64,000 bases of DNA. Origin: Fictibacillus solisalsi. GTDB taxonomy: Bacteria > Bacillota > Bacilli > Bacillales > Fictibacillaceae. Made by a program: the position numbers and the translations under genes. Below, one piece after another: positions 1-64,000 of this stretch. The notes under the pieces are model-generated. The model was not told the DNA's origin and searched no databases. It saw only the letters and a list, made by a program, of their open reading frames with translations. How positions within the stretch are numbered: position 1 is the stretch's first letter; each line of letters begins with the position of its first letter. The stretch lies in the NCBI RefSeq assembly GCF_900103485.1, contig NZ_FNHW01000001.1, positions 3,059,057-3,123,056 of the forward strand, written 5' to 3'.

Positions 1-308
1 GCCACGGTAACCGGCAGCAACATCCAGCGAAGCACCATGCCGAACTGCAAAATAATGTGTACGTTCAGCAGCAATGCCAGAATCCAAAGCGCCAATGCCC
101 AGCCAATGATCAAACCGGCCTTCAGGTTTCCCCTGAAATGTGACCAGTAGCGGCTGACCAGGGGAAACCCCTTTTGAAGCCTCCAGTCCCGGATCACACC
201 GAACATCGCAGCCGTTGCCGGAAAAATCGTGATGATGGGCAGTGAACAAATCAACCACACCGCATTTAACAAAAACAGCCGAGTCATGCCACCTAAGCCA
301 GGTTTCAT
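1..308 (-). CDS. DUF624 (YesL-like) membrane protein, 3' end cut by window edge
   Basis: About 102 residues are visible, starting MKPGLGGMTRLFLLNAVWL. The start has a clear GGAGGAG site a few bases upstream. Two hydrophobic segments (about residues 10-35 and 65-95) and the internal IFPATAAMFGVIRDW stretch are typical of DUF624/YesL proteins, small membrane proteins usually encoded beside carbohydrate ABC importers and with no proven biochemical role. It begins 22 bases after araQ on the same strand, so it is probably the last or a late gene of the arabinose operon. A second DUF624 gene lies at 50873-51508, also beside an ABC importer. Confidence 0.8.
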   Translation of the reverse strand, partial: MKPGLGGMTRLFLLNAVWLICSLPIITIFPATAAMFGVIRDWRLQKGFPLVSRYWSHFRGNLKAGLIIGWALALWILALLLNVHIILQFGMVLRWMLLPVTV

Positions 309-330
309 TCCCGTCTCTCCTCCTCTTCTT

Positions 331-1173
331 TTATCCCTTGATTCCCCCGGATGTTAAGCCGGAGATAAAGTACTTTTGGAAGAACAAAAAGATGATGATG
401 ATCGGTATGACCGCCAGGACCGCTCCGGAAATAAGCAAGTCATAATTATTGCCGTACGGGCTCAAGAGTGAAGCAAAGCCGATGGGCAATGTAAACATCT
501 CTTTGGAACGAAGCACAATGAGCGGCCAGAGAAAGTTGTTCCAGCTTCCCATTGCCTGCAAAATGGCCATGGCCCCAAATGCCGGCTTCATGAGCGGCAT
601 CATAATCCTGAGGAAAATGCCAAACTCCGTACAGCCGTCCACCCGGGCGGATTCCAAAAGAGCCTTTGGAAGGCCAAGCGCATATTGGCGGAAAAAGAAC
701 ACCGCAACAGGTGCCACAATAAAGGGCAGAATCACCCCCGTGTAGGAATCAACTATCTTAAGCGCTACCGTCATCTTGAAAAGCGGCAGCATCATAATTT
801 CAAGAGGCACCATCATAATAAAAAGAACAAGAAGAAAAAGAACATTTTTTCCTTTAAACGAATACACTGCCAGCCCGTATCCGACCATCGATGAGAAAAA
901 CAGTGTGAGGGCCGTTGAGATTACAAGAAGCAGCAGACTGTTTTTAAACCACTCGAAATAAATGCTTCCCCCCTGAAACAGATAGGCGTAATTCTTAAAG
1001 CTCATGACGTGAACATCCAGTTTCATATTCAATCCAAATCTCAGCAGTTCTGTGGATGGTTTGAGTGAAGCAAGAACAAGACAGAAAAGCGGAAATAGCG
1101 TAACGAGGCACAAAAGGATAAAAAGCATGTTGACCGATACTTTTGAAATGGCTGTGTTTTGTTTTTTGTTCAT
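331..1173 (-). CDS. araQ: Arabinose-oligomer ABC transporter permease AraQ
   Basis: 280-residue inner-membrane permease of the CUT1 carbohydrate ABC family. About six hydrophobic helices are visible. The cytoplasmic EAA loop that contacts the ATPase reads ESARVDGCTEFGIFLRIMMP (about residues 175-194). The C terminus FISGLTSGGIKG is characteristic of this permease class. GGAGG lies nine bases before the ATG, and the gene starts immediately after araP. In B. subtilis AraNPQ imports arabinose oligomers using the shared ATPase MsmX. No ATPase is encoded in the window, which fits that arrangement. The assignment rests on family plus position in the ara operon. Confidence 0.9.
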   Translation of the reverse strand: MNKKQNTAISKVSVNMLFILLCLVTLFPLFCLVLASLKPSTELLRFGLNMKLDVHVMSFKNYAYLFQGGSIYFEWFKNSLLLLVISTALTLFFSSMVGYGLAVYSFKGKNVLFLLVLFIMMVPLEIMMLPLFKMTVALKIVDSYTGVILPFIVAPVAVFFFRQYALGLPKALLESARVDGCTEFGIFLRIMMPLMKPAFGAMAILQAMGSWNNFLWPLIVLRSKEMFTLPIGFASLLSPYGNNYDLLISGAVLAVIPIIIIFLFFQKYFISGLTSGGIKG

Positions 1174-1174
1174 C

Positions 1175-2119
1175 TCAATGTTCCTCCTTAAATGAACCGG
1201 AGAGCTTGAGCGAGATAACGCTTACAATCAGGATGATCATAAGTAAAACGATACCAATGGCGGCGCCTAGTCCCATATTGTTGTAGGCCAATCCTTGCTG
1301 GTAAATATAGCCCACCAGCGTTAATCCAATATCGCCAGGGGAGTAGTTTTGCCAGAATACATAGCTTTCCTCAAACATCCGGAAGCCGCCGACAATGCTG
1401 ATGGTCAGCACATAAACAGTAACAGGCTTCAGGCTCGGCAGCGTGATGTGAAAAAACTTCTGGAACGTGGATGCACCGTCGATATCCGCTGCTTCATACA
1501 AATCGTTCGAAATGTTTTGCAAGCCGGCCAGGAAATAGAGCATGTTTACACCCAGCCACCGCCATGAAGCAAGCAGCACCATGACGAACATCCCGGTACC
1601 CTCACTCGACAGCCAAAGCTCCGGCTTCAATCCGAGCTTGATAAGAAAGGAGTTCATAAATGCGGAGCTCATATCGCCAAAGATCAGGCGGAAAACAATC
1701 CCCGCAATGATGGTTGACGTGAGGACAGGAATAAAAAGTGCCGATTTAAAAATGTTCTTAAACCTCGTCATCCTGGAGTTTAATAAAACGGCCAGTACTA
1801 AAGGAATCGGAATTAATACCACAAGAGTCCAAAATGTGTATTGAACCGTGTTCAGCAACGCGGTATAAAAGGTCTGATTATTTAGCTTCCTGTAATTCTC
1901 CAATCCCACAAAAGTTGTTTCACCAGGGAGGACCTCCTGAAAGCTCATAACAAAGGTCTGAACGAGCGGATATGCAAAAAACACCAGAAAAGAAATAATA
2001 AACGGAGCAACAAACACATAAGGAGCCACTTTTCTCGAATACAGCAAGCCGGAAAGCCAGCTCCTTTTCTTCTCTTCAGAAAGCATCACAGGCTGGGTAT
2101 TGCTATGAACCACCTTCAT
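1175..2119 (-). CDS. araP: Arabinose-oligomer ABC transporter permease AraP
   Basis: 314-residue CUT1 permease. After a short cytoplasmic tail there is a hydrophobic segment, APFIISFLVFFAYPLVQTF, then the usual MalF-like set of membrane helices. The EAA loop is EAADIDGASTFQKFFHITLP. The first possible start is a TTG directly before an ATG. I chose the ATG because GAGGGGG sits seven bases upstream. It lies between araN and araQ, completing the araN-araP-araQ order known from B. subtilis. Confidence 0.9.
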   Translation of the reverse strand: MKVVHSNTQPVMLSEEKKRSWLSGLLYSRKVAPYVFVAPFIISFLVFFAYPLVQTFVMSFQEVLPGETTFVGLENYRKLNNQTFYTALLNTVQYTFWTLVVLIPIPLVLAVLLNSRMTRFKNIFKSALFIPVLTSTIIAGIVFRLIFGDMSSAFMNSFLIKLGLKPELWLSSEGTGMFVMVLLASWRWLGVNMLYFLAGLQNISNDLYEAADIDGASTFQKFFHITLPSLKPVTVYVLTISIVGGFRMFEESYVFWQNYSPGDIGLTLVGYIYQQGLAYNNMGLGAAIGIVLLMIILIVSVISLKLSGSFKEEH

Positions 2120-2158
2120 CAATATCCCCCTCGCTTTGTTTCATCTTTAGAAATCAGG

Positions 2159-3463
2159 TTATTCGAGTTCTTTTGCTGCATCATCAAGCGCTTTCTTTGG
2201 TGTTTCGTTCCTCAGTTTAATCGTCTTGTATAAAATCTGGGTGGCCAGCTTATCCGAAACAGCCGGGAAATCCTCTGTCATATAGAGCGGGTTGATTTCA
2301 TCCTTCAACTCAAGAAGCATATTAAACAGGCTGGTTCCGTTCGTGAAGTAGGCGGTATATTTATTTTCCTTTTGCAGGGCCGGATCATCCCAGACATCCC
2401 ATCTGAGCGGGTCAAATCCGAGCACCGTCCACAGCTTGATGTTGCCTTCCTTGGACACTTTGGTATACTGCAAAAAGTCTTTGGCAAGATCGATATGCTT
2501 AGATGCCTTTGGAATGGCGGTCGCGGTACCGCCCATTCCGGCTGAGCGGTCGCCGCCCTTTGTCCAGGCAGGCATTGGACGAATGGCGATTTTGCCTTTT
2601 AAATCCGGCATATAATCCAGAAAACGCCCCATGTACCAGATTGGCATTAACACAGAACCTGCGCCCCCCTGATTCATGAACCCGTAGTATTCCTCCGCGT
2701 GATGGTTCCCGCCGGGAGTAGGTACAGCGACTTTGTCCGTATACACCATATCCCTAAGAAACTCGAGCGTCTTTACATTGATCTTGTTGTTCAAGATGAG
2801 CTTACCGTTTTTGTCAAAGAAACCCGACTTTTGCTGGACAATCATGGGCAGGAAATTATTCGGATCCTTTGTTTCAATCGTGGTCATTGGCTTTCCTGTT
2901 TTTTTGACCACCTTCTTTCCAGCTTTTACATAATCATCCCATGTTTGTATCCGATCGATATTCACTCCTGCTTTTTGCATGATATCCATGTTGTAGTACA
3001 TGACCGTTGTTCCTACATGGGTATCAATGCCGTATAGTTTTCCGTTCTTGCTGTACATAGTGAGCCGTGATTCGACAAACTTATCACGATCCTTTGCAAC
3101 CAATGAAGTCAGGTCCACAAGCGGAACCTGGTTGCCTTTAACCATCGTGGCAAACCGCTTCTGTTCAATATCCACAATATCCGGCACACCCTGATTTGCA
3201 ATCAGGGAGATCGACAAATTGTCATGCATCTGGCCATAGGGATAGACAACGGAATTTAATTTGATCTTCCGGTCCGGATGCACCTTGTTCCAATTCTTTG
3301 CAGCATCCTGAAATAATGCCTCATGAAGTCCATTGAACGTCCAGTATGTTAAAGTCGTTGTTTTCGACTTGGACGGACCGCTTGCCGTATTCACGCTGCA
3401 CCCGGACAAAAGGGAAATTACGAGCAACACAGCTAAAACACATGAAACCTTCCTCTTCATCAT
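2159..3463 (-). CDS. araN: Arabinose-oligomer binding lipoprotein AraN
   Basis: 434-residue extracellular solute-binding protein of family 1. The N terminus MMKRKVSCVLAVLLVISLL ends in the lipobox LLSGC, so it should be processed at Cys22 and tethered to the outer face of the membrane. The mature part has the typical TLTYWTF start and Trp/Tyr-rich sugar-binding segments such as GSVLMPIWYMGRF. It captures arabinose oligomers for AraPQ. Two ATG codons are adjacent and the GAGGGGG site fits the second slightly better. The identity comes from its place between araM and araP. Confidence 0.9.
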   Translation of the reverse strand: MMKRKVSCVLAVLLVISLLSGCSVNTASGPSKSKTTTLTYWTFNGLHEALFQDAAKNWNKVHPDRKIKLNSVVYPYGQMHDNLSISLIANQGVPDIVDIEQKRFATMVKGNQVPLVDLTSLVAKDRDKFVESRLTMYSKNGKLYGIDTHVGTTVMYYNMDIMQKAGVNIDRIQTWDDYVKAGKKVVKKTGKPMTTIETKDPNNFLPMIVQQKSGFFDKNGKLILNNKINVKTLEFLRDMVYTDKVAVPTPGGNHHAEEYYGFMNQGGAGSVLMPIWYMGRFLDYMPDLKGKIAIRPMPAWTKGGDRSAGMGGTATAIPKASKHIDLAKDFLQYTKVSKEGNIKLWTVLGFDPLRWDVWDDPALQKENKYTAYFTNGTSLFNMLLELKDEINPLYMTEDFPAVSDKLATQILYKTIKLRNETPKKALDDAAKELE

Positions 3464-3488
3464 TAACCCCCTCAGTATTCACTGATTT

Positions 3489-4697
3489 TTACTGCTGTGG
3501 TGTTAATCTGAGCTGGTTTTTCATTTTCAAGCCGGTCCACCGGTCTCTGATGGTATGCGCATGCTGCAATGCTTCTTCCAATAGGTCTTGGGTGATTCCA
3601 AGCTCTTGTATGGTGGAGGGTCCCCCGACCTTTGCCAGCCATTCTTGCATCTGTCTTTCATTGGGCAACTCACCATACGTTTGGGCAATCTCCTTTTTAT
3701 GCTGCTGATATCTTTTGTTTTTTACCGGGTCAGACAGTTCCTGATCATTGTTCATTTCTTCTATTAATCTTTTATATATTGAAGTAAGAAGTGAAGAGGC
3801 CACCCCCACCTTCGCACCATGCAAGAGTTGAGGAGCATCCTTTTTTAGCAAATCCATCTCCCAGTAGTGGGAGAGATGGTGTTCCCCGCCTGAAGCGGGC
3901 CGGGAATGATCCAGAACCAGCATAACAAGGCCGGAGATGATCAGAGATTCCAACAAAACAGTAAGACCTTTTTCACTCCGTGCTGCAATGTCCTCCAAAT
4001 GGGACAAGCAGTTTTCCAATGCCTCCTTTGTAAGAGCTGCTCCTGTCGGGCAGTACGGTTCATCTGCCATCCAGCGGGATACCCTCCAGTCAGCGAGCGA
4101 TGTTATTTTTCCAAGCATGTCGCCAAACCCTGCCGCAGCCAATTCCGATGGTGCCTCTTTTAAAACGTTAATATCGGTAAACAGTGCGATTGGGGCGGTA
4201 CACTGAATGGTTTTCTTTTCTCCCTTCACAATCAGGGGCGCACCCGCTGAGGTGAAACCATCCACGGAAGCTGCGGTTGGAAAAGAAACAAAAGGAATAC
4301 GACGCTGGTGGGAGGCAAAACGGACAATATCATGAAGGGTACCGGATCCGACCGCTACCAGCACATCCGTGTCCTTTGGTGTTTCCAGCAGCGTTTGTAT
4401 CAGTGATTGTTCATCTGCTGCAACGTCCCCATGATCGTTCGGGAAAATCTGGGACAGAGAAACCGAAATCCCGGAGGACTCCAGTGTGTCCCTGACCTTG
4501 TTCCCTGCACTTTTCAGCGTATTTTCATCGCATACAAGTACGGTTTTTCTGAACCTTTGCTCTTTGATAAATACAGCCATTTCCCCGTACACCGTTTCAT
4601 TAGAAATCACGACTTTTTTCATGTTAATTTCATGGTGAACCAAACCGCATGTACAGGACTGAAACGCCGATGTGACAGACTCTATGAATGAACACAT
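3489..4697 (-). CDS. araM: AraM, sn-glycerol-1-phosphate dehydrogenase family
   Basis: 402-residue iron-alcohol-dehydrogenase-superfamily protein. The nucleotide-binding stretch DVLVAVGSGTLHDIVRFAS and the metal-site region SGGEHHLSHYWEMDL are visible. The B. subtilis homologue is a nickel-dependent NAD(P)H glycerol-1-phosphate dehydrogenase that makes the backbone of heptaprenylglyceryl phosphate. Why it sits in the arabinose operon is not explained by that activity. The chosen ATG (fourth codon of the open frame) has GGGGAGG eight bases upstream, and that site overlaps the end region of abfA. No araL phosphatase gene is present here, unlike B. subtilis. Confidence 0.9.
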   Translation of the reverse strand: MCSFIESVTSAFQSCTCGLVHHEINMKKVVISNETVYGEMAVFIKEQRFRKTVLVCDENTLKSAGNKVRDTLESSGISVSLSQIFPNDHGDVAADEQSLIQTLLETPKDTDVLVAVGSGTLHDIVRFASHQRRIPFVSFPTAASVDGFTSAGAPLIVKGEKKTIQCTAPIALFTDINVLKEAPSELAAAGFGDMLGKITSLADWRVSRWMADEPYCPTGAALTKEALENCLSHLEDIAARSEKGLTVLLESLIISGLVMLVLDHSRPASGGEHHLSHYWEMDLLKKDAPQLLHGAKVGVASSLLTSIYKRLIEEMNNDQELSDPVKNKRYQQHKKEIAQTYGELPNERQMQEWLAKVGGPSTIQELGITQDLLEEALQHAHTIRDRWTGLKMKNQLRLTPQQ

Positions 4698-4713
4698 GCC
4701 AGGCACCTCCCCT

Positions 4714-6222
<1,509 letters not shown>

Positions 6223-6240
6223 TCACCACTCCTTGATATT

Positions 6241-7725
6241 TTATCGGTAAAGCAGGTCATTCCAGCGAAGTTCATTTTGGAAAGCATGAAATTTCGTATC
6301 ATTGTTGATCAGTACACATTCGATTCCGCACATTTCTGCAAAATCTCTCATATTCTCCGGCGTTATTACGGTAGAGTAGCACGTATGATGCGCGCCTCCC
6401 GCTATAATCCATTGTTCCGCCGATTCAGCAAGCGAAGGCTGAGGCTTCCATAGCACGCGGGCGACCGGCAGCTGCGGCATGTTCACGACCGGCTGAACCG
6501 CATCCACTTCATTAATGACCAGACGGAAGCGGTGCCCCAAGTCAATGATGGAAGCATTCAGCCCGCGTCCGGCTTTGCCGTCAAACACGAGCCTGGCAGG
6601 ATCCGCTTTTCCTCCTATGGAAAGCGGGTGGACTTCAATTCTTGGCTTTGCGGCTGCAATGCTCGGGCACACCTCAAGCATGTGCGAGCCAAGAACGAGC
6701 TCATTGTTCGGTTCAAAATGATACGTGTAATCTTCCATAAAGGACGTATCCTTGTTGTTGGCCATCATTTTCATCACACGCACAAGGGCCGCTGTTTTCC
6801 AGTCTCCTTCACCGGCAAACCCGTAGCCGTCGCCCATAAGCCGCTGTACCGCAAGTCCAGGCAGCTGAGGAATGCCATGAAGGTCTTCAAAGGTTGTGGT
6901 AAACGCTCTGAATCCGCCGTCTTCCAGGAAAGCTCTCATGCCGAGTTCTATGCGGGCCTGCTCCAAAATCGACGTATGCTTTTCCCCGCCTTTTCTTCCG
7001 TGTTCCGCGATATCATAAAGGGTGCTGTATTCCTCGAAAAGCTGATTGACATCCGGATCACTGACAGCATGAACATATTCCGCCAGCTCTCCCACTCCAT
7101 AGCCACTGATCGACCAGCCAAATTTAATTTGCGCTTCAACCTTGTCGCCTTCGGTCACTGCAACCTCACGCATATTGTCCCCAAAGCGAGCCACCTTCAG
7201 ATGCTTACTTTCTTCAAAAGCAGCCGCCGTTTGCATCCAGCCGGAAAGTTTGGCATGAACCTGCTCGTTCTCCCAATGGCCCACCACAACTTTGCGGGCC
7301 ATGTTCATTCGCGAATGAATAAAGCCATACTCCCTGTCGCCATGCGCCGACTGGTTGGTGTTCATAAAATCCATATCGATGGAGTCCCAAGGGATGTCCC
7401 TGTTGAATTGTGTATGTAAATGCAAAAGGGGTTTTTGCAGGGATTTCAGTCCGGAAATCCACATTTTTGCCGGAGAAAAGGTGTGCATCCATGTCACGAT
7501 GCCTGCACATTTTTTATCCAGATTGGCCTCCAAAAAGAGCCTTTGGATTTCTTGTGGCTGGGTTAGAACTTGTTTGAAGACAATTGAACCCTCCCCATCG
7601 ATATGGTCGTTCAACCCTCTCACCATTATTTTGGAATGCTCCTCCACCTCGCGAATTGTTTCTTCCCCGTAAAGATGCTGGCTTCCGGTTACGAACCAAA
7701 ATTCATACGATGCTGTTCCAATCAT
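6241..7725 (-). CDS. araA: L-arabinose isomerase
   Basis: 494 residues, the usual length of the family. It converts L-arabinose to L-ribulose with a manganese cofactor. Metal-ligand regions are visible as FAGEGDWKTAALVR, the segment around SFMEDYTYHF, VLGSHMLEVCPS and GGAHHTCYS. Near the N terminus, FVTGSQHLYG is the family signature. GGAGGAG precedes the ATG. Its product feeds AraB, two genes upstream on the same transcript. Confidence 0.97.
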   Translation of the reverse strand: MIGTASYEFWFVTGSQHLYGEETIREVEEHSKIMVRGLNDHIDGEGSIVFKQVLTQPQEIQRLFLEANLDKKCAGIVTWMHTFSPAKMWISGLKSLQKPLLHLHTQFNRDIPWDSIDMDFMNTNQSAHGDREYGFIHSRMNMARKVVVGHWENEQVHAKLSGWMQTAAAFEESKHLKVARFGDNMREVAVTEGDKVEAQIKFGWSISGYGVGELAEYVHAVSDPDVNQLFEEYSTLYDIAEHGRKGGEKHTSILEQARIELGMRAFLEDGGFRAFTTTFEDLHGIPQLPGLAVQRLMGDGYGFAGEGDWKTAALVRVMKMMANNKDTSFMEDYTYHFEPNNELVLGSHMLEVCPSIAAAKPRIEVHPLSIGGKADPARLVFDGKAGRGLNASIIDLGHRFRLVINEVDAVQPVVNMPQLPVARVLWKPQPSLAESAEQWIIAGGAHHTCYSTVITPENMRDFAEMCGIECVLINNDTKFHAFQNELRWNDLLYR

Positions 7726-7762
7726 AAGCTCCTCCTCTTTTCACTCATACGGACAAGTTGAT

Positions 7763-8461
7763 CTATTGTTTCTGGCCATAATAAGCATTCACACCGTGCT
7801 TACGCAAATAATGCTTGTCCAAAATGGCTTGGCTGATGGCCGGAATACCAGGATTCAGCTGCATGGTATGAAGCGCCATCTTCGCCACTTCCTCAAGAAC
7901 CACGGCATTATGAACCGCCTGATCCGCATTTGTGCCCCAGCAAAACGGTGCATGGCTGGTGACAAGCACCCCAGGGATAGCAGTTGGTTCAAGTCCCCGC
8001 TGACGGAACGTTTCAATGATTACATTGCCTGTTTCCACTTCATAATCCTGCTGAATTTCCAGGTCAGTCAGTGCTCTCGTACACGGGATCTCCCCGTGAT
8101 AATAGTCGGCATGTGTGGTGCCAAAGGGCGGTATCGCAAGGCCAGCCTGTGCCCAGCTGGTTGCCCATGGTGAGTGGGTATGGACGATGCCGCCGATATC
8201 GTGAAATGCCCGGTACAGCGCCACATGGGTTGGTGTATCAGAAGATGGATTCAAGTTCCCTTCCACCACATCACCATTCAGATCAACCACTACCATATGC
8301 TCTTTTTTCAGCTGATCATAAGGAATACCGCTCGGTTTAATAACAACACGGCCAGTCTCCCGGTCAATACCGCTTACATTTCCCCATGTAAACGTAACAA
8401 GCTGATGCTTTGGCAGCGCAAGATTTGCTTCCAGTACTTCTTCTTTCAACCGCTCAAGCAT
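7763..8461 (-). CDS. araD: L-ribulose-5-phosphate 4-epimerase
   Basis: 232-residue class II aldolase/epimerase-fold protein that converts L-ribulose 5-phosphate to D-xylulose 5-phosphate. The zinc-site motif is [14 protein letters not shown], and the phosphate-binding region includes [11 protein letters not shown] and KPSG. The ATG lies inside the last codons of araB (8-base overlap), which implies translational coupling. GGGGAGG is nine bases upstream. Confidence 0.96.
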
Positions 8462-10136
8462 GGTGCATAACCTCCCCTGCCTGTTTCTTGATTGTTTTCA
8501 GTGTTTTCATCACATTGTTTTCTCCGCGTCCAAAATAGTCATGCAGCCTGGCATATTCATCATACAGCGCGCTGTATACCGCAACGTTTTCCTCTTGAGG
8601 CTGATACACCTGATCCTTGATCCGCGCCATATGTTTGGCCGCTTCCCGGATATCCTCATATCCTCCGTTCTCTTTGCCCGCAGCCACCGCGCCGAACATG
8701 GCACTTCCGAGCGCCGGCGTTTCCGACGAATCGGAAATCCGGATCTCCATGTTAAGCACATCCGCATACACCTGCATCATAAAGGCATTTTTTTGGGCGA
8801 TGCCGCCGCAGGCGTAGAATTCATGAATCGGTACACCGGATTTTCGGAACGTTTCCACAATCATACGGGTGCCATAAGCCGTCGCTTCAATGAGCGCCCG
8901 GTAAATTTCTTCCGCCTTGGTAGCCAATGTTGCGCCGATCAACAGTCCAGTAAGGTCTGCGTCAACCAGCACGGAACGATTGCCGTTCCACCAGTCCAGT
9001 GCCAGCAGACCGCTTTCGCCGGCTTTTAGCTCACCCGCTTTTTCGGTCAGATACTGATGAATTCCCTTACCTGCTTCTTCCGCTTCCTTTTGATAGCTTT
9101 CCGGTACAGCGTTATTAATGAACCATTCAAAATGATCACCTACACACGACTGGCCCGCTTCATAACCGAGATACCCTGGAATGACGCCATCTTCTACGAC
9201 TCCGCACATACCTGGCACAATCTCCTCTTTTTCACCAAGCAGGATATGGCAAGTGGACGTTCCCATCACGGCCAGCAGCTTGCCCGGCTCTGTAATGCCG
9301 ACAGCTGGAACGGCGACATGTGCGTCAACATTCGCTATCGCTATGGCCGTTCCTGGATTCAACCCAATCAGCCCTGCCGCTTTTTCTGTCAGTTCTCCCG
9401 CTTTCGAACCAATCGGGACGATTGGCGCACTGAGTTTCTCTTCCACCACGTTTTCGAGTCTTGGATCAAGTGCTTTAAAAAAATCACTTGGCGGATAGCC
9501 TTCCTGCTTATGCCAAATCGCTTTATATCCGGCAGTACAGCTGTTTCGCTGAATCGATCCGGTCAATTGGGAAATCACCCAGTCGGTCGCCTCAAGCATA
9601 TGAGCGGCATCTTCGTACACTTCGGGTGCTTCATTTAAAATCTGCCAAATCTTTGGAATCAGCCATTCCGATGAAATTTTCCCGCCGTATCTCGCCAGGA
9701 AGTCTTCTCCCCGCTGTTCAGCAATTTCGTTTAAGCGGTTCGCCTCCTTCTGGGCCGCATGATGCTTCCATAGCTTTACATAGGCATGCGGATGATCCTG
9801 ATACTCTTCGAGCATGCATAGCGGTGTGCCTTCATGATCAACCGGCAGCATCGTGCAGGCGGTAAAGTCGATGCCAAGCCCGATCACATCATTTGCGGAT
9901 ATCCCTGTTTCATTTAGCACTTGTGGTATGGTGGTTTGGAGCACCTCAAGATAATCCTGCGGATTCTGCAGCGCCCAGTCCTCTTCGAGCTTTTTGCCGT
10001 TCGGCAGCTCGCGGTCCATCACTCCATGTGTATATTCCTTTACTGCAGTTGCAACCTCCCTGCCCGTGGCCACTTCCACTAAAAGCGCCCTTCCTGATTG
10101 CGTCCCAAAGTCTACGCCGATCGAGTACTTACCCAT
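8454..10136 (-). CDS. araB: L-ribulokinase, FGGY family
   Basis: 560-residue sugar kinase that phosphorylates L-ribulose at C5. It begins [20 protein letters not shown], the phosphate-1 loop of the FGGY fold, and has the later ATP-site segment [21 protein letters not shown]. It is the first gene after araR, preceded by the operator and promoter region, and so is the first structural gene of the operon. Confidence 0.96.
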
Positions 10137-10163
10137 TTCATCACCTTCTTACTTTAAAAATAT

Positions 10164-10181
10164 TTAGTAAGCGCTTACAAA
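10164..10181 (-). promoter_or_regulatory. cre (CcpA) site before araB
   Basis: On the minus strand the element reads TTGTAAGCGCTTACTAA, one mismatch from the cre consensus WTGNAANCGNWNNCAWW, with the strong TAAGCGCTTA core. It lies between the araB start codon and the AraR boxes, downstream of the predicted -10 element. CcpA binding here should give glucose repression as a roadblock. Confidence 0.75.
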
Positions 10182-10188
10182 CGAGGAA

Positions 10189-10204
10189 CAATGTACGTAC
10201 AAGT
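10189..10204. promoter_or_regulatory. AraR operator 1 at araB
   Basis: The core TGTACGTACA at 10192-10201 is a perfect palindrome and matches the B. subtilis AraR consensus ATTTGTACGTACAAAT in its central ten bases. It lies downstream of the predicted promoter on the minus strand. Confidence 0.8.
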
Positions 10205-10212
10205 TAAAACAA

Positions 10213-10228
10213 AAGCGTACGCATTGTG
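10213..10228. promoter_or_regulatory. AraR operator 2 at araB (weaker)
   Basis: Contains GTACGCAT inside the palindrome GCGTACGC. It shares GTACGCAT with the box at 10285-10300. Its centre is about 23 bases from operator 1, close to two helical turns, which would allow side-by-side AraR dimers. Confidence 0.5.
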
Positions 10229-10258
10229 AGATGACAAAGGGGGAAGTCATTAATCACT

Positions 10259-10286
10259 TTTATACATACGCCTCATCGCACAACAA
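10259..10286 (-). promoter_or_regulatory. Predicted araB operon promoter
   Basis: Minus strand: -35 TTGTTG (10281-10286), 16-base spacer, -10 TATAAA (10259-10264). AraR-like boxes lie on both sides, consistent with a repressor-controlled sigma-A promoter. It is predicted by eye, with no transcript data. Confidence 0.5.
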
Positions 10287-10300
10287 CTTGTACGCATCAC
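10285..10300. promoter_or_regulatory. AraR operator 3, overlapping the araB -35 region
   Basis: Reads CTTGTACGCATCAC with the AraR half-site TTGTACG. It overlaps and lies upstream of the predicted -35 hexamer. Confidence 0.5.
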
Positions 10301-10355
10301 TTATTTTTTATTGTAGCACCGTTTCTACAGATTTCAAGGAGAAAATTCAAAAAAT

Positions 10356-11462
10356 TCATGTAATTATTTTTGATGCCAGTCTTTTTGTCGACTCTCTTAC
10401 AATCAGTTGGGGCTCATAAACGATTGAATCGGTCCCATTTTCCAACGATTTTCCTTCAATTTTGGCAATAATCCGTTTTGCTGCATCAATGCCCATCTGC
10501 GTTTTGGGATGGGAGACAGACGTAAGCTTCACTTCAGATGCTGTTGCCAGCTGAGAGTCGTCATATCCCACAATCGAGAGGTCACCAGGTACGCTTAAGT
10601 ACAGGCTGCGGACAATGTTCAGCACACTTAAGGCCACCTCATCGTTATAGCAGATCATTCCGGTCGGGCGGTCTTTCCCTTCAAGTAAGGAACGAATTTC
10701 GGCAATCTTTTCTTCCTTGTTTTCCGTTGTATAGGTCACAATCATGTCCGGGAAAAAGGGAAGATTGTATTTCCGAAAAGCATCAATATAGCCTTTCATC
10801 CGGTTAACACCTTGCAGATCATCACTTTTAAAAATCCCAATGATCTTTTTATGGCCGTATTGAATCAAATGCTCGGTCGCCAAAAAGCCTCCCTTTTCAT
10901 CATCGATTACAAGATGCGGCGGATTGATTTCTTTATAATACTGGTTGATCATCAGGTAAGGTATATGATGCTGCTCCAGGTTCAAATAATAGCTGATGTT
11001 CGGGTTGGCCGAACTGCTCTTTGTCGGCTCAACGATCAAACCATCAATATTTTTGCTGAGCATCGTCTGCAAGCATTGTTTTTCTTTTTCCAAATCATTA
11101 TTGGTGCTCGCCATGATTAACGAATACCCCTGGCTGGAAAGATACTGTTCAATCCCGCGGATAATCGATGGAAAAATATAATCCGACATGTAGGTGGTAA
11201 TAACTCCGATGTTCTTGCTGCTCTCCCGTTTTGTTTGCTGAAGCAGCCGGTTGGAACAAAACGTTCCTGATCCGTGCTCACGGTACAGCCAGCCCTCATG
11301 AACGAGCACGCCGATCGCCTGCCTTACAGTATGGCGGCTCACCCCAAATCGTTTCACCAGCTCATTTTCCGAATAGATCTTTTCTCCCGGTTTCACCTTC
11401 CCTTCCAGGATCCAATCTTTTATCTGATTTTTCACTTGTATGTACTTTGAATTTTCCTTCAC
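10356..11462 (-). CDS. araR: Arabinose repressor AraR, GntR wing-helix plus LacI-type sensor
   Basis: 368 residues. Residues 1-75 form a GntR winged helix-turn-helix (YSENELVKRFGVSRHTVRQAIGVL). Residues about 85-360 form a LacI/GalR-type sugar-binding domain (NIGVITTYMSDYIFPSIIRGIE, later VPGDLSIVGYDDSQLA). This chimeric architecture is specific to AraR. It begins at GTG, and AAAGGATGG lies upstream. In B. subtilis araR is elsewhere, divergent from araE; here it is directly upstream of and co-oriented with araB. An AraR box before it suggests autoregulation. Confidence 0.95.
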   Translation of the reverse strand: MKENSKYIQVKNQIKDWILEGKVKPGEKIYSENELVKRFGVSRHTVRQAIGVLVHEGWLYREHGSGTFCSNRLLQQTKRESSKNIGVITTYMSDYIFPSIIRGIEQYLSSQGYSLIMASTNNDLEKEKQCLQTMLSKNIDGLIVEPTKSSSANPNISYYLNLEQHHIPYLMINQYYKEINPPHLVIDDEKGGFLATEHLIQYGHKKIIGIFKSDDLQGVNRMKGYIDAFRKYNLPFFPDMIVTYTTENKEEKIAEIRSLLEGKDRPTGMICYNDEVALSVLNIVRSLYLSVPGDLSIVGYDDSQLATASEVKLTSVSHPKTQMGIDAAKRIIAKIEGKSLENGTDSIVYEPQLIVRESTKRLASKIIT

Positions 11463-11507
11463 CCTTCATCCATCCTTTATTTCTTTACTTGTATGCTTAA
11501 ATGTTAA

Positions 11508-11523
11508 AGTTGTACGTAACTCT
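11508..11523. promoter_or_regulatory. AraR box upstream of araR (autoregulation)
   Basis: TTGTACGTAAC matches eight of the ten central bases of the AraR consensus. A second half-like element, CTTGTATGC, lies at about 11489-11497. It sits 46 bases before the araR start codon. Confidence 0.6.
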
Positions 11524-11615
11524 GATATAGTAAAAATAACACAGACCGGGGAAGGTTTACTAGTTTTTTCTGACAGAATGATGATGGAGAAATTGGGATG
11601 AGCGGGAGGTTGGTT

Positions 11616-11741
11616 AGTTGCGGTTCGACAAGAAATACTTGCGGTAAATCGTGAAATACTTGCGGTTCGACACGATTTAGTTGCGGCACTGCCGGATTTA
11701 CTTGCGGTTCGACAAAGAATACTTGCATATCACGTCATTTT
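11616..11741. repeat. Tandem array of six exact-length 21-bp units (copy A)
   Basis: Six consecutive units of exactly 21 bases, most starting ACTTGCGGTTCGACA or a close variant and ending in GAAAT, GATTT or similar. The last unit ends ATCACGTCATTTT, followed by CATAAAAC. Units at 11616, 11637, 11658, 11679, 11700 and 11721 each correspond one-to-one with the units of copy B at 12868-12993. Because 21 is seven codons, both strands can stay open, giving heptapeptide-like readings (LAVRQEI on plus, QVFFVEP on minus). I do not think it is a gene. Confidence 0.9.
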
Positions 11742-11757
11742 CATAAAACCATAACGT

Positions 11758-11795
11758 AAAAAAAGGCCAACCATACTTCTTGGATGGCCTTTTTG
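11758..11795. terminator. Terminator after the NERD gene
   Basis: AAAAAGGCC at 11760-11768 pairs with GGCCTTTTT at 11786-11794, plus an inner CCA/TGG. It serves the minus-strand gene ending at 11805. Confidence 0.75.
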
Positions 11796-11804
11796 AGTTC
11801 CCTA

Positions 11805-12779
11805 TTAATCATCAAGGGACATCATGTAACGTCTATTTTTATATGAGCCTGAATATGGGAGATTCATCGAATGAAGAATTCTGGAGCTTGCATACATGGA
11901 GGACAAATGAAGAAAATCTTTCAGTTCGCGGTTTGAGATGGTGAGATTAATGAGGAGCTTGTAGTCGTTGAGGGCAGAGAAATGGGCGTCTCTTGACAAG
12001 GAACCGCAGCTTGGACAAATCCACTTGGCATGCAGTCTGATCATCGGCAATAACGAACATTCGGGACATTGGACACCCGTTAGAATTTCATGTGGCTGGA
12101 TTTGAAGCTGTGGAACAACGGCTGGGTTAGAAATGGTATGGCTCATGAGGAGTTTTCTCGAAATTTTTTTAAGTTGCTGGGGAGTCAGAAGAGGCTTACT
12201 GTGAAGGGTTTCAAGTGCCTTGATTTTTGTTAGTAAGTGGCCACTATGAATGACTTTTTTTGATAAATGGGGCGCCAAATTCAAAAGTGTGTTTTTAATT
12301 ACTGTATTGGGATAGCTGATCACTACCAGTGTTTCGATCGGAATTTTTTCAAGTTTTTGTCCCGAAAGCCAGCCCGATAATTGATCACGATGGCGTTCTA
12401 CCTGTAGGATCGGGTCCGGAAAGCCCTCCTCTTTTTCTGGAGTAACGCGAATCAGCTGTTTAAAGTGATCATCAAAAATGAGGGTGCCTGAAATGTTTTT
12501 CACTTCTAATATTAGAATGAAATAAGGAGAAATGAGAAGCGTATCAAGCTGGAAGTGATGATCCCGATCTGGGAGCCGGAGATCATGGAGAATGAAATAA
12601 TTAATCAGAAACCCAAGATAATAGTCCAGGGATTGCTCTCCCCGGTATCCAGCCCTTCGGCGGGCCAATTGTTCTTCAATCTCTTTTCGTTTCACATGTT
12701 GCGCAGGTAATCTCCGTAATAATGCCTCTAATTTTCGTATATAGATCGGTAATTTACGGTTTTTCACAATCAAATGCAC
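11805..12779 (-). CDS. NERD-domain protein with C-terminal zinc ribbon
   Basis: 324 residues. A NERD (nuclease-related) domain spans about residues 38-160, with RRAGYRGEQSLDYYLGFL, HHFQLDTLLISPYFILILEVKN (the D...E-x-K nuclease core) and later VERHRDQLSGWL. Near the C terminus, CPECSLLPM and CPSCGSLSRDAH form a four-cysteine zinc ribbon. The start is GTG with AGAGGAG five bases upstream. Members of this family are common in Bacillus and their role is not established. It is a single gene with its own terminator, and is bracketed by the two copies of the 21-bp array. Confidence 0.85.
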   Translation of the reverse strand: MHLIVKNRKLPIYIRKLEALLRRLPAQHVKRKEIEEQLARRRAGYRGEQSLDYYLGFLINYFILHDLRLPDRDHHFQLDTLLISPYFILILEVKNISGTLIFDDHFKQLIRVTPEKEEGFPDPILQVERHRDQLSGWLSGQKLEKIPIETLVVISYPNTVIKNTLLNLAPHLSKKVIHSGHLLTKIKALETLHSKPLLTPQQLKKISRKLLMSHTISNPAVVPQLQIQPHEILTGVQCPECSLLPMIRLHAKWICPSCGSLSRDAHFSALNDYKLLINLTISNRELKDFLHLSSMYASSRILHSMNLPYSGSYKNRRYMMSLDD

Positions 12780-12867
12780 ATCAGCTCCTCTATTTATTGA
12801 TGAAAAAGTTCGCGCTTCATATTGGTTTATCCTTCTTTTTAGCGTTGTGGGATGTGACTAGGCCTTT

Positions 12868-12993
12868 ACTTGTGGTTCGACATGAAATACTTGCGGTAGA
12901 TCGTGAAATACTTGCGGTTCGACACAATTTAGTTGCGGCACAGCAGGATTTACTTGTGGTTCGACATGAAATACTTGCATTTCACGTCATTTT
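12868..12993. repeat. Tandem array of six exact-length 21-bp units (copy B)
   Basis: Units start at 12868, 12889, 12910, 12931, 12952 and 12973. Each resembles the unit at the same rank in copy A (11616-11741), including the odd fourth unit beginning AGTTGCGGCAC and the terminal unit ending TTCACGTCATTTT. The array ends with the same CATAAAAC. Same orientation as copy A, 1252 bases apart. Differences are scattered single substitutions, so the copies are old or have drifted. Confidence 0.9.
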
Positions 12994-13041
12994 CATAAAA
13001 CGGTATACAGCTCCCACACTCAAATTTTTCAACTATTTTGA

Positions 13042-13047
13042 TATAAT
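13042..13047 (+). promoter_or_regulatory. Predicted -10 element of the AraC-family gene
   Basis: TATAAT, part of TTGATATAATAGG, lies 25 bases before the gene start. The -35 region about 17 bases upstream is weak, as expected of an activated or poorly expressed regulator gene. Confidence 0.5.
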
Positions 13048-13071
13048 AGGCAAAACAGACAAGGGACGGGT

Positions 13072-13989
13072 GTGATGAAAAACATGCAGCATACGAACTT
13101 CTGGAAAAAGTATATGACGAATGCTCAACTGGACTTGTCCATTGCCAGATATACGAAGGTTCCCGTAACTTGGGCCGAGGGCAGCTATGTTCCCGAGTTT
13201 AACAAGCTGTATTTTATTATGGAGGGTGAAGGTTTTGTAAAGGTCAACGGCAAGATCTATTATCCCAAACCGGGTGACCTTTATCTTCTTCCGGCGGGTT
13301 CCACCCAGGCGTATGGAACCCTTAACGGCCATAATACGTTCGGAAAATATTGGTGCCACTTCAGCTCAAAGGTTAATGATGCTCATTTGTTTCAAATCAT
13401 CCATGCGCCGGTATTTATTCAACCCGACAATCCAGAGCTGTTAATCCAAAAATTTAAGCAGCTGGTCTTCTATTCCGAGAAAGGGGACTTATCCAGCAGC
13501 TTTCGAATTCACTCCATACTGTTTGAAATCATGGCCGATTTTATTGAAGAAAGCAATGAGATTTACTTTAATTTCCGTACGGTTCCCTCATTTGAAAAAA
13601 TGGAAAAGGTGTTGCAGTACATCGAAAGCTATTTACATGACTCCTTATCGGTAGAAGACCTGGCCCGCATCGCCGGTTTTCACCCCAATTACTTTATTTC
13701 TGTTTTTAAAAGGTATACGGGTCTGTCCCCCATCCAATTCATCAATCGCCAGCGCATGGAAAGGGCTAAACATTTATTGGTGTTCACCGATCAGAGTGTA
13801 TCTGGTATCGCTGATTCGCTTGGTCTGGAGGTTTCCTATTTCTCACGGATGTTCCGCGAACAGCTTGGATTTTCACCAAAAAACTATCGGGAGATGATCT
13901 CACGCTCCGGAGCTACAAGCACCCCAAAAAAGCTCCGTATGGATACGGAGCCAGATTATTTCAAGGATAAAACGGATTTGCCGGAGTAG
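13072..13989 (+). CDS. AraC-family regulator with N-terminal cupin sensor
   Basis: About 305 residues. A cupin-like ligand-binding half comes first (YPKPGDLYLLPAGSTQAYGT), followed by two helix-turn-helix motifs from about residue 185: LSVEDLARIAGFHPNYFISVFKRYTGLSP and the second segment ending FREQLGFSPKNYRE. GTG and ATG codons are adjacent; AAGGGA upstream fits either. It is convergent with the PhyH-HEAT gene and their 3' ends overlap by 29 bases. The ligand is unknown; the phytanoyl-CoA-dioxygenase-like neighbour is a possible target. Confidence 0.88.
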   Translation: MMKNMQHTNFWKKYMTNAQLDLSIARYTKVPVTWAEGSYVPEFNKLYFIMEGEGFVKVNGKIYYPKPGDLYLLPAGSTQAYGTLNGHNTFGKYWCHFSSKVNDAHLFQIIHAPVFIQPDNPELLIQKFKQLVFYSEKGDLSSSFRIHSILFEIMADFIEESNEIYFNFRTVPSFEKMEKVLQYIESYLHDSLSVEDLARIAGFHPNYFISVFKRYTGLSPIQFINRQRMERAKHLLVFTDQSVSGIADSLGLEVSYFSRMFREQLGFSPKNYREMISRSGATSTPKKLRMDTEPDYFKDKTDLPE

Positions 13990-15385
13990 TGGTCGGGCAC
14001 CATCGAGATTTAAAAAGAAATTGGATGAGGGTATCCTTTGCTTGCTCCGTTCCAATATAACGGAGCGCCTCTGCCGCATGGGCCCGTACATACCGATTCT
14101 CATCATTCAGTGCTTTTTCCAGCGATGGAACTGAGGCGGAAGCAGTTGGACCAAGGCGTGCAAGAGAGAGACCGGCCATAAAGCGAACCTGCACATCTGA
14201 ATCCTCCAGGCATTGAGCGAGCCCCTGAACCACTTCCTCTGACGGTTCACCAATCATGGAAAGCACCTCTGTTGCAGTGCGGCGAACCTTCTCTGATGGA
14301 TGACGTAAACATTGAATTAACTGAGGCACTGCTTTTGCTGCTTGAGGTCCTTGCTCACCCAATGCAAAAGCCGCATGCACGACCGTTTTCCGACGGCCAT
14401 TCTCCAGAGCAGAAATTAATCCGGAAACTGCCTCAGGTCCAGCAATGGAAAGGCCGTAAGCCGCAAGCCGTGAAACCCTGATATTTTCATGATACAGGGC
14501 TTGCAACAATTCATAAACACCATGTTTCCCACTGCAGGCAAGCTCATAAGCTGCATTTAATGCCTGTGGTTCGTATTCATCCTCCAGTTGCTGAATGAGC
14601 GCTTGAACTACAGCTTCATCCATCGGTTTTGTACCTGCGAGGCTTCCCGTCTTTCCAGCCAGCCAGTTCCACGTATCTTCCCACATCACCTCATGCTGTT
14701 CCGGGAGAGCTTGAGAAGACGTTGGCCTGCTCCAGGTTTGCTCTTCATGAGCCCAACTTGGAACTGCCGGTGCTTTCATTCTCATAAACTCAAACTTCAG
14801 CATAAAGCGCGGTTCACCCAGCACATTTGCGGTTGCTCTGTGCCAAATATCATAATGGATCAGTGCAAAGGTTCCTGCCTTTCCACTGGCTAAGGCTTCT
14901 TCCTTTGTATCATCACTCTGAAAAATACGGGTTTCATAATTTTGCGTACCAGGCATAATCCCCGTCGGTCCGAGTTCCCGAGGCGTATCCTGCGGAAAAT
15001 ACATGATCATCGCCCACCATGGATGATGATTGCGCATTCGTTGATATCCCCAGTAGCTGTCTTTATGCCACCCTCCGGCTTCCGGAGAAGCATTGTAATG
15101 GCCATGGCGGTGAGCATGAAGCATATAATCTGAACCCAGAACACTGGTTAATGCCCCTGTAATGACAGGATGTTCTAACACTTTTTGCAGTTCCGGAATT
15201 CTTGGCAAGAGATTGTTCCCCGGGTTTCCTTCTTCCTCATATACCATTCTTAATTGCGTGTTTAACGTTTCATGAAATTCCTTGGAGAAGTCTGTTTTCA
15301 GGATGAGAAATCCGTCTGTAATAAACTTCTTGATTTGGTCATCTGTCAACAAAAGCCGTGAAGCCACTTTCAACTGCGTCGCCAT
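13961..15385 (-). CDS. Phytanoyl-CoA dioxygenase-like protein fused to HEAT repeats
   Basis: 474 residues from the chosen start. The N-terminal half (to about residue 240) is a PhyH-type Fe(II)/2-oxoglutarate dioxygenase. The metal triad is His107 and Asp109 in GWHKDSYW plus His182 in HYDIWHRATANV, with Arg193 as the likely 2-oxoglutarate ligand. The C-terminal half consists of HEAT/PBS-lyase repeats, for example KTVVHAAFALGEQGPQAAKA and VQVRFMAGLSLARLGPTA. A longer reading frame is open upstream, but AAGGAGG lies eight bases before this ATG. The substrate is unknown. The HEAT part probably binds a protein or polymer. Confidence 0.85.
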   Translation of the reverse strand: MATQLKVASRLLLTDDQIKKFITDGFLILKTDFSKEFHETLNTQLRMVYEEEGNPGNNLLPRIPELQKVLEHPVITGALTSVLGSDYMLHAHRHGHYNASPEAGGWHKDSYWGYQRMRNHHPWWAMIMYFPQDTPRELGPTGIMPGTQNYETRIFQSDDTKEEALASGKAGTFALIHYDIWHRATANVLGEPRFMLKFEFMRMKAPAVPSWAHEEQTWSRPTSSQALPEQHEVMWEDTWNWLAGKTGSLAGTKPMDEAVVQALIQQLEDEYEPQALNAAYELACSGKHGVYELLQALYHENIRVSRLAAYGLSIAGPEAVSGLISALENGRRKTVVHAAFALGEQGPQAAKAVPQLIQCLRHPSEKVRRTATEVLSMIGEPSEEVVQGLAQCLEDSDVQVRFMAGLSLARLGPTASASVPSLEKALNDENRYVRAHAAEALRYIGTEQAKDTLIQFLFKSRWCPTTTPANPFYP

Positions 15386-15486
15386 GTAATCTGCCTCCTT
15401 TTCATTCATTTCCCTTCGATTATAAGCAAATCAAATTCTAATCAGAATAGTGAAAGCTAAGACAGATTGGTACAAAATTAAGGTAT

Positions 15487-15520
15487 AAAAAAAAGAGAAG
15501 GGCCAGTAGCCCCTCTTTTT
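15487..15520. terminator. Hairpin terminator between the cupin remnant and the PhyH gene
   Basis: AAAAAGAG(AA)GGGC pairs with GCCCCTCTTTTT, with an A-rich left arm and a T-run on the right. The left-arm A-run means it could also stop minus-strand transcripts from the LysR side. Confidence 0.65.
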
Positions 15521-15609
15521 ATGACTTAGGTGTCCAGATAATCGATGAAACAGGTTGAACCAAATGGCTGGCCCAACCCATTAATTTTCTTCTTTGTATT
15601 CCGCTTTAT

Positions 15610-15741
15610 TTACTCAGCAATGATGATGGTATCCGCGTTTTGATCCTCGAAACAAAGGTTTACAGTTCTTTTTTTAGCTCTGGTTCTATGTGTAATTCCA
15701 GCTGGAATAAGTAATGTATCATTCGGCGAGATTCTGTTCAT
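15610..15741 (-). pseudogene. Cupin C-terminal fragment, 43 codons
   Basis: An open frame of 43 codons beginning MNRISPNDTLLIPAGITHRT and ending NADTIIIAE. The DTLLIPAGITHRT stretch followed by VNLCFE looks like the last third of a small cupin protein; the metal-binding first motif is absent. Its ATG overlaps the stop of the LysR gene (ATGA), so it could still be translated. Either a truncated remnant or a mini-protein. I favour a remnant. Confidence 0.45.
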
Positions 15742-16655
15742 TGTAGCTCAAACCAATTTTTAAATTCCTGAAATGCCAGAGTCGATAAAACATCCTTTCT
15801 ATGAATAAATACGGTTACTATGCCCGAGTATTCTTTAGGAATAGAGTACAGGTTCAGCTCATCTTTTATAGGTAGGCGGCTAACATAAGATTTTGATAAG
15901 AGTGATATCCCAAGACCAGATTTTACGCAACCAACAATTCCTTCTAAGGAAGAGAATCGCATTCTCCTTTTTGGATACAGGCCTTCCGTTTCCATCCACG
16001 TTTCAAAACGTTTCCTATACTTACAACCTTGCTCCAAAGTAAGAATCGTCCTTTGACTGATATCCTTAAAGGACTCTATTTTAGAGTGTACTTTATCGGT
16101 AATTAATACTAATTCTTCTTCTCTGAATGTATATTGAACCAGATCTGGATGGTCTACAGGACCAGTAACAAACGCACCATCCAATTTATATTCCAATACC
16201 TCATTGATTAATGCCTCTGTCGTCCCACCCTTTAGGGATAAATCAACTTGTGGAACTTTGGTCATAAAGGATGTCAGCAACTCAGGCAGTCTGATTGCAG
16301 CTACATTTTCAATGCTCCCTATCGTTAAGGAACCACGCGGTATTTCATCGTTATAAATTGCATTTTTTGCTTCCTCCAGGACGGAAAATAACTTATCTGT
16401 ATAAATCAGCAATGTCTTACCTGTAGACGTTAATGTAACGCCTCTTGTATGACGGTAAAACAATTGTGTTCGTAATTCTTTTTCTAATCGTTTAATCCTG
16501 ACCGTGACATTAGATTGAACATAATTAAGCCTTTTGGCTGCTTGGGAAATGCTCTTTTCATCGGCCACTATTTTAAATACTTCCAGATCACTAATTTCCA
16601 AATTGCAGCTCTCACTTTCGATATGATTTTTATTAATACCAGCCATCAAATACAT
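15738..16655 (-). CDS. LysR-family transcriptional regulator
   Basis: 305 residues. The N-terminal winged helix-turn-helix reads LEISDLEVFKIVADEKSISQAAKRLNYVQSNVTVRIKRLE. The rest is a periplasmic-binding-like effector domain (LTIGSIENVAAIRLPELL, later FSSLEGIVGCVKSGLGISLL). It is divergent from the DMT transporter gene at 16802, the classic LysR arrangement, so it probably controls that gene. The exact start is uncertain. No strong ribosome site is seen before the first ATG, and translation may begin closer to the HTH. Confidence 0.9.
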   Translation of the reverse strand: MYLMAGINKNHIESESCNLEISDLEVFKIVADEKSISQAAKRLNYVQSNVTVRIKRLEKELRTQLFYRHTRGVTLTSTGKTLLIYTDKLFSVLEEAKNAIYNDEIPRGSLTIGSIENVAAIRLPELLTSFMTKVPQVDLSLKGGTTEALINEVLEYKLDGAFVTGPVDHPDLVQYTFREEELVLITDKVHSKIESFKDISQRTILTLEQGCKYRKRFETWMETEGLYPKRRMRFSSLEGIVGCVKSGLGISLLSKSYVSRLPIKDELNLYSIPKEYSGIVTVFIHRKDVLSTLAFQEFKNWFELQ

Positions 16656-16735
16656 TCAATTCTTTTCATATGAATCTTCCACTACAATGAAATTAATCTT
16701 TATTATATAAGATTTAAAATAACAAAAAAGTGGTT

Positions 16736-16790
16736 GCTATGATGTTATCTTGAGCAAATGAACCTTGAGAACATCTGCCACTATCATAGC
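16736..16790 (+). promoter_or_regulatory. Inverted repeat in the leader of the DMT transporter gene
   Basis: GCTATGAT at 16736-16743 is mirrored by ATCATAGC at 16783-16790, directly before the AGGAGGG ribosome site. Between them GATGTT and AACATC can also pair, and CTTGAG is repeated directly. It may be a LysR operator or an RNA hairpin that hides the ribosome site. It matches no riboswitch class I know. Confidence 0.4.
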
Positions 16791-16801
16791 AGGAGGGAAA
16801 A

Positions 16802-17248
16802 ATGCAGATGAATAATTGGTTATTTCTATTATTAAGCATTGGCGGTGGAGCTGGCTTAGCCTTTCAAGCAGGGGTTAACAGTCAATTGGGGAAAAAGATA
16901 GGTAAGATAGAGGTTGCTTTTTTAGCATACTCTGTGGGAGCTGCGGCTCTACTTTTATTAATGCTAGTCTTAGGAAAGGGAGATCCATCTGCCATGTCCT
17001 CTTTTCCTAAATGGAAACTGTTTGTGGGAGTTCTTGGGGCTGCATATATTTTTGCAACAATATTATGCATTCCTAAAATTGGAACAGCATCTACAATCGT
17101 CGCGGCAATGGTTGGTCAAGTAATAATAGGTTTAATCATTGATCACTTTGGATTATTCGGTGCACAAGAAAACCCCATTACGCTGTCTAGATCTATAGGG
17201 TTCATCTTATTACTTTTCTCTCTGTTTTTGTTATTTTTAAAGGGATAA
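16802..17248 (+). CDS. DMT-superfamily small exporter (DUF606/YdcZ-like)
   Basis: 148-residue membrane protein with about five helices, starting with the family signature GGGAGLAFQAGVNSQLG. The length equals a single DUF606 domain. AGGAGGG is five bases before the ATG. It is divergent from a LysR regulator. The family belongs to the drug/metabolite transporter superfamily; the substrate is unknown. Two-gene DUF606 systems exist, but no second copy is seen here. Confidence 0.85.
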   Translation: MQMNNWLFLLLSIGGGAGLAFQAGVNSQLGKKIGKIEVAFLAYSVGAAALLLLMLVLGKGDPSAMSSFPKWKLFVGVLGAAYIFATILCIPKIGTASTIVAAMVGQVIIGLIIDHFGLFGAQENPITLSRSIGFILLLFSLFLLFLKG

Positions 17249-17410
17249 ATTTCTTTACTCTGTTTGGATTAATTTAACTCACATAAGGGTTTAATTTCTT
17301 AATACTATTTTATAGAAATAAATTTTAGCATATTGTATCCTTCTTACCCTATCTATTTTGATAAAACGGGTTCTTTAAAAAAATTCTCGTCAAATGGAGG
17401 TTGTGTTAAG

Positions 17411-18076
17411 ATGCTAACCCCTGTAACTCTTTACGGTTCTTTAGTCTGTTTAGAACCAATGAAAATTGAACATATCCCTGATCTTTGTGAAGCTGCTTCT
17501 GAAAACAGATCAACTTATGCATATACCTCTGTTCCAAACGGAATAGAAGAGACTAAGTACTACATTGATAAAGCTCTTACCGCCTATTCAAAAGGCCGTG
17601 AATTGCCCTTTGTTGTTCGGCACATTGAAACAGGTCGTATTGTCGGAACTACAAGATTTCTTGACCTTGAAGCTTTCTCCTGGCCACCGCCCTGGCCGCC
17701 AGGTGTTGGTGTTGGAGCTTTACCAAAAGATACAAATCCACCAACAGTAGCTGAAATTGGCAGCACTTGGTACGCGCATTCAGTCCAGCGTACCGGTGTC
17801 AATACAGAGTGTAAGCTCCTTATGCTTGCCCATGCGTTTAATGTCTGGCATACCATTAGAGTCACTCTGAAAACAGATGCTCGTAATGCACGATCCCGTT
17901 CGGCCATACAGCGACTTGGCGCCACCTTTGAAGGGATTCGAAGAGCCCACGTTCCAGCAAATGATGGCAGTGTTAGAGATACAGCCTACTATTCAATCCT
18001 CCGTGAAGAATGGCCATTAGTATGTAAGAATCTCCAAGAAAGGCTTCGGAGAGGAATAAGTAGTAAAACCAAGTAG
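17411..18076 (+). CDS. GNAT acetyltransferase, RimJ/RimL-like
   Basis: 221 residues from the chosen ATG, which has GGAGG ten bases upstream; the frame is open for another 26 codons upstream without support. The fold is visible from LEPMKIEHIPDLCEAA through FVVRHIETGRIVGTTRFLD and AEIGSTWYAHSVQRTGVNTECKLLM, the acetyl-CoA-binding region, to NARSRSAIQRLGATFEGIRR. This class usually acetylates protein N termini or small amines. It carries an unusual proline-rich insertion, FSWPPPWPPGVGVG, also seen in relatives. Confidence 0.88.
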   Translation: MLTPVTLYGSLVCLEPMKIEHIPDLCEAASENRSTYAYTSVPNGIEETKYYIDKALTAYSKGRELPFVVRHIETGRIVGTTRFLDLEAFSWPPPWPPGVGVGALPKDTNPPTVAEIGSTWYAHSVQRTGVNTECKLLMLAHAFNVWHTIRVTLKTDARNARSRSAIQRLGATFEGIRRAHVPANDGSVRDTAYYSILREEWPLVCKNLQERLRRGISSKTK

Positions 18077-18166
18077 ATATACATTTTGAGGATACACATG
18101 AAATATAACGTTGTAGGGGAATGTAACCTATACAAATTTTATAGGGCTTTATAGCTCTCAGTATTG

Positions 18167-18200
18167 AGGCTGTCGAGAATCTCTCGGCAGCCTATTTTTT
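18167..18200 (+). terminator. Terminator after the GNAT gene
   Basis: AGGCTGTCGAGA pairs with TCTCGGCAGCCT, followed by ATTTTTTT. The rest of the 18077-18391 gap shows no other recognisable element. Confidence 0.85.
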
Positions 18201-18391
18201 TATTTATTCACCGTTTAATGATCAAGAGAAGTGTTTTTACTGGAAGGCTTTCAGCAGCCCTGTGAAATCCTAATGGGGTTAAAAAAGAGCAGTTTAACTT
18301 TAGCTGATGTTTCATTCCGCTTAAAAGGGTTAGAAACATAACCTTTACTTTGTTACAAAATGTCGTTATCAAACCAGCTTAAACATCTGCA

Positions 18392-19426
18392 TCAGGCTAA
18401 ATGATTTGCTATGTAATAAGCATCTCTTCCTACACCACAAACAAGTGAGGAACCGCGCTGATTCTGCCAGGGCAATCCGATAAAATACAATCCCTTAACC
18501 GGACTAATGCCCCTATTATGAATTGGCCTGCCATTTGATAATAATGCCCCTTCAATTCGAATCCACTCATAAGAAGGGACAAATCCGGTTGCCCATACAA
18601 TATTTTTGATTTGAACCTTGCTGCTATCGGCGAATTCGACTTCATCTCCCTTGACCTTAACCACTTTTGGCTTAATGGTTACTTTTTCTGTCGCTATTAA
18701 TTTTTTTAACTCGCGGCCAAAAATGGGGTCTTTCTGATTGTAAAACCATTTTCCCTTCTTCGTATTCATGCCAGCATATAGTAAACCCATTTTATCTAAC
18801 CAGTAAAACGTACTTTTTCCCAAGACCCTTAGTGGCAAAAATTTAAAAGGATGGCTGGCTGCTAACCATACATTTCTTTCATTAGCTAATTCCACTGCTA
18901 TTTGAGCACCAGAATTTCCACCTCCAACAACCAAAACTGATCCCTCGTCCAATCTTGCCGGGTTGATATACTCGGATGAATGAATGTGAAAAACATCCTT
19001 TCCACCCACTTCTGCTATTGGCGGTATAAAAGGCTTCTGAAAGGCTCCAGATGCAACAATTACATTCTTTGATGTAAATTCTCCATGGTTTGTCACTATA
19101 GAGAAGTGTTCTGCTTTTTTTGTTACACTTTCAACGCGTATATTCAATTGATACGGTAATTCAAAATAAGATACATACTTTTCCAAGTAAGCAGCCATTT
19201 CATCTTTTGTAGGAAAGTCTTGTTGATTCCCTTCCATCGTAAGACCAGGAAGAGAACTATATTCTTTTGGAGTAAATAATACAAGAGAGTTATAACGCTT
19301 TCTCCATGAATCGCCGATTCTTGAATTAGAATCAATCATTAAAGTATGCAATCCTTTATTTCTAAGAACATAATTCATTGCTATTCCCGCTTGTCCGGCT
19401 CCTATTATAAGAACATCTACTTTCAT
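18392..19426 (-). CDS. NAD(P)/FAD-dependent oxidoreductase, flavin monooxygenase-like
   Basis: 344 residues. An FAD-binding Rossmann motif lies at the start (VLIIGAGQAGIAMNYVLR), the conserved GDSWRKRYNSLVLFTP segment follows, and a second NADPH-binding motif is VLVVGGGNSGAQIAVELA near residue 170. It ends in the FAD contact region ATGFVPSYEWI. It resembles CzcO/TrkA-like single-component flavoproteins; the substrate is unknown. It is a single gene with no clear operon partner. Confidence 0.88.
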   Translation of the reverse strand: MKVDVLIIGAGQAGIAMNYVLRNKGLHTLMIDSNSRIGDSWRKRYNSLVLFTPKEYSSLPGLTMEGNQQDFPTKDEMAAYLEKYVSYFELPYQLNIRVESVTKKAEHFSIVTNHGEFTSKNVIVASGAFQKPFIPPIAEVGGKDVFHIHSSEYINPARLDEGSVLVVGGGNSGAQIAVELANERNVWLAASHPFKFLPLRVLGKSTFYWLDKMGLLYAGMNTKKGKWFYNQKDPIFGRELKKLIATEKVTIKPKVVKVKGDEVEFADSSKVQIKNIVWATGFVPSYEWIRIEGALLSNGRPIHNRGISPVKGLYFIGLPWQNQRGSSLVCGVGRDAYYIANHLA

Positions 19427-19619
19427 TCACAATATACCCCCCATACGTATTTCACTACAGATAGTATACCGGAAATTTTTTACTTTTTGTATTTTTTCGA
19501 AAAAAATGATGAATCAAAGCCAAAGTAGTTATAGGGTCACTGAATGAGCAGTTAATTTACTTTGTCTGCCGAATAGTTTTCTAGGAACGTATTAACCATA
19601 TGACTTTATATTATACTTG

Positions 19620-19637
19620 TTATATAATATTATATAA
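19620..19637. promoter_or_regulatory. FrlR-type operator before frlR
   Basis: TTATATAATATTATATAA is a perfect 18-base palindrome, 29 bases before the frlR ATG. Fifteen of its 18 positions recur at 25478-25495 before frlB. This is the pattern expected for one GntR regulator controlling itself and its operon. Confidence 0.7.
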
Positions 19638-19666
19638 TGACTTAATATTAGGAGGAAGTTTAATCC

Positions 19667-20395
19667 ATGAAATTAAACAATGCCAGTTCCCTTCCTTTAT
19701 ATGAACAGCTTATGATCAACATGAAAGATGAGATGGATAAAGGGATATATAAAGCAGGGGACAGAATCCCAAACGAGGCTGAACTTTGTGATCTTTACAG
19801 TGTGAGCCGGATTACAGTGAGACGAGCCATTCAAGAATTGGTAGAAGAAGGGCTTTTGGAACGAAAGCAAGGCAAAGGTACGTTTGTTTCCCGAAAAAAA
19901 GTGGCGCGAGAGCTGATTACCGTTGAAGGATTTTCAGATTTCAGCAAGCAAATGGGAGTGAACTCCTCTAAAAAAGTTTTGGAATGCAAGGAGATTAAAG
20001 CGACAAAACAAATCGCCGAGGCGCTACAAATTGAAGTCGGGTCGCCTGTACTAAGCCTTTCGCGACTGATGTTTATTGATGAAATGCCATTTACGATTGA
20101 TATTGTCCATTATTCCTTGATTCGCTTTCCAAAACTGATGGAGAATATTTTTGAATATGAATCCACCTATGATGTTATGAAAAATATTTATCAGGTGAAC
20201 ATGCAATCTACCTCTTCCACCAAGATTTTGACCGCTGTACCTGCGTCTGCTACGGAGGCCGAGTATCTGGATTGTGATCCCGGGGCTATGGTATTTAATA
20301 TTGATAAAACTGTATTTGACGATCAAGGAGTGCCCATTCATATTTCCACCTTTAAAGTACCTACGACTCATATTGCATTTACCATTTCAACCTAA
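19667..20395 (+). CDS. frlR: GntR/HutC-family regulator FrlR
   Basis: 242 residues. The GntR winged helix at residues 1-75 reads PNEAELCDLYSVSRITVRRAIQELVEEGLLERKQGKGTF in overlapping pieces. A UTRA ligand domain follows (VEGFSDFSKQMG, LSRLMFIDEMPFTIDIVHY). AGGAGG lies upstream. It is convergent with the fructosamine operon at 20434-25408 and is assigned as its regulator by position and by the shared palindrome. The UTRA domain should sense a phosphorylated fructosamine. The B. subtilis gene order is slightly different. Confidence 0.85.
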   Translation: MKLNNASSLPLYEQLMINMKDEMDKGIYKAGDRIPNEAELCDLYSVSRITVRRAIQELVEEGLLERKQGKGTFVSRKKVARELITVEGFSDFSKQMGVNSSKKVLECKEIKATKQIAEALQIEVGSPVLSLSRLMFIDEMPFTIDIVHYSLIRFPKLMENIFEYESTYDVMKNIYQVNMQSTSSTKILTAVPASATEAEYLDCDPGAMVFNIDKTVFDDQGVPIHISTFKVPTTHIAFTIST

Positions 20396-20398
20396 AAG

Positions 20399-20435
20399 AA
20401 TGGAACTAAGCCATTGCTGGCTAGTTCCATTTTTC
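20399..20435. terminator. Bidirectional terminator between frlR and frlD
   Basis: AATGGAACTA (20399-20408) pairs with TAGTTCCATT (20422-20431), with T-runs on the plus side and A-rich sequence on the left. It serves both convergent genes and slightly overlaps the frlD stop region. Confidence 0.8.
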
Positions 20436-21255
20436 ATACCATCAACGATTTGCCATGGCCAAACGCCCCCATAACTTCGCAGGTTCTTGCGGCATTTAAG
20501 GCAGCGAACTGCAGGGACTCTTCAATAGAAGACTGGTTAAAGAAGCTTGTTAAAAACCCGGCAATAAACGAGTCTCCGGCTCCGAGTGTATCAATGACCT
20601 CCGCCTCTTCAATGCCTTGAATGTACCGGTTGGATCCATTTGACATGATGACGCCACTGGAGCCCCTGGTGACCACCACATTGGCGGTTCCAAATGAATG
20701 AATTTTAGCGATCAATGCATCGATTTCCAGTTCCGATAAATCGCTTCCCGAAACAAAAGCAAACGTAAGATACGGACAAGCTTTTTTGAACAATTCATCG
20801 GTATAGTGATTTGAAAAGTCATACGATAGTGGGATGAGTTTCTGCAGCCGGGGCAATTCATCCTCCAGACTGCTGTAAATGCTGGTATGAAGTACATCAT
20901 AGTGTGTAATAGATTCATAGTCTTCTTCCGTTAATCTCAGCTTTAATGCAGACTGTATGCCTCCTTTGTTAGACTTTACAAAAATCCGGTCGCCTTCTTC
21001 ATCCAGATTAACGTATGCTTTTCCGCTCTCCCCAATTGCACGGCGGACCCTGCTGGCATCCACATTTTCCTTTTTCAAAGAGTCAAGGATATGATCTCCC
21101 TCTGTGTCATTTCCTACGATTCCTATAAAAGCCGTTTCCACAGCTCCGCACTGCCGTGACAGTACCGCTACATTCAGTGCGTTCCCACCCGGATACATTT
21201 CATTTCGTTCCAGGTAAACATCAACTACGTTATCACCGATCGCTATTAATTTCAT
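20434..21255 (-). CDS. frlD: Fructoselysine 6-kinase FrlD, PfkB family
   Basis: 273-residue ribokinase-fold sugar kinase. The N-terminal substrate motif is PGGNALNVAVLSRQCG and the C-terminal PfkB signature is DTLGAGDSFIAGFL, with catalytic base Asp228. It phosphorylates fructosamines (Amadori products) at C6 so that FrlB can split them. It is the last gene of the frl operon, 18 bases after frlM. Confidence 0.92.
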   Translation of the reverse strand: MKLIAIGDNVVDVYLERNEMYPGGNALNVAVLSRQCGAVETAFIGIVGNDTEGDHILDSLKKENVDASRVRRAIGESGKAYVNLDEEGDRIFVKSNKGGIQSALKLRLTEEDYESITHYDVLHTSIYSSLEDELPRLQKLIPLSYDFSNHYTDELFKKACPYLTFAFVSGSDLSELEIDALIAKIHSFGTANVVVTRGSSGVIMSNGSNRYIQGIEEAEVIDTLGAGDSFIAGFLTSFFNQSSIEESLQFAALNAARTCEVMGAFGHGKSLMV

Positions 21256-21273
21256 TTGTATTTCAACCCTTTC

Positions 21274-22164
21274 TTATCCTTTTACACTGCCTGCTGCCAA
21301 GCCGCGAATGAAATATTTTTGCATAAATAAAAATAAGAGAATAACAGGTGCTGCCGAAATCATCAAACCAGCCAGCAGAACTCCCCAGTTGGTCTGCAGT
21401 GCATCCCTGAATTGCATCAGCCCGGCGGGTATGGTTTTCAGCGATTCTGAATCGACAAAAATAAGAGCGAACATAAATTCATTCCATGTAAAATACGCTG
21501 TAAGAATAACCCCGGTCAAGAGAATGGGATAATTAAGCGGTAAAAATATCTTGGTGAACACGGCCCATGAACTACATCCATCAAGAACCGCAGACTCTTC
21601 AATTTCCTTTGGCACCTCAAGGAAAGCGGCACGGATGAGCAAAATGGTGATCGGGATTCGATAAGCGACATAGGGAAGAATCATCGCCAAATACGTATCA
21701 TGGATACCCAAAGCCTGAATCAGTTTATATAAAGGAACGAGGCTGACTTGCGGGGAGAGCATCATTCCACCCATGCAAAGAATAAGAAGCGCATTTTTTC
21801 CTTTGAAGGAAAACCGCGTTAATCCATAAGCACCCAGTGCACTAATAAACACGGTTCCTAAACAGGTGCTGACAGTAACGACTAAGCTATTCACGAAATA
21901 TCCTGAAATTCCTGTCTCCCAGGCGTGGGAATAGTTGGAAAACAGCCATTTCTCCGGCATAGCCCAGCTGTTGGAGAAGATCTCGTCCGTGGTTTTAAAG
22001 GAATTCATAATCATCCAGAACAGCGGGTACGCCACCACTATAAAGTAAACCATTAAAATAAAATAAAGCGGTACAGCCCCTTTGATTTTCGCTTTCTTCC
22101 ATCTTCTTTTGGCCGGTACATTGTAGGTATAATCAATCGTTGCTTTGGTTTCCAAATCAATCAT
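21274..22164 (-). CDS. frlM: Fructosamine ABC transporter permease FrlM
   Basis: 296-residue MalG-like permease with about six membrane helices, EAA loop ESAVLDGCSSWAVFTKIFLP and C terminus FIRGLAAGSVKG. Its ATG overlaps the end of frlN by eight bases. It pairs with FrlN for uptake of glycated amino acids. The ATPase is not encoded here and is probably the shared MsmX type. Confidence 0.9.
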   Translation of the reverse strand: MIDLETKATIDYTYNVPAKRRWKKAKIKGAVPLYFILMVYFIVVAYPLFWMIMNSFKTTDEIFSNSWAMPEKWLFSNYSHAWETGISGYFVNSLVVTVSTCLGTVFISALGAYGLTRFSFKGKNALLILCMGGMMLSPQVSLVPLYKLIQALGIHDTYLAMILPYVAYRIPITILLIRAAFLEVPKEIEESAVLDGCSSWAVFTKIFLPLNYPILLTGVILTAYFTWNEFMFALIFVDSESLKTIPAGLMQFRDALQTNWGVLLAGLMISAAPVILLFLFMQKYFIRGLAAGSVKG

Positions 22165-23035
22165 CCTTCCCTGTTCGGAATAGCTTCATTTGAACTAAGG
22201 ACACGAGCAATGTGAGAACGAGAATAACGGTGGCAATGGCGGATGCATAGCCCATCTGGTCTTTGGCGAAAGCCGAGTTGTAAAGAAGAGTTCCAAGCAC
22301 CTCACTGGCATTTCCGGGACCGCCTCCCGTTAAAATATACGGTTCATTAAAAACAGTAAAAGCGCCTGTCAGTGTAATAAGTGAAGCCACAAAAAACATC
22401 TCTTTCACCTGTGGAACCGTAACAGAAAGAAACCTGCGGATTTTACCGGCTCCATCCATTTCCGCTGCTTCATAAATTTCCTTCGGGATCGCCTGAATGG
22501 CAACAATAAATAACATCATGATGTAGCCAATACTTTGCCATTGAGATACGGCAATCACTGCGAAAATCGCCGTTTCTGAGTCACCGAGCCATTCTCTTGT
22601 CCAGGAGTCCAGTCCCAACCCATGCAGGAAACTGTTGAGAATCCCCATGTTTGGTTCATACACAAAGGTAAAAAGCAATGCGATGACCGTAACCGAGATA
22701 ACCACCGGCAAAAAGAACACCGTCCGAAAAAAACTGCTGATAAACCGGGTAATGGGATCCTCCAGAATAGCCGCCAAAATCAGCCCGCCAAACACCTGGC
22801 ATACGATTGAAATGACAGCATACCAGACGTTATTTTTTAACGCGGTATAGAACACCGGATCTTGAAAGAGGTTGCTGAAATTGGTAAACCCGACAAATGC
22901 CTTGTCCGGGGAGAAAGCCGAGAAATCATAAAAACTGAATCTGAAGTTTTCCACGATTGGATAATATACAAAAAGCCCCATCATCACTATGCAAGGTGCA
23001 AGATACAGGTACGGGACGAGTTTTCTGATCGGCAA
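22157..23035 (-). CDS. frlN: Fructosamine ABC transporter permease FrlN
   Basis: 292-residue MalF-like permease, EAA loop EAAEMDGAGKIRRFLSVTVP. An ATG 45 bases further upstream is in frame but lies inside the hairpin at 23062-23088 and has no ribosome site. I chose the TTG (reading MPIRKLVPYLYLAP) because AGAGGTG lies six bases before it. This restores the usual short N terminus of the family. Confidence 0.88.
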   Translation of the reverse strand: MPIRKLVPYLYLAPCIVMMGLFVYYPIVENFRFSFYDFSAFSPDKAFVGFTNFSNLFQDPVFYTALKNNVWYAVISIVCQVFGGLILAAILEDPITRFISSFFRTVFFLPVVISVTVIALLFTFVYEPNMGILNSFLHGLGLDSWTREWLGDSETAIFAVIAVSQWQSIGYIMMLFIVAIQAIPKEIYEAAEMDGAGKIRRFLSVTVPQVKEMFFVASLITLTGAFTVFNEPYILTGGGPGNASEVLGTLLYNSAFAKDQMGYASAIATVILVLTLLVSLVQMKLFRTGKDD

Positions 23036-23061
23036 TGGATTCACCTCTTCTTTTTTTAAAA

Positions 23062-23088
23062 GAAGGTGGTTAACGTACAACCACCTTC
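23062..23088 (-). terminator. Intercistronic hairpin between frlO and frlN
   Basis: GAAGGTGGTT and AACCACCTTC form a perfect 10-bp stem with a 7-base loop, followed on the minus strand by TTTTAAAAAAAG. Such a partial terminator or 3'-end stabiliser would leave more message for the binding protein FrlO than for the permeases. Confidence 0.65.
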
Positions 23089-23101
23089 ACATCATCGTTT
23101 T

Positions 23102-24385
23102 TTATTTTTTTTGCAATCCGCTGGCGGCTTTCTGGACGTCCGCCATCACTTCTTTTGGTGTTTTCTTTCCATTGAGCATCAGTTGTGACCCTTTTAAATA
23201 AGCATCAACAATCTTGATATCTACGGCTGTGTCGAACCAAAGATAGGTTTTGTCGGCATTTACAATAAGATTAATTGCATCTTGCTGAAGCTTGGAAGCA
23301 TTCTTTTCATTGGTCGTTCCCTTAACAGCGCTATATTCACTGACCTTTGTCAGCTGTTCAGTACCTTTCTTTTTGGAAGTGAGAAATTTAATAAACTCCA
23401 TTGCTTCTTTTGGATGCTTGGTCTTGGAAGAAATCATGATTCCTTCTGGTGCAGCAGTGATCGAGTTTGGATTTCCTTCTCCCCCTTGAATCCCCGGTGT
23501 ATTGAATACTCCAAGATTTTTCTTCAAGCTTGGCTCGATCATTCCGATCTCGGCCAACTGGAAATAGCCCATCGCTGCTTTTCCGCTATTAAACAATTGG
23601 CGTGCATACTCGTGATCCACAGAGTTAACACCCTTATTAAAGTAAGGTTCAAGCTCTTTAAACTTCTCCAGGGCTTTCACATAACCCGGATTGGTAAATT
23701 CACCATCCGAATTTTTCAGATTATAGTCTTTTTCGATTACATCTTCCGGTACCATCTGAGCATTCAATGAGCCGATATAGTGAGAAATCGTCCAAGGTGC
23801 CTTGCTGCCGAATGCGACCGGTGTAATGCCCTTTTTCTTAATTTCTTTTGAAACAGAAAGCAATTCGTCCCATGTGGTCGGCGCCTTTAAACCGAGGTCT
23901 TTAAAAATCTTTTTGTTGTAAAAAAAGGCTTTGCCGTCTGTGGACCAGGGAATTCCGTAAATTTTCCCATCCAGGGTAAAGGGCTTAAACTGAGAAGAAA
24001 TGATTTGATCTGACCACTTTTTATCATCGTTTACAAACTTGGTTAAATCATAGGCTTGTCCCGCACGGGCGAAATTGTAGGCAAATTCACCGCTCCAGGA
24101 GAAGTACACGTCAGGAGGATTATCCGAGCCAAGCAGCACCCGGATTTTGTCTTTGTAGGAGTCATTCAAAACGGCTTCCGTTTGGATTTTGATGTTCGGA
24201 TGGGACTTTTCAAACTCTCTCACCGCGTCTTCAAAGTATTGCTTTTTTGGCTCTGTCGGCCAACGATGGAAAAAACGGAGTACAACGGTGTCATCGTTGC
24301 TTCCTGATGATGAACTGGAGGTACAACCCGCCATGAATGAAAGCATCATGGCGGTAATCATGCCTATAAGTAGCAGTCGTTTCAT
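23102..24385 (-). CDS. frlO: Fructosamine-binding lipoprotein FrlO
   Basis: 427-residue family-1 solute-binding protein. The signal peptide ends in the lipobox FMAGC, giving a lipoprotein with Cys21. The mature part starts with a Ser-rich linker, then DDTVVLRFFHRWPTEPKK. It is the second gene of the operon and captures fructosamines outside the cell. Confidence 0.9.
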   Translation of the reverse strand: MKRLLLIGMITAMMLSFMAGCTSSSSSGSNDDTVVLRFFHRWPTEPKKQYFEDAVREFEKSHPNIKIQTEAVLNDSYKDKIRVLLGSDNPPDVYFSWSGEFAYNFARAGQAYDLTKFVNDDKKWSDQIISSQFKPFTLDGKIYGIPWSTDGKAFFYNKKIFKDLGLKAPTTWDELLSVSKEIKKKGITPVAFGSKAPWTISHYIGSLNAQMVPEDVIEKDYNLKNSDGEFTNPGYVKALEKFKELEPYFNKGVNSVDHEYARQLFNSGKAAMGYFQLAEIGMIEPSLKKNLGVFNTPGIQGGEGNPNSITAAPEGIMISSKTKHPKEAMEFIKFLTSKKKGTEQLTKVSEYSAVKGTTNEKNASKLQQDAINLIVNADKTYLWFDTAVDIKIVDAYLKGSQLMLNGKKTPKEVMADVQKAASGLQKK

Positions 24386-24418
24386 TTCCTTTCCTCCCCC
24401 TGTAAAAGCTTGATAGAT

Positions 24419-25408
24419 TTAATATTCAACCTTCCACATGTATCTTCTCGTTGATAGTGGATGATTGCGCTCTTCAGCCAGGCAATCTGCATATTTTCTC
24501 AGCACATAGTTAAGGACTAATGGAGCGATGTAACCCTTCACTTCCTCACGTACACCCGTGAAATCAAAATCAGCTGCATCAAGCACAATCAATTTTTTTC
24601 CATAACGCTTGGAAAATTCCAATGCACGTTCTTCAAGATGTCTCGTTTCATCCAGACCAAGGAGGATAATGAACGGCGTTTCCTGGTCAATAATTTCGAA
24701 TGGCCCATGGAAATATTCACCCGCATGAATAGCGTGGGAATGTATCCATTGCATTTCCATCAGGATGCAGATCGCAAACGAGTAAGCCACTCCATAGTTG
24801 GCTCCACTGGCCATCGTGTAAATAATATTTTCATTTTTGTACATTTGGCCGAAATCTTCTGCATTTCCCTTATAAAGCTCTGCTGCTTTTTCGTATACCT
24901 GCTGAAGGTTCTCAAGGCTTTCTTCGATCAGTGCAAACTTGTCATTGTTTTCAATTGTTTTTAATACGCCAAAAACAAGCTGATAAAGAACGGAATAGTT
25001 CGTTGTGAAGGCATTCGCTTCCTCTCCCCACTCGTATTTGAGAACAACATCAGAAGCTTGAGCCAGCGGAGAACCTTCCACATTCGTCAATGAAATGGCC
25101 AGTGCTCCTTTTGATCGTGCAAATTTCGCTGATTCTACAGTTTCCGGCGTATTGCCGGAGTGGGAGCAAAGAATGACCAAGGAGTTTTCACCCAATTTAT
25201 TATGATTACGGTGGATAAATTCATTAGAGCTGTATAAGTGGGCATCGATTTTTTTCGCCTCACGGTCAATGACATATTTGCTTGGATACATAAGTGCGGA
25301 GGATCCTCCACATGCAACAAAAAATACGTTTTCTATTGTCTTTTTCTTAACTTCCTCAAGGGCTGCCTGAACTTGGTTTTTTACGTCAACAACTAAATCT
25401 GTACTCAT
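24419..25408 (-). CDS. frlB: Fructosamine 6-phosphate deglycase FrlB, SIS domains
   Basis: 329 residues from the chosen ATG (MSTDLVVDV), which has GGAGG eight bases upstream; the frame stays open for 20 more codons. Two SIS sugar-isomerase domains are visible: FFVACGGSSALMYPSKYV and LVILCSHSGNTPETVESA in the first, NIIYTMASGANYGVAYSFA in the second. It cleaves phosphorylated Amadori products to glucose 6-phosphate and an amino acid. It is the first gene of the operon and lies just behind the FrlR-type palindrome. Confidence 0.92.
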   Translation of the reverse strand: MSTDLVVDVKNQVQAALEEVKKKTIENVFFVACGGSSALMYPSKYVIDREAKKIDAHLYSSNEFIHRNHNKLGENSLVILCSHSGNTPETVESAKFARSKGALAISLTNVEGSPLAQASDVVLKYEWGEEANAFTTNYSVLYQLVFGVLKTIENNDKFALIEESLENLQQVYEKAAELYKGNAEDFGQMYKNENIIYTMASGANYGVAYSFAICILMEMQWIHSHAIHAGEYFHGPFEIIDQETPFIILLGLDETRHLEERALEFSKRYGKKLIVLDAADFDFTGVREEVKGYIAPLVLNYVLRKYADCLAEERNHPLSTRRYMWKVEY

Positions 25409-25477
25409 GAATAGTGCCTCCAATGTTTGAATTTTGGGTGCGCGCATACCCAGAACAATACACAACATTATAATACG

Positions 25478-25495
25478 TTATATATTGTTATATTA
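25478..25495. promoter_or_regulatory. FrlR-type operator before frlB
   Basis: TTATATATTGTTATATTA matches 15 of 18 bases of the palindrome before frlR (19620-19637). It lies 69 bases upstream of the frlB start within an AT-rich promoter region. Confidence 0.65.
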
Positions 25496-25588
25496 TTAGG
25501 TATTAATTTACCATCGGTTTCTTTGGAAGTCAATATTGTTTTCTGAATATTTAGTCGACATTTTTCGAGTGATTTTCTCATGAAGACG

Positions 25589-25616
25589 TAAAAAACGCCC
25601 GGAAGTGGCCGGACGT
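25589..25616 (-). terminator. Terminator after the histidine kinase gene
   Basis: On the minus strand, ACGTCCGG pairs with CCGGGCGT across CCACTT and is followed by TTTTTT. It begins right at the stop codon. Confidence 0.75.
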
Positions 25617-26881
25617 CATGGTGTATACCCTTCTTCTTTTTTCTTATAAGCCGGAAGATTGATCGTAAAGCATGTTCCTTTCGTTAACTCGCTTTTAATC
25701 AAAATTCGTCCACCCATCTGCTTTACGATTTGATGGCAAACGGTTAATCCCAACCCGGTTCCCTTTTCCTTTGTTGAATAATAGGGGCTGCCCAGCTTTT
25801 TGATTTGGTCCTTGGTCATGCCTACTCCATTATCTTTAATTTGAATAGAGATGAAGCCATTGGACAATTTCCTGCCTGCTATCTCTATTTCACCATCGCT
25901 TTTGATCGCTTCAATCGCATTTTTGATGATGTTAATGAACACTTGCTGGACTTCGAGCTTCAGCCCTTCAATTTCAAGAGATGACTCCACTTCTTGTTTG
26001 ATATGAATGCTGTTGAGAATAGCATATGATTGCATCACGTCAATCGATTGCTGAATGAGGGAGGTTAAATCAATGGTCTCATATTGATCAATTTGGGGCT
26101 TCGCGAGCGCCAGATATTGATTAATGATTTCCTGCGCCCGATCCAATTCCTCAATGGAAATGTTTATGTAAAATTGCTGATCCTTTGTTAACTCTTCTTT
26201 TTGCAATAATTGCATAAATCCACGCACCGATGTCATAGGATTGCGGATTTCATGTGCAACAGAAGCTGCCAGCTGGCTCACCACATTCATTTTTTCCGCC
26301 TGCATCAGCTCTTGTTTCATTTTAATCTGCTCGTTCATGTTCTCAATTAAATAGACGATAGCAATCAGAGTGGCTAAAACAATAAGAGAAGAGCCTAATT
26401 CGAAATAGGTTTGCCGTTGATCTCCCTTCAGCTCAAGAAAAATCCCCCTGGTTATCGGGATCATCATATAAAACAAGCTGATCACCAGGACCTTGCCTCT
26501 TATCTGATACCGGTGGAACATGCGGGTGACCGGGAGCAACAAAAGGCAATACACTGAATAATTGCCTAAAAGGATCAACAGCTTCTGGGCTGTCAAAAAA
26601 CCAATGACAAGCAATGCCAAAAAAGCAGTAAATCCTACCTTTTTTCCTCCGTATAAAAAGGACAGAATAATCACGATTGCTTTAAAGTCATACTTATAGG
26701 TTTCCGAATAAAGAACAGGCTGGCTCATTGTAAAAACCAAGATAATGAGCATGAACAGAAAGAACTTCGAACGAATTTTTTTCCGTTCCTCTTCTCGTTC
26801 TTTAAAAAAGACTTGATAGATTAAAATCGTAAAAAGAATGAAAACCACATGCAAGCACATGCTCTGAATAGACTCCCACAT
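25616..26881 (-). CDS. Orphan membrane sensor histidine kinase, sporulation-kinase-like
   Basis: 421 residues. Five to six membrane helices fill residues 1-180, with no large extracellular domain (a 5TM-type sensor). A HisKA domain follows with His210 in SVAHEIRNPMTSVRGF, then the HATPase boxes NIIKNAIEAIKSDG (N box), DNGVGMT (G1) and GTGLGLTVCHQIVKQMGG (G2). No response regulator is adjacent. This layout resembles KinB/KinD-type kinases that feed the Spo0F phosphorelay in Bacillus. The signal is unknown. Confidence 0.88.
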   Translation of the reverse strand: MWESIQSMCLHVVFILFTILIYQVFFKEREEERKKIRSKFFLFMLIILVFTMSQPVLYSETYKYDFKAIVIILSFLYGGKKVGFTAFLALLVIGFLTAQKLLILLGNYSVYCLLLLPVTRMFHRYQIRGKVLVISLFYMMIPITRGIFLELKGDQRQTYFELGSSLIVLATLIAIVYLIENMNEQIKMKQELMQAEKMNVVSQLAASVAHEIRNPMTSVRGFMQLLQKEELTKDQQFYINISIEELDRAQEIINQYLALAKPQIDQYETIDLTSLIQQSIDVMQSYAILNSIHIKQEVESSLEIEGLKLEVQQVFINIIKNAIEAIKSDGEIEIAGRKLSNGFISIQIKDNGVGMTKDQIKKLGSPYYSTKEKGTGLGLTVCHQIVKQMGGRILIKSELTKGTCFTINLPAYKKKEEGYTP

Positions 26882-27062
26882 ACCGTTACCTACTTCCTGG
26901 ATTTACATGGCTAATTTGAACTTCGACACAGAGGAAGAAACCCCTTGTGACAGGACCAGGATTCCACCCGTAAAATTAATTCAGCGAATCTAGTATCCCG
27001 CCATATTTTTCCTGCCAGATCATTAATGATCCTATAGTAGCATCCCAGAAAATTAACAACAA

Positions 27063-27097
27063 TAAAAGCCAGAAAAGGAGACTCTCTTTTCTGGCTT
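27063..27097 (-). terminator. Terminator after the SGNH hydrolase gene
   Basis: AAGCCAGAAAAG (27066-27077) pairs perfectly over 12 bases with CTTTTCTGGCTT (27086-27097). The minus-strand transcript continues into TTTTATT. Confidence 0.85.
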
Positions 27098-27118
27098 CAT
27101 AAGCAGCCCAACTTTGTA

Positions 27119-27826
27119 TTATATAGTAATATTTTGTCTCTCCAATTCCTCTCGTAAAACCTCAGCCATGATATCATACCCGAGCACATGTGGGTGAAGG
27201 CCATCGTCGGCAAGTTCCTGACGAAGCGTTTTGCCATCCAATTCGGTCAGATGAGGATGGTAATTCACAAAGGGAATGTTTTCGTTGCGTACGAGTTCTT
27301 TTAACTGCTCATTGATTTTCAGCACGAGCTCATTGCGAATCACTGTCTGCATATTTGTTTCAATATTCGTTGGAAGCAGTGAGCAAACTACCGGTATAAT
27401 CCCGCCGTCCTTTGCTTTTCTGACCATCTCCGCAATATCAGAAACCACCTCTGCCAACAGCTTGGTCTGTTCCTTTCGTTCCTCTTTTACCGGAGCATCG
27501 AGGGTCCATAAATTGTTGATGCCAATTTTCATGATGGCATATTTCGGTTTAAGCTGAACGCAATCCGCATCAAAGCGTTTCAGCATGTAGGGGGTCATAT
27601 CTCCCCCAATTCCCCGGTTTACGATCCGGTTTCCTTTTCCGCCAAAATACGTTTCTGTATCCCACATTTCCGTAATGGAATCTCCAATAAAAAGAAAATC
27701 AATGTGTGCCTGTTTGGCAATTAGCACTTCATTGTGGAAATCAAATACCGTTCGTCTGGAATCGGCGGCAATCACGCTGCCAAAAAATCCAGGGGATATG
27801 ACTTTTGGGCGTTGCATTGTTTTCAT
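27119..27826 (-). CDS. SGNH/GDSL-type hydrolase
   Basis: 235 residues, no signal peptide. Block I is FIGDSITEMWDT with the nucleophilic Ser, block II is VNRGIGGDMTPYM, block III is KIGINNLW (Asn oxyanion residue), and block V is DDGLHPHVLGY with the Asp and His of the triad. It resembles platelet-activating-factor-acetylhydrolase-like esterases, which in carbohydrate loci remove acetyl groups. It lies downstream of the Gfo-ThuA-Gfo genes but is separated by 168 bases, so it may have its own promoter. Confidence 0.88.
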   Translation of the reverse strand: MKTMQRPKVISPGFFGSVIAADSRRTVFDFHNEVLIAKQAHIDFLFIGDSITEMWDTETYFGGKGNRIVNRGIGGDMTPYMLKRFDADCVQLKPKYAIMKIGINNLWTLDAPVKEERKEQTKLLAEVVSDIAEMVRKAKDGGIIPVVCSLLPTNIETNMQTVIRNELVLKINEQLKELVRNENIPFVNYHPHLTELDGKTLRQELADDGLHPHVLGYDIMAEVLREELERQNITI

Positions 27827-27994
27827 GATTTATCTAGCCTCCAACGTTGAATTGAGTGTATCTTTATACATTCGCCCTTACAGCCACCCATACCTTCATT
27901 TCCCTTTAGAACAGGCAAAATACGGGATAAAACTTTAACCTAGCCGTCTATGAAAGTGCCCACATAAGCTGGGATGAAGTATTAAATAATGAAA

Positions 27995-29089
27995 TTACAT
28001 CACCTGTAATTCCAATGACACAGGTTCTGGGCGATCACAGGTGCTTTCCATGATATAGTGTCTTCCGCTAACAGAGGAATCATGGAATCCGTGCATGGCC
28101 TCCAGAACGTGGTAAGCCAGTCTGCCATTTGCCCGATATTCCCCGCCTTCAAGGATAGCCATGGCCATATCGGCAGCACCCAGCCCCCTGCTGTTTTGAT
28201 CGTTGCCAAATGTGAGAGGTACCTCCTTAAATTCTATTTCGTCACGCTTTCTAATTTTCACAGGACCCCCGAACGTATTAGGGTCAGGTACCAGAAGGGT
28301 GCCTTCGCTGCCGTAAATTTCGATTGGCGGAAGTGATGTACCGCCAATGGCATCAAAGCTGGTTGTTATATTTCCGATGACTCCCGATTCAAAATCAATC
28401 ACGCCTGAAATATGAGTCGGGGTGGATACTTTAATTTTCGTTCCTGCTTTTGGCTGGCTAAGCACTGTTCTTTCGGGGTAACTAATACGGGCAGAACCAG
28501 ATATTCGTTTAATTGGTCCTAAAAGAGCCACCAAGGCCGTTAAGTAATACGGTCCCATATCAAACATTGGTCCACCGCCAAGGTCATAATAAAATGCAGG
28601 ATCTGGATGCCAATGCTCGTGTCCGCGGGAAATCATGAAAGCAGATGCTCCAATAGGCACACCAATTTCTCCTTGTTCGATTAATTGAACCGCCGTTTGA
28701 ATGCCTGCTCCAAGGAAAGTGTCCGGTGCACTACCAACAAGGAGATTATGTTTTTGGGCCGCTTCTAAAATTTGTCTTCCCTCTTCACGTGTAACCGCCA
28801 GTGGTTTTTCGGTAAATACATGCTTTCCTGCCTCCAGCGCCTGGATGCATACAGAAGCATGTGCTTTTGGGATGGTTAAATTAATAATCAACTCGATTTC
28901 CGGGTCAGAAAGCAGTTCTTCAACTGAACATGATTTAGGAATTTTAAACGTATCTGCTTGCGCTTTTGCCCGCTCTACATCGAGATCAGCACACCCAACC
29001 AGCTCCAAGTGCTCAAATTTCGGACAATTTTGCATGTATATAGAACTAATGTGGCCGCAGCCAATAATGCCGATTTTAAGTTTTTTCAT
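27995..29089 (-). CDS. Gfo/Idh/MocA-family oxidoreductase
   Basis: 364 residues. The N-terminal Rossmann NAD(P) motif is IGIIGCGHISSIYMQ and the catalytic-lysine motif is FTEKPLAV (about residue 96). A C-terminal alpha/beta substrate domain contains HWHPDPAFYYDLGGGPMFDMGPYY. Such enzymes oxidise or reduce a sugar hydroxyl, often at C3. It is the last gene of the Gfo-ThuA-Gfo operon, 56 bases after ThuA. Confidence 0.9.
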   Translation of the reverse strand: MKKLKIGIIGCGHISSIYMQNCPKFEHLELVGCADLDVERAKAQADTFKIPKSCSVEELLSDPEIELIINLTIPKAHASVCIQALEAGKHVFTEKPLAVTREEGRQILEAAQKHNLLVGSAPDTFLGAGIQTAVQLIEQGEIGVPIGASAFMISRGHEHWHPDPAFYYDLGGGPMFDMGPYYLTALVALLGPIKRISGSARISYPERTVLSQPKAGTKIKVSTPTHISGVIDFESGVIGNITTSFDAIGGTSLPPIEIYGSEGTLLVPDPNTFGGPVKIRKRDEIEFKEVPLTFGNDQNSRGLGAADMAMAILEGGEYRANGRLAYHVLEAMHGFHDSSVSGRHYIMESTCDRPEPVSLELQVM

Positions 29090-29145
29090 TTTATGACCTC
29101 ACCATTTATAAGATTTATGAAAAGATTTTCAGCAAAAACTAAGGA

Positions 29146-29895
29146 TTATTGACTATCTCCCATTCCCGTATAGATACGGCCGTTACTGTTACCTGATGCT
29201 CCATAGGCTGATACTAACCGATCGTTGGCTCTTTTTTTGCCTTCAGCAGCCCAGAGAAAACCTCGCCGCATCATAAGAGAAACTTCAGGCATAGCCACAA
29301 TATTTGCTTTATGGCCTAAGGAATTATAGAAGACATATCCCTCACCCCAGCGTTTAGTCCAGACAACAGGCATGTCCACTGCATTATTGGCCGCATGCGG
29401 TCCGTCAACAACCGGGAAGCGCGTCGTTGCCAACACTTCAACAGCTGGATCAACGTGGAGATAATATTGTTCACTCACCACTTTAAAATCAGAGAGGCCT
29501 TCCAAAAGAGGGCTGGTGGAATGCTTAATGTTTACCATGTATTCCACACCATCATTTCCAGGGTGCGCCACCCAGTTTCCGCCCGTCATGAATTGCCAGT
29601 CCACATTGTTTCGGAAAGAGTCGCACATCCCGCCATGGCACCCGGCCAATCCGACACCATTCATTACCGCTTCAGAAATATTAAGGACATATTTCTTTTC
29701 AATATCGCCCATTGTCCAGTGCGGAACGATCAAATCCAATGATTTTAGTTTTTCCGCATCCGCATAGGAATCAAGAGAATTTGAAACCTCTACATTGAAA
29801 TTTTCTTCTTCAAGGATGCCTTTAAAAATATGAGAAATCTGTTCAGGCTCATGACCATCCCAGCCACCCCAAACAATTAATGCGTTTTTTTTCAT
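29146..29895 (-). CDS. ThuA-domain protein
   Basis: 249 residues of the ThuA/glutamine-amidotransferase-like fold. Signatures include IVWGGWDGHEPEQI, a central GVGLAGCHGGMCDSFR, and the C-terminal GEGYVFYNSLGHKANI. In rhizobia ThuA acts with the dehydrogenase ThuB on disaccharides such as trehalose through 3-keto sugars. Here it lies between two Gfo/Idh genes. Its start overlaps the upstream stop codon by four bases (ATGA), showing translational coupling. Confidence 0.9.
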   Translation of the reverse strand: MKKNALIVWGGWDGHEPEQISHIFKGILEEENFNVEVSNSLDSYADAEKLKSLDLIVPHWTMGDIEKKYVLNISEAVMNGVGLAGCHGGMCDSFRNNVDWQFMTGGNWVAHPGNDGVEYMVNIKHSTSPLLEGLSDFKVVSEQYYLHVDPAVEVLATTRFPVVDGPHAANNAVDMPVVWTKRWGEGYVFYNSLGHKANIVAMPEVSLMMRRGFLWAAEGKKRANDRLVSAYGASGNSNGRIYTGMGDSQ

Positions 29896-31082
29896 GGTAT
29901 AATCGCTCCTTTTTTTGTATTTTGAACATCAGAAATTCGGATCCATTGTTCTTTTTCGATTGATAGATCAACTGCTTCCAATACTTCCTGACACTTCACG
30001 CCGTCGTGAAAGTTGGGAACTGGCTGACGTTTTTCTCTGAATGACTCCATTAGCTCTACTATTTCATGGATGAATGTATGTTCATAACCAATCGTATGCC
30101 CTGGCGGCCACCAGTTTTCTGCATAAGCATGCGAAGGATCTGTCGCCAGGACACGACGAAATCCCTGGACATCGTCTCTGTCATCGGCAAAGTAAACCTG
30201 CAGCTCATTCATTCGTTCGAAATCGAAAATGACGCTGCCCTTGCTGCCGTTGATTTCAAACGAATTTTTGCACCGGTGTCCTGTTGCAAAACGAGTGGCT
30301 TCAAAGCTTCCCAGAGCACCGTTAGCAAATCGAGCCAAAAATAGAGTTGCATCATCTACCGTAACTTCGCCTTTTTCATTACTGTCACTTCCTTTTGCAG
30401 ATAAACCAGTCATTTGAGAAGGTAATGGTCTTTCCTTAATAAACGTTTGATTCATGCCTATTACTTCATTGATGTCCCCAATTAAATAGTGGGCTAAATC
30501 GATAAGATGAGCTCCCAGATCTCCGTGAGACCCAGAACCGGCAATATCCTTCTCAAGCCGCCAGACACGCGGGAAATCAGGATCAACGAGCCAATCCTGC
30601 AAAAACCAGGCACGAAAATGATGGATCGTACCTAACTGACGTTCGTCAACAAGCTTTTTAGCCAGCATAACAGCTGGGGCAAAGCGGTAATTAAATCCAA
30701 CCATATGCTTAACGCCTGAGGCTTCAACGGCCTCAAGCATTTCCCTCGAATCCTCCAGTGTAAGCGCTAACGGTTTTTCGCAAAAAACATGTTTGCCAGC
30801 CTGCGCTGCTGCTATTGCTATTTCTTTATGTGTGTTACTAGGAGAATTAATATCAATTAAATCAATATCATCTCTTTCTAAAAGACTCTTCCAGTCAGTT
30901 GAATATTCTTCAAAGCCAAATTGCTTAGCAGCAGCGGCCACACCTTCAGGATCACGGCCGCAAATCACCTTCATTTCAGGATGAACCGTGTTTGGGAAAA
31001 AGAGAGGAATATCCCGGTATGCATGACTGTGTGCTTTACCCATAAATTTATAGCCAATCATTCCAATATTTAGTTTTTCCAT
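29892..31082 (-). CDS. Gfo/Idh/MocA-family oxidoreductase, ThuB-like
   Basis: 396 residues. Rossmann motif IGMIGYKFMGKAHSHAY, catalytic motif FCEKPLAL, and the substrate-domain segment GDLGAHLIDLAHYLIGDI. The GYKFMGKAHSHA start is typical of the ThuB/YcjS branch that oxidises glycosides at C3 with NAD. It is the first gene of the three-gene operon. Its substrate is not deducible from sequence. Confidence 0.9.
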   Translation of the reverse strand: MEKLNIGMIGYKFMGKAHSHAYRDIPLFFPNTVHPEMKVICGRDPEGVAAAAKQFGFEEYSTDWKSLLERDDIDLIDINSPSNTHKEIAIAAAQAGKHVFCEKPLALTLEDSREMLEAVEASGVKHMVGFNYRFAPAVMLAKKLVDERQLGTIHHFRAWFLQDWLVDPDFPRVWRLEKDIAGSGSHGDLGAHLIDLAHYLIGDINEVIGMNQTFIKERPLPSQMTGLSAKGSDSNEKGEVTVDDATLFLARFANGALGSFEATRFATGHRCKNSFEINGSKGSVIFDFERMNELQVYFADDRDDVQGFRRVLATDPSHAYAENWWPPGHTIGYEHTFIHEIVELMESFREKRQPVPNFHDGVKCQEVLEAVDLSIEKEQWIRISDVQNTKKGAIIP

Positions 31083-31456
31083 AGCCTATCTCCTTGAATA
31101 GTAGTTTAAGAGAATCATTCATAGTTATCATTACTTGTATCTGCCGAAGCTCTCTTACTCGTTCAGTTTGATGTGAAAATTCCAGTCTGTCCGAGACAGG
31201 GATTTATTTTGTGGACAATAGATACGGCACTCGTAAATTTCGGTAATCATTCAATCTGACCATCCTTGAATTTCAGCCCTCCCTATTCACAATTAAACTT
31301 TTTGAATAGTATAACATTTTACACTAAGTTTGGATATTAAATAAACAAAGTTTTTCATTTCGATTTTGACTAGAAAAGAACTTTTGCCGGCTGAAATCGG
31401 AAGGCCTGTTTATTTGCGTGTGGTGGCGCGTTAGATCCTTACTCCAAAACAGTACG

Positions 31457-31486
31457 GGCCGTCTCTCCCTCAGACGGCCTTTTTTT
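31457..31486 (+). terminator. Orphan plus-strand terminator
   Basis: GGCCGTCT (31457-31464) pairs with AGACGGCC (31472-31479), followed by seven Ts. No plus-strand gene precedes it, so it may end a small RNA or mark a lost gene. Confidence 0.75.
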
Positions 31487-31506
31487 GTGAGTTTGGTGTC
31501 GGCGTT

Positions 31507-31548
31507 TGCTGCGGTTCGACAAAGAATAGCTGCAAATCACGTCATTTT
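31507..31548. repeat. Two-unit remnant of the 21-bp repeat family (copy C)
   Basis: Two 21-base units equivalent to the fifth and sixth units of the arrays at 11616 and 12868: TGCTGCGGTTCGACAAAGAA (plus T), then AGCTGCAAATCACGTCATTT (plus T). It shares 18 bases, from TGCGGTTCGACA onward, with unit 5 of copy A. This shows the family is dispersed in the chromosome. Confidence 0.8.
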
Positions 31549-31564
31549 CTTAATTGAGCAAACA

Positions 31565-31593
31565 AAAAAGCTGACGTTGTTGGTCAGCTTTTT
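31565..31593. terminator. Terminator overlapping the IclR stop codon
   Basis: AAAAAGCTGAC (31565-31575) pairs with GTCAGCTTTTT (31583-31593). The IclR stop (31584-31586) and last two codons are inside the hairpin arm. Confidence 0.8.
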
Positions 31594-32342
31594 CCTTGGT
31601 AACCCAATTCATTAGAGACTTCTAAAGCGACATCTTTGACCATTTCCTGATACGTTTCCACAATATCCGGAGTAAATCGTATACTTGGTCCCGATATGCC
31701 AATCGATGCCTTTACTTCTCCTTTTACATTGAATACGGGAGCCGCAGCACCAGATACCCCAATTCCCCGTTCATCAAAACTATAACTTGAATGCGTCTGG
31801 CGAATTACCGCTAGTTCATTTATCAATTTCTCTCCCTGCTCCCCAGGTACACTTGTCAATTCCCTCTCAATAAAATCCTCATCCTGAAAAGCCAATATCG
31901 CTTTCCCGCCTGCTCCTGCCCATAACGGCAGCTGTTCACCGACCTTAACAATATGCTGAACCGAGTGCTTGCTTCCAAAGCGTTGCACACATACACGTTG
32001 ATGTCCTTCAAGTAAATATAACGTTACGGTCTCTCGTGTATCGTCTCTTAACTTTTCCATAAAAGGCTTTGCAGTTTCTTTAATTTCAATGGTTTTTTCG
32101 GCAATTTGGCCCCAAAAATAAAGTTTTTTTCCGAGTCTGTATTTAAGGGTATTTCCATCTTTTTGTACGAGTCCATTTTGTTCTAAAGTAGCTAGCAGCC
32201 TAGTTGTAGTAGATTTCGCAAGTTCAATTTTCTTGGAAATTTCAGTGAGCGTAAGTTCGGGCTGCTCATAGGTAAAGCACTCTAAGATATCAATCGAACG
32301 CTGCAGGGTTCGAATCCCTTTCCCCGTATCATTATCATTCAT
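31584..32342 (-). CDS. IclR-family transcriptional regulator
   Basis: 252 residues from the chosen ATG, which has GGAGG ten bases upstream; the frame is open a further 26 codons. The N-terminal winged helix reads LTEISKKIELAKSTTTRLLATLEQNGLV. The C-terminal effector domain contains LPLWAGAGGKAILAF and FDERGIGVSGAAAPVF, with GEVKASIGISGP near the end. It is divergent from the CoA-transferase/lyase/transporter operon and a 21-base palindrome lies between them, so it very likely controls that operon. Confidence 0.92.
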   Translation of the reverse strand: MNDNDTGKGIRTLQRSIDILECFTYEQPELTLTEISKKIELAKSTTTRLLATLEQNGLVQKDGNTLKYRLGKKLYFWGQIAEKTIEIKETAKPFMEKLRDDTRETVTLYLLEGHQRVCVQRFGSKHSVQHIVKVGEQLPLWAGAGGKAILAFQDEDFIERELTSVPGEQGEKLINELAVIRQTHSSYSFDERGIGVSGAAAPVFNVKGEVKASIGISGPSIRFTPDIVETYQEMVKDVALEVSNELGYQGKS

Positions 32343-32478
32343 TAAACAACAACCTCCACTTCCTCCGTCCATATCTATAGCCATTTTATCGTTCAATTTC
32401 CAATTAAACCAGTCAGGCATCCTGAAAAAATTTTCTTAAAATTCTTATTTATCATAGACTTTTTCACTTCTCTTCACT

Positions 32479-32484
32479 ATAATC
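32479..32484 (+). promoter_or_regulatory. Predicted -10 of the CoA-transferase operon
   Basis: TATAAT within CACTATAATCC; the upstream TAGACTTTTTC region could serve as a weak -35. The IclR palindrome lies downstream of it. Confidence 0.45.
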
Positions 32485-32511
32485 CTATTTATAGTTCCAT
32501 TAAATGATACT

Positions 32512-32532
32512 TAGTTCCACTAAGTGGAACTA
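32512..32532. promoter_or_regulatory. Predicted IclR operator
   Basis: TAGTTCCACT and AGTGGAACTA flank a single central A, a 21-base near-perfect palindrome. A degenerate copy, TAGTTCCATTAAATGATACT, starts exactly 20 bases upstream (32492), two helical turns away. It sits just before the ribosome site of the CoA-transferase gene. Confidence 0.7.
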
Positions 32533-32550
32533 TTGAAGAGGAGGTAAATT

Positions 32551-33750
32551 ATGAACACTGGGCCTTTACATGGAATACGCATTATTGACATGGCAACAAT
32601 GATTGCGGCCCCTTATGGAGCAACATTATTAGCAGACCTTGGAGCTGATGTAACAAAAATTGAGATGCCTGGAAAAGGCGATACACTAAGGTCTGTCGGC
32701 CCGTGGAAAGGCAAGGAACCTTTAAGATGGCCAGGTATGTCCCGCAATAAGAAATCCATCACATTGGATCTTCGTACAGAAGAAGGAAAAGAAATCCTCA
32801 AGAAATTAGTCGTTCATACGGATGTAATAATAGAAAATTTCCGTCCCGGGACTTTAGAAAAGTGGAACTTGGATTATGACGTTTTGAAAAAAGCAAATCC
32901 TAAACTAATCATAGTAAGTGTGTCCGGATACGGAAAAACAGGGCCATATAAAGAGAAGGCGGGATTCGGTACACCTGGTTCCGCTTTTAGTGGCTATACC
33001 TATCTCCAAGGCTATCCTGATCGTCCGCCAGTAAGTCCTGCCTTTTCACTTTTAGATTATGTAACCGGCGTATATGTGGCTTTCTCTACTGTAAGCGCTC
33101 TCTATTATCAAGAAAAAAATGGTGTTGATGTTGGCCAGCTCGTTGAATTAGGATTGTATGAATCAATGTTCCGCATGATGGAATTTTTGGTGGCGGAATA
33201 TGACCAGATGGGGGTTGTAAGAGAACGGGCACCCGGACTTAAAGGACACTCCAGCCCTGCCGGCACGTATGAAACAAAGGATGGAAAATTTGTGGTGTTG
33301 GTTTGCAGCACAGACCCCACATTCAACAGGTTGGCCAAAGCAATGGATCGGCTGGATATGCTAGAGGATGAACGATACGATACTAATGCCGCAAGACTTC
33401 AAAATGATGCAAAAGTACAGGAAGTTGTTAAAGAGTGGATCTCACAATTCACTCAGGCAGAGCTTCAAAAGAAGCTTGATGCCTTCGGAGTGCCGGTTAG
33501 CCCTATTTACAGCATTGAAGACATTTTCAATGATGCTCAATATCAAGCCAGGAAAAATATTATTGAAGTGGATCACCCCCGTTTAGGAAAAATCAAGGTG
33601 CCCAATGTTATTCCTAACTTTTCAGCGACACCTGGCAGCATCCGATTCCGCGCACCTGAACTCGGTGAGCATAACAAAGAAATTTTGATAGATTTACTCG
33701 GTCTCTCTACCGAAGAAGTAAATCAATTAGAAAAGAAAGGAGTTATTTAA
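32551..33750 (+). CDS. CaiB/BaiF class III CoA-transferase
   Basis: 399 residues. The catalytic Asp is at residue 169 (FSLLDYVTG), exactly the position known from formyl-CoA transferase. Other signatures are LADLGADVTKIEMPGKGDTLR, MSRNKKSITLDLRTEEG and ADVIIENFRPG-like DVIIENFRPG. It moves CoA between a donor such as succinyl-CoA and a free carboxylic acid. AGAGGAGG precedes the ATG. It is followed after three bases by an HMG-CoA-lyase-like gene, so the acceptor is probably a beta-hydroxy acid whose CoA ester can be split by a retro-aldol step. Confidence 0.92.
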   Translation: MNTGPLHGIRIIDMATMIAAPYGATLLADLGADVTKIEMPGKGDTLRSVGPWKGKEPLRWPGMSRNKKSITLDLRTEEGKEILKKLVVHTDVIIENFRPGTLEKWNLDYDVLKKANPKLIIVSVSGYGKTGPYKEKAGFGTPGSAFSGYTYLQGYPDRPPVSPAFSLLDYVTGVYVAFSTVSALYYQEKNGVDVGQLVELGLYESMFRMMEFLVAEYDQMGVVRERAPGLKGHSSPAGTYETKDGKFVVLVCSTDPTFNRLAKAMDRLDMLEDERYDTNAARLQNDAKVQEVVKEWISQFTQAELQKKLDAFGVPVSPIYSIEDIFNDAQYQARKNIIEVDHPRLGKIKVPNVIPNFSATPGSIRFRAPELGEHNKEILIDLLGLSTEEVNQLEKKGVI

Positions 33751-33753
33751 AAC

Positions 33754-34704
33754 ATGAACTATGTTCTCCCATCAGAAGTAGAGATTTGCGAAGTTGCGCC
33801 GAGAGATGGTTTTCAAGCTGAAAAGGAATGGATTCCGACCTCTAAAAAGGTAGAAATTATTCGCCGCTTGGCTGCAAGTGGCATTACCTCTATGGAAATC
33901 ACCTCTTTTGTTCACCCGAAAGCAATACCTCAGTTGAAGGATGCAGAAGAAGTTATAGCATGTGTAAATGATTTGACCAATATAAAATTTCGTGCGCTTA
34001 TACCGAACAAAAAAGGTGCAGAGCGTGCAATAAACGCAGGAATCAAAAAAGTTAAGTTACTATTGTCTGCTACAGATTCACATAGCCTTTCCAACGCAAA
34101 CAGCCTTGTAAAAGATGTACAGGAAAGCCAATTAGAAATTGTAGAACTCGCCAACAAAAAGAACGTTAAAATATCAGGTTCCATTGCGGTTGCCTTTGGT
34201 TGTCCATATGAAGGCCAAGTTTCTATAGATCAACTGCATCGTATACTTCAGAGGTATTCCAATATGGGTGTTCTTGAAGTTTCATTGGCTGACACAACCG
34301 GCATGGCCAATCCTAAGCAAGTTTTTGAAACGCTAGGGAACGTAAGAAATGCGTTTCCCCACATGGCTTTTTCGATGCACTTTCATAATACGAGGGGCAT
34401 GGCTTTTGCAAATGTAATTGCATCGATGCAACAAGGGATTACGAACTTCGATAGTTCTATTGCTGGTCTTGGAGGGTGCCCATATGCCCCGGGAGCTTCA
34501 GGTAACATCGCGAGTGAAGATCTGGTGCATTCTCTTCACGAGATGGATGTTAAAACAGGAATTCACCTGCCATCACTACTCGAAACTGCAAGATTTGTGA
34601 AAGAAGAAATTGGACACGATGGAGGAAGCTTTGTATTAAATGCCGGGCCATGTTCCCAACTCCATGAAAAACCCAGTGGACAGGAGAAGCTTATACAACA
34701 TTAG
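33754..34704 (+). CDS. Hydroxymethylglutaryl-CoA lyase-like enzyme
   Basis: 316 residues of the HMGL/pyruvate-carboxyltransferase TIM-barrel family. The N-terminal catalytic motif is CEVAPRDGFQAEKEW (Arg-Asp pair). The metal ligands are in SMHFHNTRGMAFAN. The HMG-CoA-lyase signature loop is SSIAGLGGCPYAPGASGNIASEDL, which carries the reactive Cys and the Asn ligand. It should cleave HMG-CoA or a close analogue to acetyl-CoA and a keto acid. GAAAGGAG lies 11 bases upstream. Confidence 0.9.
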   Translation: MNYVLPSEVEICEVAPRDGFQAEKEWIPTSKKVEIIRRLAASGITSMEITSFVHPKAIPQLKDAEEVIACVNDLTNIKFRALIPNKKGAERAINAGIKKVKLLLSATDSHSLSNANSLVKDVQESQLEIVELANKKNVKISGSIAVAFGCPYEGQVSIDQLHRILQRYSNMGVLEVSLADTTGMANPKQVFETLGNVRNAFPHMAFSMHFHNTRGMAFANVIASMQQGITNFDSSIAGLGGCPYAPGASGNIASEDLVHSLHEMDVKTGIHLPSLLETARFVKEEIGHDGGSFVLNAGPCSQLHEKPSGQEKLIQH

Positions 34705-34727
34705 GGAGGTGCCTTCCTAACAGAATA

Positions 34728-34744
34728 CTGAAAGCGCATTCAAA
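34728..34744 (+). promoter_or_regulatory. cre (CcpA) site overlapping the CitMHS ribosome site
   Basis: TGAAAGCGCATTCA matches the 14-base cre core TGNAANCGNWNNCA completely. The site runs into AAAGGAGG, the ribosome site of the transporter gene, so bound CcpA would block transcription into the third gene only. Confidence 0.75.
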
Positions 34745-34756
34745 GGAGGTTTTATC

Positions 34757-36061
34757 GTGATAACATTTTTGAGTTTTGCCATGATCATCGTTTTTATGTA
34801 TTTAATCATGAGTAAAAAGTTATCTGCATTAAATGCTCTAATTCTTGTCCCTGTGGTTTTCGCCTTGCTTGGCGGCTTTACGAATTTAGGTCCCATGATG
34901 CTTAAGGGGATAGAATCGGTGGCTTCAACAGGGATCATGCTTGTGTTTGCCATCCTGTACTTTGGAGTCTTAATCGATGCGGGCATGTTTGATCCACTTG
35001 TTAATAAAGTGGTTCAGCTTGTTAAAGGTGATCCGGTGAAGATTACGATAGGTACGGCCGCCTTATCTTTGCTAGTAGGATTAGATGGTGATGGAACGAT
35101 TACCTATATGATCGTTGTTACTGCTCTTTTGCCAATCTATAAGCGGCTGGGAATGAATCCTTTAATATTGGCCTGTCTTCCTGCATTGTCCATGGGCATC
35201 ATGAACATTCTTCCTTGGGGAGGGCCAACTGCCAGAGTTTTATCCGTTTTAAAACTGGATACCTCCGAACTTCTAGTCCCCATCATTCCAGCGATGATTG
35301 CCGGTGTTCTTTGGATTTTTGCCGTTGCCCTTTTCCTTGGAAAACGGGAAAGATCCAGACTGGGAATTACTAAAGACCACTCCCTTGCAATTCAGGAACT
35401 GGCAATTTCCACTGCTGATCATCAACAGGATCAAAGTCTAAAGCGTCCAAAACTCTTCTGGTTTAACCTTTTGTTTACCTTTTTTCTGGTGGCAGCACTG
35501 TTAACTAACCTGCTTCCCATTCCTGTATTATTCATGCTCGGTTTTTCTATCATTCTGGTCGCCAATTATCCCAGGCTTGAGGATCAAAAGGAACGGCTAC
35601 AGGCACATGCAGGCAACATATTAACTGTTGTTCCTCTCGTTTTTGCTGCAGGAATTTTCACCGGAATATTAGAAGGAACCAAAATGGTTGATGCCATGGC
35701 TGGGGCACTGGTCTCTATTATCCCGGACTTTATGGGACCACAGTTGCCGTTAATCACTTCTATTACCAGCATGCCATTTACGTTTATTATGGCCAATGAT
35801 CCCTACTATTTTGGTATTATTCCGATACTGGCCAAAACAGCTTCACAATTCGGCATAGAGCCTATTGAGATCGGCATGGCTTCTTTACTCGGACAACCTC
35901 TTCATTTGCTTAGCCCACTGGTGGGTTCCGTATATGTATTAATAGGCTTAGCTGGAATTGAATTCAGGGATCATATTCGATTCACTGCGAAATATGCAGT
36001 TGGCACCGCGCTGGTCATGACTATTGCTGGAATTTTAAGTGGGGCACTCTCTATCTTTTAA
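34757..36061 (+). CDS. CitMHS-family citrate/metal-type transporter
   Basis: 434-residue membrane protein with about 12 helices. Family signatures include AILYFGVLIDAGMFDPLV, VGLDGDGTITYMIVVTAL and MGIMNILPWGGPTARVLS in the first half, and FIMANDPYYFGIIPILAKTA in the second. The start is GTG with AAAGGAGG seven bases upstream. CitM-type proteins take up metal-citrate complexes. In this operon the substrate is more likely a citrate-like branched hydroxy acid matched to the CoA-transferase and lyase. Confidence 0.9.
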   Translation: MITFLSFAMIIVFMYLIMSKKLSALNALILVPVVFALLGGFTNLGPMMLKGIESVASTGIMLVFAILYFGVLIDAGMFDPLVNKVVQLVKGDPVKITIGTAALSLLVGLDGDGTITYMIVVTALLPIYKRLGMNPLILACLPALSMGIMNILPWGGPTARVLSVLKLDTSELLVPIIPAMIAGVLWIFAVALFLGKRERSRLGITKDHSLAIQELAISTADHQQDQSLKRPKLFWFNLLFTFFLVAALLTNLLPIPVLFMLGFSIILVANYPRLEDQKERLQAHAGNILTVVPLVFAAGIFTGILEGTKMVDAMAGALVSIIPDFMGPQLPLITSITSMPFTFIMANDPYYFGIIPILAKTASQFGIEPIEIGMASLLGQPLHLLSPLVGSVYVLIGLAGIEFRDHIRFTAKYAVGTALVMTIAGILSGALSIF

Positions 36062-36074
36062 CAAGGAAATCCAA

Positions 36075-36112
36075 AAAAAAGAAATGACCTCTACTTATTC
36101 GGTCATTTCTTT
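36075..36112. terminator. Bidirectional terminator between CitMHS and MFS genes
   Basis: AAAGAAATGACC pairs with GGTCATTTCTTT around an 11-base loop, with As on the left and Ts on the right. It serves two convergent genes. Confidence 0.85.
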
Positions 36113-36117
36113 CCACT

Positions 36118-37317
36118 TTATGAAACCTGCTTTACAGTTGGCATAGCCTCTGTCCGTCCAGGGTGTGTTTTGATAAACAGGGAGACCACGAAGCCTGCCG
36201 CCATAACCAGGCTCAAGATCTCAAAGGCACTCTGATAGGAAACGTGGCTCATTAAATAGAGTGCGGCGGTGGGTCCTGTGCTCGCGCCTAAAAACAAAAT
36301 AAAAGCGTTGAAGGAAATGGCGCTTCCCTTTGCAGGTCCTGCCAAATGATTTATGAGCGTTATCGAAATTGGCGTGATCAACGCGATTCCGGCAACAAAA
36401 AGAACTGTGGTGAACACAAGCATCGGCAAATTATGGCTGAAACCAAGTCCAACCAGACCGGCAACACTTAACACCAGACTGCCGCGGAGCATCAGGCCAT
36501 TCCCCAGTTTTTTCGCCATTCCCCCGGCAAATGGCGACAGCAGCATCCCAATAATGCCGAAGGCCCGTACCCACAAGATCTGCTGGGCAGACAGTTCCCA
36601 TTCTGGAGAAGCGAGATAATTCCCTAAAACGGAATACATGCCAACCAGTGACAGCAGAAGAGTAAATGTAATGATGTAGATCATCATCAGCTGTCCATTT
36701 CGGAACAACAGTTTCGTTTGCTTGAATTGTGCGAACACACTGCCCTTGGCTCGCGGAAGATTATCCTTCGGTAAAAAGAAAATAACCAGCAGGCTTGAAA
36801 CCAGGTAAACCACACCCAAAATGGTAAAGATGGCGTGCCATCCATACGCATGGTTAACGGCCCCGCTAAACACCTGCCCCACCACACTTGCCATCAAAAG
36901 GCCCGAGCTGATAAAACCGACTGCTGTCAGCCGTTTTTTCGGTGGAAACATTTCTGCGGCATATACAAAAGAGATTGGTGCAAACGCGGCTGCAATCAAT
37001 CCTTCAAGCGCCCGAAGCGTGACCAATCCGGAAAAATGATCCACAAATCCAATAACAAAAGAAACGATTGTTAACGCACTAATGCTGCAGGCAAGGAAAA
37101 CCTTACGGCCATACTTGTCGGAAAATGGCCCGTACAGCAGGCATCCGACCGCGTAACATAACGAAAACGCACTGCCAATCCAGGCTGCCTGATTGGCCGT
37201 AACATGAAAAGTGTCCGTGAACACGGTGGTGAGCGGGATGGTCACATACATACTCGAGATGATGACCAATCCGCTCCACAATAAAATAAGGGTCATAATT
37301 GAATATTTCTTTTCCAC
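36118..37317 (-). CDS. MFS drug-type efflux transporter
   Basis: 399 residues, 12 predicted helices. The loop 2-3 motif YGPFSDKYGRKVFL is the MFS motif A, and FISSGLLMASVVGQVFSGAV fits motif C of proton-drug antiporters. The start is GTG with AAAGGAG seven bases upstream. It is transcribed with the TetR gene just upstream, typical of a locally controlled efflux pump. Confidence 0.88.
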   Translation of the reverse strand: MEKKYSIMTLILLWSGLVIISSMYVTIPLTTVFTDTFHVTANQAAWIGSAFSLCYAVGCLLYGPFSDKYGRKVFLACSISALTIVSFVIGFVDHFSGLVTLRALEGLIAAAFAPISFVYAAEMFPPKKRLTAVGFISSGLLMASVVGQVFSGAVNHAYGWHAIFTILGVVYLVSSLLVIFFLPKDNLPRAKGSVFAQFKQTKLLFRNGQLMMIYIITFTLLLSLVGMYSVLGNYLASPEWELSAQQILWVRAFGIIGMLLSPFAGGMAKKLGNGLMLRGSLVLSVAGLVGLGFSHNLPMLVFTTVLFVAGIALITPISITLINHLAGPAKGSAISFNAFILFLGASTGPTAALYLMSHVSYQSAFEILSLVMAAGFVVSLFIKTHPGRTEAMPTVKQVS

Positions 37318-37337
37318 TACCGATCTCCTTTACTTTC

Positions 37338-37907
37338 TTACTTACCACTGCATGCCGGCAAAATACCAGCAATGACATGATCCACCAGTTCAGAAATAAA
37401 ACATTCATCTGGTGTTTGTTTATAGATGAGGATACGAAAATAGATCGGACCGATCAGCATATCAAGCAGAATATCAATATTTACTTCCGCTTCAATCCCT
37501 TCTCTTTCCATGGCCTGCCCTAAAAAAGAGGCTGAATCCATTCGGCGCAAACTTAAATACGAGGTATAAAATTCATCCGAAATTTCTTTATCCTCCACAA
37601 TGATGGCCAGCATCGATCTTCCGAGCGTTGTGCTGAACACATCCGCCAGGTTTTTTAACTGCTCCACAAAATTCTTCTTAATCGAATCATTGGAATCAAA
37701 TTGAAACGCAGACTCTGTCACCATTAAAAAAGCATCCAGTACAAGATGCGCTTTCGTTGGCCACCACCGGTAAATGGTCGCTTTACCGACCCCGGCTTTT
37801 GCTGCTATCCCCTCAATCGTCAAACACAAATAGCCTTTATGGTTCAACTCACTGATGGTTGCTTCCAATATTTTTTCCTTATTCCTCGGCTGTTTGGTTT
37901 GAATCAT
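37338..37907 (-). CDS. TetR-family transcriptional regulator
   Basis: 189 residues. The helix-turn-helix lies at about residues 25-50: LTIEGIAAKAGVGKATIYRWWPTKAHLV. The helical ligand domain follows, ending HVIAGILPACSGK. The YRWW motif places it near the TetR_C_11 type often linked to MFS pumps. It is followed by the MFS gene, and a perfect palindrome precedes it. Confidence 0.9.
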   Translation of the reverse strand: MIQTKQPRNKEKILEATISELNHKGYLCLTIEGIAAKAGVGKATIYRWWPTKAHLVLDAFLMVTESAFQFDSNDSIKKNFVEQLKNLADVFSTTLGRSMLAIIVEDKEISDEFYTSYLSLRRMDSASFLGQAMEREGIEAEVNIDILLDMLIGPIYFRILIYKQTPDECFISELVDHVIAGILPACSGK

Positions 37908-37933
37908 GATTTACAACCTCCAAAACCTTCTCC

Positions 37934-37959
37934 AATGAAACGATACGTATCGTTTCATT
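37934..37959. promoter_or_regulatory. TetR operator, perfect 26-base palindrome
   Basis: The centre is ACGATACGTATCGT, and pairing continues outward to AATGAAAC and GTTTCATT without mismatch. It lies 27 bases before the TetR start codon, within the predicted promoter. This should be the operator of the TetR-MFS operon. Confidence 0.85.
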
Positions 37960-38246
37960 CTTTTGCTATTATAGCCGTCTTGAACTACAAAAGCAATTCA
38001 TCCGTATACTCCATTTAGAGATAATTCTTTCAAATAGGATGACAATAATTCAATCCCTATCCTTTTTTTAATAGTAATTGAAGTTTTTCGTCGAGATAAA
38101 TGGGGGTAGCCGGTCTGGAGGATTAGAATATTTGTCTTTTTCAGTTCCTGCTTCATAAAGGAAGGGACTTGCAAGTCATTCGTTGGTTATTACTCCATAA
38201 CTCAAACATAAAATCAGGAATACAGAAATATAATAAAGGAGTAACT
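37960..38246. other. Gap with no recognisable gene
   Basis: This holds the outer promoter region of the TetR gene, then AT-rich sequence with a weak hairpin (ATAGGAT with ATCCT, followed by seven Ts, ending near 38070). I see nothing else that I can name. Confidence 0.4.
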
Positions 38247-38303
38247 ATGACACTTCTGAAATCTGCTAATGGCGTATATGACGAAAGCAAGAGAAAGATA
38301 TAA
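38247..38303 (+). CDS. Possible 18-codon leader peptide or small protein
   Basis: Reads MTLLKSANGVYDESKRKI then stop, with AAAGGAG five bases before the ATG. It lies 57 bases before the ACT-like gene. It could be a leader peptide or a short gene whose frame was broken; I cannot tell which. Confidence 0.3.
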   Translation: MTLLKSANGVYDESKRKI

Positions 38304-38360
38304 ATATACTAGCTTGTTGGATGGATGCTCCTCAATCTTTATAAGGAGGTAATAGATGAA

Positions 38361-38801
38361 GTGCGTAATGGTTTGAAATATAATATTAGAAATCAATTCA
38401 TGATTATAGTTGATGATCGTACACTTGCAAGATTACTAAGGAGATTAGCCCTAAACGGTATCAATATTAACGGATTCCAAGAATATAAGACTCCTAATAA
38501 TCAAAATATATTTAGATTCGTAGTGGGAAAAACGGCAGGCGAAAATAATAGCGAGCTGCTTATCGTAAGAGACATTTTACAAAACCTTCAAGTTCATTGG
38601 CAGGAAAAGCAGGTAATTCAAATACTGGAAATTTCCTCAGGGGCTCCAGGACAATTAGGAATAATCTATGGAGCATTGTGGTGCAAAGTAAAAATTGAGG
38701 CGATTTACTTTGGAGAAGACACAAAATTATTTTTGGATGTTTCAGCTAATCAAAACGCCTTGTATATTCTATCTGCTCCTGAACTTAAACTTTGCAAATA
38801 A
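38361..38801 (+). CDS. Small tandem ACT-like domain protein
   Basis: 146 residues from a GTG with AAGGAGG 11 bases upstream; an in-frame ATG at 38325 has no ribosome site and the AAGGAGG would lie inside the gene. The pattern QFMIIVDDRTLARLLRRLALNGININGFQEYK resembles one ACT unit, and ILEISSGAPGQLGIIYGALWCKVKIEAIYF a second. ACT units bind amino acids or similar ligands, but no catalytic partner domain is present. It is followed by a strong terminator, so it is a single gene. The function is unknown. Confidence 0.6.
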   Translation: MRNGLKYNIRNQFMIIVDDRTLARLLRRLALNGININGFQEYKTPNNQNIFRFVVGKTAGENNSELLIVRDILQNLQVHWQEKQVIQILEISSGAPGQLGIIYGALWCKVKIEAIYFGEDTKLFLDVSANQNALYILSAPELKLCK

Positions 38802-38898
38802 AAATTTATAGCCATATTTTAATTTTTGCAGTCAAGTGGAGGGGAAGGGCAGGAACCACTATTATGGCGACAGGTGTTCGCAAATTTTCTCTAATTTA

Positions 38899-38935
38899 AA
38901 CAAGGATGATGTTGTCTGATCATCCTTGTTTTTTC
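38899..38935 (+). terminator. Terminator after the ACT-like gene
   Basis: AACAAGGATGAT pairs perfectly over 12 bases with ATCATCCTTGTT, followed by TTTTTTC. Confidence 0.88.
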
Positions 38936-39112
38936 ATGTAAATCACAATTTCCAGAAGTCAGAGTTGCGGCATAAAGACTTTTGTTCAACGGGTTTTTTA
39001 AAATTTTTCGAGGCAGACAGGGTTTTAGTCCAAACTCCATTAAAACAGGTGAATAAGATATTGGAAGGGCTATAGTCCTATTTGTTATTAATTCGTTAAG
39101 GGAGGTTATCTT

Positions 39113-39358
39113 ATGCCAAAAAAACCACCTAGAACAAAAAGTTCTAGTTCTAGTTCTAGTTCTAGTTCCTCTCATCATAAACGTTCTTCTAGACGATCCT
39201 CCAAACATTCATCAAAACGATCCCGTTCTTCTTTATGTAGCAGCAGTTCATCCAGTTCAAGTTCCTCTCCACATAAATTTTCTAAAAGACAATCCTCTAA
39301 GAAATGCAGGCGACATAAAAAACGTTGTTGCCGTGATGCTTGGGAATGGATTTTTTAA
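39113..39358 (+). CDS. Ser/Lys/Arg-rich low-complexity protein, possible spore-coat component
   Basis: 81 residues beginning MPKKPPRTKSSS, with two poly-Ser runs separated by basic HHKRSSRRSSKHSSKR-type segments and a Cys/Arg-rich end (KKCRRHKKRCCRDAWEWIF). GGGAGG lies seven bases before the ATG. The DNA shows TCTAGT repeated several times. Composition recalls CotG/CotB-type coat proteins phosphorylated by CotH, but there is no sequence signature and no coat gene nearby. This is inference from composition only. Confidence 0.6.
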   Translation: MPKKPPRTKSSSSSSSSSSSHHKRSSRRSSKHSSKRSRSSLCSSSSSSSSSSPHKFSKRQSSKKCRRHKKRCCRDAWEWIF

Positions 39359-39407
39359 ATTTAGAGCCTGCCCATCATAGACACGCCATAGAGTGGAACA
39401 ATGTCAG

Positions 39408-39446
39408 CAAGTACTAGGAACAAACATGTAGTCTCTAGTACTTGCC
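39408..39446. repeat. Perfect 11-bp inverted repeat downstream of the Ser-rich gene
   Basis: GCAAGTACTAG at 39408-39418 and CTAGTACTTGC at 39436-39446 with a 17-base loop. There is no T-run directly after, so it is a weak terminator at best. The rest of the 39359-39595 gap shows nothing else. Confidence 0.6.
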
Positions 39447-39595
39447 CAATTTCTTATAAGAAAAAAGTTTTTATTTAACAATTTAGCACGCAATATACAT
39501 ATTGTTAGGACATTCTTCTGTCTATCTAAAAGTATTTATGTCAATGTCAATCACATAAGAATATTAGCCTGAAGTAGAAGTGCAGGCCTTCCCTC

Positions 39596-39718
39596 TTATA
39601 TACTTTCCAGCCTGCGGTCATTTTGGCAGTTTTCACAGAGATGAAGTATTTTCGGGGAATCTTCCATCTCGCTTTTTTCCAGCTGCTCTTCAACCCCGCA
39701 AATTTCACATTTTTTCAT
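39596..39718 (-). CDS. 40-residue double-CxxC zinc-ribbon-like protein
   Basis: Reads MKKCEICGVEEQLEKSEMED and continues to LHLCENCQNDRRLESI. Cys4/Cys7 and Cys28/Cys31 form two CxxC knuckles, enough for one zinc site. GGAGGAGG lies five bases before the ATG. It starts 15 bases after the HMA-like gene on the same strand, making it the fourth gene of the formate dehydrogenase operon. It is not a known factor that I recognise. Confidence 0.65.
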   Translation of the reverse strand: MKKCEICGVEEQLEKSEMEDSPKILHLCENCQNDRRLESI

Positions 39719-39733
39719 GCGTTCCTCCTCCTT

Positions 39734-39964
39734 TCAATGAAGCTCGTCCAAGACAGCATATCCACTTTCCTGAATAGCCTGAAGAAAATCCTCATAGGAC
39801 GCCATGTTGGGATCAAAACTGATACTTGCCTCTCCCCGGCTGATGTTAACATCCACCTTTTCAATTCCCCATACATGATGAAGGGCATTTGAAATCGTAT
39901 TGGCGTCCTGCTCATTTTCCAATCCTTTAATTTTGATGCTTTTTGCTTCCAATTCGGGTTCCAT
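39734..39964 (-). CDS. HMA-like domain protein lacking the metal-binding cysteines
   Basis: 76 residues with the beta-alpha-beta-beta-alpha-beta pattern of heavy-metal-associated domains (SIKIKGLENEQDANTISNAL, VDVNISRGEASISFDPN, FLQAIQESGYAVLD). The usual GMTCxxC loop is replaced by GLENEQD, so it should not bind copper in the normal way. Its start lies six bases after the DUF1641 stop codon, indicating coupling. The role is unknown. Confidence 0.75.
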   Translation of the reverse strand: MEPELEAKSIKIKGLENEQDANTISNALHHVWGIEKVDVNISRGEASISFDPNMASYEDFLQAIQESGYAVLDELH

Positions 39965-39967
39965 CCT

Positions 39968-40465
39968 TTATTTATTGTGTCTTGGGACCTCATTCAGGCC
40001 TTCGCCCATGCCCTGCAAAAACTCCATCATCATGGCCATAGTTGCTCTCGTTTCCGGAGTGCGCATGCTTTTTCCCAGCTGCCATAAACTTGGTGTTTCC
40101 TCGTTTTCTGCAGAATCCGCTGCTCGCTCCATCCCCTTACTGAGTCCGGAGAGCATGGTTTTAAGCTGGTCAGGGTTCAATGTTCCTAAAAAGTTAAAGG
40201 CATTGATTCCGTTTTTTATCGTTTTGTGCATTTGAGGCTTGTTCAATTGCTGGACGGCGATTACTCCTACATCGTTACGTTTTTCAATAAGAGCGGATAA
40301 GGTATCCAGCGCCCCCATTTCATGAAGATTTTTCACGATGCTAATCATGGTCAGAATTGCTTCGCTGTTGTCCGCCAGTTCCCGAACAATTCCTGCCACT
40401 GCTTCCGCCTGTTCTTCTTCCCGGGTGCGGCCTTCCTTTTTAATTTGCCTGATTGCTTTCGCCAT
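39968..40465 (-). CDS. DUF1641 protein, YrhD-like
   Basis: 165 residues, alpha-helical, with the DUF1641 segment around INAFNFLGTLNPDQLKTMLSGLSKGMERA. In B. subtilis the homologue YrhD is encoded next to YrhE, as here. The ATG lies 26 bases inside the end of the formate dehydrogenase gene and uses an AAGGGGGG site within it. It is often thought to be an accessory or electron-transfer partner, but no activity is established. Confidence 0.85.
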   Translation of the reverse strand: MAKAIRQIKKEGRTREEEQAEAVAGIVRELADNSEAILTMISIVKNLHEMGALDTLSALIEKRNDVGVIAVQQLNKPQMHKTIKNGINAFNFLGTLNPDQLKTMLSGLSKGMERAADSAENEETPSLWQLGKSMRTPETRATMAMMMEFLQGMGEGLNEVPRHNK

Positions 40466-43415
40466 ATTCGTCCCCCCTTATCAACTCTTCGATTGGCGTG
40501 AAATCGTCACGCTTCCACTTGGCTTCCACACGAACACTGATTTGCGGAATACGATTGCCAAACCGGTGATTCACCTTTGGCAATGGAGGCTCTCCAGAAG
40601 TTTCGAGCACTTCCATTCTGACGTCCATTTCCTTGTATGCCGGTGTATGAGTCGTAATGTCGTGGTAGCTGCTCGTCAGCTTGTTAACCGCTTCAATGTC
40701 CTCAGAAGTGTTCATGGTGAGATACAGCTCATTGCCTTTTACCCGGTCGGTGACGATTACACGGACCTCCACATGGCCATATGGAGAAGTCAGGCCAACG
40801 AGTGCACCGTCCTCAAGCTCCCGTTCACGGGCAAGCTCTGGCGAGACTTCCACCCAAGGATGAGGAACTTTGTGTGTAAGCCCCTCTGAGCGATAGGTCA
40901 TGTTTCCCTCATGGAAATGCTCAAGCAAACGGCCGTTATTTAAATGCAGGTCGAACTCTTCACCCGGCTTAAACGGCTCAGTCCATTCCACAACAACCAG
41001 CTTCGCCTTGCCGTCAGGAAATGCAAACCTCTCCTCGTATAAGAGCGGAGAATCGGTACCATCTGCTGCTACCGGCCAAAGCTGGCTGTTCCATCCTTCC
41101 AGCCGCTCATAACTTACACCGGCAAAGATCTTGGCGAGACTGGCCGCCTCTTTCATGATTTCTCCAGGATGAGTATAGTTCCAATTGGCTCCCATGATAT
41201 TGGCCAACTCCTGAAAGATTTCCCAATCCGGTTTCGACTGGCCAAGCGGCTCAAGCACCTTGTAAAAACGCTGGATGCGGCGTTCCGTGTTGACGAACGT
41301 ACCGTCCTTCTCCAGACTTGGTGCTGCCGGTAAAACCACATCCGCAAATTGTGCTGTTTTACTGAAGAAAATGTCCTGCACCACAAAGAATTCCAGCTTT
41401 TCAAAGCCAGCATCCACAAAATTCGAATTGGAATCCACCAGTGACATGTCTTCACCGAACAAATAAAGTGCCTTTAACTTTCCTTTATGGATACCTTCCA
41501 CCATTTGATGGTTATCCAGTCCCGGCTCTTCCGGAAGCTTGACGCCCCATGCTTTTTCATAGCGTTCGCGCACTTCTTTGTCCTGGACAGGTTCATAACC
41601 CGGCATCCAAGCCGGCATTGTGCCAAAATCACACGCCCCCTGAACGTTGTTGTGTCCTCTAAGCGGATACGCACCTGTTCCGGTTCGTCCGTAATTTCCT
41701 GTCACGAGCAGCAAATTGGAGATGGCAGTACTCGTATCGGTCGCTCCCATATGCTGGGTGACACCCATTGCCCATAGAGCACAGACCGATTTTGCCTCAT
41801 GAATCATGGTTGCCATCTGGATCAACGTTTCTTTGGATAACCCTGTTTTTTCCTCGGCGTATTCCAGTGTGAACTTATCCAATGATGACCGGTATTCTTC
41901 AAATCCATTAACCCGTTTCTCCAAAAATGCTTTGTCTTCCCATCCTTGATCAAGAATGTACTTGGTAACTGCTGAAAGCCAAATTAAATCTGAACCCGGT
42001 TTGGGGTGAACATGCAGATCAGCCCGCTCAGCCAGTTCATTTTTCCTCAGATCGACGACCATTAGTTTTTGCCCGTGCAATTTGTGGGACCGTTTAATTC
42101 GGGTAGCCAGAACAGGATGGGATTCTGCCGGATTGGCCCCAATAATCATGACCAGCTCAGATGCTGCAATATCCTTAATTGTTCCGGCATCACCGCCAAT
42201 TCCAACTGTCCGCAACAGTCCTGCCGTTGCCGGAGACTGGCAGTATCGTGAGCAATTGTCCACATTGTTGGTTCCCATAATGGATCGCACAAACTTTTGA
42301 AAAAGATAATTCTCTTCGTTCGAGCATTTGGAAGAGGCGATATAGCCGATGGAATGAGCACCATGCTCTTCCTTAATGCCTGTCAGCTTTTCTGCAATGA
42401 GTTTCAACGCTTCTTCCCAGGTGGCCTCAACAAACTCTTCTCCTTTTCGAATCAAAGGCTTCGTCAGCCGCTTGTCACTGTTGACGAAATCCCATCCCCA
42501 TTTTCCTTTGACACAGGTGGATATTCCGTTAACCGGTGCTTCCTCACTCGGTTCAATCTTCAGGATTTCCCGGCCCTTCGTCCAAACTTCAAAACTGCAG
42601 CCTACCCCACAGTAAGTACACACGGTTTTAGTCCGTTTAATCCGGGCTTTCCTCATGGCTGCTTCCATTTCGGATATGGCGAAAATCTCCTTATACCCTG
42701 GCTCGACTTCCTTCGTAAGATCGATCATCGGTCCAAGCATGTTGGCCGGAATGCCAGTCAGATACCCCGCCTCTCCGAGCATCGACTTTTCCATTAGTGC
42801 ATTACAGGGACAGACCGTGACACAGTGGCCACAAGAAACACATGATGATTCATCGATTGGAACATCGTTATCCCAAATCACGCGCGGTGCTTCACGTTCC
42901 CAGTCGATGGTCAGCGTCTCATTCACCTGCAAATCCTGACAGGCTTCCACACATCTTCCACACAAAATGCACTGATCCGGTTCATAGCGGTAAAAAGGAT
43001 GTGAGTTATCCGGCGGGTAAGGTTTCGCTTCAAATTTATATTTCTGATGCTCAATCTCCAGGTATTCAGCCGTATTATGCACCACGCAGTTGCCGTTATT
43101 GTTATCGCAAACGGTGCAATAGAGCTCATGATTTTTTAAAATACGCGACATTGCTTCGTACTGTGCATCCTTAACGTTTTTTGACAGTGAATCGACCTGC
43201 ATCCCGGGTGTAGCCTTAGTGGAGCAGGCACGAACCAGTTCGCCTTCTACCTGCACAAAACAGGTATCACACGTTTGAATCGTACCCAGGTCAGGGTGAT
43301 AACAAATGCTCGGAATCTCATAGTCCTGTGATTTGGCCACCTGCAGAATGGTTTGGCCTTCTGTAGCAGGAAATTCTTTTCCGTTGATTTGTATGGAAAA
43401 ATGGTTGTCTTCCAT
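40440..43415 (-). CDS. Formate dehydrogenase-like molybdoenzyme, YrhE/YjgC type
   Basis: 991 residues. In order: a 2Fe-2S domain (Cys38, 49, 52, 64), a His/Cys 4Fe-4S site (His96, Cys100, 103, 110), two 4Fe-4S clusters (Cys149/152/155/159 and Cys192/195/198/202), then the molybdopterin domain with its own cluster (Cys266/269/273/301). The predicted molybdenum ligand is Cys392 in NCSRYCQSPATAG. The next residue is Gln393, where well-studied formate dehydrogenases have His. The architecture is that of a cytoplasmic NAD-linked FDH large subunit, but no NAD-binding subunit is encoded nearby. It is the first gene of a four-gene operon. Confidence 0.9.
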   Translation of the reverse strand: MEDNHFSIQINGKEFPATEGQTILQVAKSQDYEIPSICYHPDLGTIQTCDTCFVQVEGELVRACSTKATPGMQVDSLSKNVKDAQYEAMSRILKNHELYCTVCDNNNGNCVVHNTAEYLEIEHQKYKFEAKPYPPDNSHPFYRYEPDQCILCGRCVEACQDLQVNETLTIDWEREAPRVIWDNDVPIDESSCVSCGHCVTVCPCNALMEKSMLGEAGYLTGIPANMLGPMIDLTKEVEPGYKEIFAISEMEAAMRKARIKRTKTVCTYCGVGCSFEVWTKGREILKIEPSEEAPVNGISTCVKGKWGWDFVNSDKRLTKPLIRKGEEFVEATWEEALKLIAEKLTGIKEEHGAHSIGYIASSKCSNEENYLFQKFVRSIMGTNNVDNCSRYCQSPATAGLLRTVGIGGDAGTIKDIAASELVMIIGANPAESHPVLATRIKRSHKLHGQKLMVVDLRKNELAERADLHVHPKPGSDLIWLSAVTKYILDQGWEDKAFLEKRVNGFEEYRSSLDKFTLEYAEEKTGLSKETLIQMATMIHEAKSVCALWAMGVTQHMGATDTSTAISNLLLVTGNYGRTGTGAYPLRGHNNVQGACDFGTMPAWMPGYEPVQDKEVRERYEKAWGVKLPEEPGLDNHQMVEGIHKGKLKALYLFGEDMSLVDSNSNFVDAGFEKLEFFVVQDIFFSKTAQFADVVLPAAPSLEKDGTFVNTERRIQRFYKVLEPLGQSKPDWEIFQELANIMGANWNYTHPGEIMKEAASLAKIFAGVSYERLEGWNSQLWPVAADGTDSPLLYEERFAFPDGKAKLVVVEWTEPFKPGEEFDLHLNNGRLLEHFHEGNMTYRSEGLTHKVPHPWVEVSPELARERELEDGALVGLTSPYGHVEVRVIVTDRVKGNELYLTMNTSEDIEAVNKLTSSYHDITTHTPAYKEMDVRMEVLETSGEPPLPKVNHRFGNRIPQISVRVEAKWKRDDFTPIEELIRGDEYGESNQAN

Positions 43416-43557
43416 TGAATAAATCAGCCTCCTTTAGTCCAATTTCGTTTCTTTTTAACAAGCATTTCCAAAACCGAAAGCAATTAAAATAGATTGCATA
43501 GGAAAAGTAGAGATTGGTTAGGATTTTGATAGAAGTGATAAAGGAGTGGATCAAAAA

Positions 43558-43776
43558 ATGGAGAAGGAAGAATTACTTTCGCATGTCACCGCGATGATTG
43601 TATCCTCGGCCAAGGTGCCGAAGCATATGGCCGTTTCACCTGTAAAAATGGCCGATTTGTATGGAGTCAAAGCAATCGAAGTGGAAAAGGGACTTAATGA
43701 ATTAGTAGATGAAGGAAAGCTAAGAAGAGAGCAATTGCAGGATTATCCGCACTATATGGTATATCTCCTGCCTTAA
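43558..43776 (+). CDS. Small conserved-looking protein of unknown function
   Basis: 72 residues from the ATG, which has AAAGGAG about 11 bases upstream; a GTG four codons earlier overlaps that site. The pattern KMADLYGVKAIEVEKGLNELVDEGKLRRE looks like a winged-helix-type segment in which a helix-turn-helix and wing could fit. It is divergent from the formate dehydrogenase gene, so a regulatory link is possible but unproven. Confidence 0.65.
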   Translation: MEKEELLSHVTAMIVSSAKVPKHMAVSPVKMADLYGVKAIEVEKGLNELVDEGKLRREQLQDYPHYMVYLLP

Positions 43777-43786
43777 AAATCTATAT

Positions 43787-43823
43787 AAAAAAACAGGCTG
43801 TTCGTTTTCAACAGCCTGTTTTC
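43787..43823. terminator. Bidirectional terminator at 43.8 kb
   Basis: AAACAGGCTGTT (43791-43802) pairs with AACAGCCTGTTT (43810-43821), with As before and Ts after. It serves the small plus-strand gene and the convergent MFS gene. Confidence 0.88.
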
Positions 43824-43828
43824 TTACG

Positions 43829-45055
43829 TTATAAAGCCTTTTTCTGAAGAACATCAGTATCTTTCTCAACGCTCACATAACGATTGCTTCCCGCTCCCAT
43901 GCCAACGAAAAAAAGTAGAACGCCGGCCACGACCAAAACTGTAAGGGGAAGGGTCCAGCTATGGGTTTTATCATGCAAAAAGCCAAAAAGGGCCGGTCCA
44001 ATCGCAGCCAGCAAATAACCGACCGATTGGGCCATTCCTGATAGCTCTGCCGCCTGATGGGCATTTTGCGTCCGAAGCACAAAAAACATGGTCGCCAGGC
44101 CGAATCCTGAGCCGATGCCGATCCCAATCAAAATGACATAGAGCGGAGCGAGCCAGGTCAATCCGCTAAGAATCCCGGCATAGCCCAAGAGTAAAAAGAG
44201 GACCGTAAAGGCTACGAGTTTTCGCTGATCGGCGCTCCTGCCCGCCAAAACCGGAACGAAGAACGTTGGGAGCAGACTCGCAAATTGAGTCAGTGACAGC
44301 AGCCAGCCGGCTTTTGAAGGACTCAGTCCCTGCTGATGCAAAATGGCCGGAAGCCAGGTAATAATCGAATAAAAAACGGTGGACTGCAGCCCCATAAACA
44401 GTGTCACCTTCCAGGCAAGCCCTGAACCCCACATGGATGTGCCTTTTACAGAAGATATGGGAACATGCTTCATCCTTAGCTGAGGAAGCCAAACAAGAAT
44501 GGAAACGAGTGAGATGAGCACCCAGCACACTAGCGCAAAGCGCCAGCCATAGCCCAATCCTTTTGAAATGGGAATACTCACTCCGGAGGCAACGGCTGCC
44601 CACATGTTCATGGAAACCGAATAGGTTCCTGTCATCAGACCTACCTTGTTCGGGAACTCTCTTTTGATTAAACTCGGAAGCAGAACGTTGCATACCGCTA
44701 TGGCAACTCCAAGCAATACCGTCCCGCCAAACAATCCGGATGAGAGAGGAACAGACCGCAATAATATACCTGCCCCCAGTAACAGCAATGCACCAAACAG
44801 CGTGTGCTCCAGGCCGAATTTACGTGCCATTTTAGGCGCCAGTGGCGAGATCAGAGCAAAAGCGAGCAGTGGCACGGTCGTCAGCATACCCGCGAGTGTG
44901 TTGGACATCCCTGTATTCTCCCTTATCATCTCGATGAGCGGCCCTACACAGGTTAATGGCGCTCTCAGATTAGCGCCGGCAAAGATAATACCCAAAATCA
45001 AAAGCCATCCACCCGGCTTGGAAACAGACAACATATGAACGTGTTGATTTTTCAT
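43829..45055 (-). CDS. MFS transporter, CynX/NimT (YycB-like) family
   Basis: 408 residues from the chosen ATG (MKNQHVHML), which has GGAGG nine bases upstream; the open frame runs 23 codons further. Twelve helices are expected. Typical signatures are GANLRAPLTCVGPLIEMIR near the N terminus and LLPSLIKREFPNKVGLMTGTYS. Family members export or import cyanate, 2-nitroimidazole and similar small compounds. The substrate here is unknown. Confidence 0.88.
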   Translation of the reverse strand: MKNQHVHMLSVSKPGGWLLILGIIFAGANLRAPLTCVGPLIEMIRENTGMSNTLAGMLTTVPLLAFALISPLAPKMARKFGLEHTLFGALLLLGAGILLRSVPLSSGLFGGTVLLGVAIAVCNVLLPSLIKREFPNKVGLMTGTYSVSMNMWAAVASGVSIPISKGLGYGWRFALVCWVLISLVSILVWLPQLRMKHVPISSVKGTSMWGSGLAWKVTLFMGLQSTVFYSIITWLPAILHQQGLSPSKAGWLLSLTQFASLLPTFFVPVLAGRSADQRKLVAFTVLFLLLGYAGILSGLTWLAPLYVILIGIGIGSGFGLATMFFVLRTQNAHQAAELSGMAQSVGYLLAAIGPALFGFLHDKTHSWTLPLTVLVVAGVLLFFVGMGAGSNRYVSVEKDTDVLQKKAL

Positions 45056-45253
45056 CCTATTTTTCCTCCAATAAGAAAAGGCCCGGCTCCTCACATCCAA
45101 TGGGGGGCCGTGGCACAATGTCATTAGTCTATTTGCATCAAAACACTTATGTATTCGCCATAAGAGAATAGAGCTGAAAAAGTGTCATACCTATAGTATA
45201 ACAGAAATCCAATTCCTTTAAAGGGGTAAAGGATGTAAACATTCGTTTAACAA

Positions 45254-45296
45254 AAAAAGCAGCCCCCTCTTCGTCCCTATGCGAGGTGGCTGCTTC
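45254..45296 (-). terminator. Terminator after the gene at 45312
   Basis: AAGCAGCC (45258-45265) pairs with GGCTGCTT (45288-45295), with an inner CTC/GAG. The minus-strand transcript then runs into TTTTTG. Confidence 0.8.
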
Positions 45297-45311
45297 TATC
45301 TGTTATTGCAC

Positions 45312-45770
45312 TTAATAGACCCTTTGCTTTTTAAGAATCGTAAAATCCTTATCAACCAGCCAAATCTGATGAACCCGGCGCACAGGATCGGCTTCCTTAT
45401 TAAAATGATCAAGACTTACCGTAAAGAACCTTTCCACTTGTTGGTTATATGCCTCATTTTTCGATCGAATAATAAAGAACGTTTCCTTTTTACCAAGAAC
45501 CGCCTGCGTATCCAGAACCGAATGGTATCGGTTTAAATCCCCAAAGGTATAGAACATCGATGAGCGGAACTCCTCTTCGATATCCAGCTTCAGCTGATTT
45601 TTCGCCTCCCGCCCCAGCTGCTTCGGATTCTCCTCATTCACTGTCACACCCAGCGGGGATGTCTCATTATCTTCATATGTTTCAAAAAGCAGCTGATTGA
45701 TTTTCAAACCCGTAAAAAGACCGGTTACGATGATGAACGTCATCAAAAGGAATAATAATCCCCGTTTCAT
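45312..45770 (-). CDS. Membrane-anchored protein of unknown function
   Basis: 152 residues. One N-terminal hydrophobic helix (GLLFLLMTFIIVTGLFTGL) with a positive start MKR suggests a signal anchor with the rest outside the membrane. The outer part has no cysteine and no motif I recognise; it includes FYTFGDLNRYHSVLDTQAVLG and DFTILKKQRVY. It is a single gene with its own terminator. Confidence 0.65.
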   Translation of the reverse strand: MKRGLLFLLMTFIIVTGLFTGLKINQLLFETYEDNETSPLGVTVNEENPKQLGREAKNQLKLDIEEEFRSSMFYTFGDLNRYHSVLDTQAVLGKKETFFIIRSKNEAYNQQVERFFTVSLDHFNKEADPVRRVHQIWLVDKDFTILKKQRVY

Positions 45771-45882
45771 ACATTCCCTCCATTCTGGTTGCTCAAATCT
45801 CTTATTACAACCTATGTCAGGGTGAAGGGAATTAGTAGTGAAAATCTAGCAATTTTTATGTTTCTATCAGTTCATAAGACAC

Positions 45883-45930
45883 AAAAAAAGAAACCACCCT
45901 GTCCCTGACACGATAGAGGTGGTTCCTTTT
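45883..45930 (-). terminator. Terminator after the GNAT gene at 45943
   Basis: AAACCACC pairs with GGTGGTTC/T sequence about 20 bases on, flanked by A-rich and T-rich runs. Confidence 0.65.
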
Positions 45931-45942
45931 GTTGCTTCATCC

Positions 45943-46608
45943 CTATTCTAAAAAAGGATTCCTCCACTCCATCAGCGCAGCACAATTCCTGGATTCTTCA
46001 TCCTCCAGGTAGTTTTCCACAACCTTGACAGGAACGCGTCCGCAGCTCATGAGAAACGTAATGACCGGATCATGAAACTCTCCCTTCACAATCGATTCGA
46101 GATAGGCCTCTGGTGTATGGCTGCTGCATTTTTCATGATAGCCCGGCATTCTTCCCCCGCCAATCAGCCGCTCAAGCCCGTGATGAACCACAATCTCGTA
46201 CATGGAGTTCATCAGGCATTTGCCGATTCCAAGCTTTCTGTAGGAAGGCCGTACACAAATATCAACCACATACAGTGAGTTGCCGTCTGGCTGGTGATTC
46301 CGGATATACCCTCCGTCTGTCACCTCTTCCCAGGTATGGTCAGGATCATCCGGTTGAAAATGAATCAGGTGAGCGGTCATGGAACCTGCCATTCTACCGT
46401 TGATTTCTGCACAAAGCGCTCCCTCGGGGAATAATTCCACATGATTCTTCAATTGCTCTTTTTTCCACCAAAGATCAGGAGAAAAAGGAGGCGGAAAGCT
46501 TTCCCGCTGAACCGCAATCAAATCATCGAAATCTTCTGTCTTGTAGTTTCGGATGACAGCAGAAACGGGCATTTTACGGTCTAACACATAGAATTCTTTC
46601 CGGTACAT
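45943..46608 (-). CDS. GNAT-family acetyltransferase
   Basis: 221 residues. The acetyl-CoA-binding motif A is DICVRPSYRKLGIGKCLMNSM (Arg/Gln-x-x-Gly-x-Gly type as RKLGIGK). The N-terminal part RNYKTEDFDDLIAVQRESFPPPFSPDLWW and the C-terminal VVENYLEDEESRNCAALMEW belong to a Bacillus GNAT subfamily of unknown substrate. AAGGAGG precedes the ATG. Confidence 0.85.
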   Translation of the reverse strand: MYRKEFYVLDRKMPVSAVIRNYKTEDFDDLIAVQRESFPPPFSPDLWWKKEQLKNHVELFPEGALCAEINGRMAGSMTAHLIHFQPDDPDHTWEEVTDGGYIRNHQPDGNSLYVVDICVRPSYRKLGIGKCLMNSMYEIVVHHGLERLIGGGRMPGYHEKCSSHTPEAYLESIVKGEFHDPVITFLMSCGRVPVKVVENYLEDEESRNCAALMEWRNPFLE

Positions 46609-46648
46609 GAGTGCCTCCTTTTTATGTTTTTACTACTTTTGATCAAAA

Positions 46649-47608
46649 TCAGTAGCTCCTCCCCATTATGGGTTCTCTCGTTTGACCATGGTCCTGGCTC
46701 TTATTCCAGGAATGATAAACCATCACCTCTCTAGAATGCTTAGAAAGCTTTTCCTTTGCTGCCGCCATTTTTTGATGAAATTGATCGTCGCTATTTGATA
46801 ACAGGATGCCTATACATGTGCCGCTATGCGCAATAGCTATGCCCAGACCTTTTACTTCTTCACATATCGCTACGACTTGATTTAACGTCCTTTTAGGTCG
46901 GATCCGTTGATGCATCAAAGCGCTGGTAGTCGAAACTTTTCCAATCGCTCCTTCATCTCCATTCTCGATTGCCTTTGTTAAATCCTTTAACAGTTCTTCA
47001 TAATAAGCCTTGTCCATGGATGAGAAGTTTTTTGGTACTTTATTAAACTCGACGGTATCAACGATTCCTCCTTCGTCGATTCCTACAATACTTAGCGGAG
47101 GCAATTGTCCAATAAACTTACATAACTCTACTTCTCTATGATAAAAAGAGACGACACCATCATACATAACACCATCTGTCGGTTCGATTTCTGCCAGAAA
47201 GTTTTGAGCCTCTTCCAAAGGGATATGAATTTGGAAACAATCAGAGATGGCCCTAATCACCGCGACAAGATCAGCAGAAGAGCTGGCGAATCCTTTTCCA
47301 ATTGGTAAATTAGACTGTATATATAAATGCCCGCCAGCAGGCAGGCCATAATGCCTTAAAATGTTGTTTGCTAAATTAAGGGATTTCAATTTATTAGAGG
47401 GATATATAGTCAGGGAGTTAACGGTTGGAATACACGTAAAAGCAGCACGGGAAAAATTGGCGATTGGCAGTGTCACAAGAAAGTCTTTATCGTTTTCATT
47501 CCGGATCCCCTGCAAAAGCTCTCCAAACGTCCCAAAAGCAGCCCCCTGGCCATATTTGTGCCCTTTAACTAGCTTTTTTTGACCTGCTTGTACAATCAAA
47601 TTTTGCAC
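46649..47608 (-). CDS. GHMP-family kinase, PduX-like
   Basis: 319 residues. The phosphate-binding loop of GHMP kinases is PIGKGFASSSADLVAVIRAI (overlapping pieces). The C-terminal GHMP segment GLGIAIAHSGTCIGILLS is typical of PduX, the L-threonine kinase used in cobalamin biosynthesis and salvage. The start is GTG with GGGAGAGG upstream. No cobalamin gene is nearby, so its substrate here may differ. Confidence 0.8.
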   Translation of the reverse strand: MQNLIVQAGQKKLVKGHKYGQGAAFGTFGELLQGIRNENDKDFLVTLPIANFSRAAFTCIPTVNSLTIYPSNKLKSLNLANNILRHYGLPAGGHLYIQSNLPIGKGFASSSADLVAVIRAISDCFQIHIPLEEAQNFLAEIEPTDGVMYDGVVSFYHREVELCKFIGQLPPLSIVGIDEGGIVDTVEFNKVPKNFSSMDKAYYEELLKDLTKAIENGDEGAIGKVSTTSALMHQRIRPKRTLNQVVAICEEVKGLGIAIAHSGTCIGILLSNSDDQFHQKMAAAKEKLSKHSREVMVYHSWNKSQDHGQTREPIMGRSY

Positions 47609-47782
47609 TTCCTCTCCCTCGATAAAAGCAATTTACATTGTTAGGATGATGAATCATTTATAAGGATTGCTGCTTGCTCAGGAAATGATGATGTGGGAGC
47701 GCATCCCCCGCATTCATATCCATTTTCAATAGTGTGGCATCAAAAGTGCCATGGCCCTGTCATCGTTTTCGATTATAACAGG

Positions 47783-47950
47783 GCAGCCAGTGAAGTCGGT
47801 GCTTCCTCCCAACAGTTTACGGCATCTGCGGAACAATCCTCAACAATTGCGGAACAAGTCACCATTTCCATTCAAGATATTGCTGTCGGAGCAGAAACCT
47901 CCTCTCTAAATGTGTCAGTTCCCTGCAGACATTGCTCAAACCTCCGCTGA
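47783..47950 (+). pseudogene. Fragment of a methyl-accepting chemotaxis protein
   Basis: The translation AASEVGASSQQFTASAEQSS and then TIAEQVTISIQDIAVGAET matches the helical stretch after the HAMP domain of chemoreceptors. The reading then derails (SSLNVSVPCRHC) and stops. No transmembrane or signalling tip remains, so this is a decayed remnant. Confidence 0.75.
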
Positions 47951-47990
47951 GCAGCAAAAGGAATAGGATCTGTTCAAGTTTTAGTAACTA

Positions 47991-48028
47991 AAAAAACTTC
48001 TGCATCGTTTTCCTCGCAGAAGTTTTTT
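47991..48028. terminator. Terminator at 48.0 kb
   Basis: AAAAAACTTCTGC pairs perfectly with GCAGAAGTTTTTT across a 12-base loop. It may be the surviving terminator of the chemoreceptor gene. Confidence 0.85.
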
Positions 48029-48123
48029 CTTTACTTAACTATCTTCTGCTCCCGCTAGCAGGAGCAGATTCCCCCTTTTTCATAAATCGATTATACGAAC
48101 TGGAGAAGTATATATGTTAAAAT

Positions 48124-48570
48124 ATGTTAGGTTATCTGACAGCGTTTTTAATCTCTTATGAAAGAGTGAATGAATTGAAACGAGCCATCTATCTTTTGTT
48201 CATTGTAATCACGATTATAGTCGGTCTTGCCTCAAGAGCATATGGCTCCTCCCTTCCAGATTTCTTGGCTGAGAATATCGGTGATGCTCTTTGGGCTGCC
48301 ATGGTGTACTTTGGGTTTCGTTTTCTCTTGATACGAAAAAATCTGCGAACAGCCATGGCGCTTAGTTTTCTGTTCAGCTTTGGAATTGAATTCTCACAGC
48401 TCTATCAGGCGGACTGGATCAATCAGGTCCGGGATACTTTACCTGGAGCATTGATTCTTGGAAAAGGATTTCTTGCTGCGGATCTGGTGAGGTATGCAGC
48501 AGGGATCATTTTGGCTATGCTCCTGGACCGGTGTATACTTACCCGTTTTGGGCCTAAGAGGGTTCAATAA
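48124..48570 (+). CDS. DUF2809 membrane protein
   Basis: Up to 148 residues, with four hydrophobic helices. DUF2809 signatures are FLAENIGDALWAAMVYFGFRF and FGIEFSQLYQADWINQVRDT. The first ATG has no ribosome site; GTG at 48166 or TTG at 48175, preceded by AAAGAG, may be the true start. The function of the family is unknown. Confidence 0.8.
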   Translation: MLGYLTAFLISYERVNELKRAIYLLFIVITIIVGLASRAYGSSLPDFLAENIGDALWAAMVYFGFRFLLIRKNLRTAMALSFLFSFGIEFSQLYQADWINQVRDTLPGALILGKGFLAADLVRYAAGIILAMLLDRCILTRFGPKRVQ

Positions 48571-48606
48571 CTTATTACTATTAAAATGGGCAGAGTGATA
48601 GTTTAG

Positions 48607-48678
48607 AAGCACAGCTTCCCAACTACCACTCAAGGAGTAATCACTTTCCTCGGTGCCCCTTTACGATTGTGGGTGTAA
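48607..48678 (+). pseudogene. Possible C-terminal fragment of a FecCD-type iron-siderophore permease
   Basis: The frame reads KHSFPTTTQGVITFLGAPLR LWV then stop. It resembles the conserved end of FecCD permeases (P-x-G-V-I-T-x-x-x-G-A-P-F). Nothing upstream continues the protein. The match is short, so the call is tentative. Confidence 0.35.
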
Positions 48679-48717
48679 TAAACAGCGGTTTCTGGCTCAC
48701 ACTGTGCGGGTTTCTCT

Positions 48718-49713
48718 CTACGCCATAATCCCCATATCCTTCTCCAGCACCTCGCACTTGAGCGGTTCGTTCCTCAAATATCGCTGAAATTCATCCAGCA
48801 TGCTTTGTCCCATACGGGCACACTCCGGGCCTTTGCTGCCAGCAATATGCGGAGTCAGCACCACATTTGGAAGGGTAAATAGAGGTGATCCTGAAAGAGG
48901 CGGCTCAGGATGCGTCACATCCAAGACCGCAGTGATATCGCCGCGATTCATTAGCACTTCAATCATTTCATCCTCTCGTACGATCGCCCCGCGGGCTGTG
49001 TTTATAAAACTGGCGTTTGGTTTTAACAGGGAGAAATGCTGTCCCGTAATCATTCCGCGGGTTTCCTCCAATAACGGCGTATGAAGGGAAACGACGTCCG
49101 CCCGCTGAAATACCTCTTTCAGTGTACACAACTCCACACCCAGACTTCCGGCAGCCTCTTCGTTTACATATGGATCATAGGCAATGACCTTCACATCAAA
49201 AGGCTCAAGCAACTCACAAACCCGGCGGCCGATTTTACTCAGTGAGATGATTCCTACTGTGCTTCCAAACGCTCCTGCTCCGGCAGATGTTGATTTTCCG
49301 GGATAAGCCCGATCCCGCTGGATATTTCGGACATAGCTCCAGCCGTTTTTTAAGGAAAACAGAATTTGGGACAGTGCAAATTCCGTTACCGGGATGGCAT
49401 TCGCTTCAGCCGCATTGAAAATTCGGATGTTTCTTTTCCACGACGCCTGAGTGGCAATGTTTTTTACTGTTCCTGCCGCATAAAAAACAGCTTTCAGACG
49501 CGGTGCTGCCGCCAAAAACGCTTCGTCGAGCGCAGGCCCTCCCCATCCCGAAAAAACAACCTCAACATCCGTTAGAATGGATTTATTTTCCTTGACCTGG
49601 TCCTTAGTCAAAAAAGGAATATCCATACCAACCAGATCTTCAATTTGCTGCCGGATCGTTGACGGGTACACCCACTCAAAAGGCGCCTCATCCATAATAA
49701 ATAATCCTTTCAT
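48718..49713 (-). CDS. D-isomer-specific 2-hydroxyacid dehydrogenase
   Basis: 331 residues. The Rossmann NAD motif is STVGIISLSKIGRRVCELLEPF, with G-x-x-S-x-x-x-G spacing. Catalytic residues are Arg in FINTARGAIVRE, Glu in LDVTHPEPPLSG, and His in LTPHIAGSKGPE. It reduces or oxidises a 2-keto/2-hydroxy acid. It is the last gene of the 48.7-54.7 kb transport operon, so it could handle an aldonic or keto acid made from the imported sugar. Confidence 0.88.
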   Translation of the reverse strand: MKGLFIMDEAPFEWVYPSTIRQQIEDLVGMDIPFLTKDQVKENKSILTDVEVVFSGWGGPALDEAFLAAAPRLKAVFYAAGTVKNIATQASWKRNIRIFNAAEANAIPVTEFALSQILFSLKNGWSYVRNIQRDRAYPGKSTSAGAGAFGSTVGIISLSKIGRRVCELLEPFDVKVIAYDPYVNEEAAGSLGVELCTLKEVFQRADVVSLHTPLLEETRGMITGQHFSLLKPNASFINTARGAIVREDEMIEVLMNRGDITAVLDVTHPEPPLSGSPLFTLPNVVLTPHIAGSKGPECARMGQSMLDEFQRYLRNEPLKCEVLEKDMGIMA

Positions 49714-49734
49714 ACTGTCAGCTCTCCTTTCCCA

Positions 49735-50880
49735 TTAACTTTTCAATGCATGATCAATAGGAAAATCCAATCCGGACCATGCCTTTTTTGACGTCCAGCT
49801 TTCATCCTCATCACGCCAGAAGGAATTTGATTCCGGCAAGCCCAATGGCAAAAATATTAATGAGCAAAGATAGCCAGAGCCATTCGTAATGTAACCTTCA
49901 CCAATTCCCGGCTGACGGCCGCAAAATCCGACCGTTATCCAACCGTCATCTGTATACGTCCCGGGTGCATGCAGGCACTTTTCCAAAACGGCAGTCAATC
50001 CGCAGCGCACCTGGGCGGGCGTTACACTCTCCGGCAAATCCCCTCGCCATGCGTGCTGAGCCAGCGTATGAAAAACACCGCAACGGTAGGCAAGCGACCG
50101 GCCAACGGGTGGAAAGGTTCCTTCCGGCGAGATCAATCGTTCAAGGATTTCTGCATAGCGCCGCGACCTATCTTTAACTGTCTCTGCCCGTTCGTGCCAG
50201 TCATCATAATGAGAGCCAACCGCCTCCAAAACATCGAGCAGCATCGGCTGAATAACAAAGCTGTTATAATAATCAAAGCGAAAATGGGGACCGTCACTGT
50301 AGACGCCATCCCCCGCATACCATTGCTCCATCTGCTTGATGGCATAGTCAATCCGCATGGGATCCCAATCACTTTCACCCATCCGGTGCAAAGCCGCTTC
50401 AATCATCGCAGAAAACAGCAGCCAGTTGGAGAACACGGGTTTTCTTGAACGGGTCGCTTGTAAGGCAATGACAACGTTCCTTTTCGCTCGGCCATCCAGC
50501 TTCTCCCACAACTCGGTTGGTGCACGAACAATGGCCTGGGCCAAAAATGCAGTGTCCACAATCGGCTGAAAACCATGGGAAAAATTCATATAGTCAGGGG
50601 ATGCCGGGTCCGTTCCAGCGTCAATCGCCTCACGGGCCAGCTCGCAATAACGCTTTCGAAGATGTTCTTCCCTGCCCTCTGATTTTCCTTCAAGCCACGG
50701 CGCCATGCCGACAAGCAGCCGGGCCAGTGTTTCCAGATGAACATACGAATCTCTGTCTGCACCTTCTTTCATTTCCACCTGCATTTTTTCTTTGAGCTCT
50801 CTTTTAGCCAGCGCCTCAAGCGGAAGTCCAGCCAAAGTGAGCATGGTGTTGAGCCATAAGAGCCGCGTTGGATTATCCAT
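49735..50880 (-). CDS. DUF2264 protein (GH154-like)
   Basis: 381 residues with the alpha/alpha-barrel pattern of DUF2264: RLLVGMAPWLEG, YMNFSHGFQPIVDTAFLAQA, SNWLLFSAMIEAALH, YAGDGVYSDGPHFRFDYYNS and SPEGTFPPVGRSLAYRCG. It has no signal peptide and should be cytoplasmic. The family is placed, to my knowledge, in glycoside hydrolase family GH154, with beta-glucuronidase activity reported for a relative. In this operon it probably acts on the imported oligosaccharide. Confidence 0.82.
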   Translation of the reverse strand: MDNPTRLLWLNTMLTLAGLPLEALAKRELKEKMQVEMKEGADRDSYVHLETLARLLVGMAPWLEGKSEGREEHLRKRYCELAREAIDAGTDPASPDYMNFSHGFQPIVDTAFLAQAIVRAPTELWEKLDGRAKRNVVIALQATRSRKPVFSNWLLFSAMIEAALHRMGESDWDPMRIDYAIKQMEQWYAGDGVYSDGPHFRFDYYNSFVIQPMLLDVLEAVGSHYDDWHERAETVKDRSRRYAEILERLISPEGTFPPVGRSLAYRCGVFHTLAQHAWRGDLPESVTPAQVRCGLTAVLEKCLHAPGTYTDDGWITVGFCGRQPGIGEGYITNGSGYLCSLIFLPLGLPESNSFWRDEDESWTSKKAWSGLDFPIDHALKS

Positions 50881-51508
50881 TCAGCCCACCCGCCTTTGCT
50901 TTCCCTTCGAGCCTGAGAAACGCACAATGGGAGAACCACATGGAAAGAAAGCCTGCACCACTCAGATAAAAAAAGACAGAAAGCCCCGGAATGACATAGC
51001 AAATATATGTTACCACCAGGATACTCAGGCCGCTCAGCACGGTCATCAACGGTGAAGACAATCCGACAAACAAGGCATTCTTCACACAATCCATAAGTCC
51101 GCCTTTAAAATGGGCCAGCACCGGAAAGAGATAAAGCATGACGATGACATATAAAAAGAACAAACCAAGAAGCAAAACTTTCAGCCCACCAACCAAAAAA
51201 TAATCAACCGGAAACACCAGTTTTACATTTACCCACAGAAGCAGCCCGAACAGCACCATGAAATACCCCAGCAGGTTTGCTTTTACAAATTGAGTCCGAT
51301 ACTCTCTCCAAAACTGCCGGATAAGCGAAGGGCTTTCTTCCTTCCTGATCCAGGAACGCTCAACCGCAAAAAGCGCTGCGGTTGCCGGGAAAACACCGCC
51401 GATTATCAGTCCTGCCAGGCTGAAAAGGAGCCACAGAACACTTGAGAACGCGAACCGTGCAAACCACACACAGGCCATGTAAAAACCCCCAAAGGCCGTG
51501 CCATCCAT
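50873..51508 (-). CDS. DUF624 (YesL-like) membrane protein
   Basis: 211 residues, five hydrophobic helices, with GGVFPATAALFAVERSWIRKEE as the family signature. Its end overlaps the DUF2264 start by eight bases. AGGAGG lies eight bases before the ATG. Its location directly after an ABC importer repeats the arrangement at the left edge of the window. Confidence 0.82.
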   Translation of the reverse strand: MDGTAFGGFYMACVWFARFAFSSVLWLLFSLAGLIIGGVFPATAALFAVERSWIRKEESPSLIRQFWREYRTQFVKANLLGYFMVLFGLLLWVNVKLVFPVDYFLVGGLKVLLLGLFFLYVIVMLYLFPVLAHFKGGLMDCVKNALFVGLSSPLMTVLSGLSILVVTYICYVIPGLSVFFYLSGAGFLSMWFSHCAFLRLEGKAKAGGLNG

Positions 51509-51558
51509 CCAACATCCCTCCTATGCAAAGAAAGGAGGATTTCTCCTCCTCCTTCGGC

Positions 51559-52914
51559 TTACTTTCTATTTTTCACCCAGGCGGTGCTCTCTCTTTGCGC
51601 TTTTTCCAGCGCCTGTTCCGCAGTACGCTTGCCGGTCAAGGCAGCTTCCACCTCTGACGTCAAGGTAAAGCGCGGCTGTGAGGAGCCCCAAGGATAGCGT
51701 GGTGTCCATGGGCTGCTCATCGCTTCAAACACCGGCTGCATGAGCGGCATTTTTTTTGTACTCTTCCAGGTTTTTGCGGCTTTAATGGCCGGAATGGCAC
51801 CAACTTCTTCAAAGACGTACTTTTGCGCAAATTCATCGGTCGCAAATTTAATCCATTCCCAGGCCAGGTCTTTATTTTTGCTGCTCTTGGCAATCGCAAG
51901 CGGACTTCCTGCAAACAACCCGCCTTTTCCATCCTTGTTCTTGAATTCCTGCGCGATTCCAATCCGGTCTTCTAACCCTTGTGCATAGGTCGGTTTGATG
52001 GTATCGCCAGGTCCCTGGTTCATCATGATGGCAACGTTGTTATCCTTGGTCAACCACTTTTCCTGGCCCTGGTTGCTGACAAGGCCTTTTGGCGCGTAAT
52101 TCTTCATGTCGAGCAGCCAGTCCAGCCCTTTTTTCATCTCCGGAGAGTTAAAATTGAACTTCACGTCTTTCCAGGCGAATCCTTCTCCCCATTTACCGTT
52201 TTGACCTTCAGCCAGATCGATCAGGGTGAAGGCGGAGGACCAGTCACCGCGGAACCAGATACCATAATTCTGCTTTCCGGTTTTCGGGTTTTTCCCAGTC
52301 ATTTGTTTCGCTTTTTCCGCAACCTCCTTCATGGTCGGGTGGTCGGAAAGGTATTCAACACCCCAGTCGTCAAACAGCTTTTTGTCATACGCGATAAAAC
52401 GTGCGTCTCCCAAAAACGGAAGACCGTAGATTTGCAGTTTGTCGTCATCCTTGCCAAGCACCTTCCAGCCATCCACTTGACTGTCGATAAACTTGTCCAG
52501 ATCCATTTCTTTGTCTTTATCGATGTACGGCTGAAGAGGTTCAAGCACACCCTGTGGCGCGAAATCGGCAAGTCCGGGCATCTGATACACATCGGCTTCA
52601 TTGGAGGTGATCATCGCCTGTGTTTTTTCCGTGTATCCTTCCCAGGGCATCAGAATGAAATCCACGGTTGCACCGGGATGCTGCTTTTCAAATTCCTCTT
52701 TTAATACGTCAATCCCTTTCACTTTCTTTCCCGTGATCGGATCAGTTGCCGTTTTATCCTTGAAATCCCCGATCATCTGCACCTTGATCTTTTTCCCTGC
52801 CCACTTTCCATCCGCTTTTCCTGAAGTATCCGAGGTTGAACAGCCAGCCAGCATGGCCACCACAGCCAGAATTAAAATGAGCGATAACGAAATCCCTTTC
52901 CGAACATGTTTCAT
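51559..52914 (-). CDS. Carbohydrate ABC transporter substrate-binding lipoprotein
   Basis: 451 residues. The signal peptide has lipobox VAMLAGC, giving a lipoprotein at about Cys25. The mature part has a DPITGKKVKGIDVLKEEFEK segment, then WEGYTEKTQAMI and a Trp-rich region LVSNQGQEKWLTKDNN. It delivers a sugar to the two permeases encoded just upstream (52939-54734). No ATPase gene is present, pointing to a shared MsmX-type ATPase. Confidence 0.9.
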   Translation of the reverse strand: MKHVRKGISLSLILILAVVAMLAGCSTSDTSGKADGKWAGKKIKVQMIGDFKDKTATDPITGKKVKGIDVLKEEFEKQHPGATVDFILMPWEGYTEKTQAMITSNEADVYQMPGLADFAPQGVLEPLQPYIDKDKEMDLDKFIDSQVDGWKVLGKDDDKLQIYGLPFLGDARFIAYDKKLFDDWGVEYLSDHPTMKEVAEKAKQMTGKNPKTGKQNYGIWFRGDWSSAFTLIDLAEGQNGKWGEGFAWKDVKFNFNSPEMKKGLDWLLDMKNYAPKGLVSNQGQEKWLTKDNNVAIMMNQGPGDTIKPTYAQGLEDRIGIAQEFKNKDGKGGLFAGSPLAIAKSSKNKDLAWEWIKFATDEFAQKYVFEEVGAIPAIKAAKTWKSTKKMPLMQPVFEAMSSPWTPRYPWGSSQPRFTLTSEVEAALTGKRTAEQALEKAQRESTAWVKNRK

Positions 52915-52938
52915 TTCTTCGCCTCCTTTAAAATGGTC

Positions 52939-53793
52939 CTACTCTCCTTTTACACCGCTAAGCGCAATGCTCTGAATGATGTACTTTTGCAAAAACAGAT
53001 ATAAAATGACGATCGGCAGAACACTCATGGTTGCCAGTGCCATCGTTAATCCGCCAAGGCTTGTCCCGTTTTCAAGCGAGAAGCTGGCGAGGTAAAGAGG
53101 AACCGTCTGAAGCTCTTTGTCGTTCAGCACAACGAGCGGCCACATGAAGTCGTTCCAGCTCCAGATAAAGGCCAAAATGATCATCGTTGCCACAATCGGT
53201 CCGGCAAGAGGAAGATAAATGCGGAAAAAGGTTGTAAATTCCCCTGCGCCGTCAATTTGCGAGGCCTCCCTGAGCGTGTCGGGAAGCTGGTCAAAGAACT
53301 GCTTGCAAAGAAAGATCAGCATGCCGCTGATCAGTGACGGCAGAACGAGCGGCCAAAACGTATTAAGCAGATGGACTGAATTAAACAGCTTATACAACGG
53401 AATCAGGCGCGGCTCCATCGGGATCATGAGCGTGCAAAGGACGACCACAAACAAAACCTTTTTTCCTTTGAACCGGCCTTTGGAAAATGCGTATCCTGCC
53501 AAAAGTGATGCCGATACACCGATAAAGACAGAACTGACGGTAACGATCGCAGAGTTGAGGTAAGCCTTGATCAGGCTTCCGTTTTCAAACACGATGCCGA
53601 AGTTAAACGATGATAGGTGCTTTGGTATTAGTTTGGGCGGAAAGGGCATCGTGACATTGGCGGTGCGGTCAAATCCCACGCTCACCATCCAGACAAAGGG
53701 CGTAATGAGCAGCAGACCAAACAGCAGCAAAATAACGAAGTTGAAGCCTCCTGCAATCTGTTCTCTCTTTTTATAAGAAAGTCCAGCTTTCAT
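52939..53793 (-). CDS. Carbohydrate ABC transporter permease, MalG type
   Basis: 284 residues from the chosen ATG (MKAGLSYKK), which has AAAGGGGG nine bases upstream; an ATG three codons earlier would overlap that site. Six helices, EAA loop REASQIDGAGEFTTFFRIYLP and C terminus IIQSIALSGVKGE. It is paired with the MalF-type permease, whose gene ends 20 bases upstream. Confidence 0.9.
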   Translation of the reverse strand: MKAGLSYKKREQIAGGFNFVILLLFGLLLITPFVWMVSVGFDRTANVTMPFPPKLIPKHLSSFNFGIVFENGSLIKAYLNSAIVTVSSVFIGVSASLLAGYAFSKGRFKGKKVLFVVVLCTLMIPMEPRLIPLYKLFNSVHLLNTFWPLVLPSLISGMLIFLCKQFFDQLPDTLREASQIDGAGEFTTFFRIYLPLAGPIVATMIILAFIWSWNDFMWPLVVLNDKELQTVPLYLASFSLENGTSLGGLTMALATMSVLPIVILYLFLQKYIIQSIALSGVKGE

Positions 53794-53813
53794 GAAACAC
53801 ATCCCCCTTTCGC

Positions 53814-54734
53814 TTAAATTTTCATTTTGGAAACTTTCAGGTTAATAAATGTGAAGACCAGTATCAGAATAAACATAATATACGTCGCGGCCGAAGCGAT
53901 TCCAAACTCAAACCCTGTAAAGCCCCGTTCGTAAATAAACGCTCCCATCGTTTGAATCGACCGTGCCGGACTTCCGTTTGGTCCCCCAAGCACATAGACT
54001 TCGTTAAATCGCTGCAGCGCTCCAATCCATCCGGTAATCAGCAAAAAGGCAAAGGTTCCTGCCATATTGGGAATGGTGATAAAAAACCATTGCTGAAGTC
54101 CGCTTGCTCCGTCGATTTTTGCGGCTTCGTACATTTCGCTCGGAATCGCCTGGAGATTGGCAAGACAGATGATAATGACAAAACCAATCCAGTGCCAGAC
54201 GGCAAGAATAATGACCGCCCACTTTGAGGTGGAAGGATCAGATAGCCAGCCTGGTGCCGGCAGCCCGATGGCATGAAGAACATAGTTGACGATCCCCATT
54301 TCCGGATGAAGCACGAAAGCAAAAATCATGGCAGCGGCAACGATAGACGTAACATTAGGCAGGAAATAGAGCACTTTGAAAAAATTCTGGCCCCGTTTGG
54401 TAGAGTTAATAATCGATGCAAAGATAAAACCAAGCGGAATGGTAATAATGATTTGAAAGATGCCGATAAAAAAGGTATTCCATACGGCGTTCCAGAACGA
54501 GTTCGAGGATAAAACAGACTTAAAGTTTGCGAGTCCGATAAAATGCTCGACTGTTCCGTTGGATTGATAGAAACTGAGGCGCAGGGATTCAAAGATGGGG
54601 TAGACCATGAACAGCAGGATCCCTAAGAAACTCGGAATCAGGAAAACATACCATTTCAGCCCCCAGTCCTTCCGTTTGTTGCGCACCTTTTCCACTTCCA
54701 TTTGGACGTTCAGCTCAATGCTGTTGTTAGCCAT
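53814..54734 (-). CDS. Carbohydrate ABC transporter permease, MalF type
   Basis: 306 residues. EAA loop YEAAKIDGASGLQQWFFITIP and six to seven helices. It is the first gene of the transport operon, preceded by a 160-base gap with a cre-like site. The AGGAGG site upstream is clear (GCCTCCTTT on plus). Confidence 0.9.
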   Translation of the reverse strand: MANNSIELNVQMEVEKVRNKRKDWGLKWYVFLIPSFLGILLFMVYPIFESLRLSFYQSNGTVEHFIGLANFKSVLSSNSFWNAVWNTFFIGIFQIIITIPLGFIFASIINSTKRGQNFFKVLYFLPNVTSIVAAAMIFAFVLHPEMGIVNYVLHAIGLPAPGWLSDPSTSKWAVIILAVWHWIGFVIIICLANLQAIPSEMYEAAKIDGASGLQQWFFITIPNMAGTFAFLLITGWIGALQRFNEVYVLGGPNGSPARSIQTMGAFIYERGFTGFEFGIASAATYIMFILILVFTFINLKVSKMKI

Positions 54735-54782
54735 GACAGCCTCCTTTCAATTGGCGGGACAATCAAATGGTTTTGTCTGGAT

Positions 54783-54799
54783 AATAAAACGCTTTCATT
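54783..54799 (-). promoter_or_regulatory. Probable cre (CcpA) site before the ABC operon
   Basis: Minus strand reads ATGAAAGCGTTTTATTA. It matches the cre core except at the CA positions. It lies 49 bases before the permease start, consistent with carbon repression of sugar uptake. Confidence 0.5.
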
Positions 54800-54894
54800 T
54801 ATCTGGTTTAATTTTACTAATTTTCGGATAATTTAAAGGTTACAGGATGGTCTTTTTTCTTGAAAAATTTGTCTGATCTTGCTCTATTTTTGTT

Positions 54895-55791
54895 CTAATA
54901 GTTTCCAATCTGGTCTAACGTTTCACTTATGGTACGCTCGTTGCGGTAGGCAGTCGGTGTAATCTTGACTTGTTTGCGGAAAAAGCGGCTAAAATGCGAG
55001 GAATTTTCAAATCCGGATTCCAATGCCACCTCCAGGATCGACATTTCAGGATGCATTTCGAGCAAATACTTGGCCCGTTTGATGCGGCAGCTCATCAGAT
55101 ATTCCATGATGGTAAAGCCGGTTACGCATTTAAAGATTCTGGACATATAATATTTGCTGATATTCAGGCTCTTGGCAATATCGTCCAGTTTGATGTTCTT
55201 TTCGCGGTTGTCTTCCACCCATCGGATGATGCGGTCGACGTGCATGCTTTTTTCCGACTTGACGGAGGGAATTTTGACGATCCTCAACTTGCTTAATTCA
55301 TAGATTTTAAACAGCAGCTGCACGAGAAGGGTGGTTACCTCACCTTCCTTCAGCCGGTTTTCAAACTTGTCCTCCTGCTTGTATCCTTTTGAAAAACCGA
55401 CCTGTGCTATTTTCTTGATCAGCTCTTCAATTTCAAGCAGCATATCCTGGTCCACCCCTCGGAACAAGCAATTGTTCAGCATATAAAAAGGGTTTAACAG
55501 CTCGGGTACCTTTAAATTGGCAAGCACAGGCTTCAGCCACTCTCCGGAAAACTGGATCACACTCCGGATATAAGGCTGATCTTCTTCAGGATAAGGCCGG
55601 TGCAGTGTCAAACCATCCATAATGATAATGTCGTTTTCCTGCAGGTGATGGATTTCATCGCCGATCAAGTACTTGCATCTTCCGCTGTGAAAGAAATACA
55701 CTTCGTACGTATCATGGGAATGAAAATCATAGTCCTCTTTCTTGATCTCTTTGGACATCCGGTATTCAGAAACAAAGAATTCTTCCTCCAA
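54895..55791 (-). CDS. AraC-family regulator of the glycoside cluster
   Basis: 298 residues if translation begins at the TTG that has AAGGGGGAG six bases upstream; an in-frame GTG six codons earlier has no ribosome site. N-terminal cupin sensor (DYDFHSHDTYEVYFFHSG, LQENDIIIMDGLTLHRP). Two C-terminal HTH motifs: IKLDDIAKSLNISKYYMSRIFK and MSILEVALESGFENSSHFSRFF. It sits between the enzyme genes and the importer genes, and should control one or both. Confidence 0.88.
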   Translation of the reverse strand: MEEEFFVSEYRMSKEIKKEDYDFHSHDTYEVYFFHSGRCKYLIGDEIHHLQENDIIIMDGLTLHRPYPEEDQPYIRSVIQFSGEWLKPVLANLKVPELLNPFYMLNNCLFRGVDQDMLLEIEELIKKIAQVGFSKGYKQEDKFENRLKEGEVTTLLVQLLFKIYELSKLRIVKIPSVKSEKSMHVDRIIRWVEDNREKNIKLDDIAKSLNISKYYMSRIFKCVTGFTIMEYLMSCRIKRAKYLLEMHPEMSILEVALESGFENSSHFSRFFRKQVKITPTAYRNERTISETLDQIGNY

Positions 55792-55833
55792 TTTTTTCTC
55801 CCCCTTCACGAATTAAACGAACGGCCTGACTGA

Positions 55834-56607
55834 CTATACTTTCCGGGAGTAAAGAACCGATGATAAAAATTGCCTTGCTGCACCTGCTTCTGCTTCAAAG
55901 TCCTGCCACTGGCATTCGATGGAGACCCGCCCGTTGTACCCCGCCTCGCCCAGGCAGGAAACAAACCTTTCGTAAGGATAGGTCCCCGTACCCGGTGCCC
56001 GCCTTCCGCTATCAGCCACATGAATATGGCGGATATAGTCTTTTTCGGAAACAAGGTGCTGGAGCGGTTCATTTTCTTCATCCATATGATAAAAATCGGC
56101 CAGCACCTGGATTGATGGACGATTTACCTTCTTGGCGATGGCTACAGCTTCGGGGACCGAGTTAATGATATTGCTTTCCTTTCGATTCAGCGGCTCGATG
56201 ACAATCGTCAGGCCAAGAGGATCACTGTAATTTGCCACAAGATCAAGGAACCGAACAACCTGCTCCTCTCCCTTTTCCCTGGAAAATCCCTCCGGCAATG
56301 ACCTTGCGCCTCCACTTCCAAACACGACTGTATCGGCTCCGATTTGTTTCACGCGAAGAAGGGCTTTTTCAACATAGCGTTCAACCGATGAGATGTTCAC
56401 GTGTTCACCGGTGATTTTAAGTGATCCCGGCAAAAAGATATTGCATGCCTCTACCGGAAGTTCGCTTTCCTGGTAGCTTTCAAGGATCGCGGGAAAATCA
56501 TCATCATGTTCCGGGACGAGGGATACCACCGTACATTCGAGAAAATCAAAACCGGCTTTTTTTACAATGACGGAGTTATCGATGGTCGTACAGCAGCCAA
56601 GCTTCAT
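55834..56607 (-). CDS. TIM-barrel sugar isomerase/epimerase-like protein (1)
   Basis: 257 residues from the ATG reading MKLGCCTTIDN; AAGGAGG just upstream overlaps the stop of the preceding gene, so an earlier in-frame ATG is unlikely. Predicted metal ligands are Glu in LTIVIEPLNRKES, Asp/His in VLADFYHMDEENE, His in RHIHVADSGRR and Glu in VSIECQWQDFE. This xylose-isomerase-like superfamily includes epimerases and also the lyase/hydratase partners of 3-keto-glycoside pathways. Confidence 0.88.
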   Translation of the reverse strand: MKLGCCTTIDNSVIVKKAGFDFLECTVVSLVPEHDDDFPAILESYQESELPVEACNIFLPGSLKITGEHVNISSVERYVEKALLRVKQIGADTVVFGSGGARSLPEGFSREKGEEQVVRFLDLVANYSDPLGLTIVIEPLNRKESNIINSVPEAVAIAKKVNRPSIQVLADFYHMDEENEPLQHLVSEKDYIRHIHVADSGRRAPGTGTYPYERFVSCLGEAGYNGRVSIECQWQDFEAEAGAARQFLSSVLYSRKV

Positions 56608-56620
56608 TCCCTTCTCCTCC

Positions 56621-57487
56621 TTATACAGCCAGTGTTTCATTCAACAGTTTTTTCAGCGACTGAACATGATGCTTCAGGGATTCCTTCGTCGACAGCGCCT
56701 GGCTGAAGTCCTCGATGCCAATATACCCGTCATAGCCAACCGCTTTTAAGTCCCCGATCACCTGCTTCCAGTCCACAATTCCCTTTTCCAGCAAAGCCCA
56801 TTGGGCTTTCCACTGTACACTCCCGTCCTCTGCCTGTTCGCTTTGTTTCCAGATGGCATTTTTCGCATGAACGTGAGCGAGGTAAGGTCCGAGAAGCTCC
56901 ATTCCCATCCGGCAGTTTTCAAATCCCTCATGCACCATGTTGCCCGGATCGTATAGTACACCGATATGGTCGGGGTTAAAGGAAGAAACCAAACGATGGG
57001 CCAGGCCGGCGCTAGGAGCAATTGTCTGGTGATGTGTCTCCACCAGTCCCTTAACGCCGTATTGCCTGCACATTTCCTCAGCTTCCTTTAAATAGGCTAC
57101 CGCTTCCTTATATAAATCATTGTAGTTTCGGCTTCGGTCATACCTGGGAACACCAAGGCGTACCTTTGAGGCACCTAGTGATTGGGCCACCCGCAGCACA
57201 TTTTCCGTTGCCGCCAAATCCCCACATGAAAGGTAAGGCGTCACACTCGTCACTTCAATACCGTTTTCTTCCGTTACAGCCGACAAATGCCTAATCTCTT
57301 CATCGGTGATATCTGGTGTGATGGTGCACAGGTTATTGCCCCAAAAGCTCGGCTCTTCCTTTTTCAGTTCCTGAGGCGTTTCTTTAAACCGCCATTCCAC
57401 TCCTTCGTATCCATACTCCTTCAGATAGCCTAGTAACTGCTCAGGTGTTGCGTCCGGTGCCATTACAGTAAACACAGAAAACTTCAT
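56621..57487 (-). CDS. TIM-barrel sugar isomerase/epimerase-like protein (2)
   Basis: 288 residues. N terminus MKFSVFTVMAPDATPEQLLG. Metal-site segments are KGLVETHHQTIAPS, VLYDPGNMVHEG, LAHVHAKNAIW and GYIGIEDFSQA. The DPGNMVHEG motif separates it from its neighbour at 55834, so they are not recent duplicates. It follows a Gfo/Idh gene on the same transcript with a 30-base gap. Confidence 0.88.
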   Translation of the reverse strand: MKFSVFTVMAPDATPEQLLGYLKEYGYEGVEWRFKETPQELKKEEPSFWGNNLCTITPDITDEEIRHLSAVTEENGIEVTSVTPYLSCGDLAATENVLRVAQSLGASKVRLGVPRYDRSRNYNDLYKEAVAYLKEAEEMCRQYGVKGLVETHHQTIAPSAGLAHRLVSSFNPDHIGVLYDPGNMVHEGFENCRMGMELLGPYLAHVHAKNAIWKQSEQAEDGSVQWKAQWALLEKGIVDWKQVIGDLKAVGYDGYIGIEDFSQALSTKESLKHHVQSLKKLLNETLAV

Positions 57488-57517
57488 GTTTTCAGCCCGC
57501 CCATCTTTGAATTTTTT

Positions 57518-58591
57518 CTATTCCACTCTGATTGCGTTCTCCTGGGCAATCAGGCACAATTCCGCAGCTTTAAAGGCATGTTCCTGGGTCATCGCTTTTT
57601 CCGTGCGGTTCAAGCAGTCCAGGATCAGCTGGCCAAAAAATGGAAAGCCGACTTTGCCTGTGAGATGAAAGTGCTGTTCGCCTTCACCATTTACCAAATA
57701 CAGGTGATCCCCGCTGTCTTCACTCGCCACATTGATATATTTGCGGATTTCAATATAGCCTTCCGTTCCAAGGATAAACGTTCTGCCGTCTCCCCATGTG
57801 CGGAGTCCGTCCGGCGTCAGCCAGTCGACCCGAAAGTATTGGGTTGCCCCGTTATCGCTGACAAGCGTGGCGTCACCGTAGTCCTCGAGCTCAGGGTAAT
57901 CCTTGCTGCTGTAGTTCGCAACCTTGCTTGAGAGAACCTTGGCATCCTTTGACCTTGTATAAAAAAGAAACTGCTCGATCTGATGGCTGCCGATATCACA
58001 AAGAATCCCGCCATACGTTTCCTTTTTAAAAAACCAGTCCGGTCTGGAGGACGCTGACAATCGGTGGGGGCCAAATCCTGTCACTTGGATCACCCTCCCG
58101 ATCGCGCCCTCATCGATGAGCTGCCCGGCAAACACTGCCGATTCCACATGCAGCCTCTCGCTGTAATACACCATGTACTTTTGTCCGGTTTCTGCAGCCT
58201 TTTGCCTCGCCTGCTCCAGCTGTTCCAGCGTGGTAAAGGGGGTTTTGTCTGTAAAATAGTCCTTTTGGCGGTCCATCACCCGCAAGCCCAGTTCACAACG
58301 CTTGGAGGGGATTGCCGCACCGGCCACAAGTTTTACGTCCGGATCATTCAGCACTTCTTCCTCGGAGGAAGCAACCCGGACCTCAGGAAAAGCATTCTTG
58401 AACTGATCGGTTTTTGCCGGATCGGGATCATACACCCATTTAAGGGTGGCGCCGGCTTCGATCAACCCATTGCACATGCCGTAAATATGGCCATGATCCA
58501 GAGCGACCGCTGCGATGACAAAGTCACCCTCTGCCACCACCCGGTTTGGTTTTCCTTTTGGGGCATAGTTCATACCGTCTTGTTTGCTCAT
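57518..58591 (-). CDS. Gfo/Idh/MocA-family oxidoreductase (a), atypical catalytic motif
   Basis: 357 residues with a longer N terminus (NRVVAEGDFVIAAVALDHGH replaces the usual GxGxxG loop). The usual EKP motif is FTDKTPFTTLEQ here, so the lysine is kept but Glu and Pro are changed. A substrate domain follows, with GGILCDIGSHQIEQFLFYT. The absence of a classical glycine loop raises the question of how it holds NAD(P). It may be a specialised member or bind the cofactor tightly. Confidence 0.85.
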   Translation of the reverse strand: MSKQDGMNYAPKGKPNRVVAEGDFVIAAVALDHGHIYGMCNGLIEAGATLKWVYDPDPAKTDQFKNAFPEVRVASSEEEVLNDPDVKLVAGAAIPSKRCELGLRVMDRQKDYFTDKTPFTTLEQLEQARQKAAETGQKYMVYYSERLHVESAVFAGQLIDEGAIGRVIQVTGFGPHRLSASSRPDWFFKKETYGGILCDIGSHQIEQFLFYTRSKDAKVLSSKVANYSSKDYPELEDYGDATLVSDNGATQYFRVDWLTPDGLRTWGDGRTFILGTEGYIEIRKYINVASEDSGDHLYLVNGEGEQHFHLTGKVGFPFFGQLILDCLNRTEKAMTQEHAFKAAELCLIAQENAIRVE

Positions 58592-58606
58592 GTGTCCGCT
58601 CCTTTA

Positions 58607-59767
58607 TCAGTACGTGCCGCCAACATCCAGCACAACGCTGTTTTTATCTTTTTTCACGTTGGATTGTGCCGCTTTTTCCTCCAAGTGTTTCAGATAGAGA
58701 TCCTCATTTACCGGGAACTCCACCCAGTCATCCAGCCATGTGGAAAGATGCATGGCATTGGACAGCTCAAGCCCCTTGATTCCTTCGACCCCCGGTGCAA
58801 TAAGCGGAGTTCCCTTCAGGATGGCGTCCACAAAGTTCTGGGTGATGCCGCGGTGTGCTGTTTCCTTGCCTTCAATCGGCACCTGGACCTTCCAGCATTC
58901 CGGAGCTCCGAAGCCGCCTTTGTATTCACGGTTAAACTCCGGCTCGGAAACACGCAGCCTCCAGAAATCAAGCTTTCCATTCTCAACGACCACCTTCCCC
59001 CGGCTCCCGGCAATCTCCAGCCGGTTCGTTCCCGGGGCTTCTCCTGTCGTCGTAACAAAGACAGCGGTCGCACCATTGTCATACTCGGCAAAGGCGGTGA
59101 CATCGTCCTCCACTTCGATCTCCCTGTGTTTGCCAAAATAACAAAACGCACGCATGCGCCTGGGCATCATTCCGGTCATCCATTGCCACAGATCGAGCTG
59201 GTGCGGACACTGATTGATCAGCACACCACCGCCTTCTCCCTCCCATGTGGCTCTCCAGCCGCCTGAATCGTAATAGCTTTGCGACCGGTACCAGTTGGTG
59301 ATCAGCCAGTTCACGCGGCGGATTTCTCCAAGTTCTCCCGTTTGGATGAGGTTCCGGAGCTTCTGGTACAGCGGATTGGTTCGCTGGTTGTACATCATGG
59401 AAAACACTTTTCCGCTTCGTTCAGCGGCTTCGTTCATTTCACGGACCTGTTTGGTGTACACGCCTGCCGGCTTTTCACAGAGCACATGCAGCCCATGGTC
59501 AAATGCTTTGATGGCGAGTGGGGAGTGAAAGTAGTGGGGCGTTGCGATCAGCACCGCATCGACCAGACCGGACTCGAAGAATGAATCCTCGCCGGTGAAT
59601 ATCTGTACGTTGCTTCCCAGTTCTTTTCTTAGTGCCTCAGCCCGTTCTTCGTTCGAATCGAGGACGGCGGTAAGAATGGCTCCGTTGATTTCTCCGTTTA
59701 GAAGATAGCGCGCGTGCGCTCCCCCCATGTTTCCCGCGCCAATGATTCCAAGCCTTACGTTTTCCAT
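58607..59767 (-). CDS. Gfo/Idh/MocA-family oxidoreductase (b)
   Basis: 386 residues. Rossmann motif LGIIGAGNMGGAHARYL, catalytic motif LCEKPAGV, and substrate-domain segments GWRATWEGEGGGVLINQCPHQLDL. The GGVLINQCPHQLDL histidine region is common in glycoside C3-dehydrogenases of this superfamily. It ends 16 bases before gene (a). Confidence 0.9.
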   Translation of the reverse strand: MENVRLGIIGAGNMGGAHARYLLNGEINGAILTAVLDSNEERAEALRKELGSNVQIFTGEDSFFESGLVDAVLIATPHYFHSPLAIKAFDHGLHVLCEKPAGVYTKQVREMNEAAERSGKVFSMMYNQRTNPLYQKLRNLIQTGELGEIRRVNWLITNWYRSQSYYDSGGWRATWEGEGGGVLINQCPHQLDLWQWMTGMMPRRMRAFCYFGKHREIEVEDDVTAFAEYDNGATAVFVTTTGEAPGTNRLEIAGSRGKVVVENGKLDFWRLRVSEPEFNREYKGGFGAPECWKVQVPIEGKETAHRGITQNFVDAILKGTPLIAPGVEGIKGLELSNAMHLSTWLDDWVEFPVNEDLYLKHLEEKAAQSNVKKDKNSVVLDVGGTY

Positions 59768-59854
59768 TTGTCGCAGCCTCCTTGTGGTCTTTATGTTATG
59801 GCTATCGTTGTTCTTGTAAGTGTTGATTTCCGTTCCAGGCCGCTTCCTTTTACC

Positions 59855-59928
59855 GGCGTAAACGCCTACTTTCGGAGGGCGGGCGCAAGCGCCTTCTGGG
59901 TCTTACTGTCCTGCTTGCTACAAGCAAG
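59855..59928. repeat. Three-hairpin REP-like element inside the operon
   Basis: Three short hairpins in a row: GGCG-TAAA-CGCC (59855-59866), GGCG-CAAG-CGCC (59882-59893) and CTTGC-TACAA-GCAAG (59914-59928). They occupy most of the 166-base gap between two Gfo/Idh genes and are GC-rich compared with other gaps in the window. This looks like an intergenic repeat of the REP kind, but I see no second copy in the window. Confidence 0.5.
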
Positions 59929-59933
59929 TATCC

Positions 59934-60989
59934 TCAGCCGGACAAGAGTGTGTTTTTCTTAGTCTCTTGCAGGTCAACCGCTTTTCCTGTTTTGGAAGAT
60001 TCGTAGATTGCCAGAATGACTTGGATAGCAGCGCGGCCGGCTTCGAGTGAGACATAGGGTGCAGAGTCCGTTTCAATGGCCTGGATGAAGTCGGTGACGA
60101 TGGTCTTGTGGCCTTCGCCGTAAACCGAGTCCGGAAGGTTGCTTTGATCGGAAACGATCTTGGCTTCCTCCTCGTGAAAAGAGGTGGAGAAACGCCACTT
60201 TTCAATCTGGTTGGCCGCGTTACCACCAATGCAGACGGTACCGCTTTCTCCGAACAGATTCAGACTCGCTCCGAGATCGGCGGGATAAATGGCGCCTGTT
60301 CCTTCTACCACGCCGATGGATCCATTCTGGAATTCAAGAATAGCAGCACCAACATCTTCCATTTCAATATCCACGGTGCGTGTTGCCGTTTTTCCCATTA
60401 CGCTTTTTACAGGTCCCATCAGCCAAATCAGCAGGTCAATGGTATGGATGCACTGGTTCATCAAAACGCCGTCCTTCATAGCGGCCGTTCCACGCCAGGG
60501 ATCCTGATTGTAATATTCCTGGCCCCGACGCCAGCGGATATTTGCCGTACCATAGGCCATTTTTCCGAACTTGCCTTGCTCCAGAGCCTTTCTTGTCGTT
60601 TGTACCGCTTCATTAAACCGGTTTTGGTGAACAACGGTCGCTTTGACATGGTGTCTTTTAGCCGTCTCGATGATCCGGTCCGCATCACTAACCGATAATG
60701 CCATCGGTTTTTCGATCATGACATGCTTGCCCTTTTCCATCGCTTTGATGGCCATTTCCGCGTGGAGGGCGTTTGGTGTGCAAATATTGACCACATCGAG
60801 ATCGGGATCATTGATTATTGCTGTGAAGTCAGTAAAGGCGGACTCCGCTCCATATTTTTGTGCAAAAGGATAAAGACGTTCCTCGCTGGTATCACAAACG
60901 GCAAGAAGCTTAGCTCCTTGCGCTTTTTGAATCGCTTCCGCATGAACGGCCGCTACCCTTCCGCATCCTGCAATCGCAAAATTGACCAT
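59934..60989 (-). CDS. Gfo/Idh/MocA-family oxidoreductase (c)
   Basis: 351 residues. Rossmann motif FAIAGCGRVAAVHAEAI, catalytic motif MIEKPMAL, and the segment RGTAAMKDGVLMNQCIHTIDL. It is related to gene (b) in the DGVLMNQC-H region but differs in its dinucleotide loop. It lies between the TIM gene at 61005 and the hairpin element. A reductase or dehydrogenase on a keto sugar is the likely role. Confidence 0.9.
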   Translation of the reverse strand: MVNFAIAGCGRVAAVHAEAIQKAQGAKLLAVCDTSEERLYPFAQKYGAESAFTDFTAIINDPDLDVVNICTPNALHAEMAIKAMEKGKHVMIEKPMALSVSDADRIIETAKRHHVKATVVHQNRFNEAVQTTRKALEQGKFGKMAYGTANIRWRRGQEYYNQDPWRGTAAMKDGVLMNQCIHTIDLLIWLMGPVKSVMGKTATRTVDIEMEDVGAAILEFQNGSIGVVEGTGAIYPADLGASLNLFGESGTVCIGGNAANQIEKWRFSTSFHEEEAKIVSDQSNLPDSVYGEGHKTIVTDFIQAIETDSAPYVSLEAGRAAIQVILAIYESSKTGKAVDLQETKKNTLLSG

Positions 60990-61004
60990 AGCTTCCTCCC
61001 GATG

Positions 61005-61853
61005 TCAGAATTTCATGGTTGGACCAGAGGAGACCTGCTGTTCCAACTGCTTCATAAAATGGGCATATTGCTTAAACGCGATTTCTGGCTCTTCAATTTC
61101 AGGGCACCAGACCTTCTCCCATTCCAGCGTAAAGTACCCCACGTAGCCTTGATCCTTCAGCAAACGATACATCCGGTAAAGCGGGATATCTCCCTCACCA
61201 AGCAGACAAAGCTGGTACCCTCTCTTGTGCTCTTTTTTATTATAGGAATCCTTCCAATGGGTGTACCTGATCCGGTTCCCGAGTACATTCCAGGTTTGCT
61301 CGGGTTCCTCCCCAATCGTCCGGTACGGATGGTGGACATCCCATAGAACCTCCAGCTGAGGAGAATTCACCCGGCTGAGCAGCTCCCAAACCGCCCGGCA
61401 ACTCGTCCAGTCATCGTGTGTTTCGAGCAGCAGAGTGACGGGCCGACCTTCGATGACCTTCAAATACTCTGCCGTATTCCGAGTGGCAATGGCTGCCGCT
61501 TCCTCTCTATCACGTTCCCCAATCGAGCCTCCGAACACTCGGATAAAAGGAGTTTGAAAGTACTCACAGAGATCGGCATACTGTTCCAACTCTGCAAGGT
61601 ACTCCCCACGTTGCTCCGTTGATTCGGTAAATAAACGAACCGAACTGGAAAAGCAGGGAATCTCAAGTGTTGCTTCCCTGAACCTGCCCCTTGTTTCTTC
61701 CAGCTTTGTCGAAAACTCAGGCAAACGGTAGATTTCCATTTGCCCCAGATACCCGCGAAAGTCGATTCCCTTATAACCGTACTTAACGGCACGGGAAATC
61801 ATCGTCTCCAGGCTCCAGTCCGGGCATCCAAGCGTGGTAAACGCCAATTTCAT
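61005..61853 (-). CDS. TIM-barrel sugar isomerase/epimerase-like protein (3)
   Basis: 282 residues. N terminus MKLAFTTLGCPDWSLETMIS. Metal-site segments are TLLLETHDDWTSC, EVLWDVHHPYRT, IRYTHWKDSY and YFTLEWEKVW. The WDVHHPYRTIGE motif is seen in a distinct branch of the superfamily. It is 15 bases before oxidoreductase (c), implying one transcript. Confidence 0.88.
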   Translation of the reverse strand: MKLAFTTLGCPDWSLETMISRAVKYGYKGIDFRGYLGQMEIYRLPEFSTKLEETRGRFREATLEIPCFSSSVRLFTESTEQRGEYLAELEQYADLCEYFQTPFIRVFGGSIGERDREEAAAIATRNTAEYLKVIEGRPVTLLLETHDDWTSCRAVWELLSRVNSPQLEVLWDVHHPYRTIGEEPEQTWNVLGNRIRYTHWKDSYNKKEHKRGYQLCLLGEGDIPLYRMYRLLKDQGYVGYFTLEWEKVWCPEIEEPEIAFKQYAHFMKQLEQQVSSGPTMKF

Positions 61854-61978
61854 GAAATCACTCCCTGTATCGATTCTCCTTCCTCTTATGATAAAAGGCC
61901 GGGAATCAGTATGCTTTGTTCATGTTGCTTCATTTACCGGGATTGATGACAGATGTTGCTATAAATTGTTGAAAAGAG

Positions 61979-62800
61979 TTAAACGTGGTCGGCAAATGCC
62001 TTTTTGATCAATGCGAGGTTTTCATCACCAGGCATCTCCCACAGTTCCTTGTTCATGATTTCAACCTCAATCGGCCCGTGGTAGCCGTTCTGTTCGACCG
62101 CCTTACGGATTCGCGGGATATCAATTACTCCTTCTCCCATCAATGAACGGCCCATGAACAGATCGGTAATCGGCACCTTCCAGTCGGAAACATGAAATCC
62201 AAGAATGTTCCCGCGGGCACGGTCGATTTCTTCATATAAATATGGATCCCACCAGACATGGAAAACATCCACAATTACGCCAACCTGATCTGATCCGATT
62301 CTTCTTTTCAGGTCGTTCGCCTCAGCAAGTGTAGTGATCACCGACCGGTCCGCCGCAAACATTGGGTGCAGAGGCTCGATGCCAAGTTTTACTCCATGCT
62401 GCTGTGCAAACGGCAGGATCGCTTCTATTCCTTCCTGCACCCATTTGCGGCTTTCTGAAAGATCTTTATGAGGAGAAGGACCGCAAACGAGGACAAGCAC
62501 CTCAGTCCCGAGCTCTGCCGCTTCTACAACTGCCCGTTTGTTGTCTTCAAGCCGTTCACCACGTTCTGATTTCGACAGGGCAGGAAACATCCCGCCCCTG
62601 CATACACTGGACACGTTCAGGCCGGATTCCCGGATCAACCGACTGCTTTCCTTCAAACCGATATCAGCGATTTTGTGCCGCCACACTGAAATCGTTTCAA
62701 TCTCTTGCATCTGGCACCCTTCAATCGCCTCAGGCAATGACCAGTTTTCCGTCGTGATCTGGTTTAAGCTGAGCCTTTTTACATCCACACTTCCGCTCAT
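61979..62800 (-). CDS. TIM-barrel sugar isomerase/epimerase-like protein (4)
   Basis: 273 residues. Metal-site segments are VKLGIEPLHPMF, VGVIVDVFHVWWDPYL, GFHVSDWKVPITD and GPIEVEIMNKE. The ATG overlaps the stop of the DUF993 gene by four bases (ATGA), with GGAGG seven bases upstream. A 125-base gap separates it from the next gene, with no clear terminator. Confidence 0.88.
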   Translation of the reverse strand: MSGSVDVKRLSLNQITTENWSLPEAIEGCQMQEIETISVWRHKIADIGLKESSRLIRESGLNVSSVCRGGMFPALSKSERGERLEDNKRAVVEAAELGTEVLVLVCGPSPHKDLSESRKWVQEGIEAILPFAQQHGVKLGIEPLHPMFAADRSVITTLAEANDLKRRIGSDQVGVIVDVFHVWWDPYLYEEIDRARGNILGFHVSDWKVPITDLFMGRSLMGEGVIDIPRIRKAVEQNGYHGPIEVEIMNKELWEMPGDENLALIKKAFADHV

Positions 62801-63969
62801 TTGACCGCCTCCATCTGATGAACACCGGCCAGTTCAAGCACGGGCTTCATTCGTTCGATGGCGAGCTCCGGATCAGCGAGCACGTTTGCCTGGTCTGCGA
62901 GCTGGAACACTTGAGAGAGATGCAGAATGGAACGCGCACTTTCCGCACCAGCCACCATTCGGAAATGAGGCTGATGTCCATTTAGATAAGCCAGGAACAC
63001 AATGCCGGTTTTGTAACAGTACGTCGGTTCTTGGAAAATATGACGGGAAAGGGGTACGGTGGCATTCATCTTCTTTCGGTAGCCCGCCAGGTTTCCACGG
63101 TCCAAATCCCCCAGAGCGGAGGAAGCAACAGCCGCAATTCCGTCAAAAATACCAAGCAGCGCGTGACTATAGCCAACATCGTCTCCTTCAATCAGAGAGG
63201 GATAATTAAAATCATCACCCGTATACATTTTCACCGCAGCTGGCAGCAGCCGGCGCATTTTGATTTCCTTTTGGTCATCAAGCAATGAGATCTTGATTCC
63301 GTCAATTTTATTTTCATAGTTTCGGATGATCTTCAGGCAATTTTCCATCGCGCCATCGAGATCGTTTGATCCCCAGTAGCCGGCAAGCTTCGGATCAAAC
63401 ATATCTCCCAGCCAGTGGAGGATGACCGGCTTTGAAACCTGGTTCAGGATTCTTCCGTACACATATTCATAGTCTTCAGGAGACCGGGCAGAGGAAGCAA
63501 GCGCGCGGCTGGCCATGAGAATCACCTTGCTCCCCGCCTGTTCAATATGAGCAACCTGTTCCTCGTACGCTTCACAAATCGCTTCAAGCGAAAAGTGCTC
63601 ACCATCACGAAGATGATCGGTCCCGGCGCCACAGGCAATCCCTCCGCCAACCGCCTTTGCCTCTTTTACAGAGCGGGAGATGAGTTCCTTTGCGTCTTCC
63701 CACGCAAGGCCCATGCCGCGCTGCGCGGTATCCATGGCTTCCGCCACCGACAAGCCAAGCGACCATAAATGGCGCCGATAGTGCAGGGTCAGCTCCCAGT
63801 CGATACCATCCTTTTTCCCTTGTGAAAAAGGATTAGCCACCACATGGGCTGCAGCATACGCAGTTCGGGAATGAAATGGGTTTGGCGCCTGCTTTGTCAG
63901 TGGTTCATGATTTGTAAGATGATAGTGGAACGCGGTGCCATCAGGTGCTGGAAGATAAATAGCGCTCAT
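62797..63969 (-). CDS. DUF993, dihydrodipicolinate-synthase-like aldolase
   Basis: 390 residues. The fold is a class I aldolase-type TIM barrel: GGGIACGAGTDHLRDGEHFS near residue 110 and the probable Schiff-base lysine in IDGIKISLLDDQKE (about residue 225). The C-terminal segment FQEPTYCYKTGIVFLAYLNGH is typical of DUF993. No reaction is established for this family. GGGAGGG lies upstream of the ATG. A retro-aldol step on a keto-sugar fragment would suit the cluster, but that is inference. Confidence 0.85.
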   Translation of the reverse strand: MSAIYLPAPDGTAFHYHLTNHEPLTKQAPNPFHSRTAYAAAHVVANPFSQGKKDGIDWELTLHYRRHLWSLGLSVAEAMDTAQRGMGLAWEDAKELISRSVKEAKAVGGGIACGAGTDHLRDGEHFSLEAICEAYEEQVAHIEQAGSKVILMASRALASSARSPEDYEYVYGRILNQVSKPVILHWLGDMFDPKLAGYWGSNDLDGAMENCLKIIRNYENKIDGIKISLLDDQKEIKMRRLLPAAVKMYTGDDFNYPSLIEGDDVGYSHALLGIFDGIAAVASSALGDLDRGNLAGYRKKMNATVPLSRHIFQEPTYCYKTGIVFLAYLNGHQPHFRMVAGAESARSILHLSQVFQLADQANVLADPELAIERMKPVLELAGVHQMEAVK

Positions 63970-64000
63970 CCTTCACCCTCCCTGCTGTGGTCAATTCCGG
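63966..64000 (-). CDS. Possible 3' end of an upstream gene
   Basis: One minus-strand frame reads GIDHSREGEG and ends at a TGA that overlaps the DUF993 ATG (ATGA). That is the same coupling seen one gene further down, so the operon probably continues beyond the window. Too short to identify. Confidence 0.35.
   Translation of the reverse strand, partial: GIDHSREGEG

Follow-up and report, generated by a model that had tools for sequence, protein, structure and literature searches.

A two-module operon in Fictibacillus solisalsi that may import sugar-acid glycosides and break them down by oxidation

The window analysed here, a stretch of 64,000 nucleotides from Fictibacillus solisalsi, ends in a run of 15 open genes on the minus strand (48718-63969) that are separated by gaps of -20 to +166 bp. 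The run agrees with the original prediction of at least 15 consecutive minus-strand genes with short gaps or overlaps. According to Pfam, it encodes three Gfo/Idh proteins, four AP_endonuc_2 TIM-barrels, a DUF993 protein, a CUT1 importer and a DUF2264 protein. The edge of the window truncates the operon. The next gene beyond DUF993 is gfoZ, a fourth Gfo/Idh protein of 397 amino acids, so that the predicted count of three is right for the window and one short for the operon. The 3' end of gfoZ occupies 63941..64000 on the minus strand (the TGA stop codon is at 63943-63941, the start codon at about 65134) and overlaps the DUF993 gene by 29 bp. An AraC gene precedes gfoZ, and a second, internal AraC-family regulator (54895..55809, minus strand; Pfam HTH_18 and AraC_binding) is separated from the importer genes by a 160-bp gap. 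The operon was called from gene spacing alone, and long co-directional gene runs are by themselves not unusual in such genomes. Neither promoter-like matches (17 found, 13.9 expected) nor terminator-like matches (11 found, 19.1 expected) stand out from the background. The operon is probably under AraC control.

The Gfo/Idh and TIM-barrel proteins are as divergent as had been proposed, with identities of about 20-29% and about 19-23%, respectively, among the pairs reported by BLAST (three of the six pairs in the case of the TIM-barrels). The putative metal-site residues of all four TIM-barrels are intact and are kept in the aligned orthologues (77, 4, 14 and 4 rows for timA, timB, timC and timD, each protein's own row included).

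Towards the upstream end of the operon lies the gfoZ-DUF993-timA trio. The closest matches in the PDB are 3oqb for gfoZ (6e-158), and 7vpf (1e-108), 3ju2 (SMc04130; 7e-70) and 3qc0 (1e-69) for timA (61979..62800, minus strand), an isomerase- or dehydratase-like AP_endonuc_2 protein whose metal set is present in 77 of 77 rows. The DUF993 protein (62797..63969, minus strand; Pfam 596 bits, E 2.7e-179) has the DHDPS/NAL fold. Its AF2 model (pLDDT 88.3) retrieves 4dnh first in a Foldseek search and then DHDPS/NAL proteins; the barrel matches 7loy with an E of 4.4e-10 and a TMt of 0.84, and the NAL structure 5c54 with an E of 2.1e-9. Lys226, which is invariant in 29 of 29 rows and sits in strand 222-227, matches the Schiff-base lysine at the end of strand 6, as judged by strand order and not from a printed superposition. 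DHDPS enzymes carry the pyruvate-carboxylate motif G-T-T-G-E and the tyrosine of Y-N-x-P. These pyruvate motifs are not visible in DUF993, where DTAQRG and HWLG occupy the corresponding strands, again by strand order, and the Pfam DHDPS family gives no match at E<=1e-3. Fold and lysine together suggest that DUF993 probably serves the trio as a Schiff-base aldolase or lyase.

The three trio genes are adjacent in 64 of the 80 DUF993 loci read, which span five phyla. A glycerate kinase gene directly follows timA in two of the 80 loci, and the F. solisalsi genome has one glycerate kinase; GH42, GH35, GH20 and GH95-like genes are also found among the trio's neighbours. The trio appears to be a splitting route that acts downstream. 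Solved structures exist for its protein families, but no assigned pathway was found for them.

Among the remaining Gfo/Idh proteins, gfoB (58607..59767, minus strand) is the most informative. Over residues 1-365 of 386, it matches PDB entry 8tdi, 'Glucuronide-3-dehydrogenase', with an E of 4e-98 and 332 bits, versus 85 bits for its best inositol dehydrogenase match, 3cea. This homology backs the predicted C3 oxidation by a Gfo/Idh enzyme, and gfoB is probably a glucuronide 3-dehydrogenase. The function of 8tdi is taken from its PDB label only, and gfoB belongs to a broad subfamily (matches at E<=1e-75 in 56 of 398 genomes of the class, its own counted), so that the transfer of the substrate is uncertain. 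The product of gfoA (59934..60989, minus strand), a 3-dehydrogenase or 3-keto reductase candidate, is closest to 3q2k (7e-68) and 3q2i (2e-66), which are labelled oxidoreductase/dehydrogenase and which we take to be WlbA; its match to DgpA has an E of 8e-34. The third protein, gfoC (57518..58591, minus strand), is a putative partner oxidoreductase with an atypical N-terminus, [LM]-[DE]-H-G-H, and a K-x-P-F motif whose lysine is kept in 24 of 24 rows. Its best PDB matches, 2p2s (3e-118) and 3u3x (8e-92), are labelled only as oxidoreductases. A gfoC gene lies within 16 of the 20 gfoB neighbourhoods read.

The 3-keto-glycoside eliminases are characterised by the residues E147, H149, D179, H269, K271, E305 and E307 in AgCGD2 numbering (available parts of PMC8563793 and PMC10628242). 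When assigned by motif order, without superposition, this set is complete in timB, and timC has all of it except the second glutamate (14 of 14 rows). The timB protein (61005..61853, minus strand; AP_endonuc_2; best PDB match AsbF, 8.5e-8) carries E-T-H / D / H-x-K / E-W-E in 4 of 4 rows, which fits the C-glycoside deglycosidase (CGD) alpha subunits as given in the available part of PMC8563793. No CGD beta subunit label appeared among the 15 Pfam-scanned operon proteins. The timC protein (56621..57487, minus strand; AP_endonuc_2) carries E-x-H / D / H-x-K / E-D, each residue kept in 14 of 14 rows, has weak similarity to IolE and 3tva, and is linked to gfoB in further genomes; it is a probable 3-keto-uronide eliminase or hydratase. 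TIM-barrel elimination and hydration, as predicted, thus have support from homology, the set E-x-H / D / H-x-K / E being held by both proteins (PMC8563793 and PMC10628242, in part). The timD protein (55834..56640, minus strand; AP_endonuc_2) has the set E-P-L-N / D..H / H-V-A-D-[ST]-G-R / E in 4 of 4 rows. It matches TM_0416 (3e-21), ketose 3-epimerases and the 3-keto-D-glucoside 4-epimerase 6wn6 (6e-15), and is a probable keto-sugar epimerase.

The DUF2264 (GH154) protein (49735..50880, minus strand; Pfam 377 bits) had been assigned the trimming of the glycoside. The available part of PMC12269599 re-describes GH154 as a beta-D-glucuronate dehydratase family and disputes its beta-galactosidase-type activities, so dehydration is likelier than hydrolysis. 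The AF2 model (pLDDT 89.3) finds in Foldseek 8oi4, the closest solved relative, which bears a beta-galactosidase label (TMq 0.92, 42% identity), and the beta-D-glucuronate dehydratases 9o4u and 9nwf (39-40% identity); against 8oi4 and 9o4u the TMq is 0.90-0.92 and the E 6.5e-29 to 2.6e-27. In BcGDH, ten residues are described whose mutation to alanine abolishes activity (PMC12269599, in part). Mapped by spacing onto a 12-row alignment that does not contain BcGDH itself, nine of the ten are present and invariant in all 12 rows (E50, R54, N152, W153, F156, Y204, R261, Y265 and Y330), and the counterpart of BcGDH N176 is S151. As judged from sequence and model, DUF2264 is probably a beta-D-glucuronate dehydratase and not a trimming hydrolase. 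GH88/GH105 (PF07470), the usual though not strictly defining partner of GH154, was found in none of the seven genomes of the genus, in a search whose control was positive in 3 of 14. It was found in all four of the other DUF2264-bearing genomes tested, out of seven such genomes known.

The importer comprises a CUT1 solute-binding protein (51559..52914; SBP_bac_1, 111 bits) and two permeases assigned by Pfam BPD_transp_1 and NCBIfam, one of UgpE/MalG type (52939..53802) and one of UgpA/MalF type (53814..54734). The adjacent DUF624 membrane protein (50873..51508; Pfam 86 bits, weak MusI_fam match of 44 bits) may be an importer accessory. The last gene, dh2 (48718..49713), encodes a D-2-hydroxyacid dehydrogenase (Pfam 2-Hacid_dh; 2-Hacid_dh_C, 160.8 bits). 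All five genes are on the minus strand. The best NCBIfam matches of dh2, PGDH (168 bits) and glyoxylate reductase (126 bits), are both under the cut-off; the enzyme likely reduces a small 2-oxo acid of the glyoxylate or hydroxypyruvate type. Relatives of dh2 scoring at least 100 bits occur in 4 of the 80 DUF993 loci. CUT1 importers frequently carry neutral oligosaccharides, and acids are the typical cargo of TRAP importers. The two kinds are about equally frequent beside DUF993 (CUT1-like permeases in 14 and TRAP importers in 13 of 80 loci).

The locus consists of two separable modules, the gfoZ-DUF993-timA trio (module 1) and gfoA-C, timB-D, the ABC importer, DUF2264 and dh2 (module 2). The trio is an autonomous cassette and does not require one linear pathway with module 2. 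By combining these observations, it is possible to propose how the operon might work. A glycoside would be taken up by the module 2 importer. Its terminal uronide would be oxidised at C3 by gfoB, as suggested by 8tdi. The aglycone would then be eliminated across C1-C2 and the enone rehydrated by timC, timB or both, a keto-sugar would be epimerised by timD, and gfoA and gfoC might return the reducing equivalents. DUF2264 would dehydrate a terminal saturated uronyl residue across C4-C5, the activity described for its family. Since the search of the genome found no GH88/GH105, the Gfo/TIM enzymes or another agent would have to split the dehydrated or oxidised uronide. Module 1 would complete the breakdown of the sugar acid, with a redox step by gfoZ, an isomerisation or dehydration by timA and a carbon-carbon cleavage by DUF993 through a Schiff base on Lys226. 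The resulting small oxo acid would be drained by dh2 and glycerate kinase.

We favour, at slightly less than even confidence, an operon for the import and oxidative, non-hydrolytic breakdown of sugar-acid glycosides of the beta-glucuronide type. The predicted keto-glycoside locus is thereby supported in part, for its C3 oxidation and TIM-barrel elimination, and a sugar-acid (uronide) substrate is likelier than a neutral one, since gfoB and DUF2264 find their nearest relatives among uronide enzymes or in a family now described as one of uronide enzymes. Breakdown of a neutral glycoside as in the Lgd or C-/O-glucoside (Dgp, OGE) routes, from C3 oxidation through elimination and hydration to reduction to glucose, would use the same enzyme classes, and the full CGD alpha residue set of timB, the DgpA match of gfoA and the 4-epimerase match of timD agree with it. 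It is nevertheless unlikely: besides those uronide relatives, the LevoglcsnDh scores (gfoA 114, gfoB 71, gfoC 37 and gfoZ 59 bits) are far under the NCBIfam cut-off of 650, and both DUF993 and DUF2264 would be left without a role. A cyclitol pathway, with inositol dehydrogenases and IolE/IolI/IolO enzymes, is very improbable. IolO is indeed the top NCBIfam match of timD (108.6 bits) and IolE that of timC (37 bits), and gfoA scores 159 bits against IolG, but these values fall under the curated cut-offs of 300, 290 and 355 bits. A true IolE (396.7 bits) lies on another contig, about 1.6 kb from an IolG-like gene (196.5 bits, itself under the IolG cut-off) with which none of the operon Gfo proteins shares more than 29% identity over the BLAST-aligned parts. 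Judged from these scores and positions, with all operon Gfo and TIM proteins under the IolG, IolE and IolO cut-offs, an inositol-type identity, the outcome that would have refuted the original prediction, is unlikely.

It is also possible, although we think it rather improbable, that the locus consists of two unrelated pathways placed one behind the other. The trio would then serve its own monomer, a small sugar acid, and module 2 a different glycoside, with only the neighbourhood and perhaps the regulation in common. The internal AraC gene with its 160-bp gap, the differing importers that accompany the trio, the occurrence of gfoB (at least 350 bits) in only 4 of 80 DUF993 loci and the absence of gfoZ and DUF993 from all 20 gfoB neighbourhoods read (each up to 20 kb) speak for such a division. 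On the other side, those four shared loci come from Fictibacillus (L006), Aquibacillus (L009 and L021) and Halalkalibacter (L017), three different genera, and at L007, L008, L018 and L043 the trio is accompanied by gfoC in the absence of gfoB. DUF2264 is present in 3 of the 80 DUF993 loci. Outside that set it accompanies gfoB in only one of the 20 neighbourhoods, L142, where the order DUF2264-timC-gfoC-gfoB-gfoA-permeases recurs without the trio. The sugar-acid-glycoside reading itself has to contend with a UxaC gene about 85 kb from the operon, through which the cell could catabolise glucuronate with no need of the trio. Also against it are the beta-galactosidase label of 8oi4, the neutral cargo of many CUT1 importers, the GH42, GH35, GH20 and GH95-like neighbours of the trio, the rarity of DUF2264 beside gfoB and the pyruvate motifs that are not visible in DUF993; the TRAP importers, the glycerate kinase genes, the dh2 and DUF2264 relatives at DUF993 loci and the recurrence in L142 count in its favour.

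The novelty is greatest in the uncharacterised trio. Viewed as a single cassette next to a module that oxidises uronides, it gives a concrete substrate class to proteins with only generic structure labels. A bolder and doubtful extension is a hydrolase-free beta-glucuronide route in which DUF2264 and the Gfo/TIM enzymes replace GH88/GH105, followed by an undescribed, non-phosphorylated trio pathway to glycerate with a new Schiff-base aldolase branch. If true, a uronate dehydratase would operate without its usual hydrolase partner, and current maps would lack a widespread pathway for sugar acids, that of the trio.

The operon resembles the C3 oxidation/beta-elimination pathways (levoglucosan LgdA-B1-B2-C; DgpA-C and CGD; AtOGE) in combining Gfo/Idh oxidation with a metal-dependent TIM-barrel eliminase, their residue sets being matched by timB and, save one Glu, by timC. 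It differs from them in its uronide-type relatives, the DUF2264 dehydratase, the trio and the four Gfo/Idh proteins. The P2B11 glucuronide-3-dehydrogenase (8tdi) shares the stretches NQRTN, WRATW, GEGGGVL and PHQLDL with gfoB. With the GH154 beta-D-glucuronate dehydratases (BcGDH, BT_3677; available part of PMC12269599), DUF2264 has its fold and nine of ten residues in common, but here it lies beside Gfo/TIM enzymes in a genome without a GH88/GH105 match. Like members of the DHDPS/NAL (class I aldolase) superfamily, DUF993 has the barrel fold with a lysine in the Schiff-base-equivalent strand, but it carries HWLGDMFDP and DTAQRG where we place the pyruvate motifs. The solved structures 4dnh (SMc04132), 3oqb, 3ju2, 3qc0 and 7vpf, to which the proteins of the trio are directly homologous, carry generic labels (uncharacterized, oxidoreductase, sugar isomerase, xylose isomerase) that name no pathway.

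The operon falls into two modules: a trio of gfoZ (Gfo/Idh), DUF993 and timA (TIM-barrel), and a downstream module 2 comprising gfoA to gfoC, timB to timD, a CUT1 ABC importer, DUF2264 (49735-50880) and the D-2-hydroxyacid dehydrogenase dh2 (48718-49713). The predicted run of minus-strand genes is indeed present, with 15 genes (48718-63969) separated by gaps of -20 to +166 bp, and it extends beyond the window. The stop codon of gfoZ (TGA, 63943-63941), a 397-residue Gfo/Idh protein, lies within the DUF993 gene (62797-63969), its start is at about 65134, and an AraC gene is found upstream of it. The longest gap, the 166 bp between gfoA and gfoB (59768-59933), contains two short G+C-rich hairpin-like stretches recognized by eye. 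Catabolite-repression (cre) sites gave no signal, as 43 matches in the window were found versus 37.1 expected; a stricter pattern gave 8 versus 6.7 in L003, the stretch of the same genome beyond the window edge. The promoter and terminator scan was uninformative (17 versus 13.9 and 11 versus 19.1 expected, respectively).

The trio is a widespread cassette, one member of which has an aldolase fold and whose solved relatives bear generic labels only. Of at least 593 relatives of DUF993 confirmed in named genomes, the loci of the best 80 were read, which are therefore biased toward close relatives; as 20 of them are shorter than 18 kb, counts of flanking genes are lower bounds. The closest named relative among the matches listed, from Fictibacillus enclensis (L006), is 90% identical. 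Relatives of gfoZ (at least 38% identity) occur in 73 and those of timA in 74 of these best 80 loci, and the three genes are adjacent on the same strand in 64. Assigned by record titles, the 64 loci belong to Bacillota (43), Alphaproteobacteria (10), Gemmatimonadota (5), Chloroflexota (3) and Acidobacteriota (2), with one lacking a phylum, and thus span five phyla. An AraC gene of one type (araC2) is present in 41 of the best 80.

The 16 loci outside this count are of several kinds. Eight hold all three genes, but spaced, overlapping or set apart by the gap rule (L015, L033, L037, L041, L059, L077, L081, L085), the spaced Deinococcota locus L059 among them; in L064 the DUF993 and in L044 the gfoZ reading frame was not picked. 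No match to gfoZ or timA turned up in the remaining six of the 80 (L014, L056, L062, L076, L066 and L065, the last only 4 kb long). As the seven loci without a gfoZ match include three of Rokubacteria (L056, L066, L076) and two of Chloroflexota (L062, L065), DUF993 is also found outside the cassette. In Psychrobacillus (L014:7725-18486), where neither timA nor gfoZ has a match, DUF993 stands with a TRAP importer and a LacI protein, and its enzyme neighbours are a different Gfo/Idh protein, acyl-CoA dehydrogenase and enoyl-CoA hydratase.

The AlphaFold2 model of DUF993 (pLDDT 88.3) is most similar to 4dnh (TMq 0.94), followed by structures of DHDPS and N-acetylneuraminate lyase. Lys226, invariant in all 29 aligned rows, is placed by strand order on the Schiff-base strand of this superfamily. 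Because the pyruvate motifs of DHDPS are not visible in DUF993, a KDG-type pyruvate aldolase is only a possible assignment. The PDB matches of gfoZ (3oqb, 6e-158) and timA (61979-62800; 7vpf, 3ju2, 3qc0) all carry generic labels. The structures 4dnh and 3ju2 come from S. meliloti (SMc04132 and SMc04130). A table of a PhaR study has SMc04132, 04133, 04135, 04138 and 04139 together (PMC12542648, in part), and the portions of that article and of PMC11387232 reached by locus number give no function for the trio. A literature search of open-licence papers found neither DUF993 nor DUF2264 named.

The genes flanking the trio suggest that its substrate is acidic and its product a C3-acid. Counted as lower bounds over the best 80 loci, DUF993 has TRAP importers beside it at 13 and CUT1-like permeases at 14; dh2-type dehydrogenases occur in four and DUF2264 in three, and glycerate kinase directly follows timA in two of the 80. 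Two Bradyrhizobium loci carry parts of an SsuABC-like importer, of which L074 has the binding protein and the permease and L080 the ATPase. Among the neighbours scanned (100 of 122 chosen reading frames), ten are additional Gfo/Idh proteins and eight TIM-barrels; two are DHDPS-family genes and two GMC oxidoreductases, enzymes that include glycoside 3-oxidases (PMC10646112). Between the ABC ATPase and gfoZ of L080 (7401-8804) lies a 467-residue protein for which neither Pfam nor NCBIfam gives a match at E<=1e-5, and whose cluster occurs in seven Alphaproteobacterial loci (Bradyrhizobium, Microvirga).

In module 2, the nearest PDB entry to gfoB is 8tdi, 'Glucuronide-3-dehydrogenase' (4e-98); carrying this substrate over to gfoB would be uncertain, as it is based on the PDB label. 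The closest PDB entries to gfoA are 3q2k (7e-68) and 3q2i (2e-66), which we take to be WlbA, then DgpA (8e-34). WlbA performs C3 oxidation of a UDP-linked uronic acid. The matches of gfoC (2p2s, 3u3x) are labelled as oxidoreductases only. DUF2264 is GH154 by fold and matches BcGDH at nine of ten residues tested. The trimming hydrolase of the original prediction was rejected here; a dehydratase is favoured on PMC12269599, which, in the part available, proposes the whole GH154/DUF2264 family to be uronate dehydratases, often alongside GH88/GH105. GH88/GH105 were found in none of seven genomes of the genus and in all four tested of the seven other known DUF2264-bearing genomes. In three of these (G072, G028, G111) a weak GH88-like match (22-86 bits, that of G111 under the cut-off) is found no more than about 3 kb from DUF2264, and in G732 a match of 56 bits with an internal stop lies about 11 kb away.

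The gfoB match to 8tdi and the residues kept in timB and timC make keto-glycoside chemistry of the operon likely, as originally predicted, with a sugar acid more likely as the substrate than a neutral sugar. A neutral glycoside, the less likely substrate, would agree with the beta-galactosidase label of the nearest DUF2264 structure, with CUT1 being as common as TRAP beside DUF993 (14 versus 13 of the best 80), and with GH42, GH35, GH20 and GH95-like neutral-sugar hydrolases also near the trio. Counting against the sugar-acid reading, DUF2264 occurs in just one of 20 gfoB neighbourhoods, and the canonical UxaC lies about 85 kb from the operon.

The two modules, joined here in one run, may also be independent of each other. 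Module 2 is the rarer at DUF993 loci (gfoB at 350 bits or more and timC in four each, timD and gfoA in three each of the best 80), and neither gfoZ nor DUF993 is present in the 20 gfoB neighbourhoods, hand-picked from class-wide matches at E<=1e-75 (56 of 398 genomes, our own counted). Of the 20, 16 hold gfoC and 16 a TIM-barrel gene, with both present in 15; one (L142) reads DUF2264-timC-gfoC-gfoB-gfoA-permeases. Two other routes were rejected: an inositol/cyclitol pathway by curated cut-offs and a true IolE elsewhere in the genome, and levoglucosan dehydrogenase membership of the Gfo proteins by score.

The genome has 17 IolG-model matches at E<=1e-30, six of them, including gfoA and gfoB, within 78 kb of contig C4 (3049577-3127871). 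A second sugar locus upstream (L003:2849-11060, about window 66792-75003), mostly read by eye from translations, holds a PhzF-like gene (by eye), two Gfo/Idh genes, CUT1 permeases with a binding protein, a TIM-barrel and a LacI-like regulator. Five of its genes have relatives of 95-100% identity beside the trio in L006, where the TIM gene was not seen.

The TIM-barrels of module 2 can be compared with known enzymes. TimD resembles ketose 3-epimerases and 3-keto-D-glucoside 4-epimerase. The motifs E-x-H, D and H-x-K are kept in timB and timC, and timB keeps E-x-E as well, which gives it the set published for CGD (PMC8563793, in part). AtOGE, in contrast, has H-x-H (PMC10628242, in part) in place of the H-x-K of timB and timC, and it is the TIM-barrel of the second locus that shares this feature, with H-N-H.
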